DNA from: Treponema sp.
GTDB taxonomy: Bacteria; Spirochaetota; Spirochaetia; Treponematales; Treponemataceae
Assembly (NCBI GenBank): GCA_016281495.1
Contig: JAEEIU010000058.1
Span: 1 to 64,000, forward strand
Reading direction: 5' to 3'
Length of the DNA stretch: 64,000 bases
Shown here: piece by piece, positions 1 to 64,000 of the stretch
Layout of the letters: each line of letters opens with the position of its first letter
Numbering within the stretch: the first letter of the stretch is position 1
Notes under the pieces: model-generated
Database searches by the model: none
The model's input: the letters and a program-made list of their open reading frames with translations, nothing else
What the model was told of the DNA's origin: nothing
Translations under genes and position numbers: made by a program

Positions 1-130
1 CAATCGCTGGAACAGTTTAGACAGTCGTTATAAGGGACCCATTTCTTGTGAAAATATTTTAGGAAAAGTCTTGTATGTTTCTGATATGGATAATCCGTTT
101 AAGAAAATTAGAGTATTGTCGAATAATTAA
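1..130 (+). CDS. signal peptidase I, C-terminal end (5' truncated by window)
   Basis: The open frame from base 2 to the stop at 128-130 encodes 42 residues. They contain NRWNSLDSRYKGPI followed by ENILGK, which matches the conserved box E of type I signal peptidases (GDNR-x2-S-x-DSR-x2-G-x-V) and the residues after it. This family is a membrane Ser/Lys protease that removes signal peptides from exported proteins. The catalytic Ser and Lys lie outside the window, so activity cannot be judged. The following genes are decayed, so this copy could also be a remnant. Confidence 0.7.
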   Translation, partial: NRWNSLDSRYKGPISCENILGKVLYVSDMDNPFKKIRVLSNN

Positions 131-243
131 AATAAAATTATAATAAAATGGTAAAATGTTGGTTAAATACTGTGAAATAGCTGCATCAAAAATTTATGAA
201 AAAATCAAATTATATGCTATAATTCTTTTAGTTGAGGTCTAAA

Positions 244-377
244 ATGGTTACAGAATGATGATGAAGATTTTGTAAACATGGCTAGCGTTATCACTGAATT
301 GAAGCTGGCTGTGTAGAAATTATACATGGCAGGAAGTATTGTTTTGGCGCCCAATGTGTCAAATTCGAGGGAAAAGA
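244..377 (+). pseudogene. possible remnant of a nucleoside 2-deoxyribosyltransferase-like gene
   Basis: Bases 131-377 hold no intact gene. One frame reads DDEDFVNMASVITELKLAV, a stop at 313-315, then KLYMAGSIVLAPNVSNSRE in the same frame. The pattern of a phenylalanine helix followed by LxLxGxIVLxPNV resembles the N-terminal part of small nucleoside 2-deoxyribosyltransferase-like proteins. The stop and the lack of any continuation suggest a decayed fragment. The identification is from memory of the family pattern only and is weak. Confidence 0.25.
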
Positions 378-755
378 ATGAAAAGATTTTTGTTGATTTT
401 ATGTTTGTGTTTCGGTTCACTCTTTTTATATGCGCGTGGAAGCACGTTGACAGATCATTCAAGGATAAAAGAATTCTCCTCTTTTAGGATAATGGGAGAA
501 ATTGATTTACGGACAGGAAAAGATTATTCATCAGAAGTAAAATATAGAACACTAAATCATGAAGGTGGAATGAGGGTAAGGGTTTTGGAAGTCCTTAAAA
601 AGGATGTGCAGAATAATAAACCCGGAAAATGGTTTTATGTTCTGCTGACCTCCCCTATGTGGGTTGAAGGTAGGGAATGGATAGAAAAGTATCAGGAATT
701 TCTGATTTTTCTTCCAGACGATATGCCTGTTTTTGACTTTTATGAATTTGGCTAA
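378..755 (+). CDS. small exported protein, possibly SH3-like
   Basis: This predicts a 125-residue protein. The start at 378 follows an AGGGAAAAG Shine-Dalgarno-like site and gives a signal peptide (MKRFLLILCLCFGSLFLYA), so it is preferred to an upstream in-frame ATG at 339. The mature part has MRVRVLEVLKKD, then KWFYVLLTSPMWVEG and a run ending FLIFLPDDMPV, which resembles short SH3-like domains of exported spirochaete proteins. The function is unknown. Its stop lies inside the start region of the downstream phosphatidyltransferase pseudogene, so the two were probably cotranscribed. The region is AT-rich compared with the DNA after 3.4 kb. Confidence 0.55.
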   Translation: MKRFLLILCLCFGSLFLYARGSTLTDHSRIKEFSSFRIMGEIDLRTGKDYSSEVKYRTLNHEGGMRVRVLEVLKKDVQNNKPGKWFYVLLTSPMWVEGREWIEKYQEFLIFLPDDMPVFDFYEFG

Positions 756-1000
756 TGTAATAACTGGCATCAGAATCCTTTGCAGCATTGCTTTGCTGGC
801 CGTCCCTCCATTTTCAATATCTTTCTATGTTTTGTATATGACATCAGGTTTGTCCGATATGATTGACGGAACTGTCGTTGGCATTTCTCTTGCCTTTAAC
901 CCTGCCATTCCTTGAACTACGTTATACGTCCACAGTTGTCTGTACAATAGCCACAATCGTAGCAATTCAGGAGAGACATTTTATACGAACTGTGATATAA
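742..1000 (+). pseudogene. CDP-alcohol phosphatidyltransferase, internally deleted
   Basis: The frame opening at ATG 742 encodes MNLANVITGIRILCSIALL and then GLSDMIDGT, the first membrane helix and the start of the CDP-alcohol phosphotransferase motif (D-G-x2-A-R...). The motif then breaks off and this frame stops at 913-915. From about 880 a second frame reads LLPLTLPFLELRYTSTVVC and ends with AIQERHFIRT before a stop at 998-1000, which matches the last helix and tail of the same family. About 100 central residues, including most of the catalytic Asp motif, are missing between the two pieces. It is therefore an inactive gene formed by an internal deletion with a frame change. Confidence 0.75.
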
Positions 1001-1060
1001 TTGTTTTATCACTGTTATGTGAGCCCCGTGTTGTCTTTTTATGGAGAAAGGAGGGATAGA

Positions 1061-1984
1061 ATGAAAAAGAAAACAATTATTGTGTTTTCTATTTTAATTT
1101 GTTTATGCAGTGCAATTTTTGCAGAAGACTGGCAGCCGAATACTTTTGATAATGAAAAATTTGAAAAGGCAAATAACACTGTAAAAGAATATGTTGTTAA
1201 AAATGGCACATATCTTTCTGGGACAAAAGATTTTTCCTTTTACTATTTGAGTGATGTAAACATTTCCTCAGGTTCAATAAAAGCGGAAAAGAATAGTAAA
1301 TTTGTTTTTGTCATCATCTATAAAGAAAAGGTATACTTTTATAAATCTATTAACCATTATGAATCTGGAATTATGGATTATTCTATCATAAGCTGCACAC
1401 CTCCAATTATATACTTGAAATTTAATTCTGGTATTGGTGTGGATACTGTCATTATATCTTTTGATGGTTCTGATTTTGTAATGAACAGCATAGACTGCGT
1501 TTGGCAATCATTCAGCGATGTGGAAAGTTATAATGCATTAATGTCAATTCCATATAAGTACTACTATCTTCAGGGAAGAAAGATCCTTAAGAGAGATTTT
1601 GTTGAACATACCTATGTTTATTCTGATGAAAAGGATAAGATTTATAATCCTACCTATCACTACCGCTTGTGGTTGTTGGGAATCGATGACGCACAATCTG
1701 TTAAAGATGTTTATTATCAGACTTACATAACAGATGATAACCTTCGCTTGAGGACATCTAATTCTAAAGATTCAAATGTGATAACCCTTCTTAAAAAAGG
1801 TACGGAAGTCAGAGTCCTTAGTGTTGATCCTGCAATAACTCAGATGGAAGGGAAGAAAGGGTTCTGGGTTTTGGTTGAAACTGAAACATGTTTTATAGGC
1901 TGGGTTTGGTCAAATTATCTTAAGGGATTTGATTATGAAACAACCAGACATTTCTTGGACTTTGACCCACCAAAAACATGGTAG
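1061..1984 (+). CDS. exported protein with C-terminal bacterial SH3 domain
   Basis: The ATG at 1061 follows a strong AAAGGAGGG site, giving 307 residues. Residues 1-21 are a Sec signal peptide ending in AIFA, so the protein should be exported. The middle is not recognised. The last 80 residues contain DNLRLRTSNSKDSNVITLL, then GTEVRVLSVD and GWVWSNYL, the usual pattern of an SH3_3-type domain, often involved in cell-wall binding. It is followed 12 bases later by another exported protein, so the pair is probably one operon. The exact role is unknown. Confidence 0.7.
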   Translation: MKKKTIIVFSILICLCSAIFAEDWQPNTFDNEKFEKANNTVKEYVVKNGTYLSGTKDFSFYYLSDVNISSGSIKAEKNSKFVFVIIYKEKVYFYKSINHYESGIMDYSIISCTPPIIYLKFNSGIGVDTVIISFDGSDFVMNSIDCVWQSFSDVESYNALMSIPYKYYYLQGRKILKRDFVEHTYVYSDEKDKIYNPTYHYRLWLLGIDDAQSVKDVYYQTYITDDNLRLRTSNSKDSNVITLLKKGTEVRVLSVDPAITQMEGKKGFWVLVETETCFIGWVWSNYLKGFDYETTRHFLDFDPPKTW

Positions 1985-1996
1985 GAGAATTTATTT

Positions 1997-3370
1997 ATGA
2001 AAAAAGTAACATGTTTTATATTTTTATCTTTCATTTTGATTTCTGCCTTTGCAGATATTAATGAAAAACTCCTTGAAGAAGTTAGAAAGGCAAATTCATT
2101 TGATGATGAAAGGATTGGATATGGAGGAGAAGAGTCTGAACTGTATAAGTCTGCAGAAGATCTTGTAAATTCTTGTACAAATCTTGAAATACTAAACCTC
2201 ATAAAAGATGAAAGTCCTGTAGTCAGGTGTTATACGGCTTATTTCATTCAGGATAAGGATGTGGAGGCTGACTGGTACAGTATTTTGCTTGCTGAAATTG
2301 AAGATTATGATAAGTTGTTTTTTCAAAGTTATGACATTCTTTGGTCTTCTTATGCCGGTGATTTTATTATACAGAATCTCTTTGATAAGCTGAACGAAAC
2401 TGAGCAAAATAGTATAAAACTTCAACTGGTTCAAAGACAGTCAAAGCTAAGTCTGGCTCAATCGGTTTTACAAGATGAAATTAAATCTGATGAATTATAT
2501 GAGGCTGCAAGGAAATGGGCATTGGCTGGTAATCCTGATGCTATATTTTCTCTGGCTAAATACAAAAAGACAGAAGACTTGCAGTTGATAAAGACTCTAA
2601 AAGATAAGAGTGACGGTTTGTATTTTAGGGCCTGTCTGTTTAACGTTGATGATTCATATAAACCTGAATTAAGGGATTACATGATTTCCATCATGCCGGA
2701 AAAACATTATAGTAATGAATGGAAGTGGTTCTATAAACTGGTTGCCGCTTTCCATGATGATTTCAGTAAAGAAATATTTGACATGGCGTTTTCTGACAAG
2801 ATGAATAAGGATATTCAGAAATATCATCTGGGATATATCTATGATGCCATAAAAGATTTTAATGACGGATTTTATGATTCTTACTTAAAGACGCTTTGGG
2901 TTCAACATGATAAAATAGATAATGGCGTAATAGATTATTTCTTAAGGACGGATAAAGGCTTTGCCTTGGATGCAATGAAAAAAACATTGATAAACTCCGA
3001 AGAATACTTTATGAATACAGAAACTCTGGATTATGTAATAAAAGTGCTTAACAAAAATAATGTTGATTTGACAGAGTATTTTGAAAGGGCCATATTGAAA
3101 GATTCTGTTACCACATTTAGAATCTACATGGATAATATTAGAAGCGTTCAAATTGAAAAGGACGCAATCATAAAGGCCATGAAATCAAGGTTGAAGACAG
3201 AGTGGAATACATATGTCTGCATACCGCTGTATAGTTATCTGATTTCGCTTAACGATAAATCGATAGATGACTTTCTTGTTAAAACATATAAAAAGAACAA
3301 AAAGAAATACCCAAAATGGAGCCAACCTGAGATAGAACGGATTCTGAACCCCATCATGAAAAAGAAATAG
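1997..3370 (+). CDS. exported protein of unknown function
   Basis: It encodes 457 residues. The start follows a GTAGGAGA site and gives a signal peptide (MKKVTCFIFLSFILISAFA). The remainder is rich in acidic residues, lysine and long predicted helices, and some segments (for example SPVVRCYTAYFI) recall HEAT-like repeats, but I do not recognise a named domain. No catalytic motif is visible. It lies 12 bases after the SH3-domain protein and is probably cotranscribed with it; both may act in the periplasm. Like its neighbour it is AT-rich, which could mean relaxed selection or transfer, but that was not measured. Confidence 0.6.
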   Translation: MKKVTCFIFLSFILISAFADINEKLLEEVRKANSFDDERIGYGGEESELYKSAEDLVNSCTNLEILNLIKDESPVVRCYTAYFIQDKDVEADWYSILLAEIEDYDKLFFQSYDILWSSYAGDFIIQNLFDKLNETEQNSIKLQLVQRQSKLSLAQSVLQDEIKSDELYEAARKWALAGNPDAIFSLAKYKKTEDLQLIKTLKDKSDGLYFRACLFNVDDSYKPELRDYMISIMPEKHYSNEWKWFYKLVAAFHDDFSKEIFDMAFSDKMNKDIQKYHLGYIYDAIKDFNDGFYDSYLKTLWVQHDKIDNGVIDYFLRTDKGFALDAMKKTLINSEEYFMNTETLDYVIKVLNKNNVDLTEYFERAILKDSVTTFRIYMDNIRSVQIEKDAIIKAMKSRLKTEWNTYVCIPLYSYLISLNDKSIDDFLVKTYKKNKKKYPKWSQPEIERILNPIMKKK

Positions 3371-3391
3371 GATTTCCTGCGGCCACCCATG

Positions 3392-3426
3392 TTGACAGTA
3401 CTGGAATAATTTAATATCGTGTGGAT
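3392..3426 (+). promoter_or_regulatory. promoter of RlmM-like gene, leaderless arrangement
   Basis: A TTGACA -35 box at 3392-3397 and a TATCGT -10 box at 3415-3420 are 17 bases apart. Six bases separate the -10 from ATG 3427. The in-frame GTG at 3421 lies between the -10 and the expected transcription start, so it should not be in the mRNA. Confidence 0.6.
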
Positions 3427-4401
3427 ATGGGAAACTATTCGATTAAAGAAATCAGCGGATGTGCATTTTTATCTTTTCCGGGCATGAAGGAGCTTTTGTT
3501 TTCTGAATGCTCCGGGCGTTTTGGAAAAGACATTTCTTCATCTGAGCAATATGGAGATCTGGTTTATGTCCCTGACTGCGTGTCTGATGGTGTCATGCCG
3601 TACTGGTCAAGGTGTACCATGCTCAAGCCGCTTTTAATCACTTTTGAATCTGTCTCTGATGCCGCCAATGCCCTAAAGTCAATCCAAAGGTCATGGGCTC
3701 CATATTCTTATACGCTTTTTCGCCGAAGTTCCCTGATTCAAGACAAGCTTCCCTATGTAAACCTCAAGAACCGCGATTTCCCTTTTGACATCCCCAATAC
3801 ACCAATCGGTCTTTACACCTTAACCGATGAACACACGATGATTGCCTCAGCCCTTACAGATTCAAATCTTCCGGCCGGAAACATAACATTCAACGAAGAC
3901 CATATAAATCCGCCAAGCAGGGCATATCTAAAGATTCAGGAAAGCCTTACTCTTGCGCATCATTTTTTTGGAGTTGAAATGCCTGGTGTAGGTAGCCGAT
4001 GTTTTGAAGCCGGTGCATGTCCCGGTGGATGGACATGGGTTCTTGCAAATCTTGGTGCCAGAGTTTTTGCAGTGGACCGTTCACCGCTTGTTGATGCATT
4101 AATGAACAATCCTCTTGTTACGTTTCAGGCTCACGATGCTTTTACCTTAAAGCCTGAAGCTCTAGGAGAATTCGACTGGATTTTCAGCGACGTAATCTGT
4201 TATCCCGAACGCCTCTATGAATGGGTGTGCATGTGGCTGGAAAGCAAAAAGGTCAGGAACATGATCTGTACGATTAAAATGCAGGGTGAAATCAACTGGT
4301 CTTTAGTTCATAAATTCGCATCAATTCCGGACAGCCGTGTCGTTCACCTAAACTACAACAAGCATGAGCTTACTTTCATTCACTGTGCGTCAAAATCTTG
4401 A
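3427..4401 (+). CDS. RlmM/FtsJ-like SAM-dependent rRNA 2'-O-methyltransferase
   Basis: This predicts 324 residues. The C-terminal half is an FtsJ-type methyltransferase fold. CFEAGACPGGWTWVLANLGA is the SAM-binding motif I region, VFAVDR follows, and FDWIFSDVICYPERLYEW carries the catalytic-type Asp. ICTIKMQGE provides the Lys and HLNYNKHELTF closes the fold. The order and spacing resemble RlmM, which 2'-O-methylates C2498 of 23S rRNA in E. coli, but this protein is shorter and its own target is not shown. ATG 3427 was chosen because the promoter leaves only six bases before it and no Shine-Dalgarno is present. Confidence 0.7.
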   Translation: MGNYSIKEISGCAFLSFPGMKELLFSECSGRFGKDISSSEQYGDLVYVPDCVSDGVMPYWSRCTMLKPLLITFESVSDAANALKSIQRSWAPYSYTLFRRSSLIQDKLPYVNLKNRDFPFDIPNTPIGLYTLTDEHTMIASALTDSNLPAGNITFNEDHINPPSRAYLKIQESLTLAHHFFGVEMPGVGSRCFEAGACPGGWTWVLANLGARVFAVDRSPLVDALMNNPLVTFQAHDAFTLKPEALGEFDWIFSDVICYPERLYEWVCMWLESKKVRNMICTIKMQGEINWSLVHKFASIPDSRVVHLNYNKHELTFIHCASKS

Positions 4402-4412
4402 CGATGAAAACC

Positions 4413-5333
4413 CTAACGGTCAAGGTCTTCCAGGTTGTATGGTGTCTCCTGATATACATAATAGTTGAGCCAGTTTGAATAGAACAGATGGGCGGTACTC
4501 CTCCATCTTGAAAGGACCGGTTTTGTTACGTCGTCATCTGTAAAATAATTCTTTGGCGGTGCAATTTCTATTCCCTTGTCAAGATCCCTCTGGTACTCGT
4601 TGGCAAGTGTGTCGGAGTCGTATTCAAGGTGGCCTGTCATAAAGATTGAACGGTTGTCATTTGATTTTGCGATTGTAAGTCCTGTTTCAGCGTTGCTTGC
4701 AAGAAGCGTGAGTTTGGGATTTGCAAGGACGTCTTCCACATCAATCTTTGTGTAACGTGAAGTGGGGACCGGAAAAATGTCGTCGAATCCGCGTAAAATT
4801 GGATCGGTGGGAACCAGTGCCTTGCTGTAATAAATGCCGGAGAATTTCTTGTCCACTATTCTCTTAGGAATGCCATATAGATGATAAAGTCCTGCCATGG
4901 CACCCCAGCAGATGTACAGGGTTGAATAGACATGCTTTTTTGCATAGTCCATGATGCGGCAAAGTTCTTCCCAATAGTCAACCTGCTCAAATTCAAGCTG
5001 TTCGACTGGTGCGCCTGTAATTATCATGCCGTCGAATTTCTTTGTAAAGACGTCTTCGGAACTAATGTAAAAGCGTTCAAGATGGTCCTGGCCGGTGTGT
5101 TTGGAAATATGGCTTGACATCTGCACAAGGTGAATGTTGATTTGAAGCGGTGTGTTACCCAAAAGACGGAGCAATTGAATTTCTGTTGCAATCTTTGTGG
5201 GCATGAGGTTTACAATGGCAATTTCCAGCGGACGGATTTCCTGTGAAAGGGCACGACCCTGAGTCATAACGAAAATGTTTTCTTTTTCAAGAACGGAAAA
5301 AGCCGGTAAATCCGCATCAATCTTTATAGGCAC
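4413..5333 (-). CDS. metA: homoserine O-acetyltransferase (MetA family)
   Basis: This 306-residue protein of the MetA family activates L-homoserine for methionine synthesis. The GTG start at 5333 follows GAGGTG and gives the normal N-terminus (VPIKIDADLPAF). The nucleophile is Cys142 in ICWGAMAGLYH; His235 and Glu237 lie in TGHLEYD. Residue 111 is Glu in TGAPVEQLEF. In characterised MetA enzymes Glu111 goes with acetyl-CoA and Gly111 with succinyl-CoA, so acetyl-CoA use is inferred despite the common succinyltransferase name. This fits the O-acetylhomoserine sulfhydrylase at 40214-41488. It is divergent from the hydrolase gene at 5452, and no SAM riboswitch is evident upstream. Confidence 0.93.
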   Translation of the reverse strand: MPIKIDADLPAFSVLEKENIFVMTQGRALSQEIRPLEIAIVNLMPTKIATEIQLLRLLGNTPLQINIHLVQMSSHISKHTGQDHLERFYISSEDVFTKKFDGMIITGAPVEQLEFEQVDYWEELCRIMDYAKKHVYSTLYICWGAMAGLYHLYGIPKRIVDKKFSGIYYSKALVPTDPILRGFDDIFPVPTSRYTKIDVEDVLANPKLTLLASNAETGLTIAKSNDNRSIFMTGHLEYDSDTLANEYQRDLDKGIEIAPPKNYFTDDDVTKPVLSRWRSTAHLFYSNWLNYYVYQETPYNLEDLDR

Positions 5334-5451
5334 GCTGCACCTCGATATTGCGACAACTGAGTGTTTGTCTAAAATATTGCCATTATTGTAGCATAAAATT
5401 GATTTATTTGCTATACTATAGGCACAGTAAAATAGCGTAGAGGGGAATGCT

Positions 5452-6462
5452 ATGAAATCTGACCGCAAGGCCGCAATCAAAAAATTAAAGAATCTTGTTC
5501 TTACTCCAAAAATGGATCCGGATGAATATTGCCGTGGTCTGGAGGAAACTTTTTCTTCTGTTTTTCTTCCAAATAATGTTGAATACTCAGAGAGAAACAT
5601 AAACGGCGTAAAATGTGATGTTGTGTCGCCGGTCGTTTATTCTTCAAGGCGAATCATCATATATATTCACGGAGGCTCGTTCATAGGCGGTTCATGCAGC
5701 AGTTACCGTAATTTCTGTGCATCGCTTGCAAATGCCTCCTCATGCCGTATTGTTGTACCTGATTTCAGAAAGGCACCGACACATCCTTTCCCTGCATCCA
5801 TAGATGATCTGGTTGCAGTGTTCAGGGCGATTTATGAGGAAGAGACTGTGGCACGTTCTCTTGAGGCATCTGCATCCCACCTTTCTCCGTCTGAATCTCA
5901 TGCCCAGATAATCGTTGCGGCGGATGGAAGTGGAGCAAGCATGGCAATGGCTGTTGTGCTCAAGATTAACAAAAAATACCGCAATAACATTCAGACACTC
6001 CTTTTGTTTTCTCCGTGGCTTGATTTGACATCAGACAATCCCCTTATCGGTGGAAAAAAGGTCAGCGACGAGATTGTAAGCGGGGCATCCCTGCATCGTG
6101 CGGTTGACATGTACACTTATGCAACAAACATTCAGAATCCTTTTGTCTCATGCCTGCAGGCACCAAACGAAGACTTTGAACAGTTCCCTACGGTATACGT
6201 TCAGATGGGCGAAAAGGAGATTCTTGTACAGCAGGCAAAACAGCTAAAGGAAAAGCTTGCGGCTGTAAATGTTGAATGCATTCTTGACATATGGCCCAAC
6301 ATGATGTTCATGTTCCAGATGGCGGATGAATTCCTTCCTGAGTCACATCTTGCAATCGAAAAAGTCGGCAAGTTCATCATGCAGAGGGAAGCGGAAACAG
6401 AAGCCGAAAGGGAAGAAAGGGAACGCATACTCAGGAAAAACAACATTGCCTCAGGAGAATAA
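5452..6462 (+). CDS. alpha/beta hydrolase of the HSL type, probably lacking the catalytic His
   Basis: This 336-residue protein starts after an AGAGGGG site. IIIYIHGGSFIGG (HGG at 73-75) is the oxyanion-hole motif of hormone-sensitive-lipase-type esterases, and VVPDFRKAPTHPFP is the usual continuation. The nucleophile elbow is AADGSGAS with Ser160, a variant of GDSAGG. The acid region reads MGEKEIL. Where the family has a His (pattern WPxMxHxFQ) this protein reads WPNMMFMFQ, with Phe at 286. Catalysis may therefore be impaired or work differently. The C-terminal tail is charged and coiled-coil-like. It is followed one base later by the U32 gene, suggesting an operon with it and the RelA/SpoT gene. 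Confidence 0.75.
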   Translation: MKSDRKAAIKKLKNLVLTPKMDPDEYCRGLEETFSSVFLPNNVEYSERNINGVKCDVVSPVVYSSRRIIIYIHGGSFIGGSCSSYRNFCASLANASSCRIVVPDFRKAPTHPFPASIDDLVAVFRAIYEEETVARSLEASASHLSPSESHAQIIVAADGSGASMAMAVVLKINKKYRNNIQTLLLFSPWLDLTSDNPLIGGKKVSDEIVSGASLHRAVDMYTYATNIQNPFVSCLQAPNEDFEQFPTVYVQMGEKEILVQQAKQLKEKLAAVNVECILDIWPNMMFMFQMADEFLPESHLAIEKVGKFIMQREAETEAEREERERILRKNNIASGE

Positions 6463-6463
6463 A

Positions 6464-7879
6464 ATGGAACTGCTTTCGCCCGCCGGAAATGTGGACAAAC
6501 TCCGATACTGCTACACTTATGGTGCGGATGCAGCGTATATCGGCCTGAAGAATTTTTCGTTAAGGGTAAAGGCAGACAATTTTTATGAGGACGAATACAA
6601 AAAGGTAAGGGAGCTAAAGGCAGCCTTTCCCGGAAAAAGACTCCACTGTGCGTTGAACATTGCATTTCACAATTCAGAGATAGACCGCCTGTTGAATGAC
6701 ATCCCGTATTTTAAAGAGTATCCGATAGACGCATTCATCGTGCAGGATTTGGGAATCGTGCCAATTTTACAAAAGGAATTTCCTGATGCTGAACTTCATG
6801 TTTCCACACAGGCCAGCTGCATGAACCGTGAGGCCGTAAAGATGTACCGTTCTCTGGGATTCAGCCGTGTTGTCATGGGACGTGAGGCTTCGCTAAAGGA
6901 AATAGCGGAGATTAAGGATGCAGTTCCCGACATGGAAATTGAATGTTTTGTTCACGGTGCCATGTGCATTGCATACGCGGGCCGTTGCCTGATGAGTGCC
7001 TATTTGAACGGACGTTCTGCCCAGGAAGGCTTTTGTTCTCATACATGCCGTTGGGATTATGACGTGCTTACTTCAAAACAGATTGCCCAGAGCGGGGACC
7101 TTGTTCTGCGAGAAAAAAAACGTCCCGATGAATATTTCCCGGTTTATGAAGGTGATGATTTTACTGCGGTTTTGTCGTCAAAAGATTTGTGCATGATTGA
7201 CCACCTTAGGGAACTTAAGGATGCCGGTGTTGATTCGTTGAAAATCGAAGGCCGCATGAAGAGCGTTTACTATGTCGCCATGTGTACAAGGGCATACCGT
7301 AAGGCTCTGGATGAACTTGAAGGAAAGATTACCCCGGAAGAAGCAAACCCCTTTGTCGATGAACTGTACAACGTAAGCCACAGGGCATTCTCTACCGGTT
7401 TTTATTTTGACCGGGCGGAAGCTGATGTTACAGTCAGTGGGGAAAGCGTAAGTCCCTGGGATCTTGCAGCAGAGTTAAAGCCACGATTGACAGAACAGGA
7501 AGAAGAAGCAGTATTGTCACGGGGAAGCAGGTTGAAGCAAAGGCGGATTGACGAATATAATTCACTCGTTCCACAGGCGCAGAAGGCATGGGATGAAAGG
7601 GTAAAGAATCAGCCCGACAAGCATTTGCCTGCTGTTGAAAAAAAAGATGGCTGGCACATGTATCCTCTTGTGGCCTTAAACATGTTGAATGAAAAATCAG
7701 AACTCCAAATTGTAAGTCCCGACATCGTAAGCCAGAATCTTCCGCATGAACGCTATCAGCTTGTAAATCCAGATACAGGTGAAGTTTACCGCTGGTGCTG
7801 CGACGGTCATCCATGCGTGCTTTATACGGACATGGAAATACAGGACGGAAGCTTGATCCGTTCAAGGGGGCAGGAATGA
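6464..7879 (+). CDS. peptidase U32 family protein (RlhA/TrhP-type)
   Basis: It encodes 471 residues. The ATG at 6464 follows CAGGAGA and gives the conserved N-terminus MELLSPAGNVDKL; an upstream in-frame ATG at 6326 would overlap the preceding gene. The family signature is clear: IECFVHGAMCIAYAGRC, LMSAYLNGRSA, then CSHTCRW, and later DSLKIEGRMKSVYYVA. Members once annotated as collagenase-like peptidases include RNA hydroxylation enzymes such as TrhP (tRNA U34) and RlhA (23S rRNA), which use conserved cysteines to hold an Fe-S cluster. The substrate here is not determined. Its stop overlaps the start of the RelA/SpoT gene (ATGA), so translation is coupled. Confidence 0.88.
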   Translation: MELLSPAGNVDKLRYCYTYGADAAYIGLKNFSLRVKADNFYEDEYKKVRELKAAFPGKRLHCALNIAFHNSEIDRLLNDIPYFKEYPIDAFIVQDLGIVPILQKEFPDAELHVSTQASCMNREAVKMYRSLGFSRVVMGREASLKEIAEIKDAVPDMEIECFVHGAMCIAYAGRCLMSAYLNGRSAQEGFCSHTCRWDYDVLTSKQIAQSGDLVLREKKRPDEYFPVYEGDDFTAVLSSKDLCMIDHLRELKDAGVDSLKIEGRMKSVYYVAMCTRAYRKALDELEGKITPEEANPFVDELYNVSHRAFSTGFYFDRAEADVTVSGESVSPWDLAAELKPRLTEQEEEAVLSRGSRLKQRRIDEYNSLVPQAQKAWDERVKNQPDKHLPAVEKKDGWHMYPLVALNMLNEKSELQIVSPDIVSQNLPHERYQLVNPDTGEVYRWCCDGHPCVLYTDMEIQDGSLIRSRGQE

Positions 7880-9699
7880 AGACGGAAACGTTTGAGACGA
7901 ATACCAAAGAACATGATCCTCAGGTTTTGATTGATACATTCTTTACGACATACCCTGACCTCTACAATGAAGATGACGAAAAGAAAATCAGGAGTGCATG
8001 GAATTTTTTACTTGAACGCACTGGCGAAATGAAGCGTTCCTGCGGGCTTCCGTATTACCTGCATCCGATGAGGGTGTCGTGCATACTGGCAAAAACAAGG
8101 CTTGGTGCCGATTCAATTTGTTCCGGATTCCTGCACAATATACTGGATGTTGTTCCCGACTGCTATGATGAAATTGAAAAGGAATTCGGTTCCGATGTGG
8201 CCAAACTTTGCAGCCAGACTTCCAAAATCACAAGCCTTAGGATAAAGAGTAATTCACTGCAGCAGGCCGATGCCATACGCAAGATGCTTTTTGCAATGGT
8301 GGACGACATCCGCGTAATACTTATAAAGCTTGCAGACAGGCTTGACCGCATGAGGAATTTAAAGTCTGTGAGTCCTGATGCACAGCGTGAAGTTGCAAGG
8401 GAAGTAATCGACATATGGGCACCTCTTGCGTCCCGCCTTGGTATGAACGACGTCAAGAACGAACTTGAAGACCTGAGCCTTAAATATTCAAATCCAGCCG
8501 CATTCCAGCAGATTAAGTCCATAGTCTCGCTCAAGATAGATGAACGCCAGGAATATCTGGACAAGGCAGTAAAAAAGATTTCTTCCGCAGCATTAAAGCA
8601 GAACATCGAGGTAAAGATTTCCAGCCGTGCAAAACATTTTTATTCGATTTACCAGAAGATGAGGAAGCGCAATAAGGAAGTGGCAGAACTGTTTGACCTG
8701 CTTGCCCTAAGGATCATCTGTTCAACAGAAAATGAATGCTACACATTAATAGGAATCGTTCATTCCTTGTGGAAGCCTATGGAAGGCCGTTTCAAGGATT
8801 ACATCGCAATGCCAAAATCCAACGGATATCAGTCACTGCACACGACGGTCATCTGTGAGGGTAAGCCTCTTGAGATTCAAATACGCACGCAGAACATGCA
8901 CAATGTTGCAGAACACGGTGTTGCATCCCACTGGCTGTACAAGAAGGGCACAAACCATGACATGGTAAAGGCACAGGACCTTTCCATTTTCAATCAGCTA
9001 AGGGAACTCCGTGACGAACATTTGAGCGACGAAAACTTTTTCCAGGAACTCAAGGACGAGCTTTTGGGGGATTCAATTTACGTGTTTACTCCCAACGGCG
9101 ACGTAAAGCAGCTTCCTGCAGGTTCAAACGCAATCGACTTTGCATATGCGATTCACTCCGGTGTTGGAGAAAAAATCGTGGGGGCAAAGGCAGACGGAAA
9201 AATCATTCCAATAACGGCAGAATTAAAGAATACCCAGATTGTAGAAGTTCTTACAAACCCACAGGCTCATCCGACTCAGGCACAGCTCAAGGCGGTAAAG
9301 ACTGGCAAGGCAAGACAGAAGATTCATTCATGGCTTGTGGCAAATGACGACACTTTCCTTGACAAGGATGCCATTGCAAAACGAGAGGCGGAAATACAGG
9401 CAAACAACCTTCATTCAATGCAAGTGATGCAGCAGAGGGCGGCGGAAGGAAAGCACAGGAAAAAGAAGGAAGAGGTAAATTACACAGGCCTGATAAAAAT
9501 AGGTGACACCACAAACTTTATGGTGACCATTGCAAAATGCTGCAGTCCGGTTCCAGGTGAGCCAATCGTAGGCTACGTTTCCCGCAACAGAGGCATTACA
9601 GTTCATGCCGCAACATGCACCACATTCCAGCGCATCCCAGACATCAAGAACAGGTCAGTGGAAGTTTCCTGGGATAGAAGCGAAGAAAAGAAAAAATAA
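7876..9699 (+). CDS. RelA/SpoT family (p)ppGpp synthetase with degenerate hydrolase site
   Basis: This 607-residue RSH protein starts at ATG 7876, overlapping the previous stop. In the N-terminal HD region H63 (YYLHPM) and D154 (KLADRL) are kept, but the HD pair reads HN (87-88) and the following ED pair reads DV, so ppGpp hydrolysis is probably lost or weak. The synthetase domain looks intact: RAKHFYSIYQKM, RFKDYIAMPKSNGYQSLHTT and EIQIRT. RFKD (305-308) is the RXKD form of the loop seen in bifunctional enzymes. A TGS domain (IYVFTPNGDV onward) and a conserved-cysteine region (KCCSPVPGEP) follow. The protein ends there, without the usual C-terminal ACT domain. Confidence 0.9.
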   Translation: MKTETFETNTKEHDPQVLIDTFFTTYPDLYNEDDEKKIRSAWNFLLERTGEMKRSCGLPYYLHPMRVSCILAKTRLGADSICSGFLHNILDVVPDCYDEIEKEFGSDVAKLCSQTSKITSLRIKSNSLQQADAIRKMLFAMVDDIRVILIKLADRLDRMRNLKSVSPDAQREVAREVIDIWAPLASRLGMNDVKNELEDLSLKYSNPAAFQQIKSIVSLKIDERQEYLDKAVKKISSAALKQNIEVKISSRAKHFYSIYQKMRKRNKEVAELFDLLALRIICSTENECYTLIGIVHSLWKPMEGRFKDYIAMPKSNGYQSLHTTVICEGKPLEIQIRTQNMHNVAEHGVASHWLYKKGTNHDMVKAQDLSIFNQLRELRDEHLSDENFFQELKDELLGDSIYVFTPNGDVKQLPAGSNAIDFAYAIHSGVGEKIVGAKADGKIIPITAELKNTQIVEVLTNPQAHPTQAQLKAVKTGKARQKIHSWLVANDDTFLDKDAIAKREAEIQANNLHSMQVMQQRAAEGKHRKKKEEVNYTGLIKIGDTTNFMVTIAKCCSPVPGEPIVGYVSRNRGITVHAATCTTFQRIPDIKNRSVEVSWDRSEEKKK

Positions 9700-9702
9700 A
9701 GT

Positions 9703-9742
9703 GTCATGCCGGACCTGATCCGGCATCTTGATGTGGCATGAC
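9703..9742. repeat. palindromic intergenic repeat
   Basis: This 40-base element lies between the convergent RelA/SpoT and prmC genes. It begins GTCATGCCGG, contains CCTGATCCGGCATC and ends GGCATGAC, so both inner and outer parts can pair. It shares its start and the TGATCCGG core with the longer repeat at 19086-19152. It may also serve as a bidirectional transcription end, although there is no clear T-tract. Confidence 0.7.
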
Positions 9743-9748
9743 GGTGGA

Positions 9749-10657
9749 TTATTCTTTTTTCCCAATGACATTTCTGTCCTGGTCTGAAAGGTCCTTTATT
9801 ATCATGACATTCTTAAAGCCGTTTTCCCTGAATATTTGGGCGGCTCCTGTGGCGTTGTATTCTCCGGTTTCGATTGCAAGAATGCCGTTGTGGTTCAGAT
9901 GGGTGTAGGCCTGGGGGACAAGGTTTCTTATGATTGCAAGGCCGTCATCTGTTGAAGATTGGTTTCCGTCAAGTTCCACGTCTCCGTTCAATGCCAAAAG
10001 CGGCTCGTTTCTTCCGTCTTCCAGGAGTTGCATTGCTTCACTGTAGGGAATGTACGGTGGGTTTGAAACTATGATGTCAAAGTTGCCGTCTACTGATTCA
10101 AAAAGGTTCGAGTGTATGATTTGTATTTCGGGTGTAATCGAATCAAGCTGTAAAAGGCTGATGTTTTTTTGAGTTATTTTAAGGGCGTCATTGCTTATGT
10201 CTGCCAGAGTCATGTGTGGTAGGGGGGTGCATAAATGCCTGTCCCTGCATTCGGCAAGAATTGAAAGGCCAACACATCCGCTTCCGGTGCACATGTCGCA
10301 GATGGAAAGGCCTGTGTTTCCTGAATGTTTTTCCTTTATGAAATTGAGGGCGTTTTCCACAAGGATTTCGGTGTCCGGCTTTGGAATGAGGACATCGGGG
10401 GTGACGGCAAAATCGCGTCCGTAGAATTCCTTGTGGCCTGTGATGTATGCAACAGGAAGTCCCGTGAGCCTTTTTTCTATGGCCTTTACAAAATGCACTT
10501 TCTGTTCTCTTGTGAGTTCAGTTTCGCGGTGGAACAGGAGGAATGCTTTGTCGCAGCCGAGTATTTCCTGTAGAATGCAGTCGGCATCCAGCTGTGCTGT
10601 GGGGCTTGAGTTTTCTAGTTTACTCTTACCGTAAGAGCGCGCCTCTTGAATGTTCAA
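9749..10657 (-). CDS. prmC: peptide chain release factor N5-glutamine methyltransferase
   Basis: This 302-residue HemK/PrmC enzyme methylates the Gln of the GGQ motif in release factors RF1 and RF2. The SAM site is ICDMCTGSGCVGLSIL and the substrate Gln-binding motif is IIVSNPPYIP. The N-terminal helical domain (MNIQEARSYGKSKLEN, then PVAYITGHKEFYG) is typical. The start is TTG 10657, four bases after the prfA stop and preceded by GGAAGGA within the end of prfA, so the pair is translationally coupled. Pairing with prfA, which encodes its substrate, is a common arrangement and supports the call. Confidence 0.95.
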   Translation of the reverse strand: MNIQEARSYGKSKLENSSPTAQLDADCILQEILGCDKAFLLFHRETELTREQKVHFVKAIEKRLTGLPVAYITGHKEFYGRDFAVTPDVLIPKPDTEILVENALNFIKEKHSGNTGLSICDMCTGSGCVGLSILAECRDRHLCTPLPHMTLADISNDALKITQKNISLLQLDSITPEIQIIHSNLFESVDGNFDIIVSNPPYIPYSEAMQLLEDGRNEPLLALNGDVELDGNQSSTDDGLAIIRNLVPQAYTHLNHNGILAIETGEYNATGAAQIFRENGFKNVMIIKDLSDQDRNVIGKKE

Positions 10658-10660
10658 CTA

Positions 10661-11746
10661 TCATCCTTCCAGATCGGACACGTCTTTGAGCTGTTCTTCC
10701 TTGGCATAGACGTTGAGCGCATCAAGCATGTCGTCCATGTTTCCCATCATGAATGAGGGGAGGTTGTGCAAACTCAGGTTTATGCGGTGATCTGTGACAC
10801 GGTCCTGCGGGAAATTGTATGTGCGGATTTTTTCGCTTCTTGCACCGCTTCCAACCATGCTCTTTCTTGCATCGGCCCTTTCTGCCTGTCTTTTGCTTTC
10901 CTCAAGGTCAAAGAGTCTTGCACGAAGAACACGCCATGCCTTTGCCTTGTTCTTTATCTGAGATTTTTCATCCTGCTGGATAACAACGATTCCTGTCGGT
11001 ATATGTGTAAGACGGACTGCCGAATCCGTTGTGTTGACGCACTGACCGCCCGGTCCACCTGCACGCATAACATCCACACGCACGTCTTCCGGTTTTATGT
11101 CGATTTCTGTTTCCTCTGCTTCCGGCAAAACTGCAACGGTTGCTGTTGAGGTCTGCAAGCGTCCCTGTGATTCTGTGGCAGGAACCCTCTGTACACGGTG
11201 AACGCCTGATTCCCATCTGAGTGTTCCGTAAACAAATGAACCGCTGATTGATGTTACAATCTTGTTGAATCCGCCGACTTCTGTTTCCTGTGCTTCCATG
11301 GTTTCTGTGCTCCAGCCTTTGCGTTCGGCAAGATGGATATACATTTCCCAAAGGTCGCGCACAAAGAGGCTTGCTTCGTCTCCACCAGCGGCAGAACGTA
11401 TTTCCAGAATGATGTTCTTTTCATCAAGGGGATCCGGGGGAATGAGCTTTAGTTTGATCTGCTCTTCCAAAACCGGCTTCTTTTCTTCCAGTTCCTTTAA
11501 TTCCTCGCGGGCCATCTCTTTCATGTCGTGGTCTTCTTCTTCCGTAATCAGGACCGTGGCCTCTTCAATTCCAGAGAGGACTTTCTTGTACTCTGCATAC
11601 AGTTCCATCAGCTCCGTAAGATAACGGTGCTCGCGCATGACATCCTTGTACTTCTTTTGATCCTTGACCAACTCGGGATCGGCGATAAGACCCTGTACTT
11701 CTTCAAATCTAACTGAAAGGTCTTCTAGCTTTTTAATCAAATCCAT
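10661..11746 (-). CDS. prfA: peptide chain release factor 1
   Basis: This 361-residue RF1 ends translation at UAA and UAG. The catalytic GGQ is in MRAGGPGGQCVNTTDSAV. The region VQRVPATESQGR contains the PAT tripeptide that marks RF1 (RF2 has SPF), so RF1 is preferred. The length is normal. It is the first gene of a prfA-prmC operon. A promoter with its -10 only seven bases before the ATG, and no Shine-Dalgarno, predicts a leaderless transcript. Confidence 0.97.
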   Translation of the reverse strand: MDLIKKLEDLSVRFEEVQGLIADPELVKDQKKYKDVMREHRYLTELMELYAEYKKVLSGIEEATVLITEEEDHDMKEMAREELKELEEKKPVLEEQIKLKLIPPDPLDEKNIILEIRSAAGGDEASLFVRDLWEMYIHLAERKGWSTETMEAQETEVGGFNKIVTSISGSFVYGTLRWESGVHRVQRVPATESQGRLQTSTATVAVLPEAEETEIDIKPEDVRVDVMRAGGPGGQCVNTTDSAVRLTHIPTGIVVIQQDEKSQIKNKAKAWRVLRARLFDLEESKRQAERADARKSMVGSGARSEKIRTYNFPQDRVTDHRINLSLHNLPSFMMGNMDDMLDALNVYAKEEQLKDVSDLEG

Positions 11747-11782
11747 GCCAGCGATTGTATACTATTTTGACTTTTGTTTCAA
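11747..11782 (-). promoter_or_regulatory. prfA promoter, leaderless arrangement
   Basis: Read on the minus strand, TTGAAA (11777-11782) and TACAAT (11754-11759) are 17 bases apart, and only seven bases separate the -10 from the prfA ATG at 11746. Confidence 0.65.
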
Positions 11783-12231
11783 CTGAGGAATTTGTCCATT
11801 TCCTGCTTGCACAGGCTGTCGCACATTTCGTTGTATTTGTGTCCGGCGTGGCCCTTAACCCATGCCCATTCTATGTCCAGCTGATTGTATTCCTGGTCCA
11901 GCATGACCCACAGGTCCTTGTTCAATACGGGCTTTTTTGCGGCGGTTTTCCATCCGTTTTTCTTCCAGTTGTTGATCCAGCTTGTGATGCCGTTCTTTAC
12001 GTACTGGCTGTCGGAATAGACCTTGACTTTGTTGTTCTTCCATTTATTGTTTGAGAGCACGGCTTCCAGTGCCTTGATTGCGGCCATAAGTTCCATGCGG
12101 TTGTTTGTTGTGTCAGCCTCTCCGCCGCTGTAAGTATGCTCATCGTTTCCGTCTATGATGACAACACCCCATCCGCCCGGTCCAGGGTTTCCAGAGCATC
12201 CGCCGTCTGTGTAAATAATTATTTCATCCAT
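11779..12231 (-). CDS. rnhA: ribonuclease HI
   Basis: This 150-residue enzyme cuts the RNA strand of RNA-DNA hybrids. The four acidic metal ligands are visible in IIIYTDGGCSGNPGPGGW, RMELMAAIKALE, VYSDSQYVKNGI and WAWVKGHAGHKYNEMCDSL. The length matches bacterial RNase HI with its basic handle (INNWKKNGWKTAAKKP). The start is ATG 12231; a longer frame runs into the porin-gene terminator and is rejected. Promoter position predicts a leaderless mRNA. The stop lies close to the prfA promoter, so rnhA transcription may read into prfA-prmC. Confidence 0.95.
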   Translation of the reverse strand: MDEIIIYTDGGCSGNPGPGGWGVVIIDGNDEHTYSGGEADTTNNRMELMAAIKALEAVLSNNKWKNNKVKVYSDSQYVKNGITSWINNWKKNGWKTAAKKPVLNKDLWVMLDQEYNQLDIEWAWVKGHAGHKYNEMCDSLCKQEMDKFLS

Positions 12232-12266
12232 GAGGAGAGTATAGTATATAAAGATAGTTAAGTCTA
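12232..12266 (-). promoter_or_regulatory. rnhA promoter, leaderless arrangement
   Basis: On the minus strand TAGACT (12261-12266) and TATACT (12238-12243) are 17 bases apart, with six bases between the -10 and ATG 12231. No Shine-Dalgarno is present. Confidence 0.6.
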
Positions 12267-12269
12267 CAG

Positions 12270-12300
12270 AAAAAAAAGCCCCGGTCAATAAAGGCCGGGG
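12270..12300 (-). terminator. rho-independent terminator of the porin-like gene
   Basis: Read on the minus strand, CCCCGGCC and GACCGGGG pair around a short loop and are followed by a run of eight to nine T. It starts about 20 bases after the stop of the porin-like gene. Confidence 0.9.
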
Positions 12301-12320
12301 TTAACAGCATTCCGCTTAAA

Positions 12321-13691
12321 TTAGAACTTGTATGTCCAAGATGTTGGGAATGACAGTGTTACGAATGGATCTGCAAATACCAGGTCAACACCGAATGAGA
12401 AGGTGTGCTTTCCAACATGGTACTGTACAGTTGGGATTGTTTCGAATACAACACCGCGTCCTTCGTATGGCAGGTTGTTTGGATCAACATTCGGGTTAAC
12501 ACCAACTGTGTTCCATGGTGTAAGACCAGTTGTTGTTGTGCTCTGGCGTGGCTTGAAGTCAGCTACACCCTTGAGGGCGATGTCTGTGCTGAATGCCTTA
12601 GAGAACTGATATTTTCCGCGGAGACCTGCATAGAAGTCAAATGCTTCATAGTAGTGGCGGTACTGGTTGGCCTGGTTCCAGTAGCTTCCTGTAAGAGGTG
12701 CACCATTAACATAAATTGTATCTGTTGGGAAACTTGCATCTCTTGCGCCAAAGAGGCTGTACCAGCGGTAATCCCACTCTGGAGCACGGTTAAGACCGAA
12801 GTTTGTAGAAAGATCGAAGTCTACGCTGATCTTGTCGTTCCAGCAGCTCAAACCGATGTCAAAGAGGAAGAGACCCTCAACTCTGTATTCACCGATAAAT
12901 CCGATTACGTTAGCGTTAGGATACTGATCGTTTACATCCCACTTCCAGTCATAGTTGTGGTTGAACATCAAGCCAGAGTAGAATGCCCAGCCTTCAATTC
13001 CAGTGAATGATCCGAACAAGCCGATAGAAGCAGACTTTGGTGTGCTCCAGTTAAGGATGTCACGTCCTACCAAACCTACAGACCACATGTTCTTGTATGT
13101 ATAGTCAGCACCGATGTTGATCTTTGGAAGATTGTCTGTGATGTTTGTTCTAACCCAAACGTCATGATCAGTATCAGGATCACCACCGAAGTAGCTGATT
13201 ACGTCAAGACCTGCAGTAACACGGAGACCATTGAATGGCTTCCACAAGACACCGATGTCGCTACCGAGGTTACCTGAACCCATGTTGAATCCTACTACAG
13301 GAAGATATGAACCTGGAGTGTAAATTTCATCGCTCAAGAAGAATGTGAGCCATGACCAAGGGCGGAATTCCAAGTAGAAGTCCAAATCTGTCCACTTAAG
13401 GTCAAAGAATCTTGTAAAATCATCTTCGTTAGACCAAACAATCTGTGGACCAGGCTGGTTGTCCAGAGTAAGCTCTGCCTGGGCTCCAAAGTCAAATTTT
13501 TCTGAAGTGTAATCGACTTCGATTCTTTCAGAAACTCCTGCAAAGTCAACTGACAGACTATCAGTAAGGAATGTCAAGTCAACGATGCCTGTGCTTACTG
13601 TGTTTGTAAAAGAAACATCTGCAAACGCAACTGAAGCACTAAAAGCAAGAGCAGCAGCCAAAACAGCTACGCCTTTTTTAGAAAATTTCAT
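12321..13691 (-). CDS. outer-membrane beta-barrel (porin-like) protein
   Basis: This 456-residue protein has a clear signal peptide (MKFSKKGVAVLAAALAFSAS, cleavage after AFA). The mature part alternates polar and hydrophobic residues with many Trp, Tyr and Gly, and ends in WTYKF, an aromatic C-terminus typical of outer-membrane barrels. I recognise the general type (spirochaete porin-like proteins) but not a named family, so the solute is unknown. It has a good AAGGAG Shine-Dalgarno, a long leader and its own strong terminator, so it is probably a highly expressed single gene. Confidence 0.75.
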   Translation of the reverse strand: MKFSKKGVAVLAAALAFSASVAFADVSFTNTVSTGIVDLTFLTDSLSVDFAGVSERIEVDYTSEKFDFGAQAELTLDNQPGPQIVWSNEDDFTRFFDLKWTDLDFYLEFRPWSWLTFFLSDEIYTPGSYLPVVGFNMGSGNLGSDIGVLWKPFNGLRVTAGLDVISYFGGDPDTDHDVWVRTNITDNLPKINIGADYTYKNMWSVGLVGRDILNWSTPKSASIGLFGSFTGIEGWAFYSGLMFNHNYDWKWDVNDQYPNANVIGFIGEYRVEGLFLFDIGLSCWNDKISVDFDLSTNFGLNRAPEWDYRWYSLFGARDASFPTDTIYVNGAPLTGSYWNQANQYRHYYEAFDFYAGLRGKYQFSKAFSTDIALKGVADFKPRQSTTTTGLTPWNTVGVNPNVDPNNLPYEGRGVVFETIPTVQYHVGKHTFSFGVDLVFADPFVTLSFPTSWTYKF

Positions 13692-13809
13692 AGTTACTCC
13701 TTGAGTTATATAGATTTTATGCTAACTCGCAACTTTATACATTATAGAATAAAGCATGAATCGAATAAAGTCAAGAGAAGAAGTTGAAAAAAGAGGGCTT
13801 ACTCCTTTT

Positions 13810-14559
13810 TTAGTCCTTCCATGCAGTATACTTGCTGCATTCAAGAATTTCACGGGCATTCTTGATTCTTTCTGCTGTAGGGGGATTTACGCCTTCCAGC
13901 GGGTAGGGAATGCCCATCTCCTTGTATTTTGTGACCCCCAGAGTGTGATATGGCAGTATCTCTACCCTGTGGACATTGCCTAAGGTCCGTATGAAATCCC
14001 TAGTCTTTATAAGGTATTCGTCGTTGTCTGAATATCCCGGAACCAGGACGTGCCTTATCCAGATGGGCTTCTTGATTTCGTCAAGATAGCGGAACATCTC
14101 TATGACATTGTCGTTTCCCATGCCTGTGAGCTTTTTGTGCTCCTCTGGATCAATATGCTTTATGTCCATCAAGAGGGTGTCGGTAAGCTCCATCAGGTGC
14201 TGGAATTTGTCAAACCAGGGGCTTTCTTTGGTAAATGGGCCTCCAGCCGTGTCTATGCATGTGTTGATTGAGTTCTTTTTGGCTTCCTCGAACAATTCTA
14301 TAAGGAAATCCAGCTGGGCAAGGGGTTCTCCTCCGCTTACGGTGATGCCTCCCTTGGTTCCCCAGTAGTTGCGGCAGTCCAGGGAGTCCTGAATCAGCTC
14401 CTGTGCAGTCTTTTTTTCGCCCTTTGTCATGTCCCAGGTGTCCGGGTTGTGGCAAAAGAGGCATCTCATCGGGCAGCCGGACAAAAATATTATGTACCTG
14501 ACCCCCGGACCATCTACGGAACCGAAGCTTTCTATTGAATGAACGTAACCCTGGACCAC
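13810..14559 (-). CDS. pflA: pyruvate formate-lyase activating enzyme
   Basis: This 249-residue radical SAM enzyme installs the glycyl radical on pyruvate formate-lyase, implying anaerobic pyruvate use. The cluster motif is CPMRCLFCHNPDTW (CX3CX2C). VHSIESFGSVDGPGVRYIIF, GGITVSGGEPLAQ and DIKHIDPEEHKKLTG are typical of PflA. It starts at GTG 14559, three bases after the purB stop, so it is the second gene of a purB-pflA operon. No pyruvate formate-lyase gene lies in this window, so the substrate protein must be encoded elsewhere. A weak A/T-rich hairpin follows the stop near 13780-13805. Confidence 0.93.
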   Translation of the reverse strand: MVQGYVHSIESFGSVDGPGVRYIIFLSGCPMRCLFCHNPDTWDMTKGEKKTAQELIQDSLDCRNYWGTKGGITVSGGEPLAQLDFLIELFEEAKKNSINTCIDTAGGPFTKESPWFDKFQHLMELTDTLLMDIKHIDPEEHKKLTGMGNDNVIEMFRYLDEIKKPIWIRHVLVPGYSDNDEYLIKTRDFIRTLGNVHRVEILPYHTLGVTKYKEMGIPYPLEGVNPPTAERIKNAREILECSKYTAWKD

Positions 14560-14562
14560 GTC

Positions 14563-15987
14563 TTACTCTCCCATCAATTCCGCATATTTCTTGGCAAGAC
14601 GGCGGCTCTTTTCTGCTGCAAGTCCCCTGTAGCGTGAGGGGTCCTCAAAGAAGTTGGCAGGATCCTGAACTCCAAGTTTTTCAAGCTGGGCTGTAATCTT
14701 CTGATATGCGTCTGTGTGGGTTTTAAGCACCTCAAAGAAGGTTTTTCCGCTCTGTTCTGCCTCAAGGGTGATTTTGCGGATGACTTCGTGACCGTCGTTT
14801 ACTCCAGCCTCTCCAAGAAGGATGTATGCCGGCTCTGCAAGGACACCGCCACGGACTTTTCCTCCTGCTTCTGCAAGGTTCTTTGCCATATTGTCGCGGT
14901 CTGCCTGCAGTCCTGAAACAACAGACTTCATGCGGGCAATAGCCATTGTAAAGCCTGAGACATAGTCTGCGATAAAGCGCTGGCTTGCTGAGTTTGTAAG
15001 GTCCCTCTGGTGCTCGGAAATCTGATCCATGTAGAATGTGATTACGCGGGGGCACATGGCCTTCCACAGGGACTTTACGTGCTCGCTGTTCCACGGATTG
15101 CGCTTTTGGGGCATTGTGGATGAGCCTACCTGGGTTGAGGCAAAATATTCGTAAACTTCACCTATTTCGCTCCTCTGAAGGTTCCTTAGGTCGTCGGCAA
15201 GGTTTGCAATGATTCCGAATGCCACATTCATCTCCAAAAGGAGCCTGAGAAGGTATTCCGGTTCAACAAGCTGGTTTGAGTATTCGCTTGGTTCAAGTCC
15301 CAGGAATCCCAGATATGTGCGTTCAAGCTCTTCCGGGTCCTTTACGATCATGCTGGGGCCGTTGTATGAGCCTACCGGGCCTGCAAGCTTTCCCTTGAGC
15401 TGGTTTGAAAGTTCTTCTATGCGGAGGATAGATTTTCCCAGTCTGGAAACGAATTCCGCAATGCTCCATCCGAATGTGATTGGAACTGCATGCTGACCGT
15501 GGGTGCGTCCTACCTGTGGTGTTTCGGCTTCCCTGTCTGCGATGGTGCAGAGGGCTTTTTCCAGTGCCTTTAATTCCGGCAGAACTACATTCTGGGTAAC
15601 GTCCCTCATGCGGCATGAAAGGGCTGTGTCAAGGATGTCTACCGATGTGGCACCAAGATGAACGTAGGGGCCGATGTCTGCGGGGACCTTTGTCTTGAAT
15701 ACGTTTACCAGGGCACGGATGTTGTGCTTGGTCTTTTCCTCTTCGGCATAGACTTCCTGGGGGTCAAGATTCTGGGCGGTCTGGTCAAGCATGGCGGCGG
15801 TTTGGTCCGTGAGCTGTCCCCTGAGCTTGAGGTGGGCTTTTACAAGGGCCGCTTCCGCACGTGCACAGCTTCTGATGCTTGCTTCCTCTGAAATGTATTT
15901 TGAAAGGCCGTCAAATGCAGCGGCTTCCGACAATGAATACCGATGGTCGATACATGATAAGTTTTGAAAGATATTACGAGTTTCCAT
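14563..15987 (-). CDS. purB: adenylosuccinate lyase
   Basis: This 474-residue member of the fumarase/aspartase superfamily acts twice in purine synthesis, releasing fumarate from SAICAR and from adenylosuccinate. The superfamily signature is GSSTMPQKRNPW. GRTHGQHAVPITFGW holds the catalytic-type His, and EHQRDLTNSASQR is typical of PurB rather than argininosuccinate lyase. ATG 15987 is chosen over a GTG six bases upstream because the -10 box ends six bases before this ATG. It leads an operon with pflA. Confidence 0.93.
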   Translation of the reverse strand: METRNIFQNLSCIDHRYSLSEAAAFDGLSKYISEEASIRSCARAEAALVKAHLKLRGQLTDQTAAMLDQTAQNLDPQEVYAEEEKTKHNIRALVNVFKTKVPADIGPYVHLGATSVDILDTALSCRMRDVTQNVVLPELKALEKALCTIADREAETPQVGRTHGQHAVPITFGWSIAEFVSRLGKSILRIEELSNQLKGKLAGPVGSYNGPSMIVKDPEELERTYLGFLGLEPSEYSNQLVEPEYLLRLLLEMNVAFGIIANLADDLRNLQRSEIGEVYEYFASTQVGSSTMPQKRNPWNSEHVKSLWKAMCPRVITFYMDQISEHQRDLTNSASQRFIADYVSGFTMAIARMKSVVSGLQADRDNMAKNLAEAGGKVRGGVLAEPAYILLGEAGVNDGHEVIRKITLEAEQSGKTFFEVLKTHTDAYQKITAQLEKLGVQDPANFFEDPSRYRGLAAEKSRRLAKKYAELMGE

Positions 15988-16022
15988 GAGCACAGTATGT
16001 ACTAAATGGGGACAAATATCAA
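15988..16022 (-). promoter_or_regulatory. purB promoter, leaderless arrangement
   Basis: On the minus strand TTGATA (16017-16022) and CATACT (15994-15999) are 17 bases apart, with six bases between the -10 and ATG 15987. Confidence 0.65.
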
Positions 16023-16032
16023 GAGTAATTAA

Positions 16033-16095
16033 GAATTACGAATTACGAATTACGAATTATGAATTATGAATTATGAATTATGAATTATGAATTAT
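16033..16095. repeat. tandem heptamer array, nine copies
   Basis: Three copies of GAATTAC are followed by six of GAATTAT without interruption. The array lies between the divergent purB and TlpA-like promoters and ends nine bases before the -35 box of the latter. Such short arrays can change length by replication slippage, and here that would alter promoter surroundings rather than a reading frame. Confidence 0.95.
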
Positions 16096-16104
16096 CTTTC
16101 CTAC

Positions 16105-16139
16105 TTGAACAAATGGGCGTTTACACTTACAATGACGGA
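16105..16139 (+). promoter_or_regulatory. promoter of TlpA-like operon, leaderless arrangement
   Basis: TTGAAC (16105-16110) and TACAAT (16128-16133) are 17 bases apart, with six bases between the -10 and ATG 16140. The heptamer array lies just upstream. Confidence 0.65.
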
Positions 16140-17159
16140 ATGAAAAAGATTGGTTTATCAGTTCTGGCTTTGGCCGCATTTTTGGTTTTTTCTTCCTGTA
16201 CAGATAAAAATGATTTTGTTGACTTTGCAGAAAACGGCGTGCAGCTTTTAATCAGTCAGGAATATATGGACAAGGGAATCTCCTATGACTGTTACAGTTC
16301 GGACATGGCACAGTATCCTACGTTCATAATTGCATTTTCCTACATGCCCGCACTTGACCGGCTTTATGAGCAGGCCGAGGTGATGTGGGATACAATCCAA
16401 AGCAAAGAGGCCCAGGATTTGTTTATGGAAGATTTTGAACGCTCCCTTGCCTTGCATCAAAAAATACTTGCCTTTGGAATAACCATTCCTGAATCTGACT
16501 ACAAGAGGCTTGATCCCGGTGAATATCTTGCAAGCCTCCCTGTAATCGCAAAAAAATACGGATACGTCTACATCCTTAATACAATAGATAATTCAACTGA
16601 AGAAATGGATGACGAGGAAATCGAGGCCTTTAACGACTGCAAAAGCTATATCGACAAATCAATCAGGAAAATCCGCATCATGGAGCCTGTCATAAAAACT
16701 ATGGAAAACAGCTCAAGTCAATCTCTGGTTTTCCCGCAGTTTGAATCTCCTGCCTTGGACGGTACTCCAATTACAGATGAGGTGTTTGCAGGAAAAGACA
16801 TAACTTTGGTTCATATCTGGGGAACCTTCTGTACTCCATGCATAGAGGAAATGCCGGCACTGGCTGAATGGCAGAAGACTCTTGCACAGAATGTTCAGGT
16901 TCTGGGAATTGTCTGTGACGTGGGTTCACTTGATGACTCAAATGAAAAAGAGCTTGCACTTCAGATTATCAAAGATTCAGGGGTGGAGTTCCCCAATGTC
17001 ATTGCATCGGGCGGCATCCTTACTTATCTTACATCCGTTCAGTTTGTGCCTACTACGATTCTGGTTGATTCTGAAGGAACGATTATAGGCGAACCGATTG
17101 TTGGTGCCAGACTGGAAGATTATAAAAAGGCCGTAGAAGATTATGTTTCTTCACATTAG
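16140..17159 (+). CDS. TlpA-like thioredoxin-fold lipoprotein
   Basis: This 339-residue protein carries a lipoprotein signal (MKKIGLSVLALAAFLVFSSC, lipidated Cys20), so it should be anchored on the periplasmic side. Residues 30-200 form a helical region I do not recognise. The C-terminal part is a thioredoxin fold of the TlpA/ResA type: FESPALDGTPI, then LVHIWGTFCTPCIEEMPAL with redox cysteines 231 and 234, and a cis-Pro region in VQFVPTTILVDSEG. It probably reduces disulfides or passes electrons in the envelope. It is the first gene of an operon with a CXXC membrane peptide and a polyferredoxin-like membrane protein. A longer frame from 16080 would start before the promoter and is rejected. 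Confidence 0.85.
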   Translation: MKKIGLSVLALAAFLVFSSCTDKNDFVDFAENGVQLLISQEYMDKGISYDCYSSDMAQYPTFIIAFSYMPALDRLYEQAEVMWDTIQSKEAQDLFMEDFERSLALHQKILAFGITIPESDYKRLDPGEYLASLPVIAKKYGYVYILNTIDNSTEEMDDEEIEAFNDCKSYIDKSIRKIRIMEPVIKTMENSSSQSLVFPQFESPALDGTPITDEVFAGKDITLVHIWGTFCTPCIEEMPALAEWQKTLAQNVQVLGIVCDVGSLDDSNEKELALQIIKDSGVEFPNVIASGGILTYLTSVQFVPTTILVDSEGTIIGEPIVGARLEDYKKAVEDYVSSH

Positions 17160-17172
17160 GGTGGGGTGAGCG

Positions 17173-17334
17173 GTGGATAAAGAATTCAAGTTGAAGAAAT
17201 TGATTTTTCTCCTGAGGATTTTTATTGTCCTGCTCTCTGCATCCTTTATTGTTTATGGAATATTCCGCGGTGAATTGAAAGTTGTTTTTAATAAAGCCGT
17301 GCGCATCTGCCTTGAATGCATGGGAATCGCGTAG
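17173..17334 (+). CDS. small CXXC-containing membrane protein (CD1871A-type)
   Basis: This 53-residue frame starts at GTG 17173, 13 bases after the TlpA-like gene. One membrane helix (FLLRIFIVLLSASFIVYGIF) is followed by RGELKVVFNKA and the C-terminal CXXC in VRICLECMGIA. The pattern matches the small CD1871A-type CXXC proteins, which I recall next to 4Fe-4S membrane proteins. It could pass electrons or hold a metal between its two neighbours. No experimental role is known to me. Confidence 0.75.
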   Translation: MDKEFKLKKLIFLLRIFIVLLSASFIVYGIFRGELKVVFNKAVRICLECMGIA

Positions 17335-17355
17335 TTCAAGATCGGGGGATTCAGC

Positions 17356-18210
17356 ATGAAGATTAAGATTTCCCATCCGGTAAAAAGAAAACTTGTTCAA
17401 CTTGCCGCTTTTGGCTTTTGCAATTCGCATTTGAATAATTTTGTGACGGGAAAAATCTATACTGGAAAATGGAAGAATTTCTGTTCTCCGGGAATGAACT
17501 GCTATTCATGTCCTGCCGCAAGTCTTGCCTGTCCTATTGGTGCCATGCAGGCATTGGGTTCTTCCCCTGGATTTTCTGTTTCGTTTTATGTCCTTGGATT
17601 TGTGCTTGCCATTGGTGTTGTTCTTGGACGTTTTGTATGCGGTTTTTTGTGTCCCTTTGGTTTGCTCCAGGAACTGATTTACAAGATACCCGGACGTAAA
17701 TTCAAGATTCCAAAATGGACCCGCTATATTAAATATTTTATTCTTTTGTTCTTTGTGCTGATTTTGCCTGCATCCAGTACGGTCTCTGTTGGTGCCGGTA
17801 AAGCTTATTTCTGTGAGTATATTTGTCCGGTTGGTAGTGCGGAGGCGGCTGTTCCACTGGTGCTGACCAATCCTCCCCTGCGTTCTGCTGTTGGTGGGCT
17901 TTTCTGGTGGAAGATTTCGCTGCTGTCAGTGATATTGCTTTCCTGTGTTTTTGTGTGCCGCTTTTTTTGCAAGGTGTTCTGTCCGTTGGGTGCCATCTAT
18001 GGCCTGTTGAATAAAATCTCGTTTTACCATGTTGAGGTTAATCATGAAAAATGTACCTCATGTGCCCGTTGTGAAAAAGCCTGTCCAATGGATGTGAATC
18101 CCGTAAAGAACCCTCGAAGCTGTGAATGCATACTGTGCGGTCATTGTGCATGGGAGTGTCCGGAGAAAGCCATCAGCTTGACATTCGTGAATAAAAAGAA
18201 AAAAAACTAA
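17356..18210 (+). CDS. polyferredoxin-like 4Fe-4S membrane protein (YccM/NapH-type)
   Basis: This 284-residue protein has several membrane helices and many cysteine motifs. The membrane part has CYSCPAASLACPIGAMQ, VCGFLCPFGLLQ, CEYICPVGS and CKVFCPLGAIYG, the repeated CxxxCP pattern of NapH/NosR/YccM-type proteins. The C-terminal tail has two ferredoxin motifs, CTSCARCEKACP and CECILCGHCAWECP, each able to bind a 4Fe-4S cluster. It probably moves electrons across the inner membrane. As third gene of the operon it may supply electrons to the TlpA-like lipoprotein through the small CXXC peptide. Its stop overlaps the convergent HAD gene by four bases. Confidence 0.85.
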   Translation: MKIKISHPVKRKLVQLAAFGFCNSHLNNFVTGKIYTGKWKNFCSPGMNCYSCPAASLACPIGAMQALGSSPGFSVSFYVLGFVLAIGVVLGRFVCGFLCPFGLLQELIYKIPGRKFKIPKWTRYIKYFILLFFVLILPASSTVSVGAGKAYFCEYICPVGSAEAAVPLVLTNPPLRSAVGGLFWWKISLLSVILLSCVFVCRFFCKVFCPLGAIYGLLNKISFYHVEVNHEKCTSCARCEKACPMDVNPVKNPRSCECILCGHCAWECPEKAISLTFVNKKKKN

Positions 18211-19046
18211 AGTACAAATCTCTGGATGAAATCTGCTATTCCATCCTCATCATTTGTTTTTGCCGTTACGAAATCTGCCATTTCCTTTATTTCTTCCAGT
18301 CCGTTTTTCATTGCAACGCCATAGGTGCACAGCTTGATCATGGTTTCGTCATTCATGCTGTCACCAAAGCCCATAGTGCCGCCGTCAAGTTCAAGGTGTT
18401 TTGCAAGGTATGAGATGGCCTGTCCTTTTCCGCAGTCGGGTGGAAGTATCTCCAGGAAATATGGCTTTGATATGAACACACTTGCCTTGTTTCCAAAGTC
18501 TGACTTTAGTGTGGCCTGAAGTTTTTGTAGAAGCTCAGGTTCTCCGGGTATCAGCATCTTTACAAATCCCTGCTTTAAGAATTCCTCGTAGTCCTTTACC
18601 ACATTCATCTTGAGTCCGCAGAGGTCTACGTCAAGCCTGGTCCATTTTGTTTCTTCGTCCGTGTGGATTGTGTCTGGGTCATATACTTCCGTTACAAGCC
18701 CGAATTCTTTGGCACGCCTGTTTGCATGCAATAGGATTTCCGGGGCCACAAACTGATTGTATATCCTCTGCCTTTTGTGCAGGTCAAAGATGGAGCATCC
18801 GTTTACCGCGATTATATATCTTCCGCTTTGGGTTCCTGCTATATCCAGCTTTCGTACAAATGGAAGAATGGCATCTTCAGCCCTTCCTGAGCAAAGAACG
18901 ACATAAATGCCGAGAGACGCCGCCCTGCGCAAGGTGTGTACAGTTTCTTCACTTATTTTCTGGTGTGAATCCAGTAATGTATCATCAAGATCAAGTGCTA
19001 TGAGTTTTACGTTAAGTTTGTTTTGGGGGAGTTTTGTTTCGTTCAT
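18207..19046 (-). CDS. Cof-type HAD phosphatase
   Basis: This 279-residue protein is in the Cof subfamily of haloacid dehalogenase-like hydrolases, which remove phosphate from sugar phosphates or cofactors. Motif I is LIALDLDDTLLDS with the nucleophile and acid/base Asp. Motif II is VVLCSGRAEDAI. The final motif is GFGDSMNDETMIKL. The cap domain between them is of the C2 type. The substrate cannot be told from sequence. No clear promoter or Shine-Dalgarno is visible; the start just follows the palindromic repeat region at 19086-19152. Confidence 0.85.
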   Translation of the reverse strand: MNETKLPQNKLNVKLIALDLDDTLLDSHQKISEETVHTLRRAASLGIYVVLCSGRAEDAILPFVRKLDIAGTQSGRYIIAVNGCSIFDLHKRQRIYNQFVAPEILLHANRRAKEFGLVTEVYDPDTIHTDEETKWTRLDVDLCGLKMNVVKDYEEFLKQGFVKMLIPGEPELLQKLQATLKSDFGNKASVFISKPYFLEILPPDCGKGQAISYLAKHLELDGGTMGFGDSMNDETMIKLCTYGVAMKNGLEEIKEMADFVTAKTNDEDGIADFIQRFVL

Positions 19047-19085
19047 GAAAAGAAAAAAGAAGTGGGGATGCCTGGTAATCTGACC

Positions 19086-19152
19086 GTCATTCCGGGCTTG
19101 ATCCGGAATCCTGACATTGCATGTTAAGATGCTGGATCATGTCCAGCATGAC
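19086..19152. repeat. palindromic intergenic repeat, double hairpin
   Basis: The element begins GTCATTCCGG and ends CAGCATGAC, so the ends pair. Inside are two hairpins: ATTCCGG with CCGGAAT, and ATGCTGGA with TCCAGCAT. It belongs to the same family as the shorter element at 9703-9742. It separates two minus-strand genes. Confidence 0.75.
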
Positions 19153-19180
19153 AATACGGTCTTGGCATCCCCTGTTGGCT

Positions 19181-19705
19181 TTATTTGCCTTCCTGGACAA
19201 CGCGGGTAAGAACTATCTCTTCAAAGTCAATTGCATCATCTTTGATGATGAGGTCTTCTTTTTCCCAATCCTTTTTTGGAAGTTCAACGAGAGGCATGTC
19301 TTCGCTTGTCAATTCAATCGGCTCTCCAGCAATCATGGCACCAAGTATTTTGTAGGAAGTTTCCTCACTGTATTCCTCTGATGAATATTTAGTGATTGTG
19401 AGCGTAACCTTTCCGTCTTTCTTTGGGTCACCCTTGTATGTTCCGGCCATGTAATCTGCATCCATTTTCATCTGCATGGTTCCAAGGTCTTCTCCCAGAT
19501 CAATCTCTCCTTCAACATTGATATGAACTACAAAAGTTTTGTCGGAATAGAAGGTCAGGGTCATTGTTCCAACGCCTTCGTCTTCAACTGCTTCTCCTGC
19601 GAATGTTGCTACTGCAGTTGGTGCTTTTGCTGCAAAAACTTGAGCGATAGATATAAAACCTAAAGCAAGAATTGCCAGTGTAATTTTCTTAATTGATTTC
19701 ATCAT
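19181..19705 (-). CDS. exported protein of unknown function
   Basis: This 174-residue protein starts after a strong AGGAGGA site and has a signal peptide (SIKKITLAILALGFISIAQ, cleavage after VFA). The mature part has alternating strands rich in Thr, Val and acidic residues (TMTLTFYSDKTFVVHI, GKVTLTITKY), suggesting a small beta-sandwich or lipocalin-like fold. I do not recognise the family. It lies 21 bases after ettA on the same strand and may be cotranscribed with it, although it has its own good ribosome binding site. Confidence 0.6.
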   Translation of the reverse strand: MMKSIKKITLAILALGFISIAQVFAAKAPTAVATFAGEAVEDEGVGTMTLTFYSDKTFVVHINVEGEIDLGEDLGTMQMKMDADYMAGTYKGDPKKDGKVTLTITKYSSEEYSEETSYKILGAMIAGEPIELTSEDMPLVELPKKDWEKEDLIIKDDAIDFEEIVLTRVVQEGK

Positions 19706-19726
19706 AATTCCTCCTGGATGAAATAT

Positions 19727-21490
19727 TTAGCGTACCAGTTTGCGGTACATTGTTTTATGGGGCCGGTCTGCGTCATCTCCAAGCATCTTCTTGCGCCATT
19801 CAGAATAGTCGGACCAGCTTCCTTCAAACCATTTTACTTCAGAATTGTTTTCAAATGCAAGTATATGCGTGCAAATTCTGTCCAAAAAGTAACGGTCGTG
19901 GCTGATTACAAGAACAACCCCTGCAAATTCATTTATTGCCTCCTCTAGGGAACGGGTTGTCGTAATGTCAAGGTCGTTTGTGGGCTCGTCAAGCAAGAGT
20001 ACGTTTCCCGCTTCCTTGAACATCATGCCCATGTTAAGGCGGTTTTTCTCTCCACCGGAAAGCACGCTGATTTTCTTGTTCTGTTCAGCTCCGTTAAAGT
20101 TGAACCATGAGCAGTAGGCACGGCTGTTTACCTCACGGACTGCACCGTTTACAGGACGGCCCTTTTCGTCAACAGCACCAAGCTTTACAAGATCCGCTCC
20201 ACCGGAAAGCATTTCCCATACAGTCTTGTTTGGATCAAGCTTGCTCCTCATCTGGTCGACATAAACCAGCTTTACAGTTTCACCGATTTTAAGTGAACCG
20301 CTGTCTGGCTTTTCTTCTCCATCGCTTCCATCTGGCATCTGTACCTTTTGGCCTGCCGCACTTGCAATCATCTTGAACAATGTGGTTTTACCCGCACCGT
20401 TTGGACCGACAATACCTACAACCGCACCAGCCGGAATATGGAAATCAAGGTTTTCAAAAAGAACCCTGTCATCAAAACTCTTGGTAAGCTTTTCCGCATC
20501 TATTACGACGTTTCCAAGACGTGGACCTGCCGGAATTGAAATCTGTGAATCCTTGAGCTGAACCCTCTTGCTTTCTTCGGCCAGAAGCTGCTCGTAACGG
20601 GTGATGTGCTCCTTGTGCTTTGCCTGCCTTCCCTTTGCACCCGCATGAATCCATTCAAGCTCTTCCTGCATCTGCTTTTGGCGGACGCTGGCCTGCTTTT
20701 CTTCCTGGGCAAGACGCTTTTGTTTTGCCTCAAGCCATGCCGAATAATTTCCCTTGAACGGGTATCCTTCGCCCCTGTCCATTTCCAGAATCCATCCGGC
20801 AACATTGTCCAAAAAGTAGCGGTCGTGTGTAATCGCGATGACTGTTCCAGAATAGTTCTGAAGGTGACGCTCCAGCCATGCAACGGTTTCCGCATCAAGG
20901 TGGTTTGTAGGTTCGTCAAGAAGAAGAATGTCAGGCTGCTGCAAAAGAAGCCTGCACAATGCGACGCGACGACGTTCACCACCGGAAAGCACGTCCACAA
21001 CCTGATCTCCCGGGGGACACCTTAGGGCATCCATTGCAAGTTCCAGGTTTGCATCCAGGTTCCATGCATCAGCGGCATCAAGCTTTTCCTGAAGTTCGGC
21101 CTGTCTTGCACACAGCTTGTCAAAATCAGCATCGGGGTCTCCAAATGCCTCGTTAACCTTGTCAAATTCTGCAAGAAGATCAGTAATCGGCTTTACGCCT
21201 TCCATAACGATTTCCTTTACCGTCTTGCCTGCTTCAAGCACCGGTTCCTGCTCCAGATAGCCCAGGGTATAGCCCGGAGATACATGGGTTTCACCGACAA
21301 AATCCTTGTCAACGCCTGCCAGAATCTTGAACAGCGAGGATTTACCCGCACCGTTTTCACCGACAACGCCGATTTTTGCGCCATAGTAATATGAAATGCT
21401 GATGTCCTTTAAGACAACCTTTGTCCCATAAGAGCGGGACACCCTTTCCATAGTGTAAATGATTTTCTTTTCGTCTACAGTCTTTGCCAT
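19727..21490 (-). CDS. ettA: ABC-F translation factor EttA
   Basis: This 587-residue cytosolic ABC-F protein has two ATPase domains and no membrane part. The first has GVVGENGAGKSSLFKILAG, LSGGERRRVALCRLL and DILLLDEPTNHLD. The second has GIVGPNGAGKTTLFKM, LSGGEKNRLNMGMMF and VLLLDEPTNDLD. An arm insertion lies between Walker A and the signature in the first domain. The N-terminus and linker (GPRLGNVVIDAEKL) match EttA, which binds the ribosomal E site and adjusts elongation to ATP/ADP state. About 20 extra residues sit in the second domain (MPDGSDGEEKPDSGS). The promoter predicts a leaderless mRNA. Confidence 0.93.
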   Translation of the reverse strand: MAKTVDEKKIIYTMERVSRSYGTKVVLKDISISYYYGAKIGVVGENGAGKSSLFKILAGVDKDFVGETHVSPGYTLGYLEQEPVLEAGKTVKEIVMEGVKPITDLLAEFDKVNEAFGDPDADFDKLCARQAELQEKLDAADAWNLDANLELAMDALRCPPGDQVVDVLSGGERRRVALCRLLLQQPDILLLDEPTNHLDAETVAWLERHLQNYSGTVIAITHDRYFLDNVAGWILEMDRGEGYPFKGNYSAWLEAKQKRLAQEEKQASVRQKQMQEELEWIHAGAKGRQAKHKEHITRYEQLLAEESKRVQLKDSQISIPAGPRLGNVVIDAEKLTKSFDDRVLFENLDFHIPAGAVVGIVGPNGAGKTTLFKMIASAAGQKVQMPDGSDGEEKPDSGSLKIGETVKLVYVDQMRSKLDPNKTVWEMLSGGADLVKLGAVDEKGRPVNGAVREVNSRAYCSWFNFNGAEQNKKISVLSGGEKNRLNMGMMFKEAGNVLLLDEPTNDLDITTTRSLEEAINEFAGVVLVISHDRYFLDRICTHILAFENNSEVKWFEGSWSDYSEWRKKMLGDDADRPHKTMYRKLVR

Positions 21491-21525
21491 ACGTTTAATA
21501 TATATGAGAAATAAAATAGTTACAA
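21491..21525 (-). promoter_or_regulatory. ettA promoter, leaderless arrangement
   Basis: On the minus strand TTGTAA (21520-21525) and TATATT (21497-21502) are 17 bases apart, with six bases between the -10 and ATG 21490. Confidence 0.65.
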
Positions 21526-21538
21526 GCCTCAGTCGATT

Positions 21539-21612
21539 ATTGTCACGCGGATTCGATTCTTAATTCCGCATTCATAATTCTTAATTATGCATTCTTAATT
21601 CTTAATTACAAA
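21539..21612. repeat. GTCACRCGGATTCG repeat copy followed by AT-rich ATTCTTAATT array
   Basis: Bases 21540-21556 read TTGTCACGCGGATTCGA, a copy of the dispersed repeat also found at 27522, 27651-27685, 50607 and 56611. It is followed to 21612 by imperfect copies of ATTCTTAATT and ATTCATAATT, which are the reverse complement of the GAATTAY heptamers at 16033-16095. The array ends three bases before the proS -35 box. Confidence 0.75.
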
Positions 21613-21615
21613 GTC

Positions 21616-21653
21616 TTGTATCAGAGCATTTATTTCTATATAATGTATCCACT
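21616..21653 (+). promoter_or_regulatory. proS promoter, near-leaderless
   Basis: TTGTAT (21616-21621) and TATAAT (21639-21644) are 17 bases apart. The proS ATG lies nine bases after the -10, so the expected leader is only two or three bases. No Shine-Dalgarno is present. Confidence 0.65.
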
Positions 21654-23468
21654 ATGAAAACATCTAACTTAACATTCAGGACACTGCGGGAAGCTCCTGC
21701 AGAAGCTGTTATTGCAAGCCATCAGTTGATGATGAGGGCTGATTTGATCCGTAAGCTTGGAAACGGACTGTATACATATATGCCGATGGGACTCAGGGCC
21801 TACAAAAAGGTTGAGCAGGTCATACGCGAGGAATGGGACGAAAGCGGTGCCCAGGAATTCAGGCCCACTGTTATTGTACCGGGTGACATCTGGAAGGAAA
21901 GCGGACGCTGGGATACCATGGGACCACAGATGCTCAAGGCAAAGAACCGTGCCGAACAGGACATGGTTGTAAGTCCAACCGCCGAGGAAGCATATACCGC
22001 CATTGTGCGTGCGGGCCTCACAAGCTACAAGCAGCTCCCAATCAACATGTATCAGATAAATACGAAATACCGTGACGAAATACGCCCCCGTTATGGTGTC
22101 ATGCGTGGACGTGAGTTCAACATGGCCGACGGTTATTCAATCAACGCGGACGATGAATCCCTGGACAAGACATATCAGGCCTATGCAAAAGCCTACCTCC
22201 GCATCTTCAAGAGGCTGGGACTGGAAGTTATTCCGGTAAAGGCTGACACTGGTGCCATGGGTGGTTCAGGAAGCGAAGAGTTCATGGTGGAAAGTGAGAT
22301 TGGTGACGACACCCTGATAATCTGCCCTGACTGCAAGTATGCCGCAAATGTGGAAAAGGCCTCATGCAAGCCGGATGCCGCAGTTGACAACGACGGAAAC
22401 CCGCAGAAAAAGACGGATCTTGCCATAGAGGAAGTTGCCACCCCGAATGTATTCAGCATTTCAGACATGGAGGCATTCTTCAAGAGCACACCAAAGATGT
22501 TCATCAAGGCTTTGATCTACCGCGTGATTAACAGCACCATGGATTTGAGCCAGGCCCCATATTGCAAGGACCTTGAGGTCAAGAAGGAAAACGGTCATGT
22601 CTGCTATCCTGTTTCTTATGTATGCGTTTTGATCAGGGCAGACCTTGACGTAAACGAGGCCAAGCTGGCAGGTTTGCTTAAGGCAAGTGAGCTTTGTCTT
22701 GCCGATGACGAGGAAGTTCGCAAGGTTTCAGGTACAGGCCACGGTTTTGTAGGTCCTGTTACGGTAAAGTGTCCCATCGTTCAGGATTTGAGCGTAAACG
22801 ACATGCACGATGCAATTGCAGGAAGCGGAAAGGACGGCTATCACATAAAGCACGTTGAACCGGGACGCGATTACACCCCTTATATTACGGCAGATGTCCG
22901 CACTGTTGTTCCGGGAGACAAATGTCCTGTTTGCGGTGGAACTTTCTACAGCAGGAAGGGAAACGAGCTGGGACACATCTTTAAGCTTGGAAAAAAATAC
23001 ACGGAAAGCATGGGAGTAAGCTATCTGGATGAAAACGGAAAGGCCGCTGTTCCGACAATGGGCTGCTATGGCATTGGCGTGGACCGTGTTCTTGCTTCCA
23101 TAATTGAACGCTATCACGACGACAAGGGAATCATATGGCCTATGTCAGTGGCTCCGTATCAGGTTGCGGTCGTTCCGATTAAGTACAAGGATGCGATGAA
23201 GGATGCCGCCGACAAGATTTATGGTGAACTCAAGGCTGCCGGAATCGAAGTCCTGCTTGATGACCGCGATGAACGTCCAGGTGTAAAATTCAACGACATG
23301 GATCTTATCGGTTTCCCAATCCGCATTACCGTGGGCGAAAAGAACCTTCCGAATGTGGAGGTAAAGCTCAGAAATGCCGCCGAACCGGAAATGATACCGC
23401 TGGAAGAAGCATCTTCCAAAGTTGTGGAAATGGTCCGCAAGGCAATGGAAGAGTTGAACCGTGAATAA
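21654..23468 (+). CDS. proS: prolyl-tRNA synthetase, bacterial type
   Basis: This 604-residue class II enzyme charges tRNA-Pro. Motif 1 is in YTYMPMGLRAYKKVEQVI, and motif 2 is TKYRDEIRPRYGVMRGREF. An INS-type editing domain occupies roughly residues 225-400 and includes VSGTGHGFVGPVTVK. Motif 3 is MGCYGIGVDRVLASIIER, and the anticodon-binding domain (VAPYQVAVVPIK) ends the protein. The C-terminal layout is the bacterial form, not the archaeal/eukaryotic one. The AT-rich repeat array lies just upstream of its promoter. Confidence 0.96.
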   Translation: MKTSNLTFRTLREAPAEAVIASHQLMMRADLIRKLGNGLYTYMPMGLRAYKKVEQVIREEWDESGAQEFRPTVIVPGDIWKESGRWDTMGPQMLKAKNRAEQDMVVSPTAEEAYTAIVRAGLTSYKQLPINMYQINTKYRDEIRPRYGVMRGREFNMADGYSINADDESLDKTYQAYAKAYLRIFKRLGLEVIPVKADTGAMGGSGSEEFMVESEIGDDTLIICPDCKYAANVEKASCKPDAAVDNDGNPQKKTDLAIEEVATPNVFSISDMEAFFKSTPKMFIKALIYRVINSTMDLSQAPYCKDLEVKKENGHVCYPVSYVCVLIRADLDVNEAKLAGLLKASELCLADDEEVRKVSGTGHGFVGPVTVKCPIVQDLSVNDMHDAIAGSGKDGYHIKHVEPGRDYTPYITADVRTVVPGDKCPVCGGTFYSRKGNELGHIFKLGKKYTESMGVSYLDENGKAAVPTMGCYGIGVDRVLASIIERYHDDKGIIWPMSVAPYQVAVVPIKYKDAMKDAADKIYGELKAAGIEVLLDDRDERPGVKFNDMDLIGFPIRITVGEKNLPNVEVKLRNAAEPEMIPLEEASSKVVEMVRKAMEELNRE

Positions 23469-23543
23469 TGAGCCTGCCGCCTGTAACAAAATGTGGTGGC
23501 GGAGGTTTTAATAATATACACGGAAACTCATCTGGAGGATAAA

Positions 23544-24602
23544 ATGATTTCATTAAAAAAGCTTTCACTTTTGCTGATTGTTGCGCTTTCCTTTGTGCAT
23601 TCAGCTTTTTCTTCTGTTCCCGGAATGGCACAGTATATTCCCGACACTTCCGGTGAATATGTATATTATCAGGACAAGACCTTTACCCGCGATTCAATCG
23701 TAGGTTTCTTGTTCTATAACGACAGTACATATGCGGTCCGTTATTATGCCCCGGCTGACAAAAAACAGTCGCTTTTGGAAAAGGACATAACAATTTATTT
23801 CAGCGTAAATCCCGATGCCGGATATCTTGAGCTTACAGGTGAAAACATTGTTGGAGCACAGACACAGGACGATGTAGAAATCGTAAACTATCTGCATGAC
23901 CTGTTCTATGAATTTTCTTCACGTGCGGCAAAGGCATTCCTTATGGATGGATCAACAATTCCAAGCAAACAGGATTATGCCCAGTTCGGTGGAAATGTAA
24001 CCATCATGTTCAATCCGCTTGTTCCGATTTTTAACATTGAGGCAATAAAGGCTTCGGACGGAAAGAATCTTCTTCAGCTTCAGACTGTAGGCAGGCTTTC
24101 TTCTTCCGAGGATAAAAGCTTTACCCAGTACAAGAGGATAGACGGACTTCCAAAGGATAAGACACGTAACTTCAAGAACGACAAAAAGGCAAAAAAGCAA
24201 AAGATAAGTGCACTTGGACTCAACATTAATCTTGATGCTCAGTGGACTCAAAAATCAGACGCGATGTGGGCCCTTGGTGACTATGCAATGCTCATGGTTG
24301 CATCAATTGGAAATACCGAGCAGATGTCACAGCCTCATGATTACCTGTGGGATTATTTGCAGCGCATGTGGTGCAGCGGATCTGACGGAAGCTATGCCCT
24401 GTGGCAGCATAAAAAAGTTGAGCGTACCAAAGACAAGCTTTCCATCATGAACGTATTCTATGAACCTGGTGCAAACAGCGTGACACGTGATTTTAAGATT
24501 ACACGCAAGACAAAGGAAGGCGATGTGGTTTTGATTCTGACAGTCTTTGATGACGTGTATCAGAAAAACAAATCCTATTTTGATGCCATCCTTAAAATCT
24601 AG
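23544..24602 (+). CDS. exported protein of unknown function
   Basis: This 352-residue protein starts at ATG 23544 after CTGGAGGAT. A signal peptide (MISLKKLSLLLIVALSFVHS, cleavage near AFS) is followed by a mature domain rich in Tyr and Asp (GMAQYIPDTSGEYVYYQD). No catalytic motif is seen and I do not recognise the family. The segment MWALGDYAMLMVASIGNTE and the C-terminal VVLILTVFDDVYQKN are its most hydrophobic parts. It follows proS by 75 bases and could be read from the same transcript. Its end overlaps the convergent GerMN gene by four bases. Confidence 0.6.
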   Translation: MISLKKLSLLLIVALSFVHSAFSSVPGMAQYIPDTSGEYVYYQDKTFTRDSIVGFLFYNDSTYAVRYYAPADKKQSLLEKDITIYFSVNPDAGYLELTGENIVGAQTQDDVEIVNYLHDLFYEFSSRAAKAFLMDGSTIPSKQDYAQFGGNVTIMFNPLVPIFNIEAIKASDGKNLLQLQTVGRLSSSEDKSFTQYKRIDGLPKDKTRNFKNDKKAKKQKISALGLNINLDAQWTQKSDAMWALGDYAMLMVASIGNTEQMSQPHDYLWDYLQRMWCSGSDGSYALWQHKKVERTKDKLSIMNVFYEPGANSVTRDFKITRKTKEGDVVLILTVFDDVYQKNKSYFDAILKI

Positions 24603-25513
24603 AAATTAGAACGGCTCAAGGGAACACCGATGGAAACACCTTCACTGGCAAGGAACTCCCGGTGTTCTCCCTCAATTAAAAACTGAACGCTTTCTACTGT
24701 GGGGAATGCTGTGGCGGTGTAGACAATCTGCTGCAGCTGGCCCAAAACTCCTTCAATTCCATACTGGTTGAATTCAAACTCCTCGCTGAAATTCAAGGTA
24801 GCGACACTGTTGCTTACTGAGGCACCCAAAAGCCTGCATCCTGATGAAACAAGAGTCCTGCAGTTGCCTTCTTCCGGTTTTGGGCCGTCGATTATGGCGT
24901 TTATTGCGTCTGTCAGCGGGCTGTCAGATTTCTTCATCTCGCGTACGACTTCCTTTCTGCTAAGGGAACCGTCGCTGTTTATCATCATGAAATATAGTTT
25001 TAGCTTCATGGTTGCGCTAGAGGTGCTGCCTGTCTGCTCTGTGGTTTGACTTTCTGTCTGTTGGGTATTCTGTACCTCAATCTGGTTTGGTACCTCGACA
25101 GTCTGAACTGTTTGGGGTAAACCAGTGGTCAAATCTGTGGTTAATGCCTCGTTTTCCTGTTTAAGGGAATTCTCATAGTTTTGTGTGGCGGCATTGTTCT
25201 GCGAGATTATGCCGGTGCCGACGCCCTCTTTGTTGGAGTCTGTCACGTCTATCTGTACGGAAGAAGAGAAAGGCTCAATGTCATTTTTCTCGTTGTTCTC
25301 CGGAATTTCAGCTTTTTCCACAAAGGCCGGAGTTTTTCCTACCAAACGGTCAAAGAATCCGGTGGACTTGAGGTTGGATGCGATTTTCTTTTGATTCACA
25401 AGGAATACAATTAAAATGACGATTGCCGCCAAAAGCCATAGTGCAAATCCAAGTCCGATTCGTGCCTTTTTTGAGTTTCCTTTCCTGCCGGTTTTTTCTT
25501 TTTTTGATGCCAT
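24599..25513 (-). CDS. membrane-anchored GerMN-domain protein
   Basis: This 304-residue protein has a lysine-rich cytoplasmic start, one membrane helix (LGFALWLLAAIVILIVFLV), a Gln/Thr-rich linker of about 100 residues and a C-terminal GerMN domain. That domain shows LKLYFMMINSDGSL, SPLTDAINAIIDGPKPEEG, GCRLLGASVSNSVATLNFS and FPTVESVQFLIEG. GerMN domains occur in exported proteins of spore germination and cell-wall contexts; the ligand is unknown. ATG 25513 is preferred to an in-frame TTG at 25549. Its start region lies inside the end of the radical SAM gene, so it is the last gene of that operon. Confidence 0.8.
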   Translation of the reverse strand: MASKKEKTGRKGNSKKARIGLGFALWLLAAIVILIVFLVNQKKIASNLKSTGFFDRLVGKTPAFVEKAEIPENNEKNDIEPFSSSVQIDVTDSNKEGVGTGIISQNNAATQNYENSLKQENEALTTDLTTGLPQTVQTVEVPNQIEVQNTQQTESQTTEQTGSTSSATMKLKLYFMMINSDGSLSRKEVVREMKKSDSPLTDAINAIIDGPKPEEGNCRTLVSSGCRLLGASVSNSVATLNFSEEFEFNQYGIEGVLGQLQQIVYTATAFPTVESVQFLIEGEHREFLASEGVSIGVPLSRSNF

Positions 25514-25535
25514 GTTTTTTATTATACCTTCTCTG

Positions 25536-26576
25536 TCATTTATTTTCAATTACCTGTGTTTTGTTTTGAATAAATCCTTCCCTCCAGTGCCATAGGGGTA
25601 GGGCTAGCTTGTTGGAGAACGGCTGGCAGCGGTTAAAGTCCGGAAGCCATGAAGTGTCGTCGCTCAATTCCTGGTAGAATAGCCAGTCAAAGTCGTATGC
25701 CTCGATTATGTCCTGTAAGTCTGCGTCCTCGTCCGGTGTGACAAGCCTGTTTTCTATTGAAGAAAGGGCTTTGTTTCTGGATTCAAGTTCCTGTGTACTG
25801 CCTGTAAATGGAACGGGGGTATATTGGGACATGAGCGATATGCATGCCCTTGTGTCCGCGTGTTCCTTGAGCCAGTCAAGAGCCATCACGGTGTCTTCAA
25901 AACGTCCTGGCAGAAACAGATGCCTTATGATGACTCCGCTTTGTATTTTCTCATAATCCCTGCCTTCAATTTTCATCTGCTGTATTTTTAGGGGTGAATG
26001 TTCAATCATCCATTCAACTGCCTTTTTTGCAACCTCAGGATAATCTTCCGCACCAAAGAGTTTTTTGCTCAAATCGCCGTTCAAGGTTTTAAAGTCGGGT
26101 AGCCAGATGTCAACTAGGCCGTCCAAAAGTTCAAGCATTTCCGTGGATTCGTATGCGCTGGAATTCCATGCAACGGGAATCATAAGGCCGTTTTGTCTTG
26201 CGTTTTTAAGGTATTCCGCGATGAGTGGAATGTGGTGGCTTCCGGTTACAAGATTTATGTTTTCCGCACCATGCTCCTGAAGAAGAATGCACATTTTTGC
26301 AAAGTCGTCACCGCTGACACTTGATCCCATTTCCTGCTGGCTTATCTGATAGTTCTGGCAGAATGAGCATCGCAGCGTGCAGCCCGTAAAGAAAATAGTT
26401 CCGCTTCCACCGTGGACTGTAATCAGGGGTTCCTCTCCAAAATGAAGTCCCGCCAGTGCAATGCGCAAATCAGAAGTTTCCCTGCAAAAACCCTTTGTGC
26501 CTGTTGAACGGTTTATGCCGCACCGTCTTGGACATTGCGTGCATGAAATGTAATGATTCGAGGTGTTAAAGCCCAT
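25536..26576 (-). CDS. radical SAM protein of the PflX type (COG1313-like)
   Basis: This 346-residue protein has an N-terminal cysteine segment (YISCTQCPRRCGINRS, then GTKGFC), then GSGTIFFTGCTLRCSFCQNY with the CX3CX2C radical SAM cluster, and later VDIWLPDFKTLNGDLS and VIIRHLFLPG. This order matches the PflX-like proteins related to pyruvate formate-lyase activases, whose substrates are mostly unknown. The start overlaps the preceding gene's stop by one base. It sits in a four-gene operon with two unrecognised proteins and a GerMN protein. It is distinct from PflA at 13810-14559. Confidence 0.85.
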   Translation of the reverse strand: MGFNTSNHYISCTQCPRRCGINRSTGTKGFCRETSDLRIALAGLHFGEEPLITVHGGSGTIFFTGCTLRCSFCQNYQISQQEMGSSVSGDDFAKMCILLQEHGAENINLVTGSHHIPLIAEYLKNARQNGLMIPVAWNSSAYESTEMLELLDGLVDIWLPDFKTLNGDLSKKLFGAEDYPEVAKKAVEWMIEHSPLKIQQMKIEGRDYEKIQSGVIIRHLFLPGRFEDTVMALDWLKEHADTRACISLMSQYTPVPFTGSTQELESRNKALSSIENRLVTPDEDADLQDIIEAYDFDWLFYQELSDDTSWLPDFNRCQPFSNKLALPLWHWREGFIQNKTQVIENK

Positions 26577-26977
26577 TAAAGAGCCTGCCTGTCAACAAAA
26601 ATCATCATCATGTCATTGAGCGTTTCTATTGGAATGTCTTCCGCCTCCATGTTTGTAAGGGAGCATAGTTCGTTCCAGTCTTCCTGAACGAGACATTCCG
26701 TGCAGTCCGTGCTTCCGTCGATTACCGATTGGAATGCGGCCAGTTTTGCAATGTGTTCCTGAGTCGGTTCATCATCAATGCCGGCTGAAGTCAAAATGTA
26801 TTTGTTGAGCCAGTATTCGGAAAAGGAGCGTGCAAGGCTTTCCAGATGATGGTTGTTGCGTATGAAAAGTTCTGCCGCCTGGTTGCATACGTTTTGTGCG
26901 TTGTAGGAGGCTGAATTGGCGCGTTCGTGTTTCTTTATTTTTTCGATGTCGGAATAAAGCTTTTGAATCGAATCCAT
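26576..26977 (-). CDS. conserved-looking protein of unknown function
   Basis: This 133-residue protein is probably helical and soluble, with no signal peptide or membrane segment. It begins MDSIQKLYSDIEKIKKHERA and contains a cysteine pair in STDCTECLVQ. The C-terminus is acidic and hydrophobic (PIETLNDMMMIFVD). I do not recognise it. Its stop overlaps the start of the radical SAM gene by one base, so translation is coupled. It could be a substrate, partner or chaperone of that enzyme, but only the gene order supports this. Confidence 0.55.
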   Translation of the reverse strand: MDSIQKLYSDIEKIKKHERANSASYNAQNVCNQAAELFIRNNHHLESLARSFSEYWLNKYILTSAGIDDEPTQEHIAKLAAFQSVIDGSTDCTECLVQEDWNELCSLTNMEAEDIPIETLNDMMMIFVDRQAL

Positions 26978-26978
26978 A

Positions 26979-27473
26979 TCAATACCGGACTATAGATTTG
27001 TTTTCAAGGACTTTTTCATCCCTGCTGAAGAACACATAATGTGAATGCTTTTGTGAAAGTTCGTCGCAGAAATATCCTGAATCCGCTTCCTGTGGAATTG
27101 CAAAACCAATTACGGAAACACAATCCTTTATGCGTCGTGCACAGTGCTTCATGCTTGCGGTAAAGGCTTCCTTTTTGTCAGGATTTCCAGCATCCGAATC
27201 TGCCACAGGAACAATGACGGCAAACTGTTTCTTTTCTTCCATCACTTTAAGGTAGTCGCGAAGGTTTGCAAGAAATGCCTCGTTGTATGATTCTTCGTCC
27301 ATGCCAACAAGTGTCCATGCAACATCTATAAAAAGCGGAGCGTCAATCTTTAGCGGCATGGGAATAAAACTTTCCCCGGCCTGGATCCTGTTTTCGGAAT
27401 CAAGGACAACAGCCTTACCTTCAACAGTAAAAAGAGAATTATCCTTTGCGGTAAATAATGCTTCAAGTTTCAT
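26979..27473 (-). CDS. conserved-looking protein of unknown function
   Basis: This 164-residue protein heads the four-gene operon. It has no signal peptide. The core (PLFIDVAWTLVGMDEESYNE, then LRDYLKVMEEKKQFAVIVPV, then CARRIKDCVSVIGFAIPQE) alternates strands and helices and may be part of a TIM-barrel-like or Rossmann-like fold, but I cannot name a family. It ends in KVLENKSIVRY. The next gene starts one base after its stop. The promoter has TATAAT six bases before the ATG. Confidence 0.55.
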   Translation of the reverse strand: MKLEALFTAKDNSLFTVEGKAVVLDSENRIQAGESFIPMPLKIDAPLFIDVAWTLVGMDEESYNEAFLANLRDYLKVMEEKKQFAVIVPVADSDAGNPDKKEAFTASMKHCARRIKDCVSVIGFAIPQEADSGYFCDELSQKHSHYVFFSRDEKVLENKSIVRY

Positions 27474-27508
27474 GAGCTTATTATATACTTTTTGTCTATT
27501 TCTGAATA
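27474..27508 (-). promoter_or_regulatory. promoter of PflX operon, leaderless arrangement
   Basis: On the minus strand TATAAT (27480-27485) lies six bases before ATG 27473. The -35, 17 bases further up, is the weak TATTCA (27503-27508). Confidence 0.5.
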
Positions 27509-27521
27509 GTAGGAGAAAGAA

Positions 27522-27685
27522 GTCACACGGATTCGAAATTCCTACGGAATTTCAAGTAAGAAAAGAGTTAGAAATAATTATACTCCTTGAATATATAAAT
27601 TTGAAGTCTTGCATTCATGCACCTTTTGTGATTTCAAGGATTTATTTAAAGATTTTGCGTAGCAAAATCGAATCCGCGTGACAAT
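27522..27685. repeat. intergenic element bounded by inverted GTCACRCGGATTCGA repeats
   Basis: The left end reads GTCACACGGATTCGAAATTC and continues with a small palindrome (GAAATTC CTACG GAATTTC). The right end, 27651-27685, reads as the reverse complement of TGTCACGCGGATTCG, preceded by GATTTTGC-GTA-GCAAAATC. About 100 bases of AT-rich sequence without a coding frame lie between. The whole looks like a short non-coding mobile-type (MITE-like) element. It lies between the PflX operon promoter and the methyltransferase gene. Confidence 0.7.
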
Positions 27686-27729
27686 CTTTGTACTTGAATA
27701 AAATACAGGAACTCATTAAAGTTGAAGCC

Positions 27730-28938
27730 ATGATTTTACAGGCTGTATTTTCAAGACCATCGTCAAAGTGCGAGGCGGTGCTGGGTAAACCCTATGTCAA
27801 AGTCCGCATCTGGAAGGAAGCGTCATCTTCAATTAAAAGTGCCGCAGACGGTTCAGTGTATCTTGCGGAGTTCTACACAAAGACCCAGGTGTTCCACAAG
27901 AAATTTACTCGAGATGAATTCGATTCATTCGTAAAGGAACATGCCGGTACGACTTTCCGCACAGTTGTTGAACGCACGGAAGACAAGGAGATAACCGTAA
28001 TGTCAAACCGCCATGGGGAAATACGCACGGTGGAAAAACAGCTTGACGGCAAAAACACAAGTCATTTTGGAAACAAAGAAAAGAAATATCTTTTGCCGCA
28101 GGGAAAACCTATTCCGTTTATGGTAAAGCTTGGCCTCATGAGTGCAGAGGGAAAAGTCATTGCACAAAAGTACGACAAGTTCCGCCAGATAAACCGATAT
28201 CTTGAGTTCATCGAGGACACTCTAAAGGAAATGCACGTAGAAGAGAGTTCGTATACGGAAGAAAGACCGCTTCGCGTTGTTGACTTTGGCTGTGGAAAAT
28301 CATATCTGACTTTTGCAGTATATTATTATCTTGCATATGTAAGGAAGATTCCGGTCCACATCATTGGCCTTGACCTAAAGGAAGATGTAATCGAATTGTG
28401 TTCAAAGCTTGCAAAGGAATTCGGCTATACGAATCTTGAATTTTTTGTGGGTAATGTTGAAAAATTCAACCATAAGGAAAAACCGGACATCATCATTACA
28501 CTTCATGCATGTGACACTGCCACCGATTATGCCATGAACTATGCGGTAAAAAATTCTGCCAGAGCAATCTTGTGCGTTCCCTGCTGCCAGCATGTGATAA
28601 ACACTCAGTTGAGTTCCGGAAAATCATATCCTGATGACGGACCGTTTTCCTCACTTTTGAAATACGGAATCATACGGGAGCGGCTTTCTGCCCTTGCAAC
28701 AGATGTCCTCCGCGCTGAATGTCTTGAGCAGCAGGGCTATAACGTGCAGGTGATGGAATTCATCGACATGGAGCACACACCCAAAAACCTTTTGATACGT
28801 GCGGTAAAAAAATCCTCTTCAAACGAAAAGGTTGCACAGGATCAGAAAATTGCGGAACAGAAATCCCGTGTCAGGGCAAATGCTCTGCTTGGGGAACTTG
28901 GAGTCTCTCAAACGCTTTTTCAACTGATGAAAGATTGA
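27730..28938 (+). CDS. SAM-dependent methyltransferase (Methyltransf_32-like)
   Basis: This predicts about 402 residues. The central domain has RVVDFGCGKSYLTFAVYYYL as SAM motif I, HIIGLDLKEDVIELCSKLAK as motif II, and PDIIITLHACDTATDYAMN followed by ILCVPCCQH. This matches the Methyltransf_32 family, which includes proteins proposed to modify RNA. An N-terminal region of about 150 residues precedes it. The start is uncertain: ATG 27730 is used, but TTG codons at 27688 and 27694 are in frame and no strong Shine-Dalgarno decides. Its last 68 bases overlap the convergent PHP-like gene. Confidence 0.8.
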   Translation: MILQAVFSRPSSKCEAVLGKPYVKVRIWKEASSSIKSAADGSVYLAEFYTKTQVFHKKFTRDEFDSFVKEHAGTTFRTVVERTEDKEITVMSNRHGEIRTVEKQLDGKNTSHFGNKEKKYLLPQGKPIPFMVKLGLMSAEGKVIAQKYDKFRQINRYLEFIEDTLKEMHVEESSYTEERPLRVVDFGCGKSYLTFAVYYYLAYVRKIPVHIIGLDLKEDVIELCSKLAKEFGYTNLEFFVGNVEKFNHKEKPDIIITLHACDTATDYAMNYAVKNSARAILCVPCCQHVINTQLSSGKSYPDDGPFSSLLKYGIIRERLSALATDVLRAECLEQQGYNVQVMEFIDMEHTPKNLLIRAVKKSSSNEKVAQDQKIAEQKSRVRANALLGELGVSQTLFQLMKD

Positions 28939-29449
28939 TTATTCCGTCGTCTGTAAAAAGTCCTTCCTTCCCTATCTCAAGCCAAACTTCTTCATCGGCT
29001 TTTACATAGCACAATACCCCTTCAAATTTTTCCACTTGCACCTTCAATCTTTCAAAACTGACGCTGGAACATGCTTCAAGTTTTCTTTTAAGCTCACCGA
29101 TTATTTTTCCGTTTTCGTCCACATAAAACTGGCGGCTGGTTGCACTTACATCAGGCAAAGTGTTGTACCATGAATTGCAAAAGTCCAGTGCAAGCTTGAG
29201 TTTGGAAAAGAGTACCAGGGTTCTCTGATGGTCACTTGTCCATGCTTCCATTCCAAAAAGACATGCTATGTTGTATTTTGAGCATTCAGTGTAAAATGCG
29301 GGACAATTCATTGCCGTGTTCAAATCTGTGAGTGCCGCAACTTGAATGCCTCTCTGTGAAATCTTTTTTGCCATTGTGCTTGGGGAACAAAGAGGATTAA
29401 TGTTTGGACTGAGTGACGATTTTAAATTCAAAAGTGATAATACTTTCAT
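28871..29449 (-). CDS. PHP-domain-like protein with lost metal ligands
   Basis: This 192-residue protein follows the outline of short PHP phosphoesterases: SLSPNINPLCSPSTMAKKIS, then GIQVAALTDLNTAMNCPAFY, then CLFGMEAWTSD. In active PHP proteins the first strand carries HxH and the second TDHN. Here they read NLKSS and TDLN, so three histidine ligands are absent. The usual later His motif (PAHP) is also not found. It is therefore probably non-catalytic, perhaps a binding protein. The frame is otherwise open and has its own promoter, so it is not simply decaying. Its 3' end overlaps the methyltransferase gene by 68 bases. Confidence 0.65.
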   Translation of the reverse strand: MKVLSLLNLKSSLSPNINPLCSPSTMAKKISQRGIQVAALTDLNTAMNCPAFYTECSKYNIACLFGMEAWTSDHQRTLVLFSKLKLALDFCNSWYNTLPDVSATSRQFYVDENGKIIGELKRKLEACSSVSFERLKVQVEKFEGVLCYVKADEEVWLEIGKEGLFTDDGIINLSSVEKAFERLQVPQAEHLP

Positions 29450-29484
29450 GTAATCAGTTTAAGTTGAATGAGGAATATTGCCAC
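29450..29484 (-). promoter_or_regulatory. promoter of PHP-like gene, leaderless arrangement
   Basis: On the minus strand GTGGCA (29479-29484) and TAAACT (29456-29461) are 17 bases apart, with six bases between the -10 and ATG 29449. Confidence 0.5.
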
Positions 29485-29500
29485 GTATCAGTCTTACGTT

Positions 29501-31132
29501 TTAATAAGGGAAACCCGCCTGATGAATTGCAGGTGGAACGTCATTGTCGCTTTTGTATTCGAAGGTGTGGATGGAGTAAAGGCCATCATTCCAGTTTACC
29601 ACAAGAATGTTTCCTTCTGCCTGTTGTCCCTCGGGAGCCTTTAGGATTCCAAGGTCAACGGTGTTTGGTTCCTGTAATGCATCTATAAACCATCCGCAAA
29701 TCTTAAGGCCGTCTCTTTTCATTCTGTCGATAACGTCTTGGATATCCTCCACAGTTTTAAAGAATGCCTTTGCCCCGACAATTCCCCTGACATCACGGTT
29801 TATGATTATGTCATATTTTTTTGTTGCGTCTTTTACCTTTTTCTGCAGACGTGAATAATCTCCGTCGCTGTAATTGAGCACGAGGATTTCGATTTGGTTT
29901 TTGGCACTTGAATCGGGGAGGGGAATTTCATCAAGTCCGTCGGCATCAAGGCTTGTGACCCGGAGTGTCGTTCCATGTGCGCTGTGTGTGTGGACTGTGC
30001 CTGGTTCCGGATCGAATATGTATGCGTCAAATCCCATTAAAAAGCGAGCTTCCTTTCCCGCAAGATAATACAGGTTTTGTTCGCCGATATCGGTGGAAGT
30101 CCTGTAGCGGTCCCATTCCCACTTTGTCCTGAAACCTGCTCCTGTGTCTCCGCTTCCTCCAATGACAACCGTAAAGTTTTTGAAAGAATAATCTCCGGTC
30201 TGGTAACGCTGTCCGCTTGATTCTACGGTTTTGTAATACTGTTCAATTTGAGCCTTTGCATCGTCCGTGTAAAAGGTCCAGTACTGGTGCGAAGTGGATT
30301 CAACAAATTCTTCTGGAATGAAATCGTGGGTGCATGTGCGGTTGATTAAAACCGGTGTTGTGGCATTCCTGAGACGGCAGTATTCCATGAGCGTGTAGAT
30401 TGACTCCGGGCTGTCTATTTCAAGATTTCTCGGGTCTTCAAAATTGGCAAGGGCATTCAAGGTCACCTGGTCGTGGAGTTCCGTTACTTCAGGAATCTGG
30501 TAATGCGAAAAATCAACGGATGCGACAATCAGCGCGTCATCAGGAAGTTCACTGTCAAGAAATTCTGCAAGTTTCCTGAACGAATCAAAGTCACTTTCGT
30601 CAGCAAGCGGCTTTAATAAAAGCGGGACAACTTTTGCCTTTGGAAAATAATGGTGGATGAACGGCATGTGGATGAAAACACCGTGCTCCTGAATCCATGC
30701 CTCGTCTTCAAAATCAACTGCCTGTGCAAGATCCGACTGTGAAAGTTTTTTTAAGATCTTATGCTCTATGGGAACATCTTTTTCTGTCGTAAGAAATTTT
30801 ACATTTGTCTTTGGTGCGACGATTTCCTTTTTACCGCTTTCAAAATGATCGGGGCTTACAAGGACTATAACGGACGGCTGCCCCTTGGATGAAACTGCCC
30901 TGTAAAAACTGTTCTGCTGGAAAGTGCATATGTCGTGGTGGGGTAAAACCATTGCAGATGGCATTTTGTCCGGCATGACAAAGGGGTTGTCTCTGGAGAA
31001 AGTGTGGTTCCATAATGCAACATCACCGGGATACTGTGAGTTAACAATGACGTAATCTGTTTTTGAGCATGAGGTTATTATTGTTGAAAAAAAGACGGCC
31101 ATTAAGACCGCCTTTATTTTTTGCTTTGTCAT
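29501..31132 (-). CDS. MEMO-family lipoprotein with an extra C-terminal domain
   Basis: This 543-residue protein has a lipoprotein signal (KAVLMAVFFSTIITSCSK). Residues about 50-310 match the MEMO family (AmmeMemoRadiSam protein B): SAMVLPHHDICTFQQNSFYR, IVLVSPDHFES, ALIVASVDFSHYQ and INRTCTHDF, with the conserved His and Asp residues. Residues about 320-543 (from FTVVIGGSGDTGAGFRTKWE to the C-terminus) are a second region I do not recognise. MEMO proteins are usually cytosolic; a lipid-anchored version fused to another domain is unusual. The start overlaps the preceding lipoprotein gene by four bases, so the two are translationally coupled. Confidence 0.75.
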   Translation of the reverse strand: MTKQKIKAVLMAVFFSTIITSCSKTDYVIVNSQYPGDVALWNHTFSRDNPFVMPDKMPSAMVLPHHDICTFQQNSFYRAVSSKGQPSVIVLVSPDHFESGKKEIVAPKTNVKFLTTEKDVPIEHKILKKLSQSDLAQAVDFEDEAWIQEHGVFIHMPFIHHYFPKAKVVPLLLKPLADESDFDSFRKLAEFLDSELPDDALIVASVDFSHYQIPEVTELHDQVTLNALANFEDPRNLEIDSPESIYTLMEYCRLRNATTPVLINRTCTHDFIPEEFVESTSHQYWTFYTDDAKAQIEQYYKTVESSGQRYQTGDYSFKNFTVVIGGSGDTGAGFRTKWEWDRYRTSTDIGEQNLYYLAGKEARFLMGFDAYIFDPEPGTVHTHSAHGTTLRVTSLDADGLDEIPLPDSSAKNQIEILVLNYSDGDYSRLQKKVKDATKKYDIIINRDVRGIVGAKAFFKTVEDIQDVIDRMKRDGLKICGWFIDALQEPNTVDLGILKAPEGQQAEGNILVVNWNDGLYSIHTFEYKSDNDVPPAIHQAGFPY

Positions 31133-32292
31133 TTATAACGACGACCGCCCCATTCAACTACGGCAAAGCCCTGACGTCCTGCAGGTTCAAGCTGCTGTTC
31201 TGGAACATCAAACGGCTTGTCCAGCTTAAGGTGGTCAAAGTAAACGCGGATGACGGTGTCCGGTTTTGGAGATACTTTAAGAGGTGCTTCCCTGTCGATT
31301 CTTTCTTTTGTATAGAAGGAGATGAACACATAAGGTTTGCCCTGCATCTCTGGAATCCAGTATTCGTTAAAGTCGTCGATTTCTTTTTTGTTCAATCCGA
31401 GTATGGAAAGTTTTTGCTCAAAGAAAGTCTTAAGCTCTGATGTTGCAACCACAAAACCCTCGGAAAGGTTGATTGGAGTGTCGTTATCTTTGCTTTCCCA
31501 GAAGAGGTAAGGATATTCCTGTCCTGATTTTTTCTCCACGATTTTTCCGTCAGGCCATGCGGTAACCTTCCATGCCTTGCCCATTTCCGGAATTGATTCT
31601 GTAACGCCTCCCTCTGGTGAAACGGAGACTGTGACGTCCTGCTTCTTTGTGGGGTAGAGGTAGATGACCGGTTTTGCCTTTTCCGACGCTCCTCCGCAGT
31701 AAACGTAATATGTCATGCTGTAGGATTTCTGGCTTCCGTCATTGAAAGTTGCGATAAAGCGGTAGAAGTTTGAGCCCTGGGTAAGGTTGTCAAGTTTTCC
31801 GCCTACGTTATAGATGAAGGTCCTGTCTCCCGGCTTGAACTGCTTTAAGACAAAGTCATCTACGCAGACTCCGCCCAGTTTTTCCTTGCGGCCTTCAAGA
31901 TGATACTGGATGAATGAATCTGATTCCGGTGCCCACAAAACGCGTATGGACTTGCAGTTTGCGGAAACTTCACCCTTAAATTGAAGCTTTATGTCATCAA
32001 CATTTGTAACATTGTAAAGGTATTTTTCCGATCCGTCGCTAGGTTCCGTGATGCGGATGTAGCTGTCCTCATAAGAAATTTTTGTGACCTGGGTTTCCTC
32101 AATTTCCTTCATGGTGTTGAGGGTATTTTCAAGCTCAGAGATTTTTGATTCAAGGGAATCGATTGTCTCCTGGTCTGCAATCTGGACTTCCTGAGAAAGT
32201 GTATTTGCAACGGTATTTGCCTGGGCTTTTGTGCATGAAACAATCAATACTGCTGATAAAACGACTGATAAAACAGGTAATATTTTTTTCAA
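31129..32292 (-). CDS. lipoprotein of unknown function with coiled coil
   Basis: This 387-residue protein starts at TTG 32292 after a strong GAAGGAGAA site. A lipoprotein signal (VLSVVLSAVLIVSCTK) is followed by a predicted coiled coil (TIDSLESKISELENTLNTMK), a beta-rich middle domain and a C-terminal domain that opens AKPVIYLYPTKKQDVTVSV and continues with WKVTAWPDGKI and YPYLFWES. I have seen this last pattern in conserved uncharacterised proteins but cannot give a function. It is coupled to the MEMO-family lipoprotein, so both probably work together in the envelope. Confidence 0.65.
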   Translation of the reverse strand: MKKILPVLSVVLSAVLIVSCTKAQANTVANTLSQEVQIADQETIDSLESKISELENTLNTMKEIEETQVTKISYEDSYIRITEPSDGSEKYLYNVTNVDDIKLQFKGEVSANCKSIRVLWAPESDSFIQYHLEGRKEKLGGVCVDDFVLKQFKPGDRTFIYNVGGKLDNLTQGSNFYRFIATFNDGSQKSYSMTYYVYCGGASEKAKPVIYLYPTKKQDVTVSVSPEGGVTESIPEMGKAWKVTAWPDGKIVEKKSGQEYPYLFWESKDNDTPINLSEGFVVATSELKTFFEQKLSILGLNKKEIDDFNEYWIPEMQGKPYVFISFYTKERIDREAPLKVSPKPDTVIRVYFDHLKLDKPFDVPEQQLEPAGRQGFAVVEWGGRRYK

Positions 32293-32322
32293 AATAATTC
32301 TCCTTCGGTTAAAACCTTTTGT

Positions 32323-32363
32323 AAAAAAAAGACTCCCTTCATATTAACAATGAAAGAAGCCTT
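32323..32363 (-). terminator. rho-independent terminator after ptsN
   Basis: On the minus strand AAGGCTTCTTTCAT pairs over 14 positions, with a few G-T pairs, with ATGAAGGGAGTCTT across a seven-base loop, and a run of T follows. It separates ptsN from the lipoprotein-MEMO operon. Confidence 0.85.
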
Positions 32364-32384
32364 CTCATCAATGACAAGTTTAGT

Positions 32385-32831
32385 CTACTCGGTAAGGATT
32401 TTTATGACTTCTGCCTTATCCTGAGTGTTAAGAATCTGAGCCCTTTTGTCTGCAGATTTGAACAGAAGGCTGACTTCTGCCAGGAACTGCAAATGCGGTC
32501 CAGTCTTGTTCACTGGGGAAAGAGTCATAATATAGATGCGGCATGGCTCCTGATCCAGGCTGTCAAAATCAACTGCCTTGTCAGATACACCAATACATGC
32601 CACCAGGTCAGAAACAGTATCGGTTTTTCCGTGCGGGATTGCGATTCCGTGCTTCATGCCTGTAGACATTTTATTCTCACGGTCCTGAACGCATTCCTTA
32701 GCGGCCTGCTTATCTGTAACTTTTCCTGCCTTTACCAGGACGTCCAACAATTCATCAATAATTTCATCTTTAGTTGAACCCTTCAGATGTAACTCTACGG
32801 TTTCTGGGGTTAATACTGTTCTTAAGTCCAT
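32385..32831 (-). CDS. PTS EIIA-type (PtsN-like) regulatory protein
   Basis: This 148-residue protein is an EIIA domain of the fructose/nitrogen type. The phosphorylated His is His67 in MKHGIAIPHGKTD. The end (LAEVSLLFKSADKRAQIL) is also typical. Such proteins take phosphate from HPr or NPr; those without a partner permease gene usually act as regulators of nitrogen, potassium or carbon responses. No PTS permease or rpoN gene is present here, so a regulatory role is inferred. It is a single-gene unit with a promoter and terminator. Confidence 0.88.
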   Translation of the reverse strand: MDLRTVLTPETVELHLKGSTKDEIIDELLDVLVKAGKVTDKQAAKECVQDRENKMSTGMKHGIAIPHGKTDTVSDLVACIGVSDKAVDFDSLDQEPCRIYIMTLSPVNKTGPHLQFLAEVSLLFKSADKRAQILNTQDKAEVIKILTE

Positions 32832-32866
32832 ACCCCTAGTTTATGTTTACTATGAATATTTGTCAA
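32832..32866 (-). promoter_or_regulatory. ptsN-like gene promoter, leaderless arrangement
   Basis: On the minus strand TTGACA (32861-32866) and TAAACT (32838-32843) are 17 bases apart, with six bases (AGGGGT) between the -10 and ATG 32831. The AGGGG looks like a ribosome site but would lie at or before the transcription start. Confidence 0.6.
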
Positions 32867-33036
32867 GAAAAAAAAGGGCTTTTTGATGAAAAAAAAGTTA
32901 ATTTTTGACAAAATCAACTAATTGTCTGTGGGAAAACGGTAAATTTTGGTAAAAAACTACATAATTTTCAATAAAATTCAAAAATTCTCTTGCCTTAAAT
33001 TAAAAAATATGACAGTATTGCCGCACTGAGGTTAAC

Positions 33037-33813
33037 ATGAAGAAGGAACGTACAGGAATTATTAATCCTTTGGCAGTCGCATGTTGTTCGCTGCTTGTTT
33101 TTTTTATGACTCTTTTTATCATCATTCCGGCTGGAATCAGTGCCGCGGATGTGAACACCATCTCTGTGGACTACAGTAATGCCCTTGCTATGTTTGATGA
33201 CGGGGAAGCGGATGAGCCTGAATCTGAGCCTGAGGTTTTTGATCTGGAGCAGTCAGCCCAGGATTTAAAGCAGCAGGACGATGAGGCCCTTTATCTTTTA
33301 AGGCAGCCCAAGACTCGTGCCAGTGTTGAATGGTTTTATATCGGTGTAACAGGAAACCGTGATGTAAGCCTTGCAATCCTTGAGGCCGCAGATGAAAACA
33401 ATATTCCGCTTTCACTTGCATTTTCCCTTGCCTATGCCGAAAGCCGCTATAAACCCACTGCAAAAAACGTTAACACAAACGGAAGCGTGGACCGTGGACT
33501 CTTTCAGTTGAACAGCGGTACATTCAAGAACCTTACGGAAGCACAGTTCTATGACCCGAAGGTTTCTGCCCACAAGGGACTTGAGCATCTTAGGTTTTGT
33601 CTTGATACTGCAGGAAATGAGATTGCCGCAATGGCAATGTACAATGCCGGAACAAACAAAGTTCATGACAACCGAACTCCAAAGGTTACGCTTGATTACA
33701 TCTCACAGATTGAATCTTACCGCAATGCCCTGGACCAGAGTTTTGAGACGGAAGTGCTGAGCCTGTATGTAAACCCAGACAATGATGAGGCAAAGCTTGC
33801 ATTATTCCGCTGA
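33037..33813 (+). CDS. membrane-anchored lytic transglycosylase (SLT domain)
   Basis: This 258-residue protein has an N-terminal membrane segment (residues about 12-37), an acidic linker and a C-terminal SLT domain. The catalytic Glu135 is in SLAFSLAYAESRYKP; DRGLFQLNSGTF and AMAMYNAGTNKVH are the other conserved SLT motifs. Such enzymes cut the glycan strands of peptidoglycan to form anhydromuramyl ends. The ATG follows GAGG and a leader of about 25 bases. It ends inside the convergent CYTH gene (12-base overlap). Confidence 0.87.
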   Translation: MKKERTGIINPLAVACCSLLVFFMTLFIIIPAGISAADVNTISVDYSNALAMFDDGEADEPESEPEVFDLEQSAQDLKQQDDEALYLLRQPKTRASVEWFYIGVTGNRDVSLAILEAADENNIPLSLAFSLAYAESRYKPTAKNVNTNGSVDRGLFQLNSGTFKNLTEAQFYDPKVSAHKGLEHLRFCLDTAGNEIAAMAMYNAGTNKVHDNRTPKVTLDYISQIESYRNALDQSFETEVLSLYVNPDNDEAKLALFR

Positions 33814-34401
33814 GGAAAGTTCCCCGAGCATTTCGCTGTAATAACGCTTTTCTATTTTATCCCGACCTATTCCGGTCATATCCAGCAGTTCAAAAAGTTT
33901 ATCCTGGGCATATCTGATGTTCTCTTCTCTGTCGTCTTTGGTGAGTATTTCAATTTCAAGAAAGTCTCCCAATGGCGGCACGTTGCATAACTCAAAGCTT
34001 ACGGTAGATTCCCTCTGTGGATTTGCCCTTATCATCCATACCATGACGGACTTGTGTTTCTTAAGTATTACTGAGTACCCTATGTCCTTGAGGAATGCCT
34101 CTAGGGGCTCAGGGTTTGATATGGTACATTCCTTTTCGTCATTAACTTCTATGGTTTGCCCCTGGTCGTTTGTGCGAAGTTCTTTGCGTTTGTAGGTGAC
34201 AATGGTTTCAGGATGTGTTTCCCTTGGCTCGTTTGGTACACCGCTTTCTTTTCGTATGCGGATTTTTTTCTTGCATGAGTCAGAACTTCCCCAGTAAAAG
34301 TCATCGCGCTGGATGCAGTTAGTGTAAGTGGCGAATGAGTTGAGCTTTTCGATAAGTGCTTCCCGGTTCTCTACATGTACCTTGAGTTCAATTTCCGTCA
34401 T
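33802..34401 (-). CDS. CYTH-domain protein (class IV adenylate cyclase/thiamine triphosphatase type)
   Basis: This 199-residue protein begins MTEIELKVHV, which holds the ExExK motif of the CYTH fold. Further basic and acidic tunnel residues occur in KKIRIRKE, ETIVTYKRKE and TVSFELCNVPPLGDFLEIEI. CYTH enzymes act on triphosphates (cAMP formation, thiamine triphosphate or tripolyphosphate hydrolysis). Its length and layout resemble class IV adenylate cyclases, but the substrate is undetermined. It lies 15 bases after lysA with a GGAAGG site, so the two form an operon. Confidence 0.82.
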   Translation of the reverse strand: MTEIELKVHVENREALIEKLNSFATYTNCIQRDDFYWGSSDSCKKKIRIRKESGVPNEPRETHPETIVTYKRKELRTNDQGQTIEVNDEKECTISNPEPLEAFLKDIGYSVILKKHKSVMVWMIRANPQRESTVSFELCNVPPLGDFLEIEILTKDDREENIRYAQDKLFELLDMTGIGRDKIEKRYYSEMLGELSSAE

Positions 34402-34416
34402 ATACCTTCCTTTTCT

Positions 34417-35682
34417 TTAATTGAATGAATCCAGACCAGAGAAATCCAGTGTGGCAAAATAGTCTTCTATTGTTTCCTGCCTTCTTATCTGAACGATTGA
34501 ATTGTCGGGACGCAAAAGGAGTTCTCCTGCCCTGAGCTTTCCGTTGTAGTTGAATCCCATGGCCCGTCCGTGTGCACCCGCATCATGAATGATGAGGATG
34601 TCTCCCTCGGTAATCTCTGGAAGTTCCCTTTGTACCGCAAATTTGTCGCAGTTTTCGCAAAGGCTTCCGGTTACGTCATAGATGTGGTCCTTCGGCATGT
34701 TTTCCTTTCCGCTAACCTGAACCTCGTGGTATGCTCCGTACATTCCGGGGCGCATAAGGTCTGCCATGCTCGCATCAACACCGATGTAGTTGCGGTAGAT
34801 GTCCTTGTGGTGGATTGCCGTGGTAATGAGGTATCCGTAGGGGCCTGTTATCGGGCGGCCGCATTCAAAATAAACCGCCAGGGGGTCCAGTCCCGCCGGC
34901 ACTATTTTCTGAACATAAAGCTCGTGGATTTTTCCCGCAATGTATTCAAGGTCAAGTTTTTTCTGTCCGGGCTTGTATGGAATTCCAAGGCCTCCGCCAA
35001 GGTCAACGAATTCAATGTTAACTCCGCATTCCTTTTGAACGTCGAGCACCAGGTCAAAGATGATCTGTGCAGTGTCCGCAAAGAAGTCGGGGTTCAGCTC
35101 GTTGGATGCAACCATTGTGTGCATGCCGAAATGCTTAACTCCACGTTCCCTGCAGATTTTGTATGCCTCAATCATCTGTTCGCGTGTAAGGCCATATTTT
35201 GCCTCTTCCGGTTTTCCGATGATTGCATTTCCACCCTTCTTGAGTGGGCCCGGGTTGTAGCGGAAACAGATAGTCTCGGGAAGCTTTCCTCCAAGTGCAT
35301 CGCTAAGGAAATCTATGTGGGTGATGTCGTCCAGGTTGATTATTGCACCCAGACGGTATGCCTCCTTGAATTCGATTGCCGGAGTGTTGTTGCTTGTGAA
35401 CATTATGTGCTTGCCGGTGATTCCAGCCTTTTCGCACAAAAGGAGTTCAGGTAAGGATGAACAGTCTCCACCCGCACCCTCGCTCTTGAGTATCTTGAGG
35501 ATGTAGGGGTTGGGGAGTGCCTTTACGGCAAAGTACTCGCGGAATTCGGGAAATGAGCTGAATGCCTTGTTAAAGTAGCGCATGTTGTCACGGATGGCCT
35601 TTTCGTCATAAAGATAAAACGGCGTCTGATATTTTTTTGTCAGCTCCACAAGCTGATCGTGTGTCAATGGAAATGTATTCAT
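34417..35682 (-). CDS. lysA: diaminopimelate decarboxylase-type PLP enzyme
   Basis: This 421-residue protein has the alanine-racemase-type barrel of the DAP/ornithine decarboxylase family. The PLP Lys is in REYFAVKALPNPYILKIL. HFGMHTMVASNE, VDLGGGLGIPY and FECGRPITGPYG follow in order. The C-terminal domain contains GSLCENCDKFA, where the Cys of the partner subunit is expected, and HDAGAHGRAMGFNYN. LysA makes lysine from meso-diaminopimelate; a related decarboxylase with another substrate cannot be excluded. The promoter places the expected transcription start at the ATG itself. Confidence 0.82.
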   Translation of the reverse strand: MNTFPLTHDQLVELTKKYQTPFYLYDEKAIRDNMRYFNKAFSSFPEFREYFAVKALPNPYILKILKSEGAGGDCSSLPELLLCEKAGITGKHIMFTSNNTPAIEFKEAYRLGAIINLDDITHIDFLSDALGGKLPETICFRYNPGPLKKGGNAIIGKPEEAKYGLTREQMIEAYKICRERGVKHFGMHTMVASNELNPDFFADTAQIIFDLVLDVQKECGVNIEFVDLGGGLGIPYKPGQKKLDLEYIAGKIHELYVQKIVPAGLDPLAVYFECGRPITGPYGYLITTAIHHKDIYRNYIGVDASMADLMRPGMYGAYHEVQVSGKENMPKDHIYDVTGSLCENCDKFAVQRELPEITEGDILIIHDAGAHGRAMGFNYNGKLRAGELLLRPDNSIVQIRRQETIEDYFATLDFSGLDSFN

Positions 35683-35717
35683 GAAAACAGTATGGCATTT
35701 TTAGGAATGTGGGTCAA
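35683..35717 (-). promoter_or_regulatory. lysA promoter, leaderless arrangement
   Basis: On the minus strand TTGACC (35712-35717) and CATACT (35689-35694) are 17 bases apart, with six bases between the -10 and ATG 35682. Confidence 0.65.
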
Positions 35718-35761
35718 GATAGGATTAGAAATCAGGCATTGTAGATTTTCCATTGGTTTTA

Positions 35762-35777
35762 TGCTATAGTACGTGTC
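35762..35777 (+). promoter_or_regulatory. extended -10 promoter of ABC exporter operon, leaderless arrangement
   Basis: TGCTATAGT (35762-35770) is an extended -10. Seven bases separate it from ATG 35778. The hexamer 17 bases upstream (TAGATT, 35742-35747) is a poor -35, which fits an extended -10 promoter. No Shine-Dalgarno is visible. Confidence 0.55.
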
Positions 35778-37625
35778 ATGAAAGAAAAAAAGAAGAATGA
35801 AGGAAAAAAACGGATAAGTGCAGTAAAGAATAATGTTTTTGCACTAAAGCTTCTCTGGAAAATGTGTCCGCGCAGGGTTGTGCACATGGCTCTGGCACGC
35901 CTCCTGTACTACTTTGGATGGCTTTTTTACAGTGCCTTTTTCATGCGCTATGTGATTAACGCACTTCAGACGGGAGAGACTTTCCGTGCGATAATGATTT
36001 TCATCGGAATCACGATTGCAGTGTTTGCATCCATGGCACTCTACAACAGTTTCATTCAGGGGAGTGTAAAGCCCACTACTGATGCGGAAATAAACAAGAA
36101 GCTGTATCAAAAATTGTTCAAGAAATCGCGCAATGTTGAACTTGAGTGTTTTGAAAACTCAGACTTTTACGACAAATATACGCTCGCCATGAAAAATGCC
36201 GACACACGCCTTGTGGAAACAGTGGACATGCTGTTTGGACTTTTGTTCGGTTTTATTGCAAGCATCTGTGCATTCATCTTCATGTTCCAGGTGGACAGGC
36301 TTTCGGTGGCGTTCATTCTGCTTCCAATCATCGGGAACTTCTTTTTCAGGATATTGAACAGCAGGATTGACTACAAGCGCAACAAGGAGATGGCACCCCA
36401 CAACCGTCGCATAGACTACATAAACCGAATCATGTACCTCAAGGATTATGCAAAGGAAATCAGGCTCACGAACATCTTTAACCTGCTAAAGAGGCAGTAC
36501 ACTGATGCAATTACCGGTGTGGCGGATGTTACGAAAAAATTCGTGTGGAAGTCTGCGTTCCTGCACTGGTTTTACGTCATGTTCACCTTTACGTTCATTT
36601 TCGAAGGCCTCTTGATTTATGGGGCATACAGGACACTCGTTAGCGAGACTATGACCCTGCCGCAGCTGGCAGTCCTCACGAGCATGATGGTTTCGACGAC
36701 ATGGATTCTGATTGGCTTTACCGACAGTGTTACCGCAAGCTTTAAGAACGGATTATTTGTAGACTACCTCCGCACCTTCCTTGAATATGAAGAAAAAATT
36801 CCCGAGGACTATGACGGTGATGATCCAGGAACAGAAATTGAATCACTTGAATTCCGCAACGTAAGTTTTGCATACAAGGATGACGTTGTACTGTCCAACC
36901 TGAACATGAAGTTTAACGGGGGAAAAACATACGCGCTTGTCGGTCATAATGGAGCTGGAAAATCAACTCTCATAAAACTGCTGCTTCGCTTTTACGATCC
37001 TACCCAGGGAGAAATCCTTTTGAACGGCCGCAACATCAAGGAATACAACCTGCAGAAATACCGCTCACTTTTTGCAACGGCATTCCAGGATAACAGGATG
37101 TTTTCGATGAGTGTTGCAGACAACGTGACACTTGGAGAAGACATTCCGGAAGACAAACGTGAACGGATTGTTGTTGATGCACTAAAGCTGTCCGGCGTGT
37201 ATGATAAGGTGATGGAGCTTCCAAAGGGAATAAATACTACCCTTACGCGTGAATTTGATGACGAAGGTGCGGTTCTTTCCGGCGGTGAATTCCAGAAGAT
37301 TGTGGTTTCCCGTGCATTTGCAAGACAGTGTCCGATAAAGGTTTTTGACGAGCCTTCCAGTGCGCTTGACCCGATTGCAGAATACAAGCTGTTCGACAAC
37401 ATTCTAAAGGTATGCAGGCAGAATACGCTGCTGTTTATTTCCCACAGGCTTTCGTCGGTTCAAAATGCAGACCATGTGTTCCTGCTTGAAAACGGTCAGG
37501 TCAGGGAAGAGGGAACCCATCGTGAGCTGATGAAAAAGAAAGGCATTTACGCTGACATGTATCAAAAGCAGGCGGAAAACTATCTTGCAGACAAGAGCAA
37601 ACAAAAGGAGGGAATCTGGGCATGA
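35778..37625 (+). CDS. ABC exporter half-transporter, subunit 1
   Basis: This 615-residue protein joins a six-helix export domain (residues about 40-330) to an ATPase domain. Walker A is YALVGHNGAGKSTLIKLL, the signature is VLSGGEFQKIVVSRA, Walker B is CPIKVFDEPSSALDP, and the switch His is in LFISHRLSSVQ. The catalytic Glu is present. The N-terminus is lysine-rich. It overlaps the next ABC gene by four bases (ATGA), and the two related but different subunits should form a heterodimer. The cargo is unknown; drugs, lipids and peptides are all possible. No peptidase C39 domain or peptide precursor gene is nearby. Confidence 0.88.
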   Translation: MKEKKKNEGKKRISAVKNNVFALKLLWKMCPRRVVHMALARLLYYFGWLFYSAFFMRYVINALQTGETFRAIMIFIGITIAVFASMALYNSFIQGSVKPTTDAEINKKLYQKLFKKSRNVELECFENSDFYDKYTLAMKNADTRLVETVDMLFGLLFGFIASICAFIFMFQVDRLSVAFILLPIIGNFFFRILNSRIDYKRNKEMAPHNRRIDYINRIMYLKDYAKEIRLTNIFNLLKRQYTDAITGVADVTKKFVWKSAFLHWFYVMFTFTFIFEGLLIYGAYRTLVSETMTLPQLAVLTSMMVSTTWILIGFTDSVTASFKNGLFVDYLRTFLEYEEKIPEDYDGDDPGTEIESLEFRNVSFAYKDDVVLSNLNMKFNGGKTYALVGHNGAGKSTLIKLLLRFYDPTQGEILLNGRNIKEYNLQKYRSLFATAFQDNRMFSMSVADNVTLGEDIPEDKRERIVVDALKLSGVYDKVMELPKGINTTLTREFDDEGAVLSGGEFQKIVVSRAFARQCPIKVFDEPSSALDPIAEYKLFDNILKVCRQNTLLFISHRLSSVQNADHVFLLENGQVREEGTHRELMKKKGIYADMYQKQAENYLADKSKQKEGIWA

Positions 37626-39454
37626 AAAACAAGACGAATAAAACCGGTGCAAAAAAATCAAAAAGCACAGTACTCAAAAACCAGATTTTCCTGTGGAAGC
37701 TTTGCTTTAAGACCTGTCCGCTTTACATGATTTACCACCTCTACGATGCATTCAGATATCAGGGTGTCATTTTCCTTGAGCATGTTCTTGGAATACGCTA
37801 TGTCCTTCGCTGTGCTGAATTCCATGAACCGTTTACAAAGGCTCTTTTCTACATCGGGCTAATCCTGATTTTGAACATAATTCAAATCATTCCGGATGGA
37901 TTTTTCATCTATGGATGGCAGTACAAATACAAACCGCGTCTGTATCGTGCACTCAAGGAACAGATGTTCAAGAAGGCGTCGGAAATTGACCTTTACTGCT
38001 ATGACGATCCGGCATACTACAACGATTTTGTCCTGAGCGTGTCAGAATCCGAAGCGGCCATCGACCGTTTTCTGGAACTGCTGAACATGGCGGTGCAGGC
38101 CCTTACGGTATTGTTCACGACAGGAATCTTCTATCTTATGACGGATCCTGCGGGAATCATATTCGTATTTGCATCGTTCATCCTGCGCTTTGTCGTTTCA
38201 AAAAAACTGAACAAGGTGAATTACGAAAACCGTGTTGCGGTTAACCCACACATGAGAAAGCGTGATTATGTAAGCCGTGTGTTTTACCTCAAGGATTATG
38301 CAAAGGAACTCAGGCTCCACCCAAATGCGGGAACACAGCTTGAAGAAGAATTTGCAGAAGCCAATGACAACATCATAAGCGAGCACAAAAAGGTTGCGGG
38401 AAAACGTGTGTGGTTCCAGTTCCTCAAGGATTACGGTGTGGGAGACTTTTTGATTGACGGGCTCTACATCACATACCTCGTTTACAAGGCGGCGGTACTC
38501 CACACGGTAAACTACAGCGATGCGGTAATCCTCTTTAACCGTACGGGAAGCCTCCGCGGTAGCATGACCCGTTTTGCAGACCTTGGACCAAAGGCTCACG
38601 AGAACAGCATGTTTGTAGATAAGATTCATTCGTTCCTTGCATATGAGCCCCGACTTAAAAATGATGAGGGAGATCCTGTGCCTGATGGTACGGGAGAACT
38701 TGTGCTTGATCATGTGAGCTTCAGGTATAACGAAAAAAGCCGTGCTGTCCTTGATGACATATCACTTACCGTAAAACCAGGAGAACACATTGCGATTGTC
38801 GGATACAACGGTGCGGGAAAAACAACGCTCATAAAACTTTTGATGAGGCTGTATGATCCTTCGTCAGGTTCCATTCAGTATCACGGAAAAAATGTAAGCA
38901 CGCTAAAGCCCAGCGAATATCATAAGCGCATAGGTGTTGTCTTTCAGGATTATCAGATGTTCGGAGCAAACCTTGCGGAAAATGTCGTTATGGACAACAT
39001 GACCCAAGAGGAAGAAAAGGAACGTGCGCCACAGATAACCGATGCCCTTGATGCAGCAGGATTTGGAGAAAAGCTTGCTAAATTACCAGACGGACTTTTC
39101 ACTCAGGTGACGACGGAGTTTGACAAAAAGGGTGTTGATTTTTCCGGTGGAGAAAGTCAAAAGGTTGCGATTTCACGTGCGTTCTACAAGAATGCGGATA
39201 TCCTGATTATGGACGAGCCTTCAAGTGCATTGGATCCGATTGCTGAATACGAATTGAACAAGGCAATGGAGACTGCCGCAAAGGGAAAGACAGTTTTCTA
39301 CATTTCACACAGGCTTTCTACAACAAGGGATGCAGACCGCATAATAATGCTGGAGGAAGGACACATAATAGAAGAGGGCACCCACAAAGAGCTTTTGGCC
39401 AAGAACGGAAGATATGCCGAAATGTGGAATGCACAGGCTGGAAAATATAATTAA
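37622..39454 (+). CDS. ABC exporter half-transporter, subunit 2
   Basis: This 610-residue partner has the same layout as subunit 1. Walker A is IAIVGYNGAGKTTLIKLL, the signature is VDFSGGESQKVAISRAF, Walker B is ADILIMDEPSSALDP, and the His is in VFYISHRLSTTRD. Both copies share YLKDYAKE and a similar segment around NRxRDYxxRxxYLKDYAKE in the membrane part, showing common descent by duplication. Translation is coupled to subunit 1. The catalytic Glu is present in both, so neither site is obviously dead. Confidence 0.88.
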   Translation: MKNKTNKTGAKKSKSTVLKNQIFLWKLCFKTCPLYMIYHLYDAFRYQGVIFLEHVLGIRYVLRCAEFHEPFTKALFYIGLILILNIIQIIPDGFFIYGWQYKYKPRLYRALKEQMFKKASEIDLYCYDDPAYYNDFVLSVSESEAAIDRFLELLNMAVQALTVLFTTGIFYLMTDPAGIIFVFASFILRFVVSKKLNKVNYENRVAVNPHMRKRDYVSRVFYLKDYAKELRLHPNAGTQLEEEFAEANDNIISEHKKVAGKRVWFQFLKDYGVGDFLIDGLYITYLVYKAAVLHTVNYSDAVILFNRTGSLRGSMTRFADLGPKAHENSMFVDKIHSFLAYEPRLKNDEGDPVPDGTGELVLDHVSFRYNEKSRAVLDDISLTVKPGEHIAIVGYNGAGKTTLIKLLMRLYDPSSGSIQYHGKNVSTLKPSEYHKRIGVVFQDYQMFGANLAENVVMDNMTQEEEKERAPQITDALDAAGFGEKLAKLPDGLFTQVTTEFDKKGVDFSGGESQKVAISRAFYKNADILIMDEPSSALDPIAEYELNKAMETAAKGKTVFYISHRLSTTRDADRIIMLEEGHIIEEGTHKELLAKNGRYAEMWNAQAGKYN

Positions 39455-39469
39455 GACGGGGCTGATGAA

Positions 39470-40204
39470 CTATCTTATTATTTTTCCTTCCTTGTTCTTG
39501 ATTCTTTGTGCATAGTCAAAGATGTCCTTGAGCGGTGTGTCAAATTCCATGCCGCCTAGGGGAAGCTTTTCCGGAGATGGAATCATAAAGTTAACATCGT
39601 GGATGTCGCTTCCGCTTGTAACGGGAAATTCATATTGTTTTGCATACAGTTCCGCAAGCTCGTTCTCCTGTGGCCTGTTGCCGGCATTGTAAATTTCCAC
39701 GCCATGTACTTCTCTGGGGTGGACATGGATTGCCCTGATGTAATCGCGAAGCCTGAACGGATGGGCCTGAATCATGAGGCCGTTTTCCCGGTTTACAGCT
39801 TCAAATAGTTCCTGGTGGCGCATGGTTTCAACCTCTGGATGTTCATAAAGCCATTCTTTGCCCAGACCATAAACCAGATAATCGTCTCCGTTGAATGTCT
39901 GTTCAATTCCAAAGAAAACCTTGAATTCCCTGTCGGTACCAGTAAGGCCGTTCTCCCTGTTGAATGACTCTGCCTTTGCAAGGGCCGCCTCGTATCCGCT
40001 GCAATATTCGTCAATACGCTGGTGCCAGTTGGCTTCACGAGAGACACAAGTGTTGCCGCCGAAAAAATGATCGGTTACAAAAATGCCTGAATATCCCGCC
40101 TTGAAAAACGGCTCGATATAATCTTCCCCACCAGAGTGCCCGCAGGCACTGGCTTGTTTTGTGTGGAGATGAGTTTCGTATTTATATGTTTTCATAATGT
40201 CCAT
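39470..40204 (-). CDS. PHP-domain phosphoesterase
   Basis: This 244-residue protein keeps the metal-binding histidines of the PHP superfamily: YETHLHTKQASACGH at the start, GIFVTDHFFGG, then LMIQAHPFRLRDY and VTSGSDIHDVNF. PHP enzymes split phosphoester bonds, for example histidinol phosphate or nucleotides; the substrate here is unknown. It differs from the PHP-like protein at 28871, which has lost these residues. It starts nine bases after the metY stop and is probably its cotranscribed partner. Confidence 0.85.
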   Translation of the reverse strand: MDIMKTYKYETHLHTKQASACGHSGGEDYIEPFFKAGYSGIFVTDHFFGGNTCVSREANWHQRIDEYCSGYEAALAKAESFNRENGLTGTDREFKVFFGIEQTFNGDDYLVYGLGKEWLYEHPEVETMRHQELFEAVNRENGLMIQAHPFRLRDYIRAIHVHPREVHGVEIYNAGNRPQENELAELYAKQYEFPVTSGSDIHDVNFMIPSPEKLPLGGMEFDTPLKDIFDYAQRIKNKEGKIIR

Positions 40205-40213
40205 ACTAACATA

Positions 40214-41488
40214 TTACACAAAAGACAATGCTTGATTCAAGTCGTCGATGATGTCCTTTATGTTTTCTATGCCTACAGAAAAGCGGACCAGATCGGGACC
40301 TACTCCGCATGCCACAAGCTCTTCATCGGAAAGCTGACGGTGTGTTGCCGAGGCTGGGTGAAGCACGCATGTATGGGCATCGGCTACGTGGGTTGCAATC
40401 ATGGCCACCTTGAGGTGCTTCATGAATTCCTCCGCAGCCTTTCTTCCGCCCTTTATTCCGAATGAAACTACGCCGCAGGTTCCGTTTGGCATGTATTTTT
40501 GTGTAAGCGGATAGTACTTGTTGTCTGGAAGTCCGGGATAGTTCACCCAGCTTACCTTGTCATGCTTTGAAAGGAATTGGGCTACGGCAAGACCGTTTTC
40601 ACAGTGGCGCTTTACCCTTACGGCAAGTGATTCGATTCCAAGGTTCAAAAGGTATGCGTTCATCGGGGCCTGAATTGAACCAAAGTCCCTCATCAGCTGT
40701 GCGGTGCATTTTGTGATGAATGCTCCAGCGTTTCCGAATTTTGTGGCGTATGTAATTCCGTGGTATGATTCGTCCGGCGTGCAAAGGCCTGGGAATTTGT
40801 CCTTGTGTGCCATCCAGTCGAATTTTCCTGAGTCGATTATGGCTCCACCAACGGCAGCATCGTGTCCGTCAAGATATTTTGTGGTTGAATGTGTTACAAT
40901 GTCGCATCCCCATTCAAACGGACGGCAGTTTATCGGAGTGGCAAAGGTATTGTCAACAATCAGCGGAACACCGTGTGCGTGTGCGGCCTTGGCAAAACGT
41001 TCTATATCAAAAACAGTAAGTGCAGGGTTAGCGATGGTTTCACCGAAAACGCATTTTGTATTCGGCTTGAATGCGGCGTTCAGTTCTTCATCTGTGGCAT
41101 CGGGAGAGATGAATGTAAAGTCAATTCCCATCTTGCGCATGGTTACATTGAACAGGTTGAAGGTTCCTCCGTAAATTGAAGATGAGGCAATGACATGGTC
41201 TCCGCAGCTTGCAATGTTGAACACTGCAAAAAAGTTTGCGGCCTGTCCGGAAGAGGTGAGCATTCCAGCAGATCCCCCTTCTAGGGCTGTGAGTTTTGCG
41301 GCCACATAGTCGTTTGTGGGATTCTGGAGCCTTGTATAAAAGTATCCGCTTGCCTCAAGGTCAAACAGCTTTGCCATGTCCTCGCTTGTATCATATTTGA
41401 ATGTTGTGCTCTGGACGATGGGAATCATCCTAGACTCTCCGTTTTTTGGCTCGTATCCGGCCTGAATGCATTTGGTTTCAAGTTCCAT
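40214..41488 (-). CDS. metY: O-acetylhomoserine sulfhydrylase
   Basis: This 424-residue PLP enzyme of the Cys/Met metabolism family probably makes homocysteine from O-acetylhomoserine and sulfide. The PLP Lys204 is in DIVTHSTTKYLDGHDAAVGG. The length and the N-terminus (ETKCIQAGYEPKNGESR) fit the MetY/OAH group better than the shorter cystathionine synthases and lyases. The pairing with a Glu111-type MetA supports acetylhomoserine as substrate. A methionine gamma-lyase-type activity cannot be excluded from sequence. The start has an AAAGAGGA site and lies downstream of a terminator. Confidence 0.88.
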   Translation of the reverse strand: MELETKCIQAGYEPKNGESRMIPIVQSTTFKYDTSEDMAKLFDLEASGYFYTRLQNPTNDYVAAKLTALEGGSAGMLTSSGQAANFFAVFNIASCGDHVIASSSIYGGTFNLFNVTMRKMGIDFTFISPDATDEELNAAFKPNTKCVFGETIANPALTVFDIERFAKAAHAHGVPLIVDNTFATPINCRPFEWGCDIVTHSTTKYLDGHDAAVGGAIIDSGKFDWMAHKDKFPGLCTPDESYHGITYATKFGNAGAFITKCTAQLMRDFGSIQAPMNAYLLNLGIESLAVRVKRHCENGLAVAQFLSKHDKVSWVNYPGLPDNKYYPLTQKYMPNGTCGVVSFGIKGGRKAAEEFMKHLKVAMIATHVADAHTCVLHPASATHRQLSDEELVACGVGPDLVRFSVGIENIKDIIDDLNQALSFV

Positions 41489-41513
41489 AATAATCCTCTT
41501 TCTTTATAAATTA

Positions 41514-41542
41514 TAAAAAGCCCCTGTGATTTTCACAAGGGC
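41514..41542 (-). terminator. rho-independent terminator after P13-like gene
   Basis: On the minus strand GCCCTTGTGA and TCACAGGGGC pair around a three-base loop and are followed by five T. It lies 33 bases after the stop of the P13-like gene and upstream of metY. Confidence 0.88.
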
Positions 41543-41574
41543 ATTAATTGCGGGTTTGTTTCAGTCAGTATCTG

Positions 41575-42300
41575 CTAAAACGTAATGTGCGTCAAAAGTC
41601 CGTATTGTGATTCTACAGGGTTCACAATCGGAACAAAGCTTAAATCTTCAATTATGCCGTCAAGTCCAAGTGCGCTCTTGAGGCTGTTGTTGTACTTCTT
41701 CTGGAAGGTTATAGGCCTGATTGTACCGAAAATCCTGTTACCAAGCCACAAAATACAACCCGCGGCAAACAGTCCGACTCCTGTGTTAAGGATGGATTCC
41801 AGTTCCTGAGAACCTTCTCCACTTCCATCTCCGCCGCCAATACCATCAGCTATTGCCAGCCATGGAAGAATTACTACTCCTACAACAAAAAATCCTGTTC
41901 CCACAAGCATGGAGCCGTAACCGAGTAAGTCAAAGGTTAAGCCAAGACCGCCGCCAAGACCGTCTCCCTGTGTAAAGGATCCTATTCCGAATCCAAGCCA
42001 GTTTAAGCCTATTGCCTTTCCTTTTGATTTTTCGAATTCATTGTAGAGTGATGTCTTTTCGTTCAGGGTAAAGCCCGCTGTGAGGTTTGAAATGACGTCG
42101 CCGTTTACCCATGGCTTTTTCAGGGCGTCAAGCAGTTCTTCCGGCAATCCCTCTGTTACTGATTCGGCACTTCCTGAAGCCGTAGAACTTATGGTTACCG
42201 GTACGGTTTCTGTTGGAGCGAAAAGATCCGATGCATTTTGTGCAAATCCTGCAAAAACAGCTAATGTTAATACGCTAAGTATAGAAATAATTTTTTTCAT
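41575..42300 (-). CDS. P13-like spirochaete membrane protein
   Basis: This 241-residue protein has a signal peptide (MKKIISILSVLTLAVFAGFA) and then hydrophobic, glycine-rich segments. AIGLNWLGFGIGSFTQGDGL and GLGLTFDLLGYGSMLVGTG resemble the core of the Borrelia P13 integral outer-membrane family, whose founder forms channels. A glycine-rich loop (GGGDGSGEGS) and NRIFGTIRPITF follow. The assignment rests on this pattern and is moderate. It is a single gene with its own terminator. Confidence 0.6.
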   Translation of the reverse strand: MKKIISILSVLTLAVFAGFAQNASDLFAPTETVPVTISSTASGSAESVTEGLPEELLDALKKPWVNGDVISNLTAGFTLNEKTSLYNEFEKSKGKAIGLNWLGFGIGSFTQGDGLGGGLGLTFDLLGYGSMLVGTGFFVVGVVILPWLAIADGIGGGDGSGEGSQELESILNTGVGLFAAGCILWLGNRIFGTIRPITFQKKYNNSLKSALGLDGIIEDLSFVPIVNPVESQYGLLTHITF

Positions 42301-42425
42301 ATTGAACCTCCTGTCATAGCAGTATACTGATAATTATAGGACAAAATCTCCAAATTGTCCAATCATTTAAAGCACATTTATGAAAAAAAGTTACAGTCAA
42401 AAATATTACGGAAATTCCTGGAAAA

Positions 42426-42695
42426 CTAGATGCGGTGCATTTCCGTAAAGACTTTTTCCGCCATGAGGTTCACTTCGACACCAAGTGCGTGACCTTCCTC
42501 TGTAAGAAGCTTGCGGGCCTCGTCAACAGAAATGTCTGAATTGCTCATGTCTGCCATCATCATCATGACAAAATTGCCGCTAAGGATGGTCTGGGTGATA
42601 TCATCAATATTAATGGAATGATTTGCCAAAAATGCGGAGACCTTGGCAATGATTCCAACCTTGTCTGCACCAACAACAGTAATAATCGCTTTCAT
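42426..42695 (-). CDS. ACT-domain protein (UPF0237 type)
   Basis: This 89-residue protein is a single ACT domain: AIITVVGADKVGIIAKVSAF, HSINIDDITQTIL and a C-terminal EKVFTEMHRI. Members of this small family are thought to bind amino acids and regulate other proteins. The start is placed at ATG 42695 rather than the ATG two codons earlier, because a promoter with good spacing ends six bases before 42695. It is a single-gene unit. Confidence 0.88.
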   Translation of the reverse strand: MKAIITVVGADKVGIIAKVSAFLANHSINIDDITQTILSGNFVMMMMADMSNSDISVDEARKLLTEEGHALGVEVNLMAEKVFTEMHRI

Positions 42696-42730
42696 GCCCA
42701 TATTCTACCCCAGTTTGGGCTTTTAGACAA
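42696..42730 (-). promoter_or_regulatory. ACT gene promoter, leaderless arrangement
   Basis: On the minus strand TTGTCT (42725-42730) and TAGAAT (42702-42707) are 17 bases apart, with six bases between the -10 and ATG 42695. The alternative ATG at 42701 would lie before the expected transcription start. Confidence 0.6.
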
Positions 42731-42744
42731 GAGAGTGACGGGGC

Positions 42745-42789
42745 GAGTTGAAAGTGGAAAAGTGAAAACTGAAAGCTGTGAGTTGAAAG
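42745..42789. repeat. left flank repeat of the DMT transporter gene
   Basis: This purine-rich stretch contains GTGGAAAAGTGAAAACTGAAAG. A similar sequence lies inverted at 43895-43937, so the transporter gene between them is bounded by imperfect inverted repeats. Confidence 0.6.
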
Positions 42790-42910
42790 ATTGTCTGGGA
42801 TTTTAAAGAGGTGACGTCATTTTCTGAATTGGATGTCACTTTCCCCGGATGATGTTCTTTTCTTCCTCCTGATTTTCCATGAACACCCCATGGCTAGAAA
42901 ATCAAAAAAG

Positions 42911-42927
42911 TGATATAGTGTCGCATT
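42911..42927 (+). promoter_or_regulatory. extended -10 promoter of DMT transporter gene
   Basis: TGATATAGT (42911-42919) is an extended -10 lying eight bases before ATG 42928. The -35 region (TGGCTA, 42891-42896) is weak. A leader of about one or two bases is expected. Confidence 0.45.
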
Positions 42928-43890
42928 ATGAAGACGTTTTACCATGCCTCTAGCGCAGGAAAATTTTTGGGGTACATGCTTGCCGCCGTTACCATACTTT
43001 TTTGGGGGATTACTTTTGTAAGCACGAAATATCTGCTTGCCGACTTCTCTTCCGCCGAAATCCTTTTCTTCCGTGTGATTCTTGCCTTTGTGGGGCTCTG
43101 GATAATTCATCCCAAAACTGAAAAAATCCAAATGCGCGACAACATCCTTTTTGCGCTTGCGGCCCTTACCGGAATCATCTTCTATCAGCTGATGGAAAAC
43201 ATTGCGATTCACTTTACCAATGCGTCCAACGTGAGCGTAATTGTCAGCATCTGCCCCCTCTTTACCGCGATAATCAGCCAGATTTTCCTAAAGGAAAAGC
43301 ACCTCACATTCTGGTTCATCCTGGGCTTTGTCATTTCAATTACCGGCGTCACACTGGTCTGCCTAAACGGAAGCACCAGGCTCCAGTTCAATCCCAAGGG
43401 CGACGTTCTGGCCCTTCTTTCCGCCATAAGCTGGGGCTTTTATTCCATGATAATTTCAATCATCAACAGAAGGAAATATGACCCAATATGTTCAACACGA
43501 CGCATCTTCTTCTTTGCGGTTTTATTCATGGCAGTCATCGCCGCTGTGGGGATTTTCATAAATGCAAATGCAGGAGGCATGCCGTCATCTTCTGTATTGC
43601 AGGCATTCTCGTTTGAAATTGATTCATCAGTAAATGCAGCCAGATTTTCTAAACTGCTCAACTGGGTGAACCTTTTGTTCCTGGGTGTGGTTGCAAGCGG
43701 ACTTTGCTTTGTGGCGTGGAACAAGGCATGCCAGATTATCGGGACAGTCAAAATCAGCTGTGGCCTCTATCTTATTTCCGTCGTGACCATTGTCTTTGCA
43801 TTCTTTGTGCTTGGAGAAAAAATCACCCCTCTTGGTGCAGCCGGTGCCATCATCACGATAGCAGGCCTTTTCATCAGCGAGAAGAAATAA
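42928..43890 (+). CDS. EamA/DMT-family transporter
   Basis: This 320-residue protein has about ten membrane helices in two EamA repeats. The first repeat includes ILFWGITFVSTKYLL and FTNASNVSVIVSICPLFTAI, and the second includes LLSAISWGFYSMII and YLISVVTIVFAFFVLGEKIT. Members export or import small metabolites such as amino acids or nucleotides; the substrate is unknown. It stands alone between inverted purine-rich repeats, which could mean it was gained as a unit. Confidence 0.87.
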   Translation: MKTFYHASSAGKFLGYMLAAVTILFWGITFVSTKYLLADFSSAEILFFRVILAFVGLWIIHPKTEKIQMRDNILFALAALTGIIFYQLMENIAIHFTNASNVSVIVSICPLFTAIISQIFLKEKHLTFWFILGFVISITGVTLVCLNGSTRLQFNPKGDVLALLSAISWGFYSMIISIINRRKYDPICSTRRIFFFAVLFMAVIAAVGIFINANAGGMPSSSVLQAFSFEIDSSVNAARFSKLLNWVNLLFLGVVASGLCFVAWNKACQIIGTVKISCGLYLISVVTIVFAFFVLGEKITPLGAAGAIITIAGLFISEKK

Positions 43891-43894
43891 GGGA

Positions 43895-43937
43895 AATTTT
43901 CCACTCTCAGTTCTCAACTTTCAGTTTTCCACTTCCA
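43895..43937. repeat. right flank repeat of the DMT transporter gene
   Basis: The reverse complement reads GTGGAAGTGGAAAACTGAAAG and continues with TTGAGAACTGAGAGTGG, matching the left flank at 42745-42789 imperfectly. Confidence 0.6.
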
Positions 43938-44010
43938 CCTAGACGTGAATTTTTTATTGGGGTATAATTGAATCATTCAATAAAACTTCATTTTGCAGAC
44001 GGGAGAAAAA

Positions 44011-44943
44011 ATGTTTGATCGTCAAAAGTATAAGAAGATTGCATGGCTGCAGCTGAAGGGCAGGCTTAAGGGGCCTGTGCTTGCAACGCTTACTGTTTTT
44101 GCCGTTGTTTTTCTGATTTATCTTCCGGACAGGATAAACAGTTACAGGCAGCTGCTTTATGGCTATGGTTATCCTAAGCAGACTTCTGTTGGGAATGCGC
44201 TTTCTTTCCTGATACCGTTTCTTGTGTATTTTATTTACGGCGTAATGATTATGGCTTATACATATCTGCACGTCGTGATGTCTCATACTACCAAAGAGGT
44301 TAAATTCTCAACCTATATACACGGCTTCACTCTGTGGCTCCAGGGATTCCTTGGGTACCTGTGGATGCTGCTGTGGGTTTTCCTTTGGTCTCTTCTGATG
44401 GTGGTTCCCGGCATCGTTAAGTTTTATTCTTATTCACAGATGTTTTTCATTCTGGCGGAGAATCCTGACATTCCGGTCCGCAAGGCAATGCGCATGAGCA
44501 TACTCATGACCAACGGACACAAGGCTGACCTCTTCAAGATGGACATGAGCCTTCTGGGCTGGTACTTTCTTATCTTAATTACATCCGGACTGGCAGGTCT
44601 GTGGTTTGGACCATACATAATGATGACGAAGGTGAATGCATTCCATGCCCTAAAGGAAGAGGCCCTGAGGGTGGGTGTCCTTGAACGCTATGATTTTGAT
44701 GGAGAGGATTCAGCGGATAAGGAAGAAAGTGCATCCAGAGAAAACAATGCTAATGGTACGGTCGTTAATGAGGCTTCGGCTGCAAATAATGACGGGGATT
44801 TCCCGGTTGCCGATTCAAAACCAAAGTACCCGGATGAAATAGATTATACAGTGGTCCCTTCGGACTCTTTGATGACAGATGCCCAGGCTCAAGAAAAAGA
44901 CGCACAGGCTCAAAATAATCCTGATGAAATAGGAGAAAACTGA
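44011..44943 (+). CDS. DUF975-type integral membrane protein
   Basis: This 310-residue protein starts at ATG 44011 after GGGAGA. It has several membrane helices, and the segments LLMVVPGIVKFYSYSQMFFI, NPDIPVRKAMRMSILMTNGH and LFKMDMSLLGWYFLI are typical of DUF975 proteins. The C-terminal tail of about 90 residues is acidic and probably disordered, ending with repeated AQAQEKDAQAQ. The function is unknown. Its stop overlaps the start of sppA by one base, suggesting a shared role in membrane protein quality or secretion. Confidence 0.8.
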   Translation: MFDRQKYKKIAWLQLKGRLKGPVLATLTVFAVVFLIYLPDRINSYRQLLYGYGYPKQTSVGNALSFLIPFLVYFIYGVMIMAYTYLHVVMSHTTKEVKFSTYIHGFTLWLQGFLGYLWMLLWVFLWSLLMVVPGIVKFYSYSQMFFILAENPDIPVRKAMRMSILMTNGHKADLFKMDMSLLGWYFLILITSGLAGLWFGPYIMMTKVNAFHALKEEALRVGVLERYDFDGEDSADKEESASRENNANGTVVNEASAANNDGDFPVADSKPKYPDEIDYTVVPSDSLMTDAQAQEKDAQAQNNPDEIGEN

Positions 44944-45983
44944 TGTTAAACAATAAAAATCAAAAAGGAATGATTGTTTTTATAATTATTGCCGTTATCG
45001 TTGTTTTGGTTACGATTTTTAAATTCATGATGCCGGTGGGGGAGGCTGCACCTGTTGAAAGAATTGTTCAGAAAAACAATTACAGGAATCCTTTCTCACT
45101 TCTGACAAATCCTGCTGTTCAAAACAAGGTGACTCATCTGCCTGGACAGAAATACATTGCACGCCTTTACATTGAGGGAACGATTCAGGAAGAAAACATG
45201 ACTTACAATCAGGACTGGCTTTTGGATACGATAGATGAGCTTGCCTCTGATCCTTATAATGTTGGAATGATTCTTGACATCAACTCACCGGGTGGAACTG
45301 TCTACGAGGCTGATGAGCTTTATCTTGCCCTTCTTGAATACAGGAAAACCGAAAAACCTGTGTACGCATATTTTGAATCCATGGCGGCCAGCGGCGGATA
45401 TTACATTGCTTGTGCGGCCACAAAAATAGTTGCAAACCGTAATACGCTCACGGGAAGCATAGGTGTCATTGCGGGGCAGAGTCTTGACCTTACAGGCCTT
45501 ATGGAAAAATACGGCGTAAAGTCAGAGACAATCCATGCAGGCAAAAACAAGAACATGGGAAATTACAATGAACCGCTGTCGGATGAGCAGAGGGAAATCC
45601 TTCAGTCGATAGCGGATGAGTGCTACGAGCAGTTTACGGGAATTGTGGCAGAGGCACGCAACATGAAGATCGAAAGGGTTCAGGAACTTGCGGACGGCCG
45701 TGTTTATACAGCCAAGCAGGCATTGGGTGCTGGGCTTGTTGATTCAATCGGTTCTTTTGATGATGCTGTTGACTTGATGGAGAAAAATCACTTCTACGGG
45801 GATAAGGGGGTGTTTGTGGAAGATTATAAATACCAGCGTGACATGAGCTTCTATGATTATCTGCGCGGTTTTTCTTCAAAAATAGTTCCTGGTAAGGCGG
45901 ATTCAATCACAGGGCTCCCGGAGGCTGTTGAAAAAATCATAGACCCAGAACTGAAATATCCGGCCTTCATCTACGAGCAGTAG
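44943..45983 (+). CDS. sppA: signal peptide peptidase SppA
   Basis: This 346-residue membrane-bound serine protease of family S49 clears signal peptide remnants. It has one N-terminal helix (GMIVFIIIAVIVVLVTIF). LDINSPGGTVYEADELYLAL and PVYAYFESMAASGGYYIACA (catalytic Ser in MAASGGYY) are diagnostic. NRNTLTGSIGVIAGQ and a Lys-containing segment (IHAGKNKNMG) complete the S49 pattern. The size fits the short, single-domain form rather than the double E. coli form. It is the second gene of the DUF975 operon. Confidence 0.92.
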   Translation: MLNNKNQKGMIVFIIIAVIVVLVTIFKFMMPVGEAAPVERIVQKNNYRNPFSLLTNPAVQNKVTHLPGQKYIARLYIEGTIQEENMTYNQDWLLDTIDELASDPYNVGMILDINSPGGTVYEADELYLALLEYRKTEKPVYAYFESMAASGGYYIACAATKIVANRNTLTGSIGVIAGQSLDLTGLMEKYGVKSETIHAGKNKNMGNYNEPLSDEQREILQSIADECYEQFTGIVAEARNMKIERVQELADGRVYTAKQALGAGLVDSIGSFDDAVDLMEKNHFYGDKGVFVEDYKYQRDMSFYDYLRGFSSKIVPGKADSITGLPEAVEKIIDPELKYPAFIYEQ

Positions 45984-46022
45984 GGGGAGGTAAGTGTAAC
46001 CCTCAGACTCTGCATGGCACCG

Positions 46023-46646
46023 TCAGCTGTAGGACTGCATCTCAAAGAGTTCGTTGATGGCGGTGGAGATTTCCGGGAGGTTCAGGGGCTTGTGGAAGAA
46101 GTGGCTTACACCAAGCTCTATGCACTGCCTTTCCATCTCGGGGTCTTCCAGGGCGGTGGCGACTATGATTTGGGGCTTTCCGAATGCGTCACTTTCTTTA
46201 ATCCTGCGGCACAGCTTAAGGCCGTCAATTCCGGGCAGGTCCAGGTCCAGTATTACACAGCGGGGCTGCTTTTGAACCATCTGTGAGCCGGCCTCAAAAC
46301 CGTCAAATGCCTGGTAAATCTGAATTGTGTTGTCCTGCTTGATCAAAAATTCCCTGATTACATTGTTCAGGCTGCGGTCATCATCTACAATAAGCACGGA
46401 ATGGGGTAAAACCACGCTCTTTATCTCGCACTGATCCATAAGCTCTGTGGGAATCCTCATGTTCCTTTTTTCCATGAATTCAACCAGGTCTTCCGGATAT
46501 ACACGGAACTGTCCGCCGGGAGTTTTAAATCCCTTCAGATAGTCGTTCCTTATCCAGTTTATTGCGGTCTGGTTTACGACTCCGCAGATGTTTGCGACTT
46601 CTAGTGCACTGTAAACTACAGGTTTTTTCGATTTTGTTTTAGACAT
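46023..46646 (-). CDS. excisionase-type DNA-binding domain fused to a response regulator receiver
   Basis: This 207-residue protein has an N-terminal MerR/excisionase-like helix-turn-helix (YSALEVANICGVVNQTAINW, then TPGGQFRVYPEDLVEF) and a C-terminal receiver domain with VLIVDDDRSL, CVILDLDLPGIDG (phosphorylated Asp), IIVATA and FFHKPL. The order is the reverse of the usual receiver-then-output layout. No histidine kinase gene is adjacent, so it is an orphan regulator. It has a TGCTATAAT extended -10, a leader and an AAGGGG site. Confidence 0.85.
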   Translation of the reverse strand: MSKTKSKKPVVYSALEVANICGVVNQTAINWIRNDYLKGFKTPGGQFRVYPEDLVEFMEKRNMRIPTELMDQCEIKSVVLPHSVLIVDDDRSLNNVIREFLIKQDNTIQIYQAFDGFEAGSQMVQKQPRCVILDLDLPGIDGLKLCRRIKESDAFGKPQIIVATALEDPEMERQCIELGVSHFFHKPLNLPEISTAINELFEMQSYS

Positions 46647-46729
46647 ATTTACCCCTTTGGAGATATTATAGCAGAAGTTTTGAAATTATGCTAGAGTTTT
46701 TTGATGATTTTGAGATTTTTCGAACGATT

Positions 46730-47341
46730 TTAAAGGACTTTTTTTATGGTTGAAGAGGAAAAACCCATCCGGCCAAGGGACATGAGCATTTTTTCACGGT
46801 CTGCCTTCGGGTGTGTCCTGGTGTATTTTTCTGCGGCCTTTGAGCATAACTCTTCCTCGTCGTATTCCTGAAAAAACTCTTCCAATGCCTCTTTTGCGGA
46901 CTGTTTGTCCACCCCCCTTGCGGAAAGCTCTGCCTGAAGCCTTATCCGGCCCTCGTAATGGTTTATGGCACGTGTCCTGAGCCATGCTATGGCAAAGCGC
47001 CTGTCGCTCAGGTAATTGCAGGATTCAAGGTAATCCAATGCTTTTTTAACTGAATGTTCATCCATTTGTTTTGCTGCCAGTTTTTGCTCAAGGGACCGCC
47101 TGCAGTGCTCGCATCGGGCAAGATAGCTCATTGCGGCCTTTTCCGTTGCAAATGTCAGTGCCGCCTGCTGGATGTCAACGGCTTCTTCATCCGGTATCTG
47201 ATTTTGGGTTTGGGCATATTCAAAAAGCTTTTGGACTTCCAACTCCTCAAGATATTCCGGACGCAAAAAAAATGCAGGTCCTGCATCGCTTGTGATTTCT
47301 AAAGCTCCATGCAAAACCTGCTTTATTTCACGAATGACCAT
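46730..47341 (-). CDS. recX: regulatory protein RecX
   Basis: This 203-residue protein belongs to the RecX family, which binds RecA and limits its activity. The three-helix repeats are visible in AMSYLARCEHCRRSLEQKL, VKKALDYLESCNYLSDRRFA and RIRLQAELSARGVDKQSAKE. ATG 47341 follows CGAGGACTT; an in-frame extension to 47440 would overlap rpsI and is rejected. It lies 22 bases after rpsI and seems to belong to the rplM-rpsI transcript, while no recA gene is in the window. Confidence 0.85.
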   Translation of the reverse strand: MVIREIKQVLHGALEITSDAGPAFFLRPEYLEELEVQKLFEYAQTQNQIPDEEAVDIQQAALTFATEKAAMSYLARCEHCRRSLEQKLAAKQMDEHSVKKALDYLESCNYLSDRRFAIAWLRTRAINHYEGRIRLQAELSARGVDKQSAKEALEEFFQEYDEEELCSKAAEKYTRTHPKADREKMLMSLGRMGFSSSTIKKVL

Positions 47342-47363
47342 AAGTCCTCGGGTATTGGTAAAC

Positions 47364-47753
47364 TTAGCGCTTACTGAACTGGAATCTTCTGCGTGCACCG
47401 CGCTGACCGTACTTCTTGCGTTCAACCATGCGGGAGTCACGGGTAAGATATCCGTTTGCCCTAAGTGCCTGATGTGCGTTTGGATCTACCTGAGTCAAGG
47501 CTCTGGAAAGTCCGTGAAGGCAAGCTGCTGCCTGTCCGTTAAGACCACCACCGCAAACGTTGATCAAGATGTCGTACTTGTTTGCATTTGAAGTAACCAA
47601 AAGCGGCTGGTTAACCAAACGGATCTGCTCGGCTGTATCAAAGTAATCTTTAAGATCCTTGCCGTTTACAACAATTTTGCCGGAACCTTCGCGTAAAAAT
47701 ACACGGGCTACAGCTGTCTTTCTTCTTCCTGTACCAATTGCTATATTATCCAC
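47364..47753 (-). CDS. rpsI: 30S ribosomal protein S9
   Basis: This 129-residue protein is S9 of the small subunit. GTGRRKTAVARVFL begins it, INVCGGGLNGQAAACLHGLS is the central conserved part, and KKYGQRGARRRFQFSKR is the basic tail that reaches the P-site tRNA. It lies 13 bases after rplM in the standard L13-S9 pair. Confidence 0.97.
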   Translation of the reverse strand: MDNIAIGTGRRKTAVARVFLREGSGKIVVNGKDLKDYFDTAEQIRLVNQPLLVTSNANKYDILINVCGGGLNGQAAACLHGLSRALTQVDPNAHQALRANGYLTRDSRMVERKKYGQRGARRRFQFSKR

Positions 47754-47766
47754 GATTGACTCCTAA

Positions 47767-48195
47767 TTACACTTCCAGTGGCTGTGGGTTCTGTGCGGCA
47801 TGAGGGTGCTCGCTGCCTGCATAAATCTTGAGGTTGCCGATTATCTTGCGTCCCAGACGGTTGTGGGGAAGCATACCTGCGATTGTCCTTCTGAGAGGAT
47901 CTGTTGGGTGTCTGTCAAGAAGTGTTTCAAAAGAGTATTCCTTGAGTCCACCGACGAATCCTGTGTAATGGCGATACTTCATGTCTGAAGACTTGTTGCC
48001 TGAAACCTGAACTTTGTCGGCATTGATGATTACCACGTAGTCTCCACAAAGAACGTTTGGTTCATAAGAAGGCTTGTGCTTTCCACGAAGAACACTGGCA
48101 GCCTTAGCAGCTACACGTCCCAGATTCTTGCCTGAGGCGTCGATGATGTACCAGTCATGCTTTACATCATTTGGTTTTGAAAAAATCGTTTTCAT
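47767..48195 (-). CDS. rplM: 50S ribosomal protein L13
   Basis: This 142-residue protein is L13. HDWYIIDASGKNLGRVAAKA, HYTGFVGGLKEYSFE and RTIAGMLPHNRLGRKI are family signatures. It heads an rplM-rpsI-recX operon. Its leader of roughly 100 bases contains two hairpins (48233-48278) and may take part in autoregulation. Confidence 0.97.
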   Translation of the reverse strand: MKTIFSKPNDVKHDWYIIDASGKNLGRVAAKAASVLRGKHKPSYEPNVLCGDYVVIINADKVQVSGNKSSDMKYRHYTGFVGGLKEYSFETLLDRHPTDPLRRTIAGMLPHNRLGRKIIGNLKIYAGSEHPHAAQNPQPLEV

Positions 48196-48232
48196 TGTAT
48201 ATACCTACTAATAGAATTACACCTGTCGTTTT

Positions 48233-48278
48233 GCATCATACGACCGATGCTTTGCGCACAATGAGCAGTTGCACGCAA
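48233..48278 (-). promoter_or_regulatory. candidate L13 leader structure, two hairpins
   Basis: On the minus strand TTGCGTGCA pairs with TGTGCGCAA (two G-T pairs, nine-base loop), and then GCATC pairs with GATGC. The hairpins lie 38-83 bases before the rplM start and after a plausible TTGACT promoter near 48328. This resembles the layout of ribosomal protein leaders, but I cannot match it to a known class. Confidence 0.4.
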
Positions 48279-48382
48279 TATATACGGGGTAAGGAAATAT
48301 ATCATTTTTTGGGGGATTTAGTCAAGTTAGATACAGCGATTTTGGAGGAATGTTGACTTGAATGACAAATGGAAGGGGCTTA

Positions 48383-48715
48383 TCAGCTGCGAGTCAGGTC
48401 CTGTAGAAATGAACGCATGTGTTCAGACTGAGGGGGTGTAAGGCGATGGAATAAATCAAGAAGATCTTTATCTGCGAGAACTGTATTGTTGATCTCTGGA
48501 TTGAAAAAGTAGCCCGGAGAAACATTCAGATATTCGCAGATTTTTAGGAAACCGGAAATTGTCGTTGAGCATTTTCCAGTTTCGATTTTGTTTATGTATG
48601 TTTCATTTTGACCAAGAGCAAGACTCATTTCTCTTGCGGAAACTTTTCGTTCGTTCCTTAAAAAGCGGAGGCGGTCCCTGAAAAAATCTTCTGTTAAAAT
48701 GCTATACTCATTCAT
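48383..48715 (-). CDS. XRE-family helix-turn-helix regulator
   Basis: This 110-residue protein has an N-terminal HTH_3 domain: RDRLRFLRNERKVSAREMSL, ALGQNETYINKIETGKCSTT and GFLKICEYLNVSPGYFF. The C-terminal part is short and helical. It is divergent from the Ig-like lipoprotein at 48856 and could regulate it. A TATAAT lies nine bases before its ATG with no Shine-Dalgarno, so it may also have a very short leader. Confidence 0.85.
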   Translation of the reverse strand: MNEYSILTEDFFRDRLRFLRNERKVSAREMSLALGQNETYINKIETGKCSTTISGFLKICEYLNVSPGYFFNPEINNTVLADKDLLDLFHRLTPPQSEHMRSFLQDLTRS

Positions 48716-48855
48716 TTTTATAGCATTATAAGCTATGTTAAACTTGAAATATTACATAGAAAACTTTATTATAGAAATAATAGGGTGTAAAAAGCAATAA
48801 AAAGAACTTTTTATGACTCAATAAGTTATAAAGACTAGGAACAATGGAGGTTAAA

Positions 48856-50532
48856 ATGAAAAAATTATTAATTCTTGCAGCAATTCTCTTCCCCATGCTT
48901 TTGATTTCATGCGGTAATCCAAACCAGACTGGGCCTGATGAACATGAAGAAAATCCTATACAGGAAGCAGATGCAGACATTCAGACTTTGGAGTCAGCAA
49001 AAGCAATTCTTACAGTGAAAACTGTCATAACGAAAAATGAATCATCCATAAATTTGCCGTCATCTGTTGCAGGATATGATGGCCTTACGGTTTCATGGGT
49101 GTCAGGAAACGAATCTGTCATTTCTATAAATGGTGCTGTTCAGCATCAATCCGGTACAGGATCTGATTCCGTAAATCTTACGGCAACACTTTCCCTTAAT
49201 GGAAAAACTGCGACCAAAGTATTTGAAATAACAGTTTATCAGACTAACGCGGAACTAAGTGATGAAGAAGTGCTTGAAGCCGCCGCATCAGATCTTGAGA
49301 CCGATGCATCAGAGCTTTATGCCGAATACCTCAATGCAGACATTTTAAGTCCATATACACTTACTCTGAATGATTCAGTTGTAATTGATGGAAATGAAGT
49401 GAGCGTCAATTGGTCTGCAGAATCAGAAGACGATCATTTTTCACTTTCCGGAAATAACCTTACCATTGAACGTGATATCGTGGACATACCGGTTTCATTA
49501 AAAGGAACCCTGGATTACGATGGAGAAACTGCTGAAAAGACAATTACATTTACAATTCCGCATATTTCAGAGTTTGTTTATTCATATGAAAATACAGGAT
49601 CTAATTATTCATCTTTAGATACAAGAACATATTCATTTGATGGCAATAATCTTGTAATTATGCATAATTATACTAGAACTGAAAACGGAGAAACCGATGA
49701 ATTTGTAGAAGGATACAAATATACCTATACAGTGGATGCTTCTAACAAGATCCTTATGCTAACTAGAGTCAAAATTATGGAGGATGGTACCTGGTATACA
49801 AAATCTGAATACAGGGATTATGCTAGCCAGGAGTATGTCGTCTATGCGAATGCCATGAAAAAAGTAGATGCATATCCTACTCTTGCCAATTTTGCAGAAT
49901 ATATGGGGGGTGGCGAAGAGGAGATGCAGGAGTACCTTGAAAGCCATGGATTTTATGAAGGGGGAGTTTCTACTGAGACTGCTGTCAGAAATTATCTTGA
50001 TAAAGAGATTGAATGGATGCGTAATTTATTGGATTTGCCTGTTACTGCAACTCATTCACAAATAATAGATGCAATGGTTTCGTGTTCAATAGAAGATATA
50101 GTCGATGGAGGTTTCCCTGGAACTGTAGCTTATGACTACCAGATAGACTATAACACTTCGTCATGGGAAAACAATATTTCATTCTCCGCAGAAACAGCAT
50201 TTTTAGCCGGAAAACACTCGTATGAGCAGAAAGGATATTGGCGTACAAACAGTGCTGGTAGTTCTGCATCTTTGAATTATGATATGCCAGACATAAAAAA
50301 AGGAGAATTTAGTTTCAGTAATCAAAATGGTAATTCTTTCGAAGGAACTGCAAAATTCAACTCAGACTTTACATCCTTTGTTTTCTTACTGAAATTCCTA
50401 TCTTCTAAGACTTTGGAAGAAGATGATAAGCAATGGTCTGTAACGGAAGATTTAACAAATAAAAAAATAACAGTTTCAAACGGTCATGGGAAGACTTTTG
50501 ATCTGTTCTTTTATCCAAAGCAACTGTACTGA
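48856..50532 (+). CDS. lipoprotein with two atrophied bacterial Ig-like domains
   Basis: This 558-residue protein starts at ATG 48856 after TGGAGGT. A lipoprotein signal (LLILAAILFPMLLISCGNP) is followed by two Ig-like repeats: LTVSWVSGNESVISINGAV with TATLSLNGKTATKVFEITV, and VSVNWSAESEDDHFSLSGN with KGTLDYDGETAEKTITFTI. The last 330 residues are rich in Tyr, Ser and Asn and probably beta-structured, but I do not recognise them. It is likely a surface or periplasmic lipoprotein. A 10-bp hairpin follows the gene. Confidence 0.75.
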   Translation: MKKLLILAAILFPMLLISCGNPNQTGPDEHEENPIQEADADIQTLESAKAILTVKTVITKNESSINLPSSVAGYDGLTVSWVSGNESVISINGAVQHQSGTGSDSVNLTATLSLNGKTATKVFEITVYQTNAELSDEEVLEAAASDLETDASELYAEYLNADILSPYTLTLNDSVVIDGNEVSVNWSAESEDDHFSLSGNNLTIERDIVDIPVSLKGTLDYDGETAEKTITFTIPHISEFVYSYENTGSNYSSLDTRTYSFDGNNLVIMHNYTRTENGETDEFVEGYKYTYTVDASNKILMLTRVKIMEDGTWYTKSEYRDYASQEYVVYANAMKKVDAYPTLANFAEYMGGGEEEMQEYLESHGFYEGGVSTETAVRNYLDKEIEWMRNLLDLPVTATHSQIIDAMVSCSIEDIVDGGFPGTVAYDYQIDYNTSSWENNISFSAETAFLAGKHSYEQKGYWRTNSAGSSASLNYDMPDIKKGEFSFSNQNGNSFEGTAKFNSDFTSFVFLLKFLSSKTLEEDDKQWSVTEDLTNKKITVSNGHGKTFDLFFYPKQLY

Positions 50533-50552
50533 TAATTTGGAATTATAATTAT

Positions 50553-50600
50553 GCCGTCTGTTGATTTATTGATTAAGTAATAACAGGCGGCTCTTGTCTA
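50553..50600 (+). terminator. hairpin after the Ig-like lipoprotein gene
   Basis: GCCGTCTGTT (50553-50562) pairs with AACAGGCGGC (50582-50591) over ten positions with one G-T pair. It is followed by only a weak T-rich stretch (TCTTGTCT), so termination may be partial. Confidence 0.55.
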
Positions 50601-50606
50601 ATGGAA

Positions 50607-50710
50607 TGTCACACGGATTCGGAATTAGTATGTAATTCCTTTAAATTTTGCTTTTTGTCTGATGTGAGACTGAAATCTTATTTTTGTTCTCTTGTATTCT
50701 AAGTGACAAT
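50607..50710. repeat. GTCACRCGGATTCG repeat element
   Basis: The copy begins TGTCACACGGATTCGGAATT and the region ends with AAGTGACAAT at 50701-50710, an inverted match to the first bases. It thus looks like a shorter relative of the element at 27522-27685, with terminal inverted repeats of six to seven bases. Confidence 0.6.
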
Positions 50711-50788
50711 AAAAAAAATCAAAATTTTCTCCCAAAATGTGTTAAAAATGACAGTTCGTGACTAGTTAAATAGTATGGAGGTCACAAA

Positions 50789-51610
50789 TTGCCAGAAAAC
50801 AAAAAATATCCCTCATGGGAAGAACTAACATTCGCTAACAATTTCCTTTTCTGTAAGATCATGGAAAGTGAGCCGGAGCTGTGCCGTCAGATTCTTGAGA
50901 TGCTTTTACATATCAAAATTAGCAAACTCAAGAAGCCCGAAGCTGAGCGGACTATGCAGGAGACTCTGGATTCAAAAAGTGTGCGGTTCGATGTCTATAC
51001 AAGTGATGCCAGACGTATATTTGACATCGAAATTCAGACTACGAACAACAAGAACCTGCCAAAGCGGGCAAGATATTACCAGAGTGTCATAGACCTTGAT
51101 AACCTTTCAAAAGGTATCAAATACTCAAAGCTAAAGGACTCCTACGTGATTTTCCTATGCCTTGAGCCGCCGTTCAGGAAAAGCAAGCCTGTCTATTTCT
51201 TTGAGAACCTGTGCAGAGACAATCCTGAAATAAAATTGAACGACAGGGCCTACAAGGTCTTTTTCAATGCCAAAGAATATGCTAACATGAAGAGTGACGA
51301 GGAGAAGGCCTTTTTCAGGTTCCTTGCAGAACAGAAAGCCGACAGTGAGCTGACCAAATCGCTGGAAAAGAAAGTTCGCTTCGCCAAGAAAAACATGAAG
51401 TGGAGGAAGCAGTACATGACATGGCAGCAGACAATAGACGAAGAAAAAGAAATCTCCTATGAAGAAGGTCGTACGGAAGGAAAATCCGAGAAAGCAATAG
51501 AGGGGACAGAGAACTTTTTGAGGGCTAATATAGATCCTGAAACTATTGCCCGCTGTATGGGTCTTCCTTTGGAGCAGGTCTTGCAGATTAAGGAAAACCT
51601 TGAGGCATAA
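50789..51610 (+). CDS. Rpn-family PD-(D/E)XK nuclease/putative transposase
   Basis: This 273-residue protein starts at TTG 50789 after a strong GGAGGT site. LTFANNFLFCKIMESEPELC opens it, and VRFDVYTSDARRIFDIEIQT contains the D...ExQ nuclease core. ARYYQSVIDLDNLSKGIKY and SYVIFLCLEPPF follow, as in the Rpn/PDDEXK transposase-like family that promotes recombination. The C-terminus has a charged helix (EEGRTEGKSEKAIEG) and a small helical end domain. Such genes occur in many copies in some genomes. No terminal repeats of an insertion sequence are seen around it. Confidence 0.82.
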   Translation: MPENKKYPSWEELTFANNFLFCKIMESEPELCRQILEMLLHIKISKLKKPEAERTMQETLDSKSVRFDVYTSDARRIFDIEIQTTNNKNLPKRARYYQSVIDLDNLSKGIKYSKLKDSYVIFLCLEPPFRKSKPVYFFENLCRDNPEIKLNDRAYKVFFNAKEYANMKSDEEKAFFRFLAEQKADSELTKSLEKKVRFAKKNMKWRKQYMTWQQTIDEEKEISYEEGRTEGKSEKAIEGTENFLRANIDPETIARCMGLPLEQVLQIKENLEA

Positions 51611-51649
51611 AGTCCACCCCCTAAATTCCTGTTATTTCCCGAATTTTCT

Positions 51650-51684
51650 TTGACAATTATCTCCATAAGCGGTATATTTATAGT
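51650..51684 (+). promoter_or_regulatory. htrA-type gene promoter, leaderless arrangement
   Basis: A consensus TTGACA (51650-51655) and TATATT (51673-51678) are 17 bases apart, with six bases between the -10 and ATG 51685. No Shine-Dalgarno is present. Confidence 0.7.
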
Positions 51685-52935
51685 ATGAAAATGAATTCGA
51701 AATTTACTACTATTATAAGTTCAATAATCACTGGTGTTGTGGCCGCTGTTGCTGCGGTTGTTGTCTGCGTTTTTGTTGTCCCAGGACGACAGAATCAGGC
51801 TGCGGTTATAGAAACTGAGGATGAGCCTGTTGTTCTTGCCGATGCAGGAATTTCAACTCATGAACTTCAGCTTCAGACAAATACTCCAGTGCTCACGGTT
51901 GCAAATCCGTCTAATGCCTATACCCAGGACGAAGCCCAGAACATCGCCGTATACGAGAAATGCAATGAGGCTGTCGTGAACATTACCACCCAGGTTATGG
52001 GATACAACTGGTTCCTTGAGCCTGTGGTTGCCTCAAGCGGTTCCGGTTCCGGTTCCATAATTGATGCAAGGGGATATGTCGTAACAAACGTTCACGTAAT
52101 CGAGAATGCCAGCTCAATCACGATTTCCCTTGCCGACGGTACAAGCTATGAGGGAACTGTTGTAGGTAAGGATGTTGAAAGCGACATCGCCGTACTCAAG
52201 TTTACACCGCCCAAAGGTGTTGAGTTAAAGACAATTGCATTTGGTGACAGCGACAACCTCAAGGTAGGTCAGAAGGTAATTGCCATCGGAAACCCGTTTG
52301 CTCTTGAACGCACCATGACAACAGGCATAGTTTCAGGTCTTGGCCGCCCGATTCAGGAAAGCGAAAACGTCATCATACGCAACATGATTCAGACCGACGC
52401 TGCAATCAATCCGGGTAATTCAGGAGGACCTCTTCTTGACAGCCAGGGAAGGATGATTGGAATCAACACCATCATCTATTCAAACAGCGGTTCTTCAAGT
52501 GGAGTCGGATTTGCAGTTCCCGTCAGCACCGCACGCCGTGTCGTAAGCGATTTGATCAGCTATGGCAAGGTAAACCGTGGTGTCATGATGCTGTCCCTCG
52601 TGCAGAATACAAGCCGCATTGCAAACTATGCGGGCTACGAGGTCAAGACAGGCATGATTGTAAGCCGCGTTCGCTCAGGTAGCCTTGCAGAATCAGCAGG
52701 AATCAAGGGTGGAACAAGAGCCGTTCAATACGGAACGTTCAATGCCAAGACAATTTATCTTGGTGGCGATGTCATAACAAAGATAGACGGCCTCAAGGTT
52801 GATACCCTGGCAGACTATTATGCCGCCCTGGAAGACAAGGTTCCCGGCGATACAGTAACCGTAACAGTATACCGTAACAAGAAATACGTGGACATAAAGG
52901 TAAAGCTGGAAGCCGAATCACAAACATCCATTTGA
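51685..52935 (+). CDS. HtrA/DegP-type serine protease with PDZ domain
   Basis: This 416-residue protein has an N-terminal membrane segment (residues about 8-33) that should anchor it facing the periplasm. The trypsin-like triad is His137 (YVVTNVHVIE), Asp167 (ESDIAVLKF) and Ser246 (AAINPGNSGGPLLD). One PDZ domain follows (MIVSRVRSGSLAESAGIKGG, then DVITKIDGLKVDTLADYYAA). It degrades or refolds damaged envelope proteins. A single PDZ fits the DegS/HtrA type. The gene ends in a strong terminator. Confidence 0.93.
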   Translation: MKMNSKFTTIISSIITGVVAAVAAVVVCVFVVPGRQNQAAVIETEDEPVVLADAGISTHELQLQTNTPVLTVANPSNAYTQDEAQNIAVYEKCNEAVVNITTQVMGYNWFLEPVVASSGSGSGSIIDARGYVVTNVHVIENASSITISLADGTSYEGTVVGKDVESDIAVLKFTPPKGVELKTIAFGDSDNLKVGQKVIAIGNPFALERTMTTGIVSGLGRPIQESENVIIRNMIQTDAAINPGNSGGPLLDSQGRMIGINTIIYSNSGSSSGVGFAVPVSTARRVVSDLISYGKVNRGVMMLSLVQNTSRIANYAGYEVKTGMIVSRVRSGSLAESAGIKGGTRAVQYGTFNAKTIYLGGDVITKIDGLKVDTLADYYAALEDKVPGDTVTVTVYRNKKYVDIKVKLEAESQTSI

Positions 52936-53047
52936 TGTGATGGGGGGAACGCGAAGAAAACCGGATGCAACATCAGACCGCTATGGTTTCCGTGTAGTGC
53001 GTAACGCAGAATGATTATGAGTCATTCAATTTGAAACTGTTTTGAAC

Positions 53048-53080
53048 GGGCACTCTCGTTTTGGGGGAGTGCCCTTTTTT
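53048..53080 (+). terminator. rho-independent terminator after htrA-type gene
   Basis: GGGCACTCTC (53048-53057) pairs with GGGAGTGCCC (53065-53074) and six T follow. It lies about 110 bases after the protease stop and just before the end of the convergent gene. Confidence 0.9.
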
Positions 53081-53081
53081 A

Positions 53082-54446
53082 TCACTTTTTCAGCAGCACG
53101 GAGTTTATTCCCGCACTAAGATTAACGCAGACATTCTTGATGCTGAACGATGAATTGAGGGAGGCTTCGGCCTTGAGGTTTTTTATTGTTCCTGTATTTT
53201 CAGTCAGGGTAATCTTTCCTCTTGCTGAAAGCCTGAATGGATTTGCGAGCGTGAGTTTCTGTGCAAGGGAAAAGGTTCCATCGGAATCATCAAACTGGGC
53301 GGTAAGGGTGGTGCCGGCTCCCAAAATTCCAATCTTGTACGAAAGGTTCAGGCTGCCCCAGATTTTTGCCTCATCATCCAATTGGTCCAATGTCCAGTAT
53401 CCGCTTGCCTTTACCGAAAAGCCTGGTGTTGAATAGGACAGGTCTCCGCGTATTGTGTAAATGCTGTATGGAATCCTAAGTGGGTCAGAGCTGATTTTCA
53501 TGCCGTCGTAAAAAAGCAGGCCTGCCCTAAAGCGTTTTTTTACGGGTCCCAGACACAGCTCAGGATTTATGAAGAACTGTGTCCGTACGCATGGCCTTGA
53601 ACCGCTTGTGGTTATCAGTTCACTGTCGCAGAGAAAGAGGCCCGTGTGCAGGCTCCAGTTTTTAAAATCAAGGGAATTAAGGGTCTTGAACCAAAGCCGT
53701 ATTCCGCCAAATGGATCCTCATAAAGAGCCGAGGATGTGGATGTGCCGAATGCCCCTGACTTAAAGGCAATTTCCGCCATGGCCGCAAAGTAGTCGTCGC
53801 GTGGATAAAGTGCCCTTTGGGAAAACCATGATGTTCCTGCTTCCCTTGAATGGAAAAAGCTTCCTGCCGTAAGTGAAACGGAAAATGATTTTGCCCATGA
53901 CGTGTTGAATTGATAACAGAGCGAAGAAGCCCATTCCTTTTCCATGTTTGCCATTCCTTGGGCTTGAATTTTGCCGGGTCCCAGCTTAAGGCCAAAGTCA
54001 AGTGCCGCCGCCAATGGACTGACCGCTGAGTTGTAGGAAGGAAGGTTTGCGGAAATTGCCCCTGTTGAACCTGGACTTGAATGAAAGGCAGTTCCAGCAG
54101 AGAGGGAAGGGGATGAAAGCTTTGCCAATGCGCCTGAAAACTTGAGTGTGCCAGCCTTGATGCCGCAGTCCAGATTGAGCTTCGGTATGACAAAGGAATA
54201 TTCAACCCCATAGCGGAAGACTGGGCCACCAGTGGAACTTGAATCTGAATCGCCAATGCCGAATGACGCGGAAAAATCCTTCCAGTCAATCTCGATGCCT
54301 GCATCTTTCTTTAACGCCACATTTCCCTTGTCGCGCGAAGTGGAGGCGCTTATGGAGGCATAGGTTTCAATTTCAGGCCATTCAACCGCAAATGCCTGAA
54401 ATCCCGTCAGCAAAAAATATAATGAAATAAAAATAATTTTCCTCAT
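53082..54446 (-). CDS. exported beta-rich protein, probably outer membrane
   Basis: This 454-residue protein has a signal peptide (MRKIIFISLYFLLTGFQAFA) and a mature sequence of alternating polar and hydrophobic residues rich in Ser, Gly and aromatics, with repeated strand-like segments (FRAGLLFYDGMKIS, IYTIRGDLSYSTPGFSVKAS, LRLSARGKI-like). This suggests a membrane beta-barrel, but I do not recognise the family. It does not end with an aromatic residue (it ends NSVLLKK), unlike the porin-like protein at 12321. It has no close partner gene. Confidence 0.6.
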   Translation of the reverse strand: MRKIIFISLYFLLTGFQAFAVEWPEIETYASISASTSRDKGNVALKKDAGIEIDWKDFSASFGIGDSDSSSTGGPVFRYGVEYSFVIPKLNLDCGIKAGTLKFSGALAKLSSPSLSAGTAFHSSPGSTGAISANLPSYNSAVSPLAAALDFGLKLGPGKIQAQGMANMEKEWASSLCYQFNTSWAKSFSVSLTAGSFFHSREAGTSWFSQRALYPRDDYFAAMAEIAFKSGAFGTSTSSALYEDPFGGIRLWFKTLNSLDFKNWSLHTGLFLCDSELITTSGSRPCVRTQFFINPELCLGPVKKRFRAGLLFYDGMKISSDPLRIPYSIYTIRGDLSYSTPGFSVKASGYWTLDQLDDEAKIWGSLNLSYKIGILGAGTTLTAQFDDSDGTFSLAQKLTLANPFRLSARGKITLTENTGTIKNLKAEASLNSSFSIKNVCVNLSAGINSVLLKK

Positions 54447-54537
54447 ACTTTTTAATTAGCACCATAAATGTGATTTTTAACAAAAAAACGGGAAAAAAAT
54501 GAAAAAAAATATAAACCGGACGCTTAAAGCCCCCCAC

Positions 54538-54577
54538 TTGCATTAAAGCCTGAAACCTTGTAAACTACCCGCATTAT
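54538..54577 (+). promoter_or_regulatory. DEAD-box helicase gene promoter, near-leaderless
   Basis: TTGCAT (54538-54543) and TAAACT (54561-54566) are 17 bases apart. ATG 54578 lies 11 bases after the -10, so a leader of about five bases is expected, too short for a Shine-Dalgarno. Confidence 0.55.
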
Positions 54578-56596
54578 ATGGAAGAAGAACTGTTGGAAGA
54601 AAAATTAATTATACCCGCTGACGAAGCTTTGGAAAAGAACGAAGATTTGAACGACGAAAGAACAGCTGAAGAAGACGAAGAACAGGAAATATCATTTGAA
54701 GATCTGGGTCTTGATGAAATTACCCTTGCTGCAATAAAGAGAAAGAAGTTTGAGCATCCATCTCCGATTCAAGTACTTGCAATTCCGCGTTTGTTAAATG
54801 GAGAAGAAAATGTCGTGGCCCGTGCCAGAACTGGAACTGGAAAAACCGCCGCATTCGGACTTCCTCTTGTGCAAACCCTGCGTGAGGATCTTGGTCATGT
54901 TCGCGCGATTATTCTTGAGCCTACACGAGAACTTGCAATGCAGACTGCAAACGAGATGTCTTCATTTGCAACCGGAAAATTCCCCCGCAGCCTTGTTGTT
55001 TACGGTGGATCATCTTATTCTGAGCAGATACGTGCGCTTAAAAAGGGCGTGGAGATTGTAGTTGGAACTCCTGGACGTGTTCAGGATTTGATAGACAGAA
55101 AGGCACTGGATATAAGCCAGATTGAATATTTTATTCTGGATGAAGGCGACGAAATGCTGGACATGGGTTTTGTCGACGACATCGAAAACATTTTTTCATG
55201 TGCCAACACTACATGCCGTGTCCTGCTTTTTAGTGCTACTATTCCAGCTCCAATTCTTAAGATTGCCGGCAAGTTCATGGGCGATTACGAGATTGTGGAG
55301 GAAGAGGGGCACGAGGAAGAACCTCTTTTGATCAAGCAGGAATACTGGGTTGTAAAAGAAAGCGAAAAGAACGAGGCCCTTATCCGCCTGATTGATTATT
55401 CTCCTGATTTTTACGGTCTTGTGTTCGTGCAGAAAAAATCTGATGCGGATTACCTTAGCAAATTCCTTGACGAAAAGGGGTACAAGGTAGGAGCGTTGCA
55501 TGGAGACATTCCGCAGGGACAGAGGGAAAAAATCCTTGCAGGGTTCCGTGCAAAACGAACGAGAATTCTTGTTGCCACCGATGTTGCGGCACGCGGTATC
55601 GATATAGAAGGTCTTACACATGTTGTGAACTATGAGCTGCCTTTTGACGGTCCAACCTATGTTCACAGAATAGGCCGTACGGGAAGGGCTGGAGCTGCCG
55701 GCATGGCGGTTACTTTGGTGCGTCCTGAGGAAACAAGAAGAAAGCTACGTTTCCTTTGTACTGCAATAAAAAAATCTGCCAAGGGAGAAATGGTTCAGGG
55801 CCAGGTTCCGGGTGTTGATGAGGTTATTGCGGCAAAAAAGGAACGCCTGTTCGACGAGGTAAAGCAAAAGCTTCAGAACCAGAGCGAAAAAGAATCAGAC
55901 GCTCAGACAAAGGAAGAAGGTGCGGAAAAGGAAGTTACTATTTTTGATGCTCTTGCCCAGGAACTGTGTCAGGACAAGGATCCAAGACAGGTCCTTGCAT
56001 CTTTGCTGGAAGCCACATACGGTAATGAGCTTAGCAAAAGCCGTTACGGAAAAATAAACCAGTCAGCCTCAAAGTCACGCGACAGGTTTTCTACTGTTGC
56101 ACAAAACCAGATCCGCCTTTATGTTCAGATGGGATGGAATGACGGCTACACCCCCAAAAAAATCGCAGACTATTTTACAAAGCTTCTTCATGTCCGTTCA
56201 AGGGATGTTGATGCAATTGATATGGCAGACAACTTCTGTCTGTTGAGTTTGCCCAAGGCAGCCGGAGAAAAGGCACTGGAAATCTCCAGCCGTGACAAGA
56301 GTGTTCCCCACATGCATGTTGACTCCAAATCGGTCATGGCTAATGATGACGATGAATCATATTCAAGGAAGAAACGCGGCAGGGGAGAAGGTTCAAGAGG
56401 TTCCTCAAGGGGCGGTTCCGACAGGTATGCGGTGGCAAAAAAGGATGAAAGGAAACGTGGCGGTGACAGTCCCAAAGGCTCACGCTCAAAGGGAAAGGAA
56501 ACCAAGCACGGACGCGCAAATGTCCACAATGCAACCCAAAGGTCTACCCGTGGTTCTGCAGCCCTGTACAAAAAAGGTGGAAGCGAAGAGTATTGA
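54578..56596 (+). CDS. DEAD-box RNA helicase with DbpA-type RNA-binding domain and basic tail
   Basis: This 672-residue protein has an acidic N-terminal extension of about 40 residues and then the helicase core: FEHPSPIQ (Q motif), ARTGTGKTAAFG (motif I), PTRELAMQ, FILDEGDEMLDMGF (motif II), LLFSATIP (motif III), ATDVAARGIDIE and YVHRIGRTGRAG. Motif II reads DEGD instead of DEAD. A DbpA-like domain (NQIRLYVQMGWNDGYTPKKI, then VDAIDMADNFCLLSLP) and a Lys/Arg/Gly/Ser-rich tail follow. It probably unwinds rRNA or mRNA during ribosome assembly or decay. It resembles CsdA/DbpA-type helicases. Confidence 0.92.
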   Translation: MEEELLEEKLIIPADEALEKNEDLNDERTAEEDEEQEISFEDLGLDEITLAAIKRKKFEHPSPIQVLAIPRLLNGEENVVARARTGTGKTAAFGLPLVQTLREDLGHVRAIILEPTRELAMQTANEMSSFATGKFPRSLVVYGGSSYSEQIRALKKGVEIVVGTPGRVQDLIDRKALDISQIEYFILDEGDEMLDMGFVDDIENIFSCANTTCRVLLFSATIPAPILKIAGKFMGDYEIVEEEGHEEEPLLIKQEYWVVKESEKNEALIRLIDYSPDFYGLVFVQKKSDADYLSKFLDEKGYKVGALHGDIPQGQREKILAGFRAKRTRILVATDVAARGIDIEGLTHVVNYELPFDGPTYVHRIGRTGRAGAAGMAVTLVRPEETRRKLRFLCTAIKKSAKGEMVQGQVPGVDEVIAAKKERLFDEVKQKLQNQSEKESDAQTKEEGAEKEVTIFDALAQELCQDKDPRQVLASLLEATYGNELSKSRYGKINQSASKSRDRFSTVAQNQIRLYVQMGWNDGYTPKKIADYFTKLLHVRSRDVDAIDMADNFCLLSLPKAAGEKALEISSRDKSVPHMHVDSKSVMANDDDESYSRKKRGRGEGSRGSSRGGSDRYAVAKKDERKRGGDSPKGSRSKGKETKHGRANVHNATQRSTRGSAALYKKGGSEEY

Positions 56597-56610
56597 TGGG
56601 CTTTAAAAAG

Positions 56611-56676
56611 ATTGTCACGCGGATTCGAAATTGCGACGCAATTTCTTTAAATTTGATTTTTTGGATCCCTGTGATA
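56611..56676. repeat. GTCACRCGGATTCG repeat copy
   Basis: It begins ATTGTCACGCGGATTCGAAA and includes the palindrome AAATTGCGACGCAATTT. Its right edge is uncertain; GTGATA near 56670 may be the inverted end. It lies between the helicase gene and the ilvB promoter. Confidence 0.65.
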
Positions 56677-56716
56677 ACTCCTTTCCCCCTTTAGTTTTAT
56701 CGATATTTCAACCTTA

Positions 56717-56756
56717 TTGAAATAATTGTGTTTTCCTTGTATACTTGCTTCTAATT
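56717..56756 (+). promoter_or_regulatory. ilvB promoter, near-leaderless
   Basis: TTGAAA (56717-56722) and TATACT (56740-56745) are 17 bases apart. ATG 56757 lies 11 bases after the -10, giving an expected leader of about five bases without a Shine-Dalgarno. Confidence 0.65.
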
Positions 56757-58520
56757 ATGATTAAAGCGACAGGATCCCAGATTATTGTTAAGTTATTGGA
56801 ATTAGAAGGAATTGATACCGTGGCGGGGTTGCCGGGCGGTTACATCCTTCCATTGTATGATGAGTTGAACCGTTCATCAATCAAGCATGTTCTTGTACGT
56901 CAGGAACAGGCGGCAGGTTTTATTGCCCAGGGAATGACACGTTCCACAGGTAAGCCTGCAGTATGCATGGTCACAAGCGGACCGGGTGCGATGAACCTTC
57001 TTACGGCTATTGCAGATGCCAGGTGCGATTCAGTTCCGATCATTGCATTTACAGGTCAGGTAAACACCAACCTCATTGGAACCGATGGTTTCCAGGAAGC
57101 GGATACATTTGGACTTTCTTTCCCGATAACAAAACACAGCATGATGATAAAGGATCCCAAGGATCTTCTTACTGCCATTCCTCTTGCTTTCAGCATTGCC
57201 GTGAGTGGAAGGCCAGGACCTGTCCTGATTGATTTACCCAAGGACGTTCAAACTGCAGTAGTTGAGTTTGAAAAATGGCCGGAGGTTCAAAGCCTTGCCT
57301 CTCAGAAAAAATCAGAGTTTGCAAAAAGATTTGCCACCCCAAAAAATCAGATTCCTTCAATCGTAAAGAACATGGCGGAGTCCCTTGTGCTTGCAAAAAA
57401 GCCTGTCCTCTTTGTGGGTGGTGGATGTAACGATAAAAAGGCTTCAAGTGCGATAAAGGACTTTACTTCCATATACAATATTCCTGTTGTAACGACTCTT
57501 ATGGGAATCGGTGCGGTTCCCCGTTCAAGTTCCACTAATCTTGGAATGGTCGGCATGCATGGAACAATTGCCGCAAACAGGGCGATGCATGATGCTGATT
57601 TGATTCTTGCTCTGGGCGTTCGTTTTGATGACAGGGCCACAGGATTGATAAGTCAGTTCTGTCCTGATGCAAAAATACTGCATATAGATCTTGATGCCGC
57701 CGAGATAAACAAGATTCTTTCCGCTGAATATTCTATGGTCAGTGCGGTGGAGACTGTGCTGCCACTTATAACTGCAAATCTGTCAAAGGAAAAGCCTTCT
57801 TCATGTACAAAGGCAGTTGCAAAGGAATGTGAGGCTGCAAGAAAAGAATGGATAAAGACATTGACTGAACTTTATTCAAGGACAGAAAGTGATCTGGCTG
57901 GACGGTGCAAGTCTGTTCCAAAACAAAGCGTCAATCCACGTGCTTTCATACGCGATATTCCTTTGATGGCACAAAAGGCTGGGGTCAAGGAAAGCAATAT
58001 AATTGTAACCACAGACGTAGGCCAGCATCAGATGTGGTCTGCCCAGTATTATCCTGTTGAACATCCTCGCCAGTTCCTTACAAGCGGTTCACTGGGAACA
58101 ATGGGATTTGGACTTCCATGTGCCATTGGTGCGGCCCTTGCAAATAAAAACAAGCGTGTCGTTTGTATAAGCGGTGACGGTTCAATCCTGATGAACATTC
58201 AGGAACTTATTACGCTTGCAGAAGAAGGCCTGAACGTAACGGTTTTTGTCCTGCAGAACGGAAGCCTTGGTATGGTACGCCAGCAGCAGATGTATCTTTT
58301 CAACAAGAATTATTCTGCATCAGAGTTCAAGAAAGAACCAGATTTCCTGACTGTTGCAAAAGGATTTGGAATTGATGCCATAGATGCAAACGCAGATCCC
58401 GAATGGTATAAAAAGGCATTCACCAAGGGACCTCATCTTGTGCGCCTTAACATTCACATCGATGACAATGTACTTCCTTTTGTTGCGGCAGGTCATGCAA
58501 ATATCGATCCAATCCGGTAA
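56757..58520 (+). CDS. ilvB: acetolactate synthase, catalytic subunit
   Basis: This 587-residue ThDP enzyme makes 2-acetolactate (and acetohydroxybutyrate) for branched-chain amino acids. The catalytic Glu is in HVLVRQEQAAGFIAQGMTR. The ThDP/Mg motif runs from CISGDGSILMNIQELIT to VLQNGSLGMVRQQQ. The central domain (LALGVRFDDRATGL) and FLTSGSLGTMGFGLPCAIGA are typical of the AHAS catalytic subunit rather than pyruvate oxidase. No ilvN regulatory subunit or ilvC follows; a membrane protein begins four bases later. A catabolic acetolactate synthase role is less likely but possible. Confidence 0.9.
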   Translation: MIKATGSQIIVKLLELEGIDTVAGLPGGYILPLYDELNRSSIKHVLVRQEQAAGFIAQGMTRSTGKPAVCMVTSGPGAMNLLTAIADARCDSVPIIAFTGQVNTNLIGTDGFQEADTFGLSFPITKHSMMIKDPKDLLTAIPLAFSIAVSGRPGPVLIDLPKDVQTAVVEFEKWPEVQSLASQKKSEFAKRFATPKNQIPSIVKNMAESLVLAKKPVLFVGGGCNDKKASSAIKDFTSIYNIPVVTTLMGIGAVPRSSSTNLGMVGMHGTIAANRAMHDADLILALGVRFDDRATGLISQFCPDAKILHIDLDAAEINKILSAEYSMVSAVETVLPLITANLSKEKPSSCTKAVAKECEAARKEWIKTLTELYSRTESDLAGRCKSVPKQSVNPRAFIRDIPLMAQKAGVKESNIIVTTDVGQHQMWSAQYYPVEHPRQFLTSGSLGTMGFGLPCAIGAALANKNKRVVCISGDGSILMNIQELITLAEEGLNVTVFVLQNGSLGMVRQQQMYLFNKNYSASEFKKEPDFLTVAKGFGIDAIDANADPEWYKKAFTKGPHLVRLNIHIDDNVLPFVAAGHANIDPIR

Positions 58521-58524
58521 TTAA

Positions 58525-59535
58525 ATGAAAGGAAAGCTTGACTTAAAATCATGTATCTTTATTGCTCTTGCCGTATTGATGATTGTGGCGGGCATTTTGA
58601 TTTTGGTCTTTTGCTTTTCCAAAAAATCGCTTGATGAAAAAATTGCAGACGAACAGATAAGGGACAAGGTTGACTGTACGATTTTGCCTTCGCCTCGTGG
58701 AAAAAATCCGTTTGTTGGAAAAAGTTTTGAGATAAGAACGGAAAGCACCTTAAGTCGATTTTCTTTTGCCGATGACGGAATGCTTTATGTAACAGAGCCG
58801 TGTACTCTGGATAAAAGGCTTACCATAACGCTTGAGTCAAGCTGCGAATACACATGGAACACCGATATGCAGGAACTTTATGTTAAGCCTGTCTCATATA
58901 AAATAAATGAAGATTATTCATCATATTCAAATCAAATCAAAAGGCACTGTGCAAGTCTTTCCCTTGATGCATTGGATAAACTTCCATATCCATGGTACAG
59001 TCAGGAAGACAAAAGAACTGCCGACTCTCTGTTGCAAAAGTATTTTTCCATCCTGATTGACAAAAAGCTTTTTGAACTTGAAAAATATAATTATGATGTT
59101 CAGGATCATGGCTTGATGCTGGATAAAATTGAAGATGACATTTTCAATAATGCTGTGTCATTTGCTTTGGATTCAGAGCAGGCCGAAACAACGGTAAAAA
59201 TTTCAAGGTATCAGATTGCAATTTCCTGTCCGGATGATGAATCGGGAAACCCTGTGTTTTATGCAGGAATACCGGAATTTGATGAAGAGAAAAAAGTGTG
59301 TGTTGCAAAGCTGTGCCGCCTCTTTTATGATGATTCAATTCAAATAGAGTCAGGCAGCAGGATAAAGCTTGGATTTTTGCCACAGGAAATGGACGAGGTA
59401 AACGGAGTCATTTCTATAAAAGTCAAGGTCCTGGATGTTCCCGAGGAAACCGGCATAAAGGATGGAGATGTTCTTGTGGCCTCTGCAAGAAGTGCGGGGG
59501 ACCTTATGTGGTATAATCTTTCTTCATCTGAATGA
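58525..59535 (+). CDS. membrane-anchored protein of unknown function
   Basis: This 336-residue protein has one N-terminal membrane helix (IFIALAVLMIVAGILILVFC) and a probably periplasmic domain. It contains two cysteine-bearing strands (EPCTLDKRLTITLESSCEY) and a C-terminal stretch (SRIKLGFLPQEMDEVNGVIS, IKVKVLDVPEETGIKDGD). I do not recognise the family. It starts four bases after ilvB and is therefore probably cotranscribed, although nothing in it suggests a link with acetolactate synthesis. Confidence 0.55.
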   Translation: MKGKLDLKSCIFIALAVLMIVAGILILVFCFSKKSLDEKIADEQIRDKVDCTILPSPRGKNPFVGKSFEIRTESTLSRFSFADDGMLYVTEPCTLDKRLTITLESSCEYTWNTDMQELYVKPVSYKINEDYSSYSNQIKRHCASLSLDALDKLPYPWYSQEDKRTADSLLQKYFSILIDKKLFELEKYNYDVQDHGLMLDKIEDDIFNNAVSFALDSEQAETTVKISRYQIAISCPDDESGNPVFYAGIPEFDEEKKVCVAKLCRLFYDDSIQIESGSRIKLGFLPQEMDEVNGVISIKVKVLDVPEETGIKDGDVLVASARSAGDLMWYNLSSSE

Positions 59536-59570
59536 TTTTGTTCGTGCACATGGGCTTGTAATTCCCTATA

Positions 59571-59618
59571 TTGCCCATTTTTTTATTTCATATTACAATG
59601 GACGGCAAGGAATTGAAT
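59571..59618 (+). promoter_or_regulatory. pyrophosphatase gene promoter and ribosome binding site
   Basis: TTGCCC (59571-59576) and TACAAT (59594-59599) are 17 bases apart. The expected start near 59606 leaves a leader of about 13 bases containing AAGGA (59608-59612) before ATG 59619. In-frame codons upstream fall before the transcript start. Confidence 0.55.
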
Positions 59619-61271
59619 ATGGTTAAGAAGGTTTATATCATAGGGCATCGGAATCCAGATACTGATGCGATTGTAGCTGCAACTGCTTATGCCGAGCTCA
59701 AGCACATGCTTGGGAAAAAAGAATACATGGCTGTACGTGCCGGACATCTTTCTCCGCAGACCGAATACATTTTCAAGCGCTTTAACATTGAACCGCCGAA
59801 ATACATTCCAGATTTAAGGCCCAAGACAGAGTATTACATGAGGGACAGCTTTTGCACCATTGACGAGGGGACTTCCCTGTGGACTGCCATGGACAAGCTT
59901 GTGGAAAGCGGTGAGCCTGTCATCTCCATTGTTGATGAAGAGGGACATTACAAGGGAATCTTGAATTACAATGCCTTTGCCCTTAATTCAGTTAAAATAC
60001 TTAATCCAAAACGCAACGATATTTTTACCGCAAGCCTGCATTTGATAGAACGCACCCTTAATGCAACCCCGGTAGTTGAATTTGATCCGGACGAAAAATT
60101 CAACTGTTCGATTATGGTCGGAGATGATGACGTTGAAACTTTCCGCCTGCTTCTTGAAGAACATAAATCCGAAAACATCATCGTAATCACAGGTGACCGC
60201 CAGGACATTCAAAAGTTGTGCATTGAATTTGGTGTGCGTGCCATGATCATCACCAAGGATTACATTTTGCCAAAGGAACTGCATGAGCTTGCAAAGGAAA
60301 AGAAGGTGTCAGTACTTGTGGGGCATGACTCAACCATGACGACAGCCATGCTTATTGAATATTCAGCTCCGGTCATCGATATGGCGGACAAGACGATTCA
60401 GCCTGTGCATGCCTATGACACCGTTCAGAAAATACGCCCCCTTCTTGCACAAAGTCCAAACCGATGCCTCCCTGTAGTTGATGATGACAACAAGGTAATC
60501 GGCATAATCTCTGAGACAGACTTGCTTCAGGAACCGAACATTCAGGTCATCCTTGTTGACCACAATGAACCGCATCAGGCAGTCGAGGGAATCGAGCATT
60601 ATGTCATTCAGGAGATAATCGACCACCACAGGATCAACACCTTTACGACCCGTTATCCCATAACCTTAATCAACAAGCCGGTGGGTTCAACAAGCACGAT
60701 CATAAGCAACATGTTCCGTGAAAACAGGCTCCCGATTCCAAAACACATTGCGGCCCTGCTTTTGTGCGGCATCCTGAGCGATACCCTGATTCTTCAGAGT
60801 GCCACCACCACTGAATACGATGTCCTTACCGCCGAATACCTTAGCACCATTGTTGACATAGACATTCAGGCTTTGGGAAATGACATCATACGTTCCGGAA
60901 GCCACATCGGAAACAGAAAGGCCGTGGAAGTAATTCGTCAGGACATGAAGGATTACAACGAAGGAAAGCTTAAATATACCGTAAGCCAAATCGAAGTTGA
61001 TTCAACATCAGAGATACTAAAGAGGAAACAGGAATTCCTTGATGAACTTGAATCTGCCAGAAAATCTGCGGGTAATCTTTTCAATGCGCTTTTGGTCACC
61101 GACATTACACAGCTCAGTTCAATCATGTTCCTTGCGAGCGACCCGAGTTTTGAACAGGTGGTTAATTTGCCCAAGCAGGACGAGCATGTCTATTACATGC
61201 AGAATATCGTGAGCCGTAAAAAGCAGCTTATACCCCTGCTGACTGATTTGCTTTCTCAGGTTGAACAGTAG
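59619..61271 (+). CDS. manganese-dependent (family II) inorganic pyrophosphatase with CBS and DRTGG insert
   Basis: This 550-residue protein splits pyrophosphate. The DHH domain is divided: KVYIIGHRNPDTDAIVAATA at the start, and after an insert of about 240 residues VILVDHNEPHQAVEGIEHY and QEIIDHHRINTF. The insert has a CBS pair (TSLWTAMDKL; RCLPVVDDDNKVIGIISETD) around a DRTGG-like domain (ENIIVITGDRQDIQKLC), which in characterised enzymes bind adenine nucleotides and regulate activity. The C-terminal DHHA2 domain (GNDIIRSGSHIGNRKAVEVI) completes it. The start at 59619 is decided by the promoter and AAGGA site. Confidence 0.92.
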   Translation: MVKKVYIIGHRNPDTDAIVAATAYAELKHMLGKKEYMAVRAGHLSPQTEYIFKRFNIEPPKYIPDLRPKTEYYMRDSFCTIDEGTSLWTAMDKLVESGEPVISIVDEEGHYKGILNYNAFALNSVKILNPKRNDIFTASLHLIERTLNATPVVEFDPDEKFNCSIMVGDDDVETFRLLLEEHKSENIIVITGDRQDIQKLCIEFGVRAMIITKDYILPKELHELAKEKKVSVLVGHDSTMTTAMLIEYSAPVIDMADKTIQPVHAYDTVQKIRPLLAQSPNRCLPVVDDDNKVIGIISETDLLQEPNIQVILVDHNEPHQAVEGIEHYVIQEIIDHHRINTFTTRYPITLINKPVGSTSTIISNMFRENRLPIPKHIAALLLCGILSDTLILQSATTTEYDVLTAEYLSTIVDIDIQALGNDIIRSGSHIGNRKAVEVIRQDMKDYNEGKLKYTVSQIEVDSTSEILKRKQEFLDELESARKSAGNLFNALLVTDITQLSSIMFLASDPSFEQVVNLPKQDEHVYYMQNIVSRKKQLIPLLTDLLSQVEQ

Positions 61272-61282
61272 GGGGCAAAGCC

Positions 61283-63166
61283 TTACTCCCAGCCGAATGT
61301 TGCCGGGGGCTTGTTTGTCAGGTCAAAGAAGATAGCATCCACATACGGAAGCTTTGCGATTTCCTTTGTAATTGCAAGAAGGTCTTCCTGCGGCATTTGT
61401 GCAAAACGTGCTGTCATTACGTCTTCTGAACACAGCGGGCGCAATACTATGCTGCAGTGGTCTTTTGCAGAAGAGTAGGGCAGGTTGATCGTAAGGTGCT
61501 GGAAAATCTTTTCGTACCATCCGTTTTTATGAAGTGCGGTTAGCATGATGTTGTCCGCTTCCCTGAGCTGGTCCAGGCGTTCCTTGTCGCAGTAGCCTTC
61601 CTGGAGCTTCATGTCACTTATCTTAACTTTGGGGTTCTGGTACAGCCTGATTATCGCCCTGTTTATGTAAGTTGATGCATTTGTGATTGTAGAGGCAGCT
61701 TCTTCCAGCTTTGACCATTTGCCAGGAATGTGGTGGAATCCTTCGCCTTCTTCCTTGAACGTAAGCACAGACGGGAACCTGTATGTCCTGTAATCCCCCT
61801 GAACACCGACAGAACGTACTGGTAATACGGAAAGCACCAGGTCTTTGGTACAGTTGGGGCAGAACATGTCCAGCTTTATGCTTTTGAGCTCTTCGTTTGC
61901 CTTTTCAAAATCAGATTTGTCAGTGTCACTCATCTCGCCGTTTGAACAGAGCACGTTTATGCTCAATCCAGGTCCCGGGAACGGATGCCTCATTACAAGG
62001 TCGTCTTCCAGTCCGATTTTTTTACCGATGCGCCTGACTTCATCCTTGTACAAATCCTTGAGCGGTTCTATGATGAGTCCTTTTTCGATTAGCTTTTGAA
62101 TGCCGTCCACCCTGTTGTGGTGTGTCTTGATTACCCTGGAGTTTTTGGTTCCGCCGCTTTCGATGATGTCCGGATAGAGCGTGCCCTGTGCGAGCATCCA
62201 TTTTTCCTCATCAAGCTTTTGCTTTGCCACGACTTCGTTTCTTACCGTGATGAAGTTTTCTCCAACCGCCATTCTCTTTTGCTGGGGGTCTGTAAGATGA
62301 TATACTGCCTTTAGGAATGATTCCGATGCGTCTTCTACGATGAAGTTGTTGAATCCGTGTGACCTGTATGCCTGTGCCACACTTGCGCTTTCGTTCTTTC
62401 GCATGAAGCCGTTGTCTATGTGAAGTCCCAGAACCCTTTCCTGCCCGAGCGCCCTGTTAAGCAATGCAAATGCCACGGTGGAATCAACTCCTCCGCTTAA
62501 AAACAGCAGCACGTTCTTGTCTTTTGCCTGCTCCTGAATGCTTGCCATTATGTGCTTGAGTACGGCGTCTTCGTCCCAGTTCTTTTCCATGCCGCAGATG
62601 GTACCCGCAAAGTTCTGGAAAATGGTGTTGCCTTCTAGCGTGTCCTTTACCTCGCAATGACACTGCAGGCTGAACCTTTTTTTCTCAAGATTCTGTATTG
62701 CGGCGTAGGGGCAGTCCTTTGTGGTACCGATTACCTCAAAGCCCTCTGGCATTTCCATTATGCCGTCCTGATGGCTCATCCATACCTGAGTTGAATCGCT
62801 TACACCCTTTAAAAGCGGGGAGCTCTTTCCTGCCTCTGTCTTGTTCAGCTGGGCAAAACCGAATTCACCGATTTCCGCTTTTCCAACTTTGCCGCCGTAG
62901 TTTGTTGCCATTATATGATGACCGTAGCATAATCCGAGTACAGGAACCGGCAGCTCAAGGTTTTTCGTGTTGAATTCAGGGATATCCGACTCGTAGACGG
63001 ATGCGGGACCTCCGCTAAGGATGATGCCCTTTACGTTTTCCATTTTGCTTACATCTGCAGATGGCAATGCTATCTCTGAGTAATAACCCATCATGCGAAG
63101 TCTTTTTGCAATCAAATGTGCATATTGTGAACCGAAATCTAAAACTACAATCTTGCTGTCAGTCAT
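61283..63166 (-). CDS. guaA: GMP synthase (glutamine-hydrolysing), long form
   Basis: This 627-residue enzyme converts XMP to GMP. The glutaminase domain has Cys80 (VLGLCYGHHIMA), His170 and Glu172 (SLQCHCEVKDT). The ATP-pyrophosphatase loop is LLFLSGGVDSTVAFALLN (P-loop at 224-230), and RHPFPGPGLSINVL is the usual XMP-site segment. Bacterial GuaA is normally near 520 residues; this one has about 100 extra residues in the C-terminal part (around DMFCPNCTKDLVLSVLPVRS to KLEEAASTITNASTYINRAI), as in the long eukaryotic-type GMP synthetases. It starts after AGGGGTT and has an ordinary leader. Confidence 0.94.
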   Translation of the reverse strand: MTDSKIVVLDFGSQYAHLIAKRLRMMGYYSEIALPSADVSKMENVKGIILSGGPASVYESDIPEFNTKNLELPVPVLGLCYGHHIMATNYGGKVGKAEIGEFGFAQLNKTEAGKSSPLLKGVSDSTQVWMSHQDGIMEMPEGFEVIGTTKDCPYAAIQNLEKKRFSLQCHCEVKDTLEGNTIFQNFAGTICGMEKNWDEDAVLKHIMASIQEQAKDKNVLLFLSGGVDSTVAFALLNRALGQERVLGLHIDNGFMRKNESASVAQAYRSHGFNNFIVEDASESFLKAVYHLTDPQQKRMAVGENFITVRNEVVAKQKLDEEKWMLAQGTLYPDIIESGGTKNSRVIKTHHNRVDGIQKLIEKGLIIEPLKDLYKDEVRRIGKKIGLEDDLVMRHPFPGPGLSINVLCSNGEMSDTDKSDFEKANEELKSIKLDMFCPNCTKDLVLSVLPVRSVGVQGDYRTYRFPSVLTFKEEGEGFHHIPGKWSKLEEAASTITNASTYINRAIIRLYQNPKVKISDMKLQEGYCDKERLDQLREADNIMLTALHKNGWYEKIFQHLTINLPYSSAKDHCSIVLRPLCSEDVMTARFAQMPQEDLLAITKEIAKLPYVDAIFFDLTNKPPATFGWE

Positions 63167-63249
63167 ATTAAACCCCTATGGAAATTCGATACAATTCTTG
63201 ATACAGTATATATGATTGTAGATTAAAAGAAAAGACCCCGTATAAAAGG

Positions 63250-63283
63250 CAAAAAAAAAGACACCCAGAAAACTGAGTGTCGC
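63250..63283 (-). terminator. rho-independent terminator of an unannotated minus-strand transcript
   Basis: On the minus strand GACACTCAG and CTGGGTGTC pair (with one G-T pair) and are followed by nine T. Read on the plus strand the same bases give an A-C mismatch and no T-tract, so the minus direction is favoured. It lies upstream of the guaA promoter and cannot end guaA. Confidence 0.85.
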
Positions 63284-63284
63284 A

Positions 63285-63437
63285 TTAAAAAAGAGTTTTT
63301 TTAACTAGGTATTTTGTAGCTGAAGCACTCTCCGATGCTTTTTTTTGCTGGGACATTATCAATTCCCACCAAACGTCTTGTAGCTGGTTGACCCTTTCCC
63401 TATCTATTTCTTCTCTCTCGTTTAATAACTTAATCAG
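63285..63437 (-). CDS. candidate small gene ending at a strong terminator
   Basis: A frame free of stops runs from 63440 to the stop at 63285-63287, three bases before the terminator hairpin. From a possible CTG at 63437 it encodes 50 residues, including LLNEREEIDRERVNQLQDVW, WELIMSQQKKASESASATKY and VKKTLF, an amphipathic helix-rich sequence. There is no ATG in the first half; CTG 63437, ATT 63434 and ATG 63356 are possible starts. A +1 shift from the upstream frame (ATG 63450, stop overlapping 63432) is another option. TTGACG (63468-63473) and TATGGT (63446-63451) could form the promoter. It might instead be a small RNA or a decayed gene. Confidence 0.35.
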   Translation of the reverse strand: MIKLLNEREEIDRERVNQLQDVWWELIMSQQKKASESASATKYLVKKTLF

Positions 63438-63484
63438 ATGTTACTACCATATTTGTGGTACCGCAACCGTCAAAAACTACCCAA

Positions 63485-63523
63485 AATATGGTATATTACC
63501 CCCATTAATATGGTATTTTACCC
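63485..63523. promoter_or_regulatory. paired 17-bp direct repeats, candidate operator
   Basis: AATATGGTATATTACCC (63485-63501) and AATATGGTATTTTACCC (63507-63523) differ at one position and start 22 bases apart, about two helical turns. The second copy abuts the proposed -35 of the sensor gene. A partial inverted copy (ACCATATTT) lies at 63446-63454. The layout suggests sites for a regulator controlling one or both divergent transcripts. Confidence 0.55.
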
Positions 63524-63559
63524 TTTTCTTTTTCAATTTTTACGGATATAATTCAATAT
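63524..63559 (+). promoter_or_regulatory. promoter of 7TM-DISM sensor gene, leaderless arrangement
   Basis: TATAAT (63547-63552) lies seven bases before ATG 63560. The -35, TTTTCT at 63524-63529, is weak and directly follows the paired direct repeats, consistent with activator control. Confidence 0.5.
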
Positions 63560-64000
63560 ATGAATGGAAAAAGACTTTTTGCCCTGTTTTTGGGTTTTAT
63601 GAGTGCTTTCTCGCTGTTTTCCGAGAAAAACTACATAAAGAATATCATAAAAGACTTGAATATAGAAGCCGTTGATGACTCTGGGAATAAAAACATACCG
63701 ATAAGCGTATCCTATTACAATGATGAGGAGGCTGAGCTTAACTGCGATGATTTGGATGACGTTGAGCTTATTTCAGTTCCTTCCAGCTTTAATCCCGGTT
63801 TTTATCCTGGAGTAATATGGCTGGACATTTCTTTTTTGGACAGGTACATCAACAATCAGGATGATTTATACCTTTCGTTCGGGAACAGGCACATTGACCT
63901 GGCAGAGGTGTACATAAAAAAATCTTACGGATGGCATTTGCTTGGCAGGACCGGACGTGGAATCAAAAGGAATCAGATGTCCGATCCGTTCAGGGATTTG
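63560..64000 (+). CDS. 7TM-DISM-type sensor protein, N-terminal part (3' cut by window)
   Basis: The frame stays open from ATG 63560 to the window end (147 codons). A signal peptide (KRLFALFLGFMSAFSLF) is followed by a domain with GVIWLDISFLDRYINNQDD, LYLSFGNRHIDLAEVYI and GWHLLGRTGRGI, which resembles the extracellular DISMED2-type domain of 7TM-DISM receptors. Such proteins continue with seven membrane helices and a kinase, cyclase or phosphatase output, none of which is visible here. The domain assignment is by pattern and moderate. Confidence 0.6.
   Translation, partial: MNGKRLFALFLGFMSAFSLFSEKNYIKNIIKDLNIEAVDDSGNKNIPISVSYYNDEEAELNCDDLDDVELISVPSSFNPGFYPGVIWLDISFLDRYINNQDDLYLSFGNRHIDLAEVYIKKSYGWHLLGRTGRGIKRNQMSDPFRDL

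Follow-up and report, generated by a model that had tools for sequence, protein, structure and literature searches.

Promoter spacing predicts leaderless mRNAs for a subset of first-in-operon genes in a rumen/gut Treponema

Introduction

Leaderless genes are already known in bacteria, Leptospira among them. In the figures given by Zheng et al. (PMC3160421), TA-led genes carry a TANNNT box with its first T about 12 bases ahead of the start codon and are without a Shine-Dalgarno sequence; they were recorded in 6 of 18 spirochaete genomes, with a mean of 3.9% and a range of 1.8-6.9%, and the same figures list 46.1% of Deinococcus radiodurans genes as leaderless. Extracts from the transcript mapping of Leptospira interrogans (PMC5243855) give a mapped start coinciding with the start codon in 184 genes at 30 degrees and 170 genes at 37 degrees and a leader of under 10 bases in about 440 genes, and state that the authors found no promoter motif besides sigma-54. 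According to the passages on GeneMarkS-2 in PMC9581028, leaderless transcription is predicted in 21.6% of bacterial species, for up to 40% of transcripts; the words Treponema and Spirochaet are absent from that paper. Antibiotics that act on translation in this selective way are mentioned there too. Kasugamycin is said to leave leaderless mRNAs unaffected.

For two flagellar genes of Treponema denticola, the mapped transcription starts lie 14 and 124 bases ahead of the gene, and leadered genes therefore exist in the genus too. The open-licence literature, which leaves out most subscription journals, yielded no account of leaderless mRNAs in Treponema. In the passages where the word occurs, one Treponema paper (PMC9200625) applies "leaderless" to antimicrobial peptides and another (PMC12687308) has it in one reference title only. 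The DNA considered here is a stretch of 64,000 nucleotides from a Treponema sp. (the window), for which a sequence-only reading had predicted widespread leaderless mRNAs from promoters ending 6-7 bases before the start codon.

Results

Promoters in the window

When the starts were re-read, all 14 genes named in the sequence-only reading as carrying a -10-like hexamer exactly 6 or 7 bases before the start codon did so, the gap being 6 bases in 11 and 7 bases in three, each time ahead of an ATG; gene names were checked against NCBIfam and Pfam. On the forward strand, 6-base gaps were found for the RlmM-like gene at 3427 (3392..3429; TTGACA-17-TATCGT), the TlpA-like gene at 16140 (16105..16142; TTGAAC-17-TACAAT) and the htrA-type gene at 51685 (51650..51687; TTGACA-17-TATATT). 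The reverse-strand genes with this gap were rnhA at 12231 (12229..12266; TAGACT-17-TATACT), purB at 15987 (15985..16022; TTGATA-17-CATACT), ettA at 21490 (21488..21525; TTGTAA-17-TATATT), the gene at 27473 (27471..27508; TATAAT), for which no family match was obtained in NCBIfam or Pfam, the PHP-domain gene at 29449 (29447..29484; GTGGCA-17-TAAACT), the ptsN-like EIIA gene at 32831 (32829..32866; TTGACA-17-TAAACT), lysA at 35682 (35680..35717; TTGACC-17-CATACT) and the ACT-domain gene at 42695 (42693..42730; TTGTCT-17-TAGAAT). The 7-base gap was seen for prfA at 11746 on the reverse strand (11744..11782; TTGAAA-17-TACAAT), which lies 32 bases behind the preceding gene, and on the forward strand for the ABC exporter at 35778 (35742..35780; TATAGT) and the sensor gene at 63560 (63524..63562; TATAAT). 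The CATACT hexamers of purB and lysA fall outside TANNNT. The top-scoring -35 hexamer was located at a spacer of 17 bases in 13 of the 14 and at 15 bases for 27473; as proposed, the -35 was weak at 27473 and 63560, and that of the ABC exporter (spacer 17) was weak as well. A strong promoter of the same type, absent from the earlier list, precedes the Germane-domain gene at 25513 on the reverse strand (25511..25549; TTGAAA-17-TATAAT, 7 bases, ATG), 22 bases behind another gene.

Four further genes had been placed at 8-11 bases. Their gaps were reproduced (DMT transporter 8, proS 9, helicase 11, ilvB 11), but such distances rise at most a little above the neighbouring ones: in an 862 kb sample of the same 3.2 Mb genome, 9 genes fall at gap 8, 10 at gap 9 and 4 at gap 11, while each gap from 12 to 25 holds 2-12. 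None of the 18 listed genes had a Shine-Dalgarno sequence of at least 4 bases (0/14 at 6-7 bases), in agreement with the statement that nearly all lack one. The companion statement, that downstream genes of the operons possess one, was true of only 7/17 such genes in the window under a strict rule; across the sample the figure was 138/225, compared with 12% for a control set of 625 ATGs lying within genes.

Distance peak and share in the genome sample

A coding-versus-intergenic start model, likewise blind to promoters, took the place of a first gene caller that had set many starts too late. The distance plot for the 862 kb sample displayed a sharp peak at 6-7 bases, where promoters were found for 67/429 first-in-operon genes; the shifted positions, used as 20 decoy windows, gave a mean of 12.9 (standard deviation 3.0, maximum 20). 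Downstream genes had a promoter at this distance in 5/225 cases against 2.8 expected. The start differs from the coding-only call in 26 of the 67, because near-equal starts were permitted, in the decoys included; the peak was also present with promoter-blind fixed starts. TANNNT is common, the intergenic DNA being 66% A+T. As a control pattern read backwards destroys the promoter, the same pattern was also counted at 20 bases, and the whole genome gave 111 matches at 6 bases and 43 at 20.

From these counts the leaderless-type share is estimated at about 11-13% of first-in-operon genes and about 8% of all sampled genes; the estimate depends on the cut, low cuts giving 7-10% and the highest one 7%. 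The window is richer than the rest of the sample (13/35 first genes, with 0.8 expected from shifted positions, versus 54/394; Fisher p = 0.001), and the claim that a large share of first-in-operon genes is leaderless goes too far. The description of these genes as housekeeping genes fits the window, but elsewhere only 8 of 20 scanned genes, drawn from the 29 best cases in the sample, matched an NCBIfam family at 1e-20. The core of the prediction thus passes the sequence tests that were run, while its share and its "housekeeping" label were overstated.

Sigma-70 features, the -1 base and Shine-Dalgarno sequences

Genes chosen by their -10 hexamer alone (n = 91) had a mean -35 score of +0.58 at spacer 17, whereas the means for spacers 12-16 and 18-22 ranged from -2.2 to -3.6, and nothing comparable was seen in four decoy sets. 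This signal was confined to spacer 17 both in the window's own genome and in G328, another genome of the genus. The motif is of the plain sigma-70 type, and a special sigma factor was dropped as a candidate for that reason; a repeat artefact was dropped since the upstream sequences differ between species. A pyrimidine occupies position -1 in 60/67 leaderless-type genes and in 210/362 other first genes (p = 2e-7). Shine-Dalgarno sequences were present in 4/67 and 158/362 of these, respectively, although the mutual exclusion of Shine-Dalgarno and -10 is partly forced, as both sites would take the same bases; when the promoter was 18-21 bases away, 22/26 genes had one. A search for 16S rRNA in the genome itself did not find it; two complete relatives carry the 16S tail GGATCACCTCCTTTCT (anti-Shine-Dalgarno).

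Conservation in the genus and beyond

Loci of the ptsN-like gene, ettA, lysA and guaA were taken as the best 30 of 59 genomes searched, the window's own included, and close relatives are therefore favoured in the counts that follow. The 6-7-base layout of the ptsN-like gene was kept in 30/30 of these genomes of the genus, with TTGAC beginning 35 bases before the ATG in 21 and 36 bases before it in 9. For ettA the layout was found in 24/30, with a Shine-Dalgarno sequence in 5 of the 6 others, and for lysA 11/30 had the leaderless layout and 19/30 a Shine-Dalgarno sequence. In prfA, TANNNT lies at 5-9 bases in 75/80 relatives, against 8-19 in four decoy windows, and a pyrimidine is at -1 in 77/80; Treponema bryantii and T. 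saccharophilum are among the prfA relatives. Of the 75, 39 are at 6-7 bases and many are at 8-9, a distance that suits a predicted leader of 1-3 bases better than the lack of one. By contrast, prmC, which lies inside the prfA operon, has TANNNT at 5-9 bases in 3/49 usable loci. Codon-type variation starts right after the ATG of both the ptsN-like gene (30 genomes) and prfA (79). Only 3 of the 80 prfA loci allowed a comparison of rnhA, and only 1 of the 30 lysA loci allowed one of the ABC exporter; both genes were therefore set aside.

In G328, 24/198 first genes had a promoter at 6-7 bases against 5.2 expected, and Shine-Dalgarno sequences were found in 0/24 of these and 85/174 others. Its -1 pyrimidine excess was weaker (18/24 versus 97/174) and, when genes were selected by -10 alone, its pyrimidine fraction of 0.69 was no higher than the 0.67 of the negative control G070, a genome of another family in which no excess at 6-7 bases was found (3/174 versus 3.0 expected). 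A wider comparison was tabulated for 216 of 295 genomes, covering the genus, family, order and class to which the window belongs and another four families, with 79 left out. Matches at 6 bases exceeded those at 20 in 34/34 genomes of the window's genus and in only 8/34 genomes of one family of small genomes; the highest count at 6 bases was 218, versus 97 at 20 (G130). The leaderless layout is thus patchy within Spirochaetes.

Discussion

The findings are very probably explained by sigma-70-type promoters set so that transcription starts at the A of the ATG, give or take one base. RNA polymerase would start there, the mRNA would begin 5'-AUG, with neither leader nor Shine-Dalgarno sequence, and ribosomes would load directly on the 5' AUG, in the form of 70S or of 30S together with initiator tRNA and IF2, two routes described elsewhere for leaderless mRNAs. 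This mode would serve about 1 in 8 first-in-operon genes, whereas a Shine-Dalgarno sequence precedes most of the downstream genes and many of the remaining first genes, and individual genes would have gone from one mode to the other within the genus.

In intergenic DNA so rich in A+T, where TANNNT is common and about 13 of the 67 cases are expected by chance, the boxes might be accidental, or might reflect a local richness in A+T by which start codons stay unstructured, no promoters being involved. This is extremely unlikely for the group, as the peak occurs only at 6-7 bases and only in first genes, a -35 accompanies it at spacer 17, and G328 agrees whereas G070 of another family shows nothing; the spacing and -35 tests refute it at group level, although single genes may still be chance cases. 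Real promoters that yield a very short leader of 1-5 bases, with ribosomes needing something besides a 5' AUG, would suit the many prfA relatives at 8-9 bases and the helicase and ilvB at 11 in the window. Such an arrangement is unlikely given that the excess in the genome itself is at 6-7 bases, where the pyrimidine at -1 reaches 90% (gap 6, n = 49) and 82% (gap 7, n = 22), as opposed to 40% at gap 8 (n = 10) and 38% at gap 9 (n = 13).

Uncertain start calls for some genes (the 26 of 67 off the coding-only call) would allow a leaderless RNA on which translation begins at a later start codon, the ATG being unused. This reading is hardly credible in view of the conserved residues and third-position variation from codon 2 onward in the ptsN-like gene and prfA, and in rnhA the alignment to the RNase HI profile begins at residue 1. 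Finally, the genes could be read mainly from other, leadered promoters further upstream, the promoters at 6-7 bases being minor, which the proximity of prfA and the 25513 gene to the genes before them (32 and 22 bases) makes conceivable. A leadered transcript would, however, be without the usual ribosome-binding site in all but those 4 of 67 genes, and the layout is conserved in the ptsN-like gene, ettA and, at 5-9 bases, prfA, so that this arrangement is very unlikely.

If transcription does start at the ATG, the list of bacteria rich in leaderless mRNAs would gain a gut lineage known mostly through metagenomes, and start annotation would gain a usable rule, namely to look for an ATG that follows a -10 by 6-7 bases. 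Because related species differ in the mode that their orthologues use at the same ATG, Treponema would offer a natural test bed for the question of why a gene becomes leaderless. A bolder and rather doubtful extension is that the two modes are interchangeable and selected at the same ATG in Treponema, with the ptsN-like gene and prfA held leaderless or nearly so throughout the genus and lysA, guaA and ettA switched repeatedly. Were this true, the leaderless genes might constitute a class under joint translational control, for example via initiation-factor balance or stress.

The layout looks well conserved in this rumen/gut Treponema and its relatives, and the predicted leaderless share of the genome is much below the one listed for Deinococcus radiodurans. 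Deinococcus leaderless genes reportedly have the same spacing between -10 and start, as de Groot et al. are said to have described in 2014. Leptospira is also a spirochaete, of another lineage, whose leaderless starts were mapped on RNA, whereas the case for Treponema comes from sequence and involves a sigma-70-type motif at fixed spacing. In the TA-led genes of Zheng et al. (2011), as there defined, the distance of about 12 bases corresponds to a gap of 6, the same as in Treponema here. The Treponema sample, at about 8% of genes (an excess of 54 among 662), differs from the mean of 3.9% given for spirochaetes in that survey, a comparison that is only rough because the methods are not the same, and unlike in the survey, conservation was here followed gene by gene.

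Start-proximal promoters in the window

The source genome comprises 3.21 Mb in 61 contigs, of which the window forms bases 1-64000 of contig C8. Its spirochaete label was borne out by prfA relatives: the encoded protein is identical to the Treponema sp. UBA1233 counterpart over 361 residues, and by title the 80 best prfA loci belong to Treponema (T. bryantii, T. berlinense and T. saccharophilum among them), uncultured Spirochaetaceae and one Spirochaetia bacterium, many from rumen or faeces.

The sequence-only reading had reported -10-like hexamers 6 or 7 bases before the start codons of 14 genes and taken them as a sign of leaderless mRNAs. All 14 were re-read, and the gap was confirmed as 6 bases in 11 and 7 in three (prfA, the ABC exporter and the sensor). 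None carried a Shine-Dalgarno (SD) of at least 4 bases, and four further genes had gaps of 8, 9, 11 and 11, within the 8-11 proposed. A -35 hexamer at a spacer of 17 bases was best-scoring in 13 of the 14; for the gene at 27473, it lay at 15 instead. The gene names were backed by NCBIfam and Pfam, except that 27473 had no match.

A strong promoter of the same type (TTGAAA-17-TATAAT, 7 bases; window 25511-25549, minus strand) precedes a Germane-domain gene that follows the gene ahead of it by 22 bases, which may mean that leaderless starts are found within operons too. The divergent lysA and ABC exporter genes share a 95-base gap (window 35682-35778) with back-to-back promoters, each ending at its own ATG. 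Between purB and the TlpA-like gene (window about 15994-16130) there are short near-repeats of the GTAATTC and GAATTAT type, and a similar stretch sits before proS near 21600.

Excess over chance in first-in-operon genes

The sample joined the window to 40 further stretches (798 kb) from its genome, 862 kb in all, and 662 genes were called in it. Initial start calls drew on coding composition and the start codon alone, never on upstream motifs. With starts fixed, TANNNT occurred at gap 6 in 24 and at gap 7 in 25 of 307 clearly first genes (background 10.2), and in four at each gap among 225 downstream genes (background 2.9). The full promoter score gave 25 at gap 6 and 16 at gap 7 (mean 6.6). 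Near-equal alternative ATGs were then permitted, for decoys (the same scoring at shifted positions) as well; 67 of 429 first genes scored at 6-7 bases, whereas 20 decoy windows averaged 12.9 and reached 20 at most. Downstream genes gave 5 of 225 against 2.8 expected. The predicted 6-7-base excess in first genes was therefore present in the distance plot for 862 kb of the 3.21 Mb.

The further claim that a large share of first genes is leaderless was too strong. Score cuts from 4 to 8 imply a share of 10.6-13.0%; lower cuts, like the highest one, imply 7-10%. At the cut used, the excess (54 of 662) amounts to about 8% of all genes. The impression arose because the window is unusually rich, with 6-7-base promoters at 13 of 35 first genes versus 54 of 394 in the rest of the sample (p = 0.001).

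Promoter identity was examined in 91 genes chosen solely by TANNNT at 6-7 bases. Their mean -35 score was +0.58 at spacer 17 and -2.2 to -3.6 at spacers 12-16 and 18-22. No comparable signal was seen at decoy positions 0-1, 3-4 and 14-15; 18-19 showed only a faint rise (about -2.0, spacers 17-18), as would be expected if some of these are leadered promoters. In 400 kb sampled from another genome of the genus (G328), the score at spacer 17 was +1.59, and 24 of 198 first genes scored at 6-7 bases versus 5.2 expected. The negative control from another family (G070) gave 3 of 174 versus 3.0 expected and no -35 signal; any leaderless mRNAs in that organism would thus arise otherwise.

Predicted transcription start and translation from the ATG

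Bacterial polymerases prefer to start at a purine following a pyrimidine, about 7 bases past the -10. C or T preceded the ATG in 90% of the 49 genes at gap 6 and 82% of the 22 at gap 7, compared with 40% of 10 at gap 8 and 38% of 13 at gap 9. Under a stricter cut, a pyrimidine stood at -1 in 60 of 67 leaderless-type versus 210 of 362 other first genes. The trend was the same, though weaker, in G328 (18/24 versus 97/174); with -10-only selection its pyrimidine fraction (0.69) was not above that of G070 (0.67). In the source-genome sample, an SD was found in 6 of 29 genes with a promoter 11-16 bases away and in 22 of 26 with one 18-21 bases away (6/11 in G328), which points to the 18-21-base promoters as a second, minimal-leader layout. 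Judged by the -1 pyrimidine and by SD frequency at each promoter distance, the genome seems to have two layouts: either transcription begins at the ATG and no ribosome site is present, or the leader is roomy enough for one.

In the ptsN-like gene (30 sequences) and prfA (79), conserved residues with third-position variation run from codon 2 onward, and because this coding-type variation begins there, the frame is judged to be in use from that ATG. Since the 16S tail carries the usual anti-Shine-Dalgarno in two complete relatives, and an SD precedes 138 of 225 downstream genes in the sample, nothing suggests unusual ribosomes. Codons 2-8 of the ptsN-like gene (window 32808-32831, minus strand; loci L121-L150 of the 30 genomes) show low third-position variation in values unadjusted for amino-acid composition, 0.35-0.99 bits compared with a higher 0.91-1.91 at codons 9-14, which would fit a constraint on the earliest transcribed bases in addition to that imposed by the protein.

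Conservation and switching among relatives

The ptsN-like, ettA, lysA and guaA comparisons each used the best 30 of 59 genomes, own genome included. In all 30 ptsN-like genes (own and 29 others), the -10 lay at 6 (21) or 7 (9) bases, TTGAC began 35 or 36 bases upstream of the ATG, the SD was absent and a pyrimidine stood at -1. The 6-7-base layout was kept in 24 of 30 for ettA. Among the 80 best prfA relatives, 75 had TANNNT at 5-9 bases (8-19 in equal-width decoy windows), 39 of these at 6-7, and 77 had a pyrimidine at -1. Where the best prfA promoter scored at least 6, it lay at 8-9 bases in 36 of 67, pointing to 1-3-base leaders in some members of the genus. Upstream bases beyond the boxes were mostly free to vary, less so near the -35 of the ptsN-like gene.

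With a score cut applied to 200 orthologues of these five genes, prfA divided into 68 leaderless, 5 SD, 3 both and 4 neither; the ptsN-like gene was leaderless in all 30; ettA gave 24 leaderless, 5 SD and 1 neither; lysA 11 leaderless and 19 SD; and guaA 6 leaderless, 18 SD, 1 both and 5 with an SD-like stretch only. Picked as an SD control, guaA proved to be leaderless in some species. On quick single-protein trees, with SD-like scored as SD and "both" and "neither" left out, mode changed at least four times in lysA, six in guaA and two in ettA. At the Treponema sp. UBA1233 locus (L041), the prfA promoter is nearly identical to the window's, yet rnhA has an SD replacing the leaderless promoter.

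Distribution across the phylum and comparison with known leaderless genes

A survey of 295 genomes from the phylum tallied matches to the -35/-10/ATG pattern with a 6-base and with a 20-base gap; group totals take in 216 of them (the window's genus, family, order and class, and four further families). Counts at 6 versus 20 bases were 2097 versus 952 in the genus (34/34 genomes higher at 6) and 1444 versus 748 in other genomes of the family (19/20). Families f31 (334 versus 122), f33 (1067 versus 714) and f42 (347 versus 250) were grouped as in-between. The small genomes of f6, probably Borrelia-like, gave 649 versus 771 (8/34 higher at 6), and f24, probably Brachyspira-like, 2317 versus 2024 (24/29). 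The top count at 6 came from G130, of the same order (218 versus 97), a possible sign of a lineage richer in leaderless genes.

Leaderless genes as a kind are already known, because Zheng et al. 2011 (PMC3160421) give leaderless-type predictions in 6 of 18 Spirochaetes (1.8-6.9%), and RNA mapping in Leptospira interrogans (PMC5243855) placed 184 and 170 starts exactly at the start codon. Leaderless mRNAs are also frequent in Borrelia, according to a Borrelia ribosome paper. No report for Treponema was found in the open-licence literature searched, which omits most subscription journals. So far as that literature goes, the elements that look new are the predicted occurrence in Treponema, the counting of positions from the ATG and the predicted gene-by-gene switching.

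Follow-up and report, generated by a model that had tools for sequence, protein, structure and literature searches.

A TlpA lipoprotein, a CXXC membrane peptide and a Fer4_5 membrane ferredoxin encoded together in Treponema: a candidate outward thiol-reducing cassette of anaerobic bacteria

Genes and motifs of the cassette

Three plus-strand genes, separated by gaps of 13 and 21 bp, form a tight operon at positions 16140-18210 of the window, i.e. the whole 64,000-nucleotide stretch of DNA that was analysed. The window lies on contig 8 of a 3.2-Mb, 98.8%-complete genome of a Treponema-like spirochaete, and the named spirochaete relatives of the locus are mostly Treponema. The cassette is flanked by a divergently read purB/pflA block on one side and by a convergent HAD hydrolase gene on the other. 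A preliminary description had read this operon as a TlpA-like CTPC lipoprotein, a small CXXC membrane protein and a membrane ferredoxin, and all three are indeed present on the same strand. Each part belongs to a known family (PF00578, NF040920 and PF12801, respectively), and the cassette is present in hundreds of anaerobic bacteria. The features are summarized in Table 1.

Table 1. Positions of the cassette genes and of their cysteine motifs in the window
Feature	Position	Strand	Basis or conservation
TlpA/ResA-like thioredoxin-fold lipoprotein, 339 aa	16140..17159	+	lipobox FSSC at residue 20; AhpC-TSA match
TlpA active-site motif CTPC (C231, C234)	16830..16841	+	sequence; column conserved in alignment
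CD1871A-family single-helix membrane peptide, 53 aa, GTG start	17173..17334	+	NF040920 match
CLEC (C46, C49) of small peptide, predicted outer face	17308..17319	+	sequence, alignment
Fer4_5 / NapH-like membrane ferredoxin, 284 aa	17356..18210	+	PF12801
First predicted outer Cys segment, C43-x5-C49-x2-C52-P-x5-C59-P	17482..17532	+	invariant in 51 cassette proteins
Predicted inner motif C95xxxC99(P), common with NapH	17638..17652	+	invariant also in outgroup relatives
Second predicted outer motif C153xxxC157(P)	17812..17826	+	invariant in 51 cassette proteins, absent in relatives
Predicted inner motif C205xxxC209(P), common with NapH	17968..17982	+	invariant also in outgroup relatives
Predicted cytoplasmic 2[4Fe-4S] ferredoxin domain (C233-C243, C258-C268)	18052..18159	+	Pfam Fer4

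The lipobox of the first protein is followed by a helical N-terminal region of approximately 175 residues and then by the TlpA domain, which carries WGTFCTPC (WxxxCxxC) and a cis-Pro motif (FVPTT). This domain matches AhpC-TSA PF00578 with 38.4 bits (Pfam cut-off 26), and the score against the ResA model NF002854 is 49.3 bits, below the 170-bit cut-off (NCBIfam); judged from these scores the protein is a relative of ResA, not ResA itself. It is the sole strong TlpA-type protein of the window genome. A tandem repeat, (AATTATG) x 9.9 at 16027-16095, lies just upstream of the gene and supplies spurious upstream ATG codons; a longer reading from the ATG at 16080 would start inside this repeat, and the start at 16140 yields a signal peptide. 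At four Bacillota loci (L071, L087, L098, L124) an in-frame TGA falls exactly at the first active-site Cys of TlpA, giving the motifs WSTGUPSC, WTQTUVSC, WTTTUPSC and WATFUGSC. Full-length SelB scoring over its cut-off is encoded in all four genomes, so selenocysteine is a reasonable predicted reading of this TGA, and UxxC thiol:disulfide oxidoreductases of such type appear in selenoprotein reviews (PMC9312934, PMC13188914).

The small peptide matches NF040920 at 63.8 bits (NCBIfam cut-off 32 bits; E 9.5e-18) and is thus a clear member of a family already known by name; no papers using the CD1871A family name were found in the literature search, and the family exists as a name only. The peptide comprises one hydrophobic helix and a C-terminal end, ICLECMGIA. 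The CXXC of the preliminary description is present as CLEC, four residues before the C terminus. The Lys-rich N terminus suggests that CLEC faces outward. In an alignment of 21 relatives, a Gly and both Cys are invariant, and the surrounding residues are strongly conserved as ICxECIGIG; two divergent members keep the CxxC with changed residues between the cysteines (CYSC). The expectation that gene callers easily miss so small a gene holds only in part, as NCBI annotates it in Peptoclostridium. Some Treponema-like genomes carry a second copy of the small gene or of the cassette (L035, L077; genome G116). Searches with the small protein gave no phage matches and one plasmid record. CTn5 of C. 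difficile 630 spans CD1845-CD1878a (PMC3158075), a range that includes the locus number CD1871A; from this number only, it may be that the cassette travels on mobile elements in Bacillota. That the small peptide might be homologous to the N-terminal part of the Fer4_5 protein was considered and rejected as resting on an alignment artefact (hmmsearch full-sequence E >2 for all).

The third protein scores 71.8 bits for Fer4_5 (PF12801; Pfam cut-off 22, E 4.3e-20), and its two ferredoxin motifs, as previously described, are confirmed as Fer4 matches. Four CxxxCP motifs had been counted in its membrane part; there are three (C95-C99, C153-C157, C205-C209) plus one CxxCP (C49-C52-P). The other two CxxxCP of the protein sit in the ferredoxin motifs, and C43 and C59-P are further conserved in the membrane part. 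Across 51 cassette proteins C43, C49, C52, C59, C95, C99, C153, C157, C205 and C209 are all invariant, as are seven of the eight ferredoxin cysteines, the eighth being nearly so. Four other proteins, namely NapH and YccM of E. coli, a relative from Chloroflexota and a second Fer4_5 protein encoded in the window genome, have only C95/C99, C205/C209 and the ferredoxin cysteines in common with the cassette protein; C43, C49, C52, C59, C153 and C157 are not conserved in these four. Hydropathy and charge predict a position at cytoplasmic helix ends for C95/C99 and C205/C209 and an outside position for the six extra cysteines. The second Fer4_5 protein (contig 39, L136 6500-7231) is NapH-like and lacks the six extra cysteines. 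A confident AlphaFold2 model of the cassette Fer4_5 protein has a pLDDT of 90.4 and a pTM of 0.86, and in a fold search with this model PDB ferredoxins match residues 223-284 only (Z up to 7.5).

Linkage, co-inheritance and the distribution of CcdA/DsbD

Relatives of the small protein are encoded at at least 532 places in a scan of GTDB genomes, and the best 80 of these loci, from Spirochaetota (Treponema) and many Bacillota, were kept. Among these 80, a Fer4_5 gene lies within 1.5 kb at 78 loci (within 150 bp downstream at 74), TlpA is near 69 and was not found near 11, and all three genes occur together at 67; several of the incomplete loci terminate at a contig edge. NF040920 was found in 65 of 393 sampled Spirochaetota genomes, and the 30 best Spirochaetota loci, viewed with 1.5 kb on each side, include Fer4_5 in 29 and TlpA in 24. 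When wider stretches are considered, Fer4_5 and TlpA are the conserved neighbours. The same linkage occurs in Peptoclostridium. The survey of co-occurrence that had been suggested for this operon thus finds conserved linkage in two phyla, Spirochaetota and Bacillota. TlpA may stand before or after the other genes, and this variable order argues that the association is not tied to a single frozen operon. At one Lachnospiraceae locus (L076 3310-4293) a thioredoxin reductase-like flavoprotein gene takes the place of TlpA directly upstream of the small gene.

Co-inheritance is most evident within the genus of the window (59 genomes), where a strong TlpA match is present in 28/28 genomes with the small gene versus 2/31 without it (Fisher p 8e-15). 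The two exceptions are a TlpA match near a contig end (G819) and an incomplete match (G815). Other genomes of the genus without the small gene have weak or no TlpA matches, mostly short frames of approximately 105-125 aa resembling the usual cytoplasmic thioredoxins.

Approximately 15 of 101 loci (L034, L035, L066, L069, L075, L091 and others) have histidine kinase and response regulator genes close by; these two-component genes, found at a minority of loci, are the only recurrent extra neighbours of note. Their presence would fit a cassette that acts mainly as a redox sensor informing a two-component system. This reading is highly improbable, since most loci, including that of the window, have no two-component genes nearby and a sensor would not need a full electron conduit. 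An outlet of respiratory or dissimilatory type, in which excess ferredoxin electrons are discharged to an external acceptor and TlpA is one of the carriers, would agree with the use of Fer4_5 relatives by respiratory reductases and flavinylated extracytosolic systems (PMC8238504). No recurrent terminal reductase, cytochrome or FMN-binding neighbour was seen among the loci scanned, and Pfam finds no FMN domain in the Fer4_5 protein, which makes such an outlet improbable.

The preliminary description proposed that the cassette works without DsbD/CcdA. In agreement with this, the PF02683 (DsbD/CcdA) domain was found neither in the 98.8%-complete window genome, by a search that was positive in 10/14 control genomes, nor by Pfam in the three cassette proteins. 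Counted from listed matches, with unlisted genomes scored as lacking one, PF02683 occurs in 254/393 sampled Spirochaetota genomes (10/65 with the small gene versus 244/328 without; Fisher p 3e-19) and in 270/398 sampled genomes of Bacillota, the phylum of Dorea (16/60 versus 254/338; p 1e-12), and these p-values overstate independence because the sampled genomes are related. The same complementarity appears at genus level in Spirochaetota, where PF02683 is found in 10/22 genera with the cassette versus 127/146 without (p 4e-5). Both the small gene and PF02683 occur in 10 Spirochaetota and 16 Bacillota genomes, and neither occurs in 84 genomes of each phylum sample. PF02683 is also found in 6/17 named cassette genomes, nearly all Bacillota, so coexistence is possible. 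Lifestyle may drive both distributions, i.e. strict anaerobes without c-type cytochromes may differ from other bacteria in both cassette and CcdA.

Where spirochaetes possess CcdA but not the cassette, a TlpA gene adjoins ccdA at 7/9 loci examined; TlpA thus appears to have swapped its membrane partner. Replacement of DsbD/CcdA is supported by the absence of PF02683 from the window genome, by the complementary distribution and by this change of partner. Two findings had been named beforehand as speaking against the system, i.e. no conserved linkage elsewhere and a DsbD or CcdA of this organism dedicated to the same job; both were contradicted.

Proposed electron route

The evidence above is best explained if the cassette is a cytoplasm-to-outside thiol-reducing pathway that fulfils the function of DsbD/CcdA with another chemistry, a reading to which we assign a probability of approximately 0.7. 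The route from ferredoxin through the membrane to periplasmic disulfides, as envisaged in the preliminary description, is an interpretation that linkage and distribution support; its course, direction and final acceptor are given here as a proposal. Low-potential electrons, probably from a ferredoxin-like donor, would enter the Fer4_5 protein at its cytoplasmic 2[4Fe-4S] ferredoxin domain and would pass to an inner centre formed by C95/C99/C205/C209. From here they would reach an outer centre built from the six subfamily-specific cysteines, most simply one Fe-S cluster and a dithiol, or dithiols only. Fe analysis of NosR gave no more than eight Fe (PMC5928378), so the CX3CP motifs in that protein may be dithiols rather than clusters, and both arrangements of the six extra cysteines may be considered on this basis. 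The outer centre would convert one-electron flow to two-electron thiol chemistry. Anchored next to this centre, the small CD1871A peptide would take up the electron pair with its CXXC tail and hand it to the TlpA lipoprotein, which would in turn keep extracytoplasmic proteins reduced.

The role of the peptide is the step at which a variant of this pathway has to be weighed. The peptide may instead be a structural or assembly subunit, with its CXXC holding a metal or assisting in assembly of the outer cluster, and TlpA may be reduced by the Fer4_5 protein without an intermediate. A small subunit is plausible for a chain of 45-53 residues whose C-terminal tail goes unplaced in a model: when the small and Fer4_5 proteins were modelled as one chain by stop-codon read-through, the CXXC tail remained unplaced (pLDDT approximately 41). 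The conservation of ICxECIGIG around the CXXC also exceeds what a plain dithiol shuttle needs. These points are set against two invariant cysteines spaced like those of redox CXXC motifs, the near-perfect co-inheritance of the peptide with TlpA, and the two divergent members in which the CxxC is kept while its inner residues are altered. A structural or assembly role of this kind is considered less likely than a relay through the CXXC tail.

The direction of flow also requires consideration. Since direction is unreadable from sequence and Fe-S conduits run either way, electrons could be drawn inward as TlpA thiols are oxidised, which would make the cassette an anaerobic disulfide-forming system with a role like that of DsbA/DsbB; NapH-like conduits are inferred to serve both reductases and oxidases (PMC8238504). 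Such inward flow is distinctly improbable. TlpA/ResA-type domains and UxxC motifs are typical of reductants, and the predicted selenocysteine variants of Bacillota can reasonably be read as a sign of reductive chemistry. Moreover, the cassette replaces the reductant CcdA and not DsbB, and TlpA adjoins CcdA in relatives without the cassette.

MsrB was not found in the window genome. The outward thiol-reducing pathway would therefore lack the partner best known for reductants of this type, which counts against it, and for this organism the idea that extracytoplasmic MsrAB is served by the cassette was rejected. Two adjacent, apparently secreted proteins of 546 aa and 1082 aa are encoded on contig 53 of the window genome (L162 4543-9448), and the larger has three redoxin-like domains, two of them with CxxC (CGRC, CPRC), joined by long Thr/Ser/Asn-rich linkers. 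This pair may be a client or a partner of the cassette outside the cytoplasm.

Comparison with known systems

Known routes for moving reducing power outward rest mainly on the DsbD/CcdA thiol relay and its relatives. Many strict anaerobes have no DsbD/CcdA and nevertheless have TlpA-type proteins on the outside, and the cassette would explain how these are served. It would also give a role to a widespread small-protein family that has so far only been named, and would link ferredoxin metabolism directly to the reduction of extracytoplasmic thiols. The three genes were not found described together in the open-access literature, to which the search was confined. What the preliminary description saw and how it read the operon both hold, with a corrected motif count and far firmer support from comparison.

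CcdA/DsbD acting with TlpA, ResA or CcmG resembles the cassette in that reducing equivalents cross the membrane to an extracytoplasmic TlpA-type protein and in that a TlpA gene stands beside the gene of a membrane reductase. CcdA/DsbD, of the PF02683 family, relays through thiols only and receives its electrons from thioredoxin, whereas the cassette employs an unrelated Fe-S protein and a separate CXXC peptide.

NapH, NosR, RdhC (PceC) and YccM have the membrane module and the two inner CX3CP motifs in common with the cassette Fer4_5 protein, and its C-terminal 2[4Fe-4S] domain is also found in NapH, NosR and YccM. The six invariant cysteines predicted to lie outside distinguish the cassette protein from NapH, YccM and two more relatives. 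Its scores against the NapH models are below the NCBIfam cut-offs (TIGR02163, 62.2 versus 213 bits; NF007013, 55.6 versus 234 bits), and napA, napG and napB were neither found among the window neighbours scanned nor noticed as recurrent neighbours of related loci. The output of the cassette would be a thiol protein, in contrast to the NapG, NosZ or flavin domain of the NapH/NosR/RdhC/YccM conduits.

Flavinylated NapH-like and DsbD clusters, in the available part of PMC8238504, show the same modular organization of extracytosolic electron transfer as the cassette, and the DsbD clusters described there likewise combine a thioredoxin-like protein with a short secreted one whose C terminus is CXC (DUF4266). 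A Fer4_5 protein coupled to TlpA and a CXXC peptide is a feature of the cassette that was not met in that part of the source. According to Pfam none of the cassette proteins has an FMN-binding domain, and neither FMN-binding nor ApbE genes were seen as recurrent neighbours.

The closest likeness in proposed chemistry is with FTR, in which a one-electron Fe-S donor likewise drives two-electron disulfide reduction. FTR is soluble and unrelated in sequence, whereas the cassette Fer4_5 protein spans the membrane, and no FTR domain appears among Pfam and NCBIfam matches at E 0.1 (for the Fer4_5 protein, among the best 25 of 31 NCBIfam matches).

As a system, the cassette is therefore not of the DsbD/CcdA, NapH or FTR type, nor of the flavinylated type of PMC8238504, as it lacks at least one tested defining feature of each. 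In the proposed route the early steps are like those of NapH-like conduits and the final two like the output of DsbD/CcdA; the new element is what connects them, namely the six subfamily-specific cysteines and a separate CXXC peptide, and there is a fair chance that the chemistry itself is new. It is tentatively suggested, at somewhat short of even odds, that the cassette represents an integral-membrane outward ferredoxin:disulfide reductase with a detachable 45-53-residue CXXC peptide, widespread in anaerobes and evolved independently of DsbD/CcdA.
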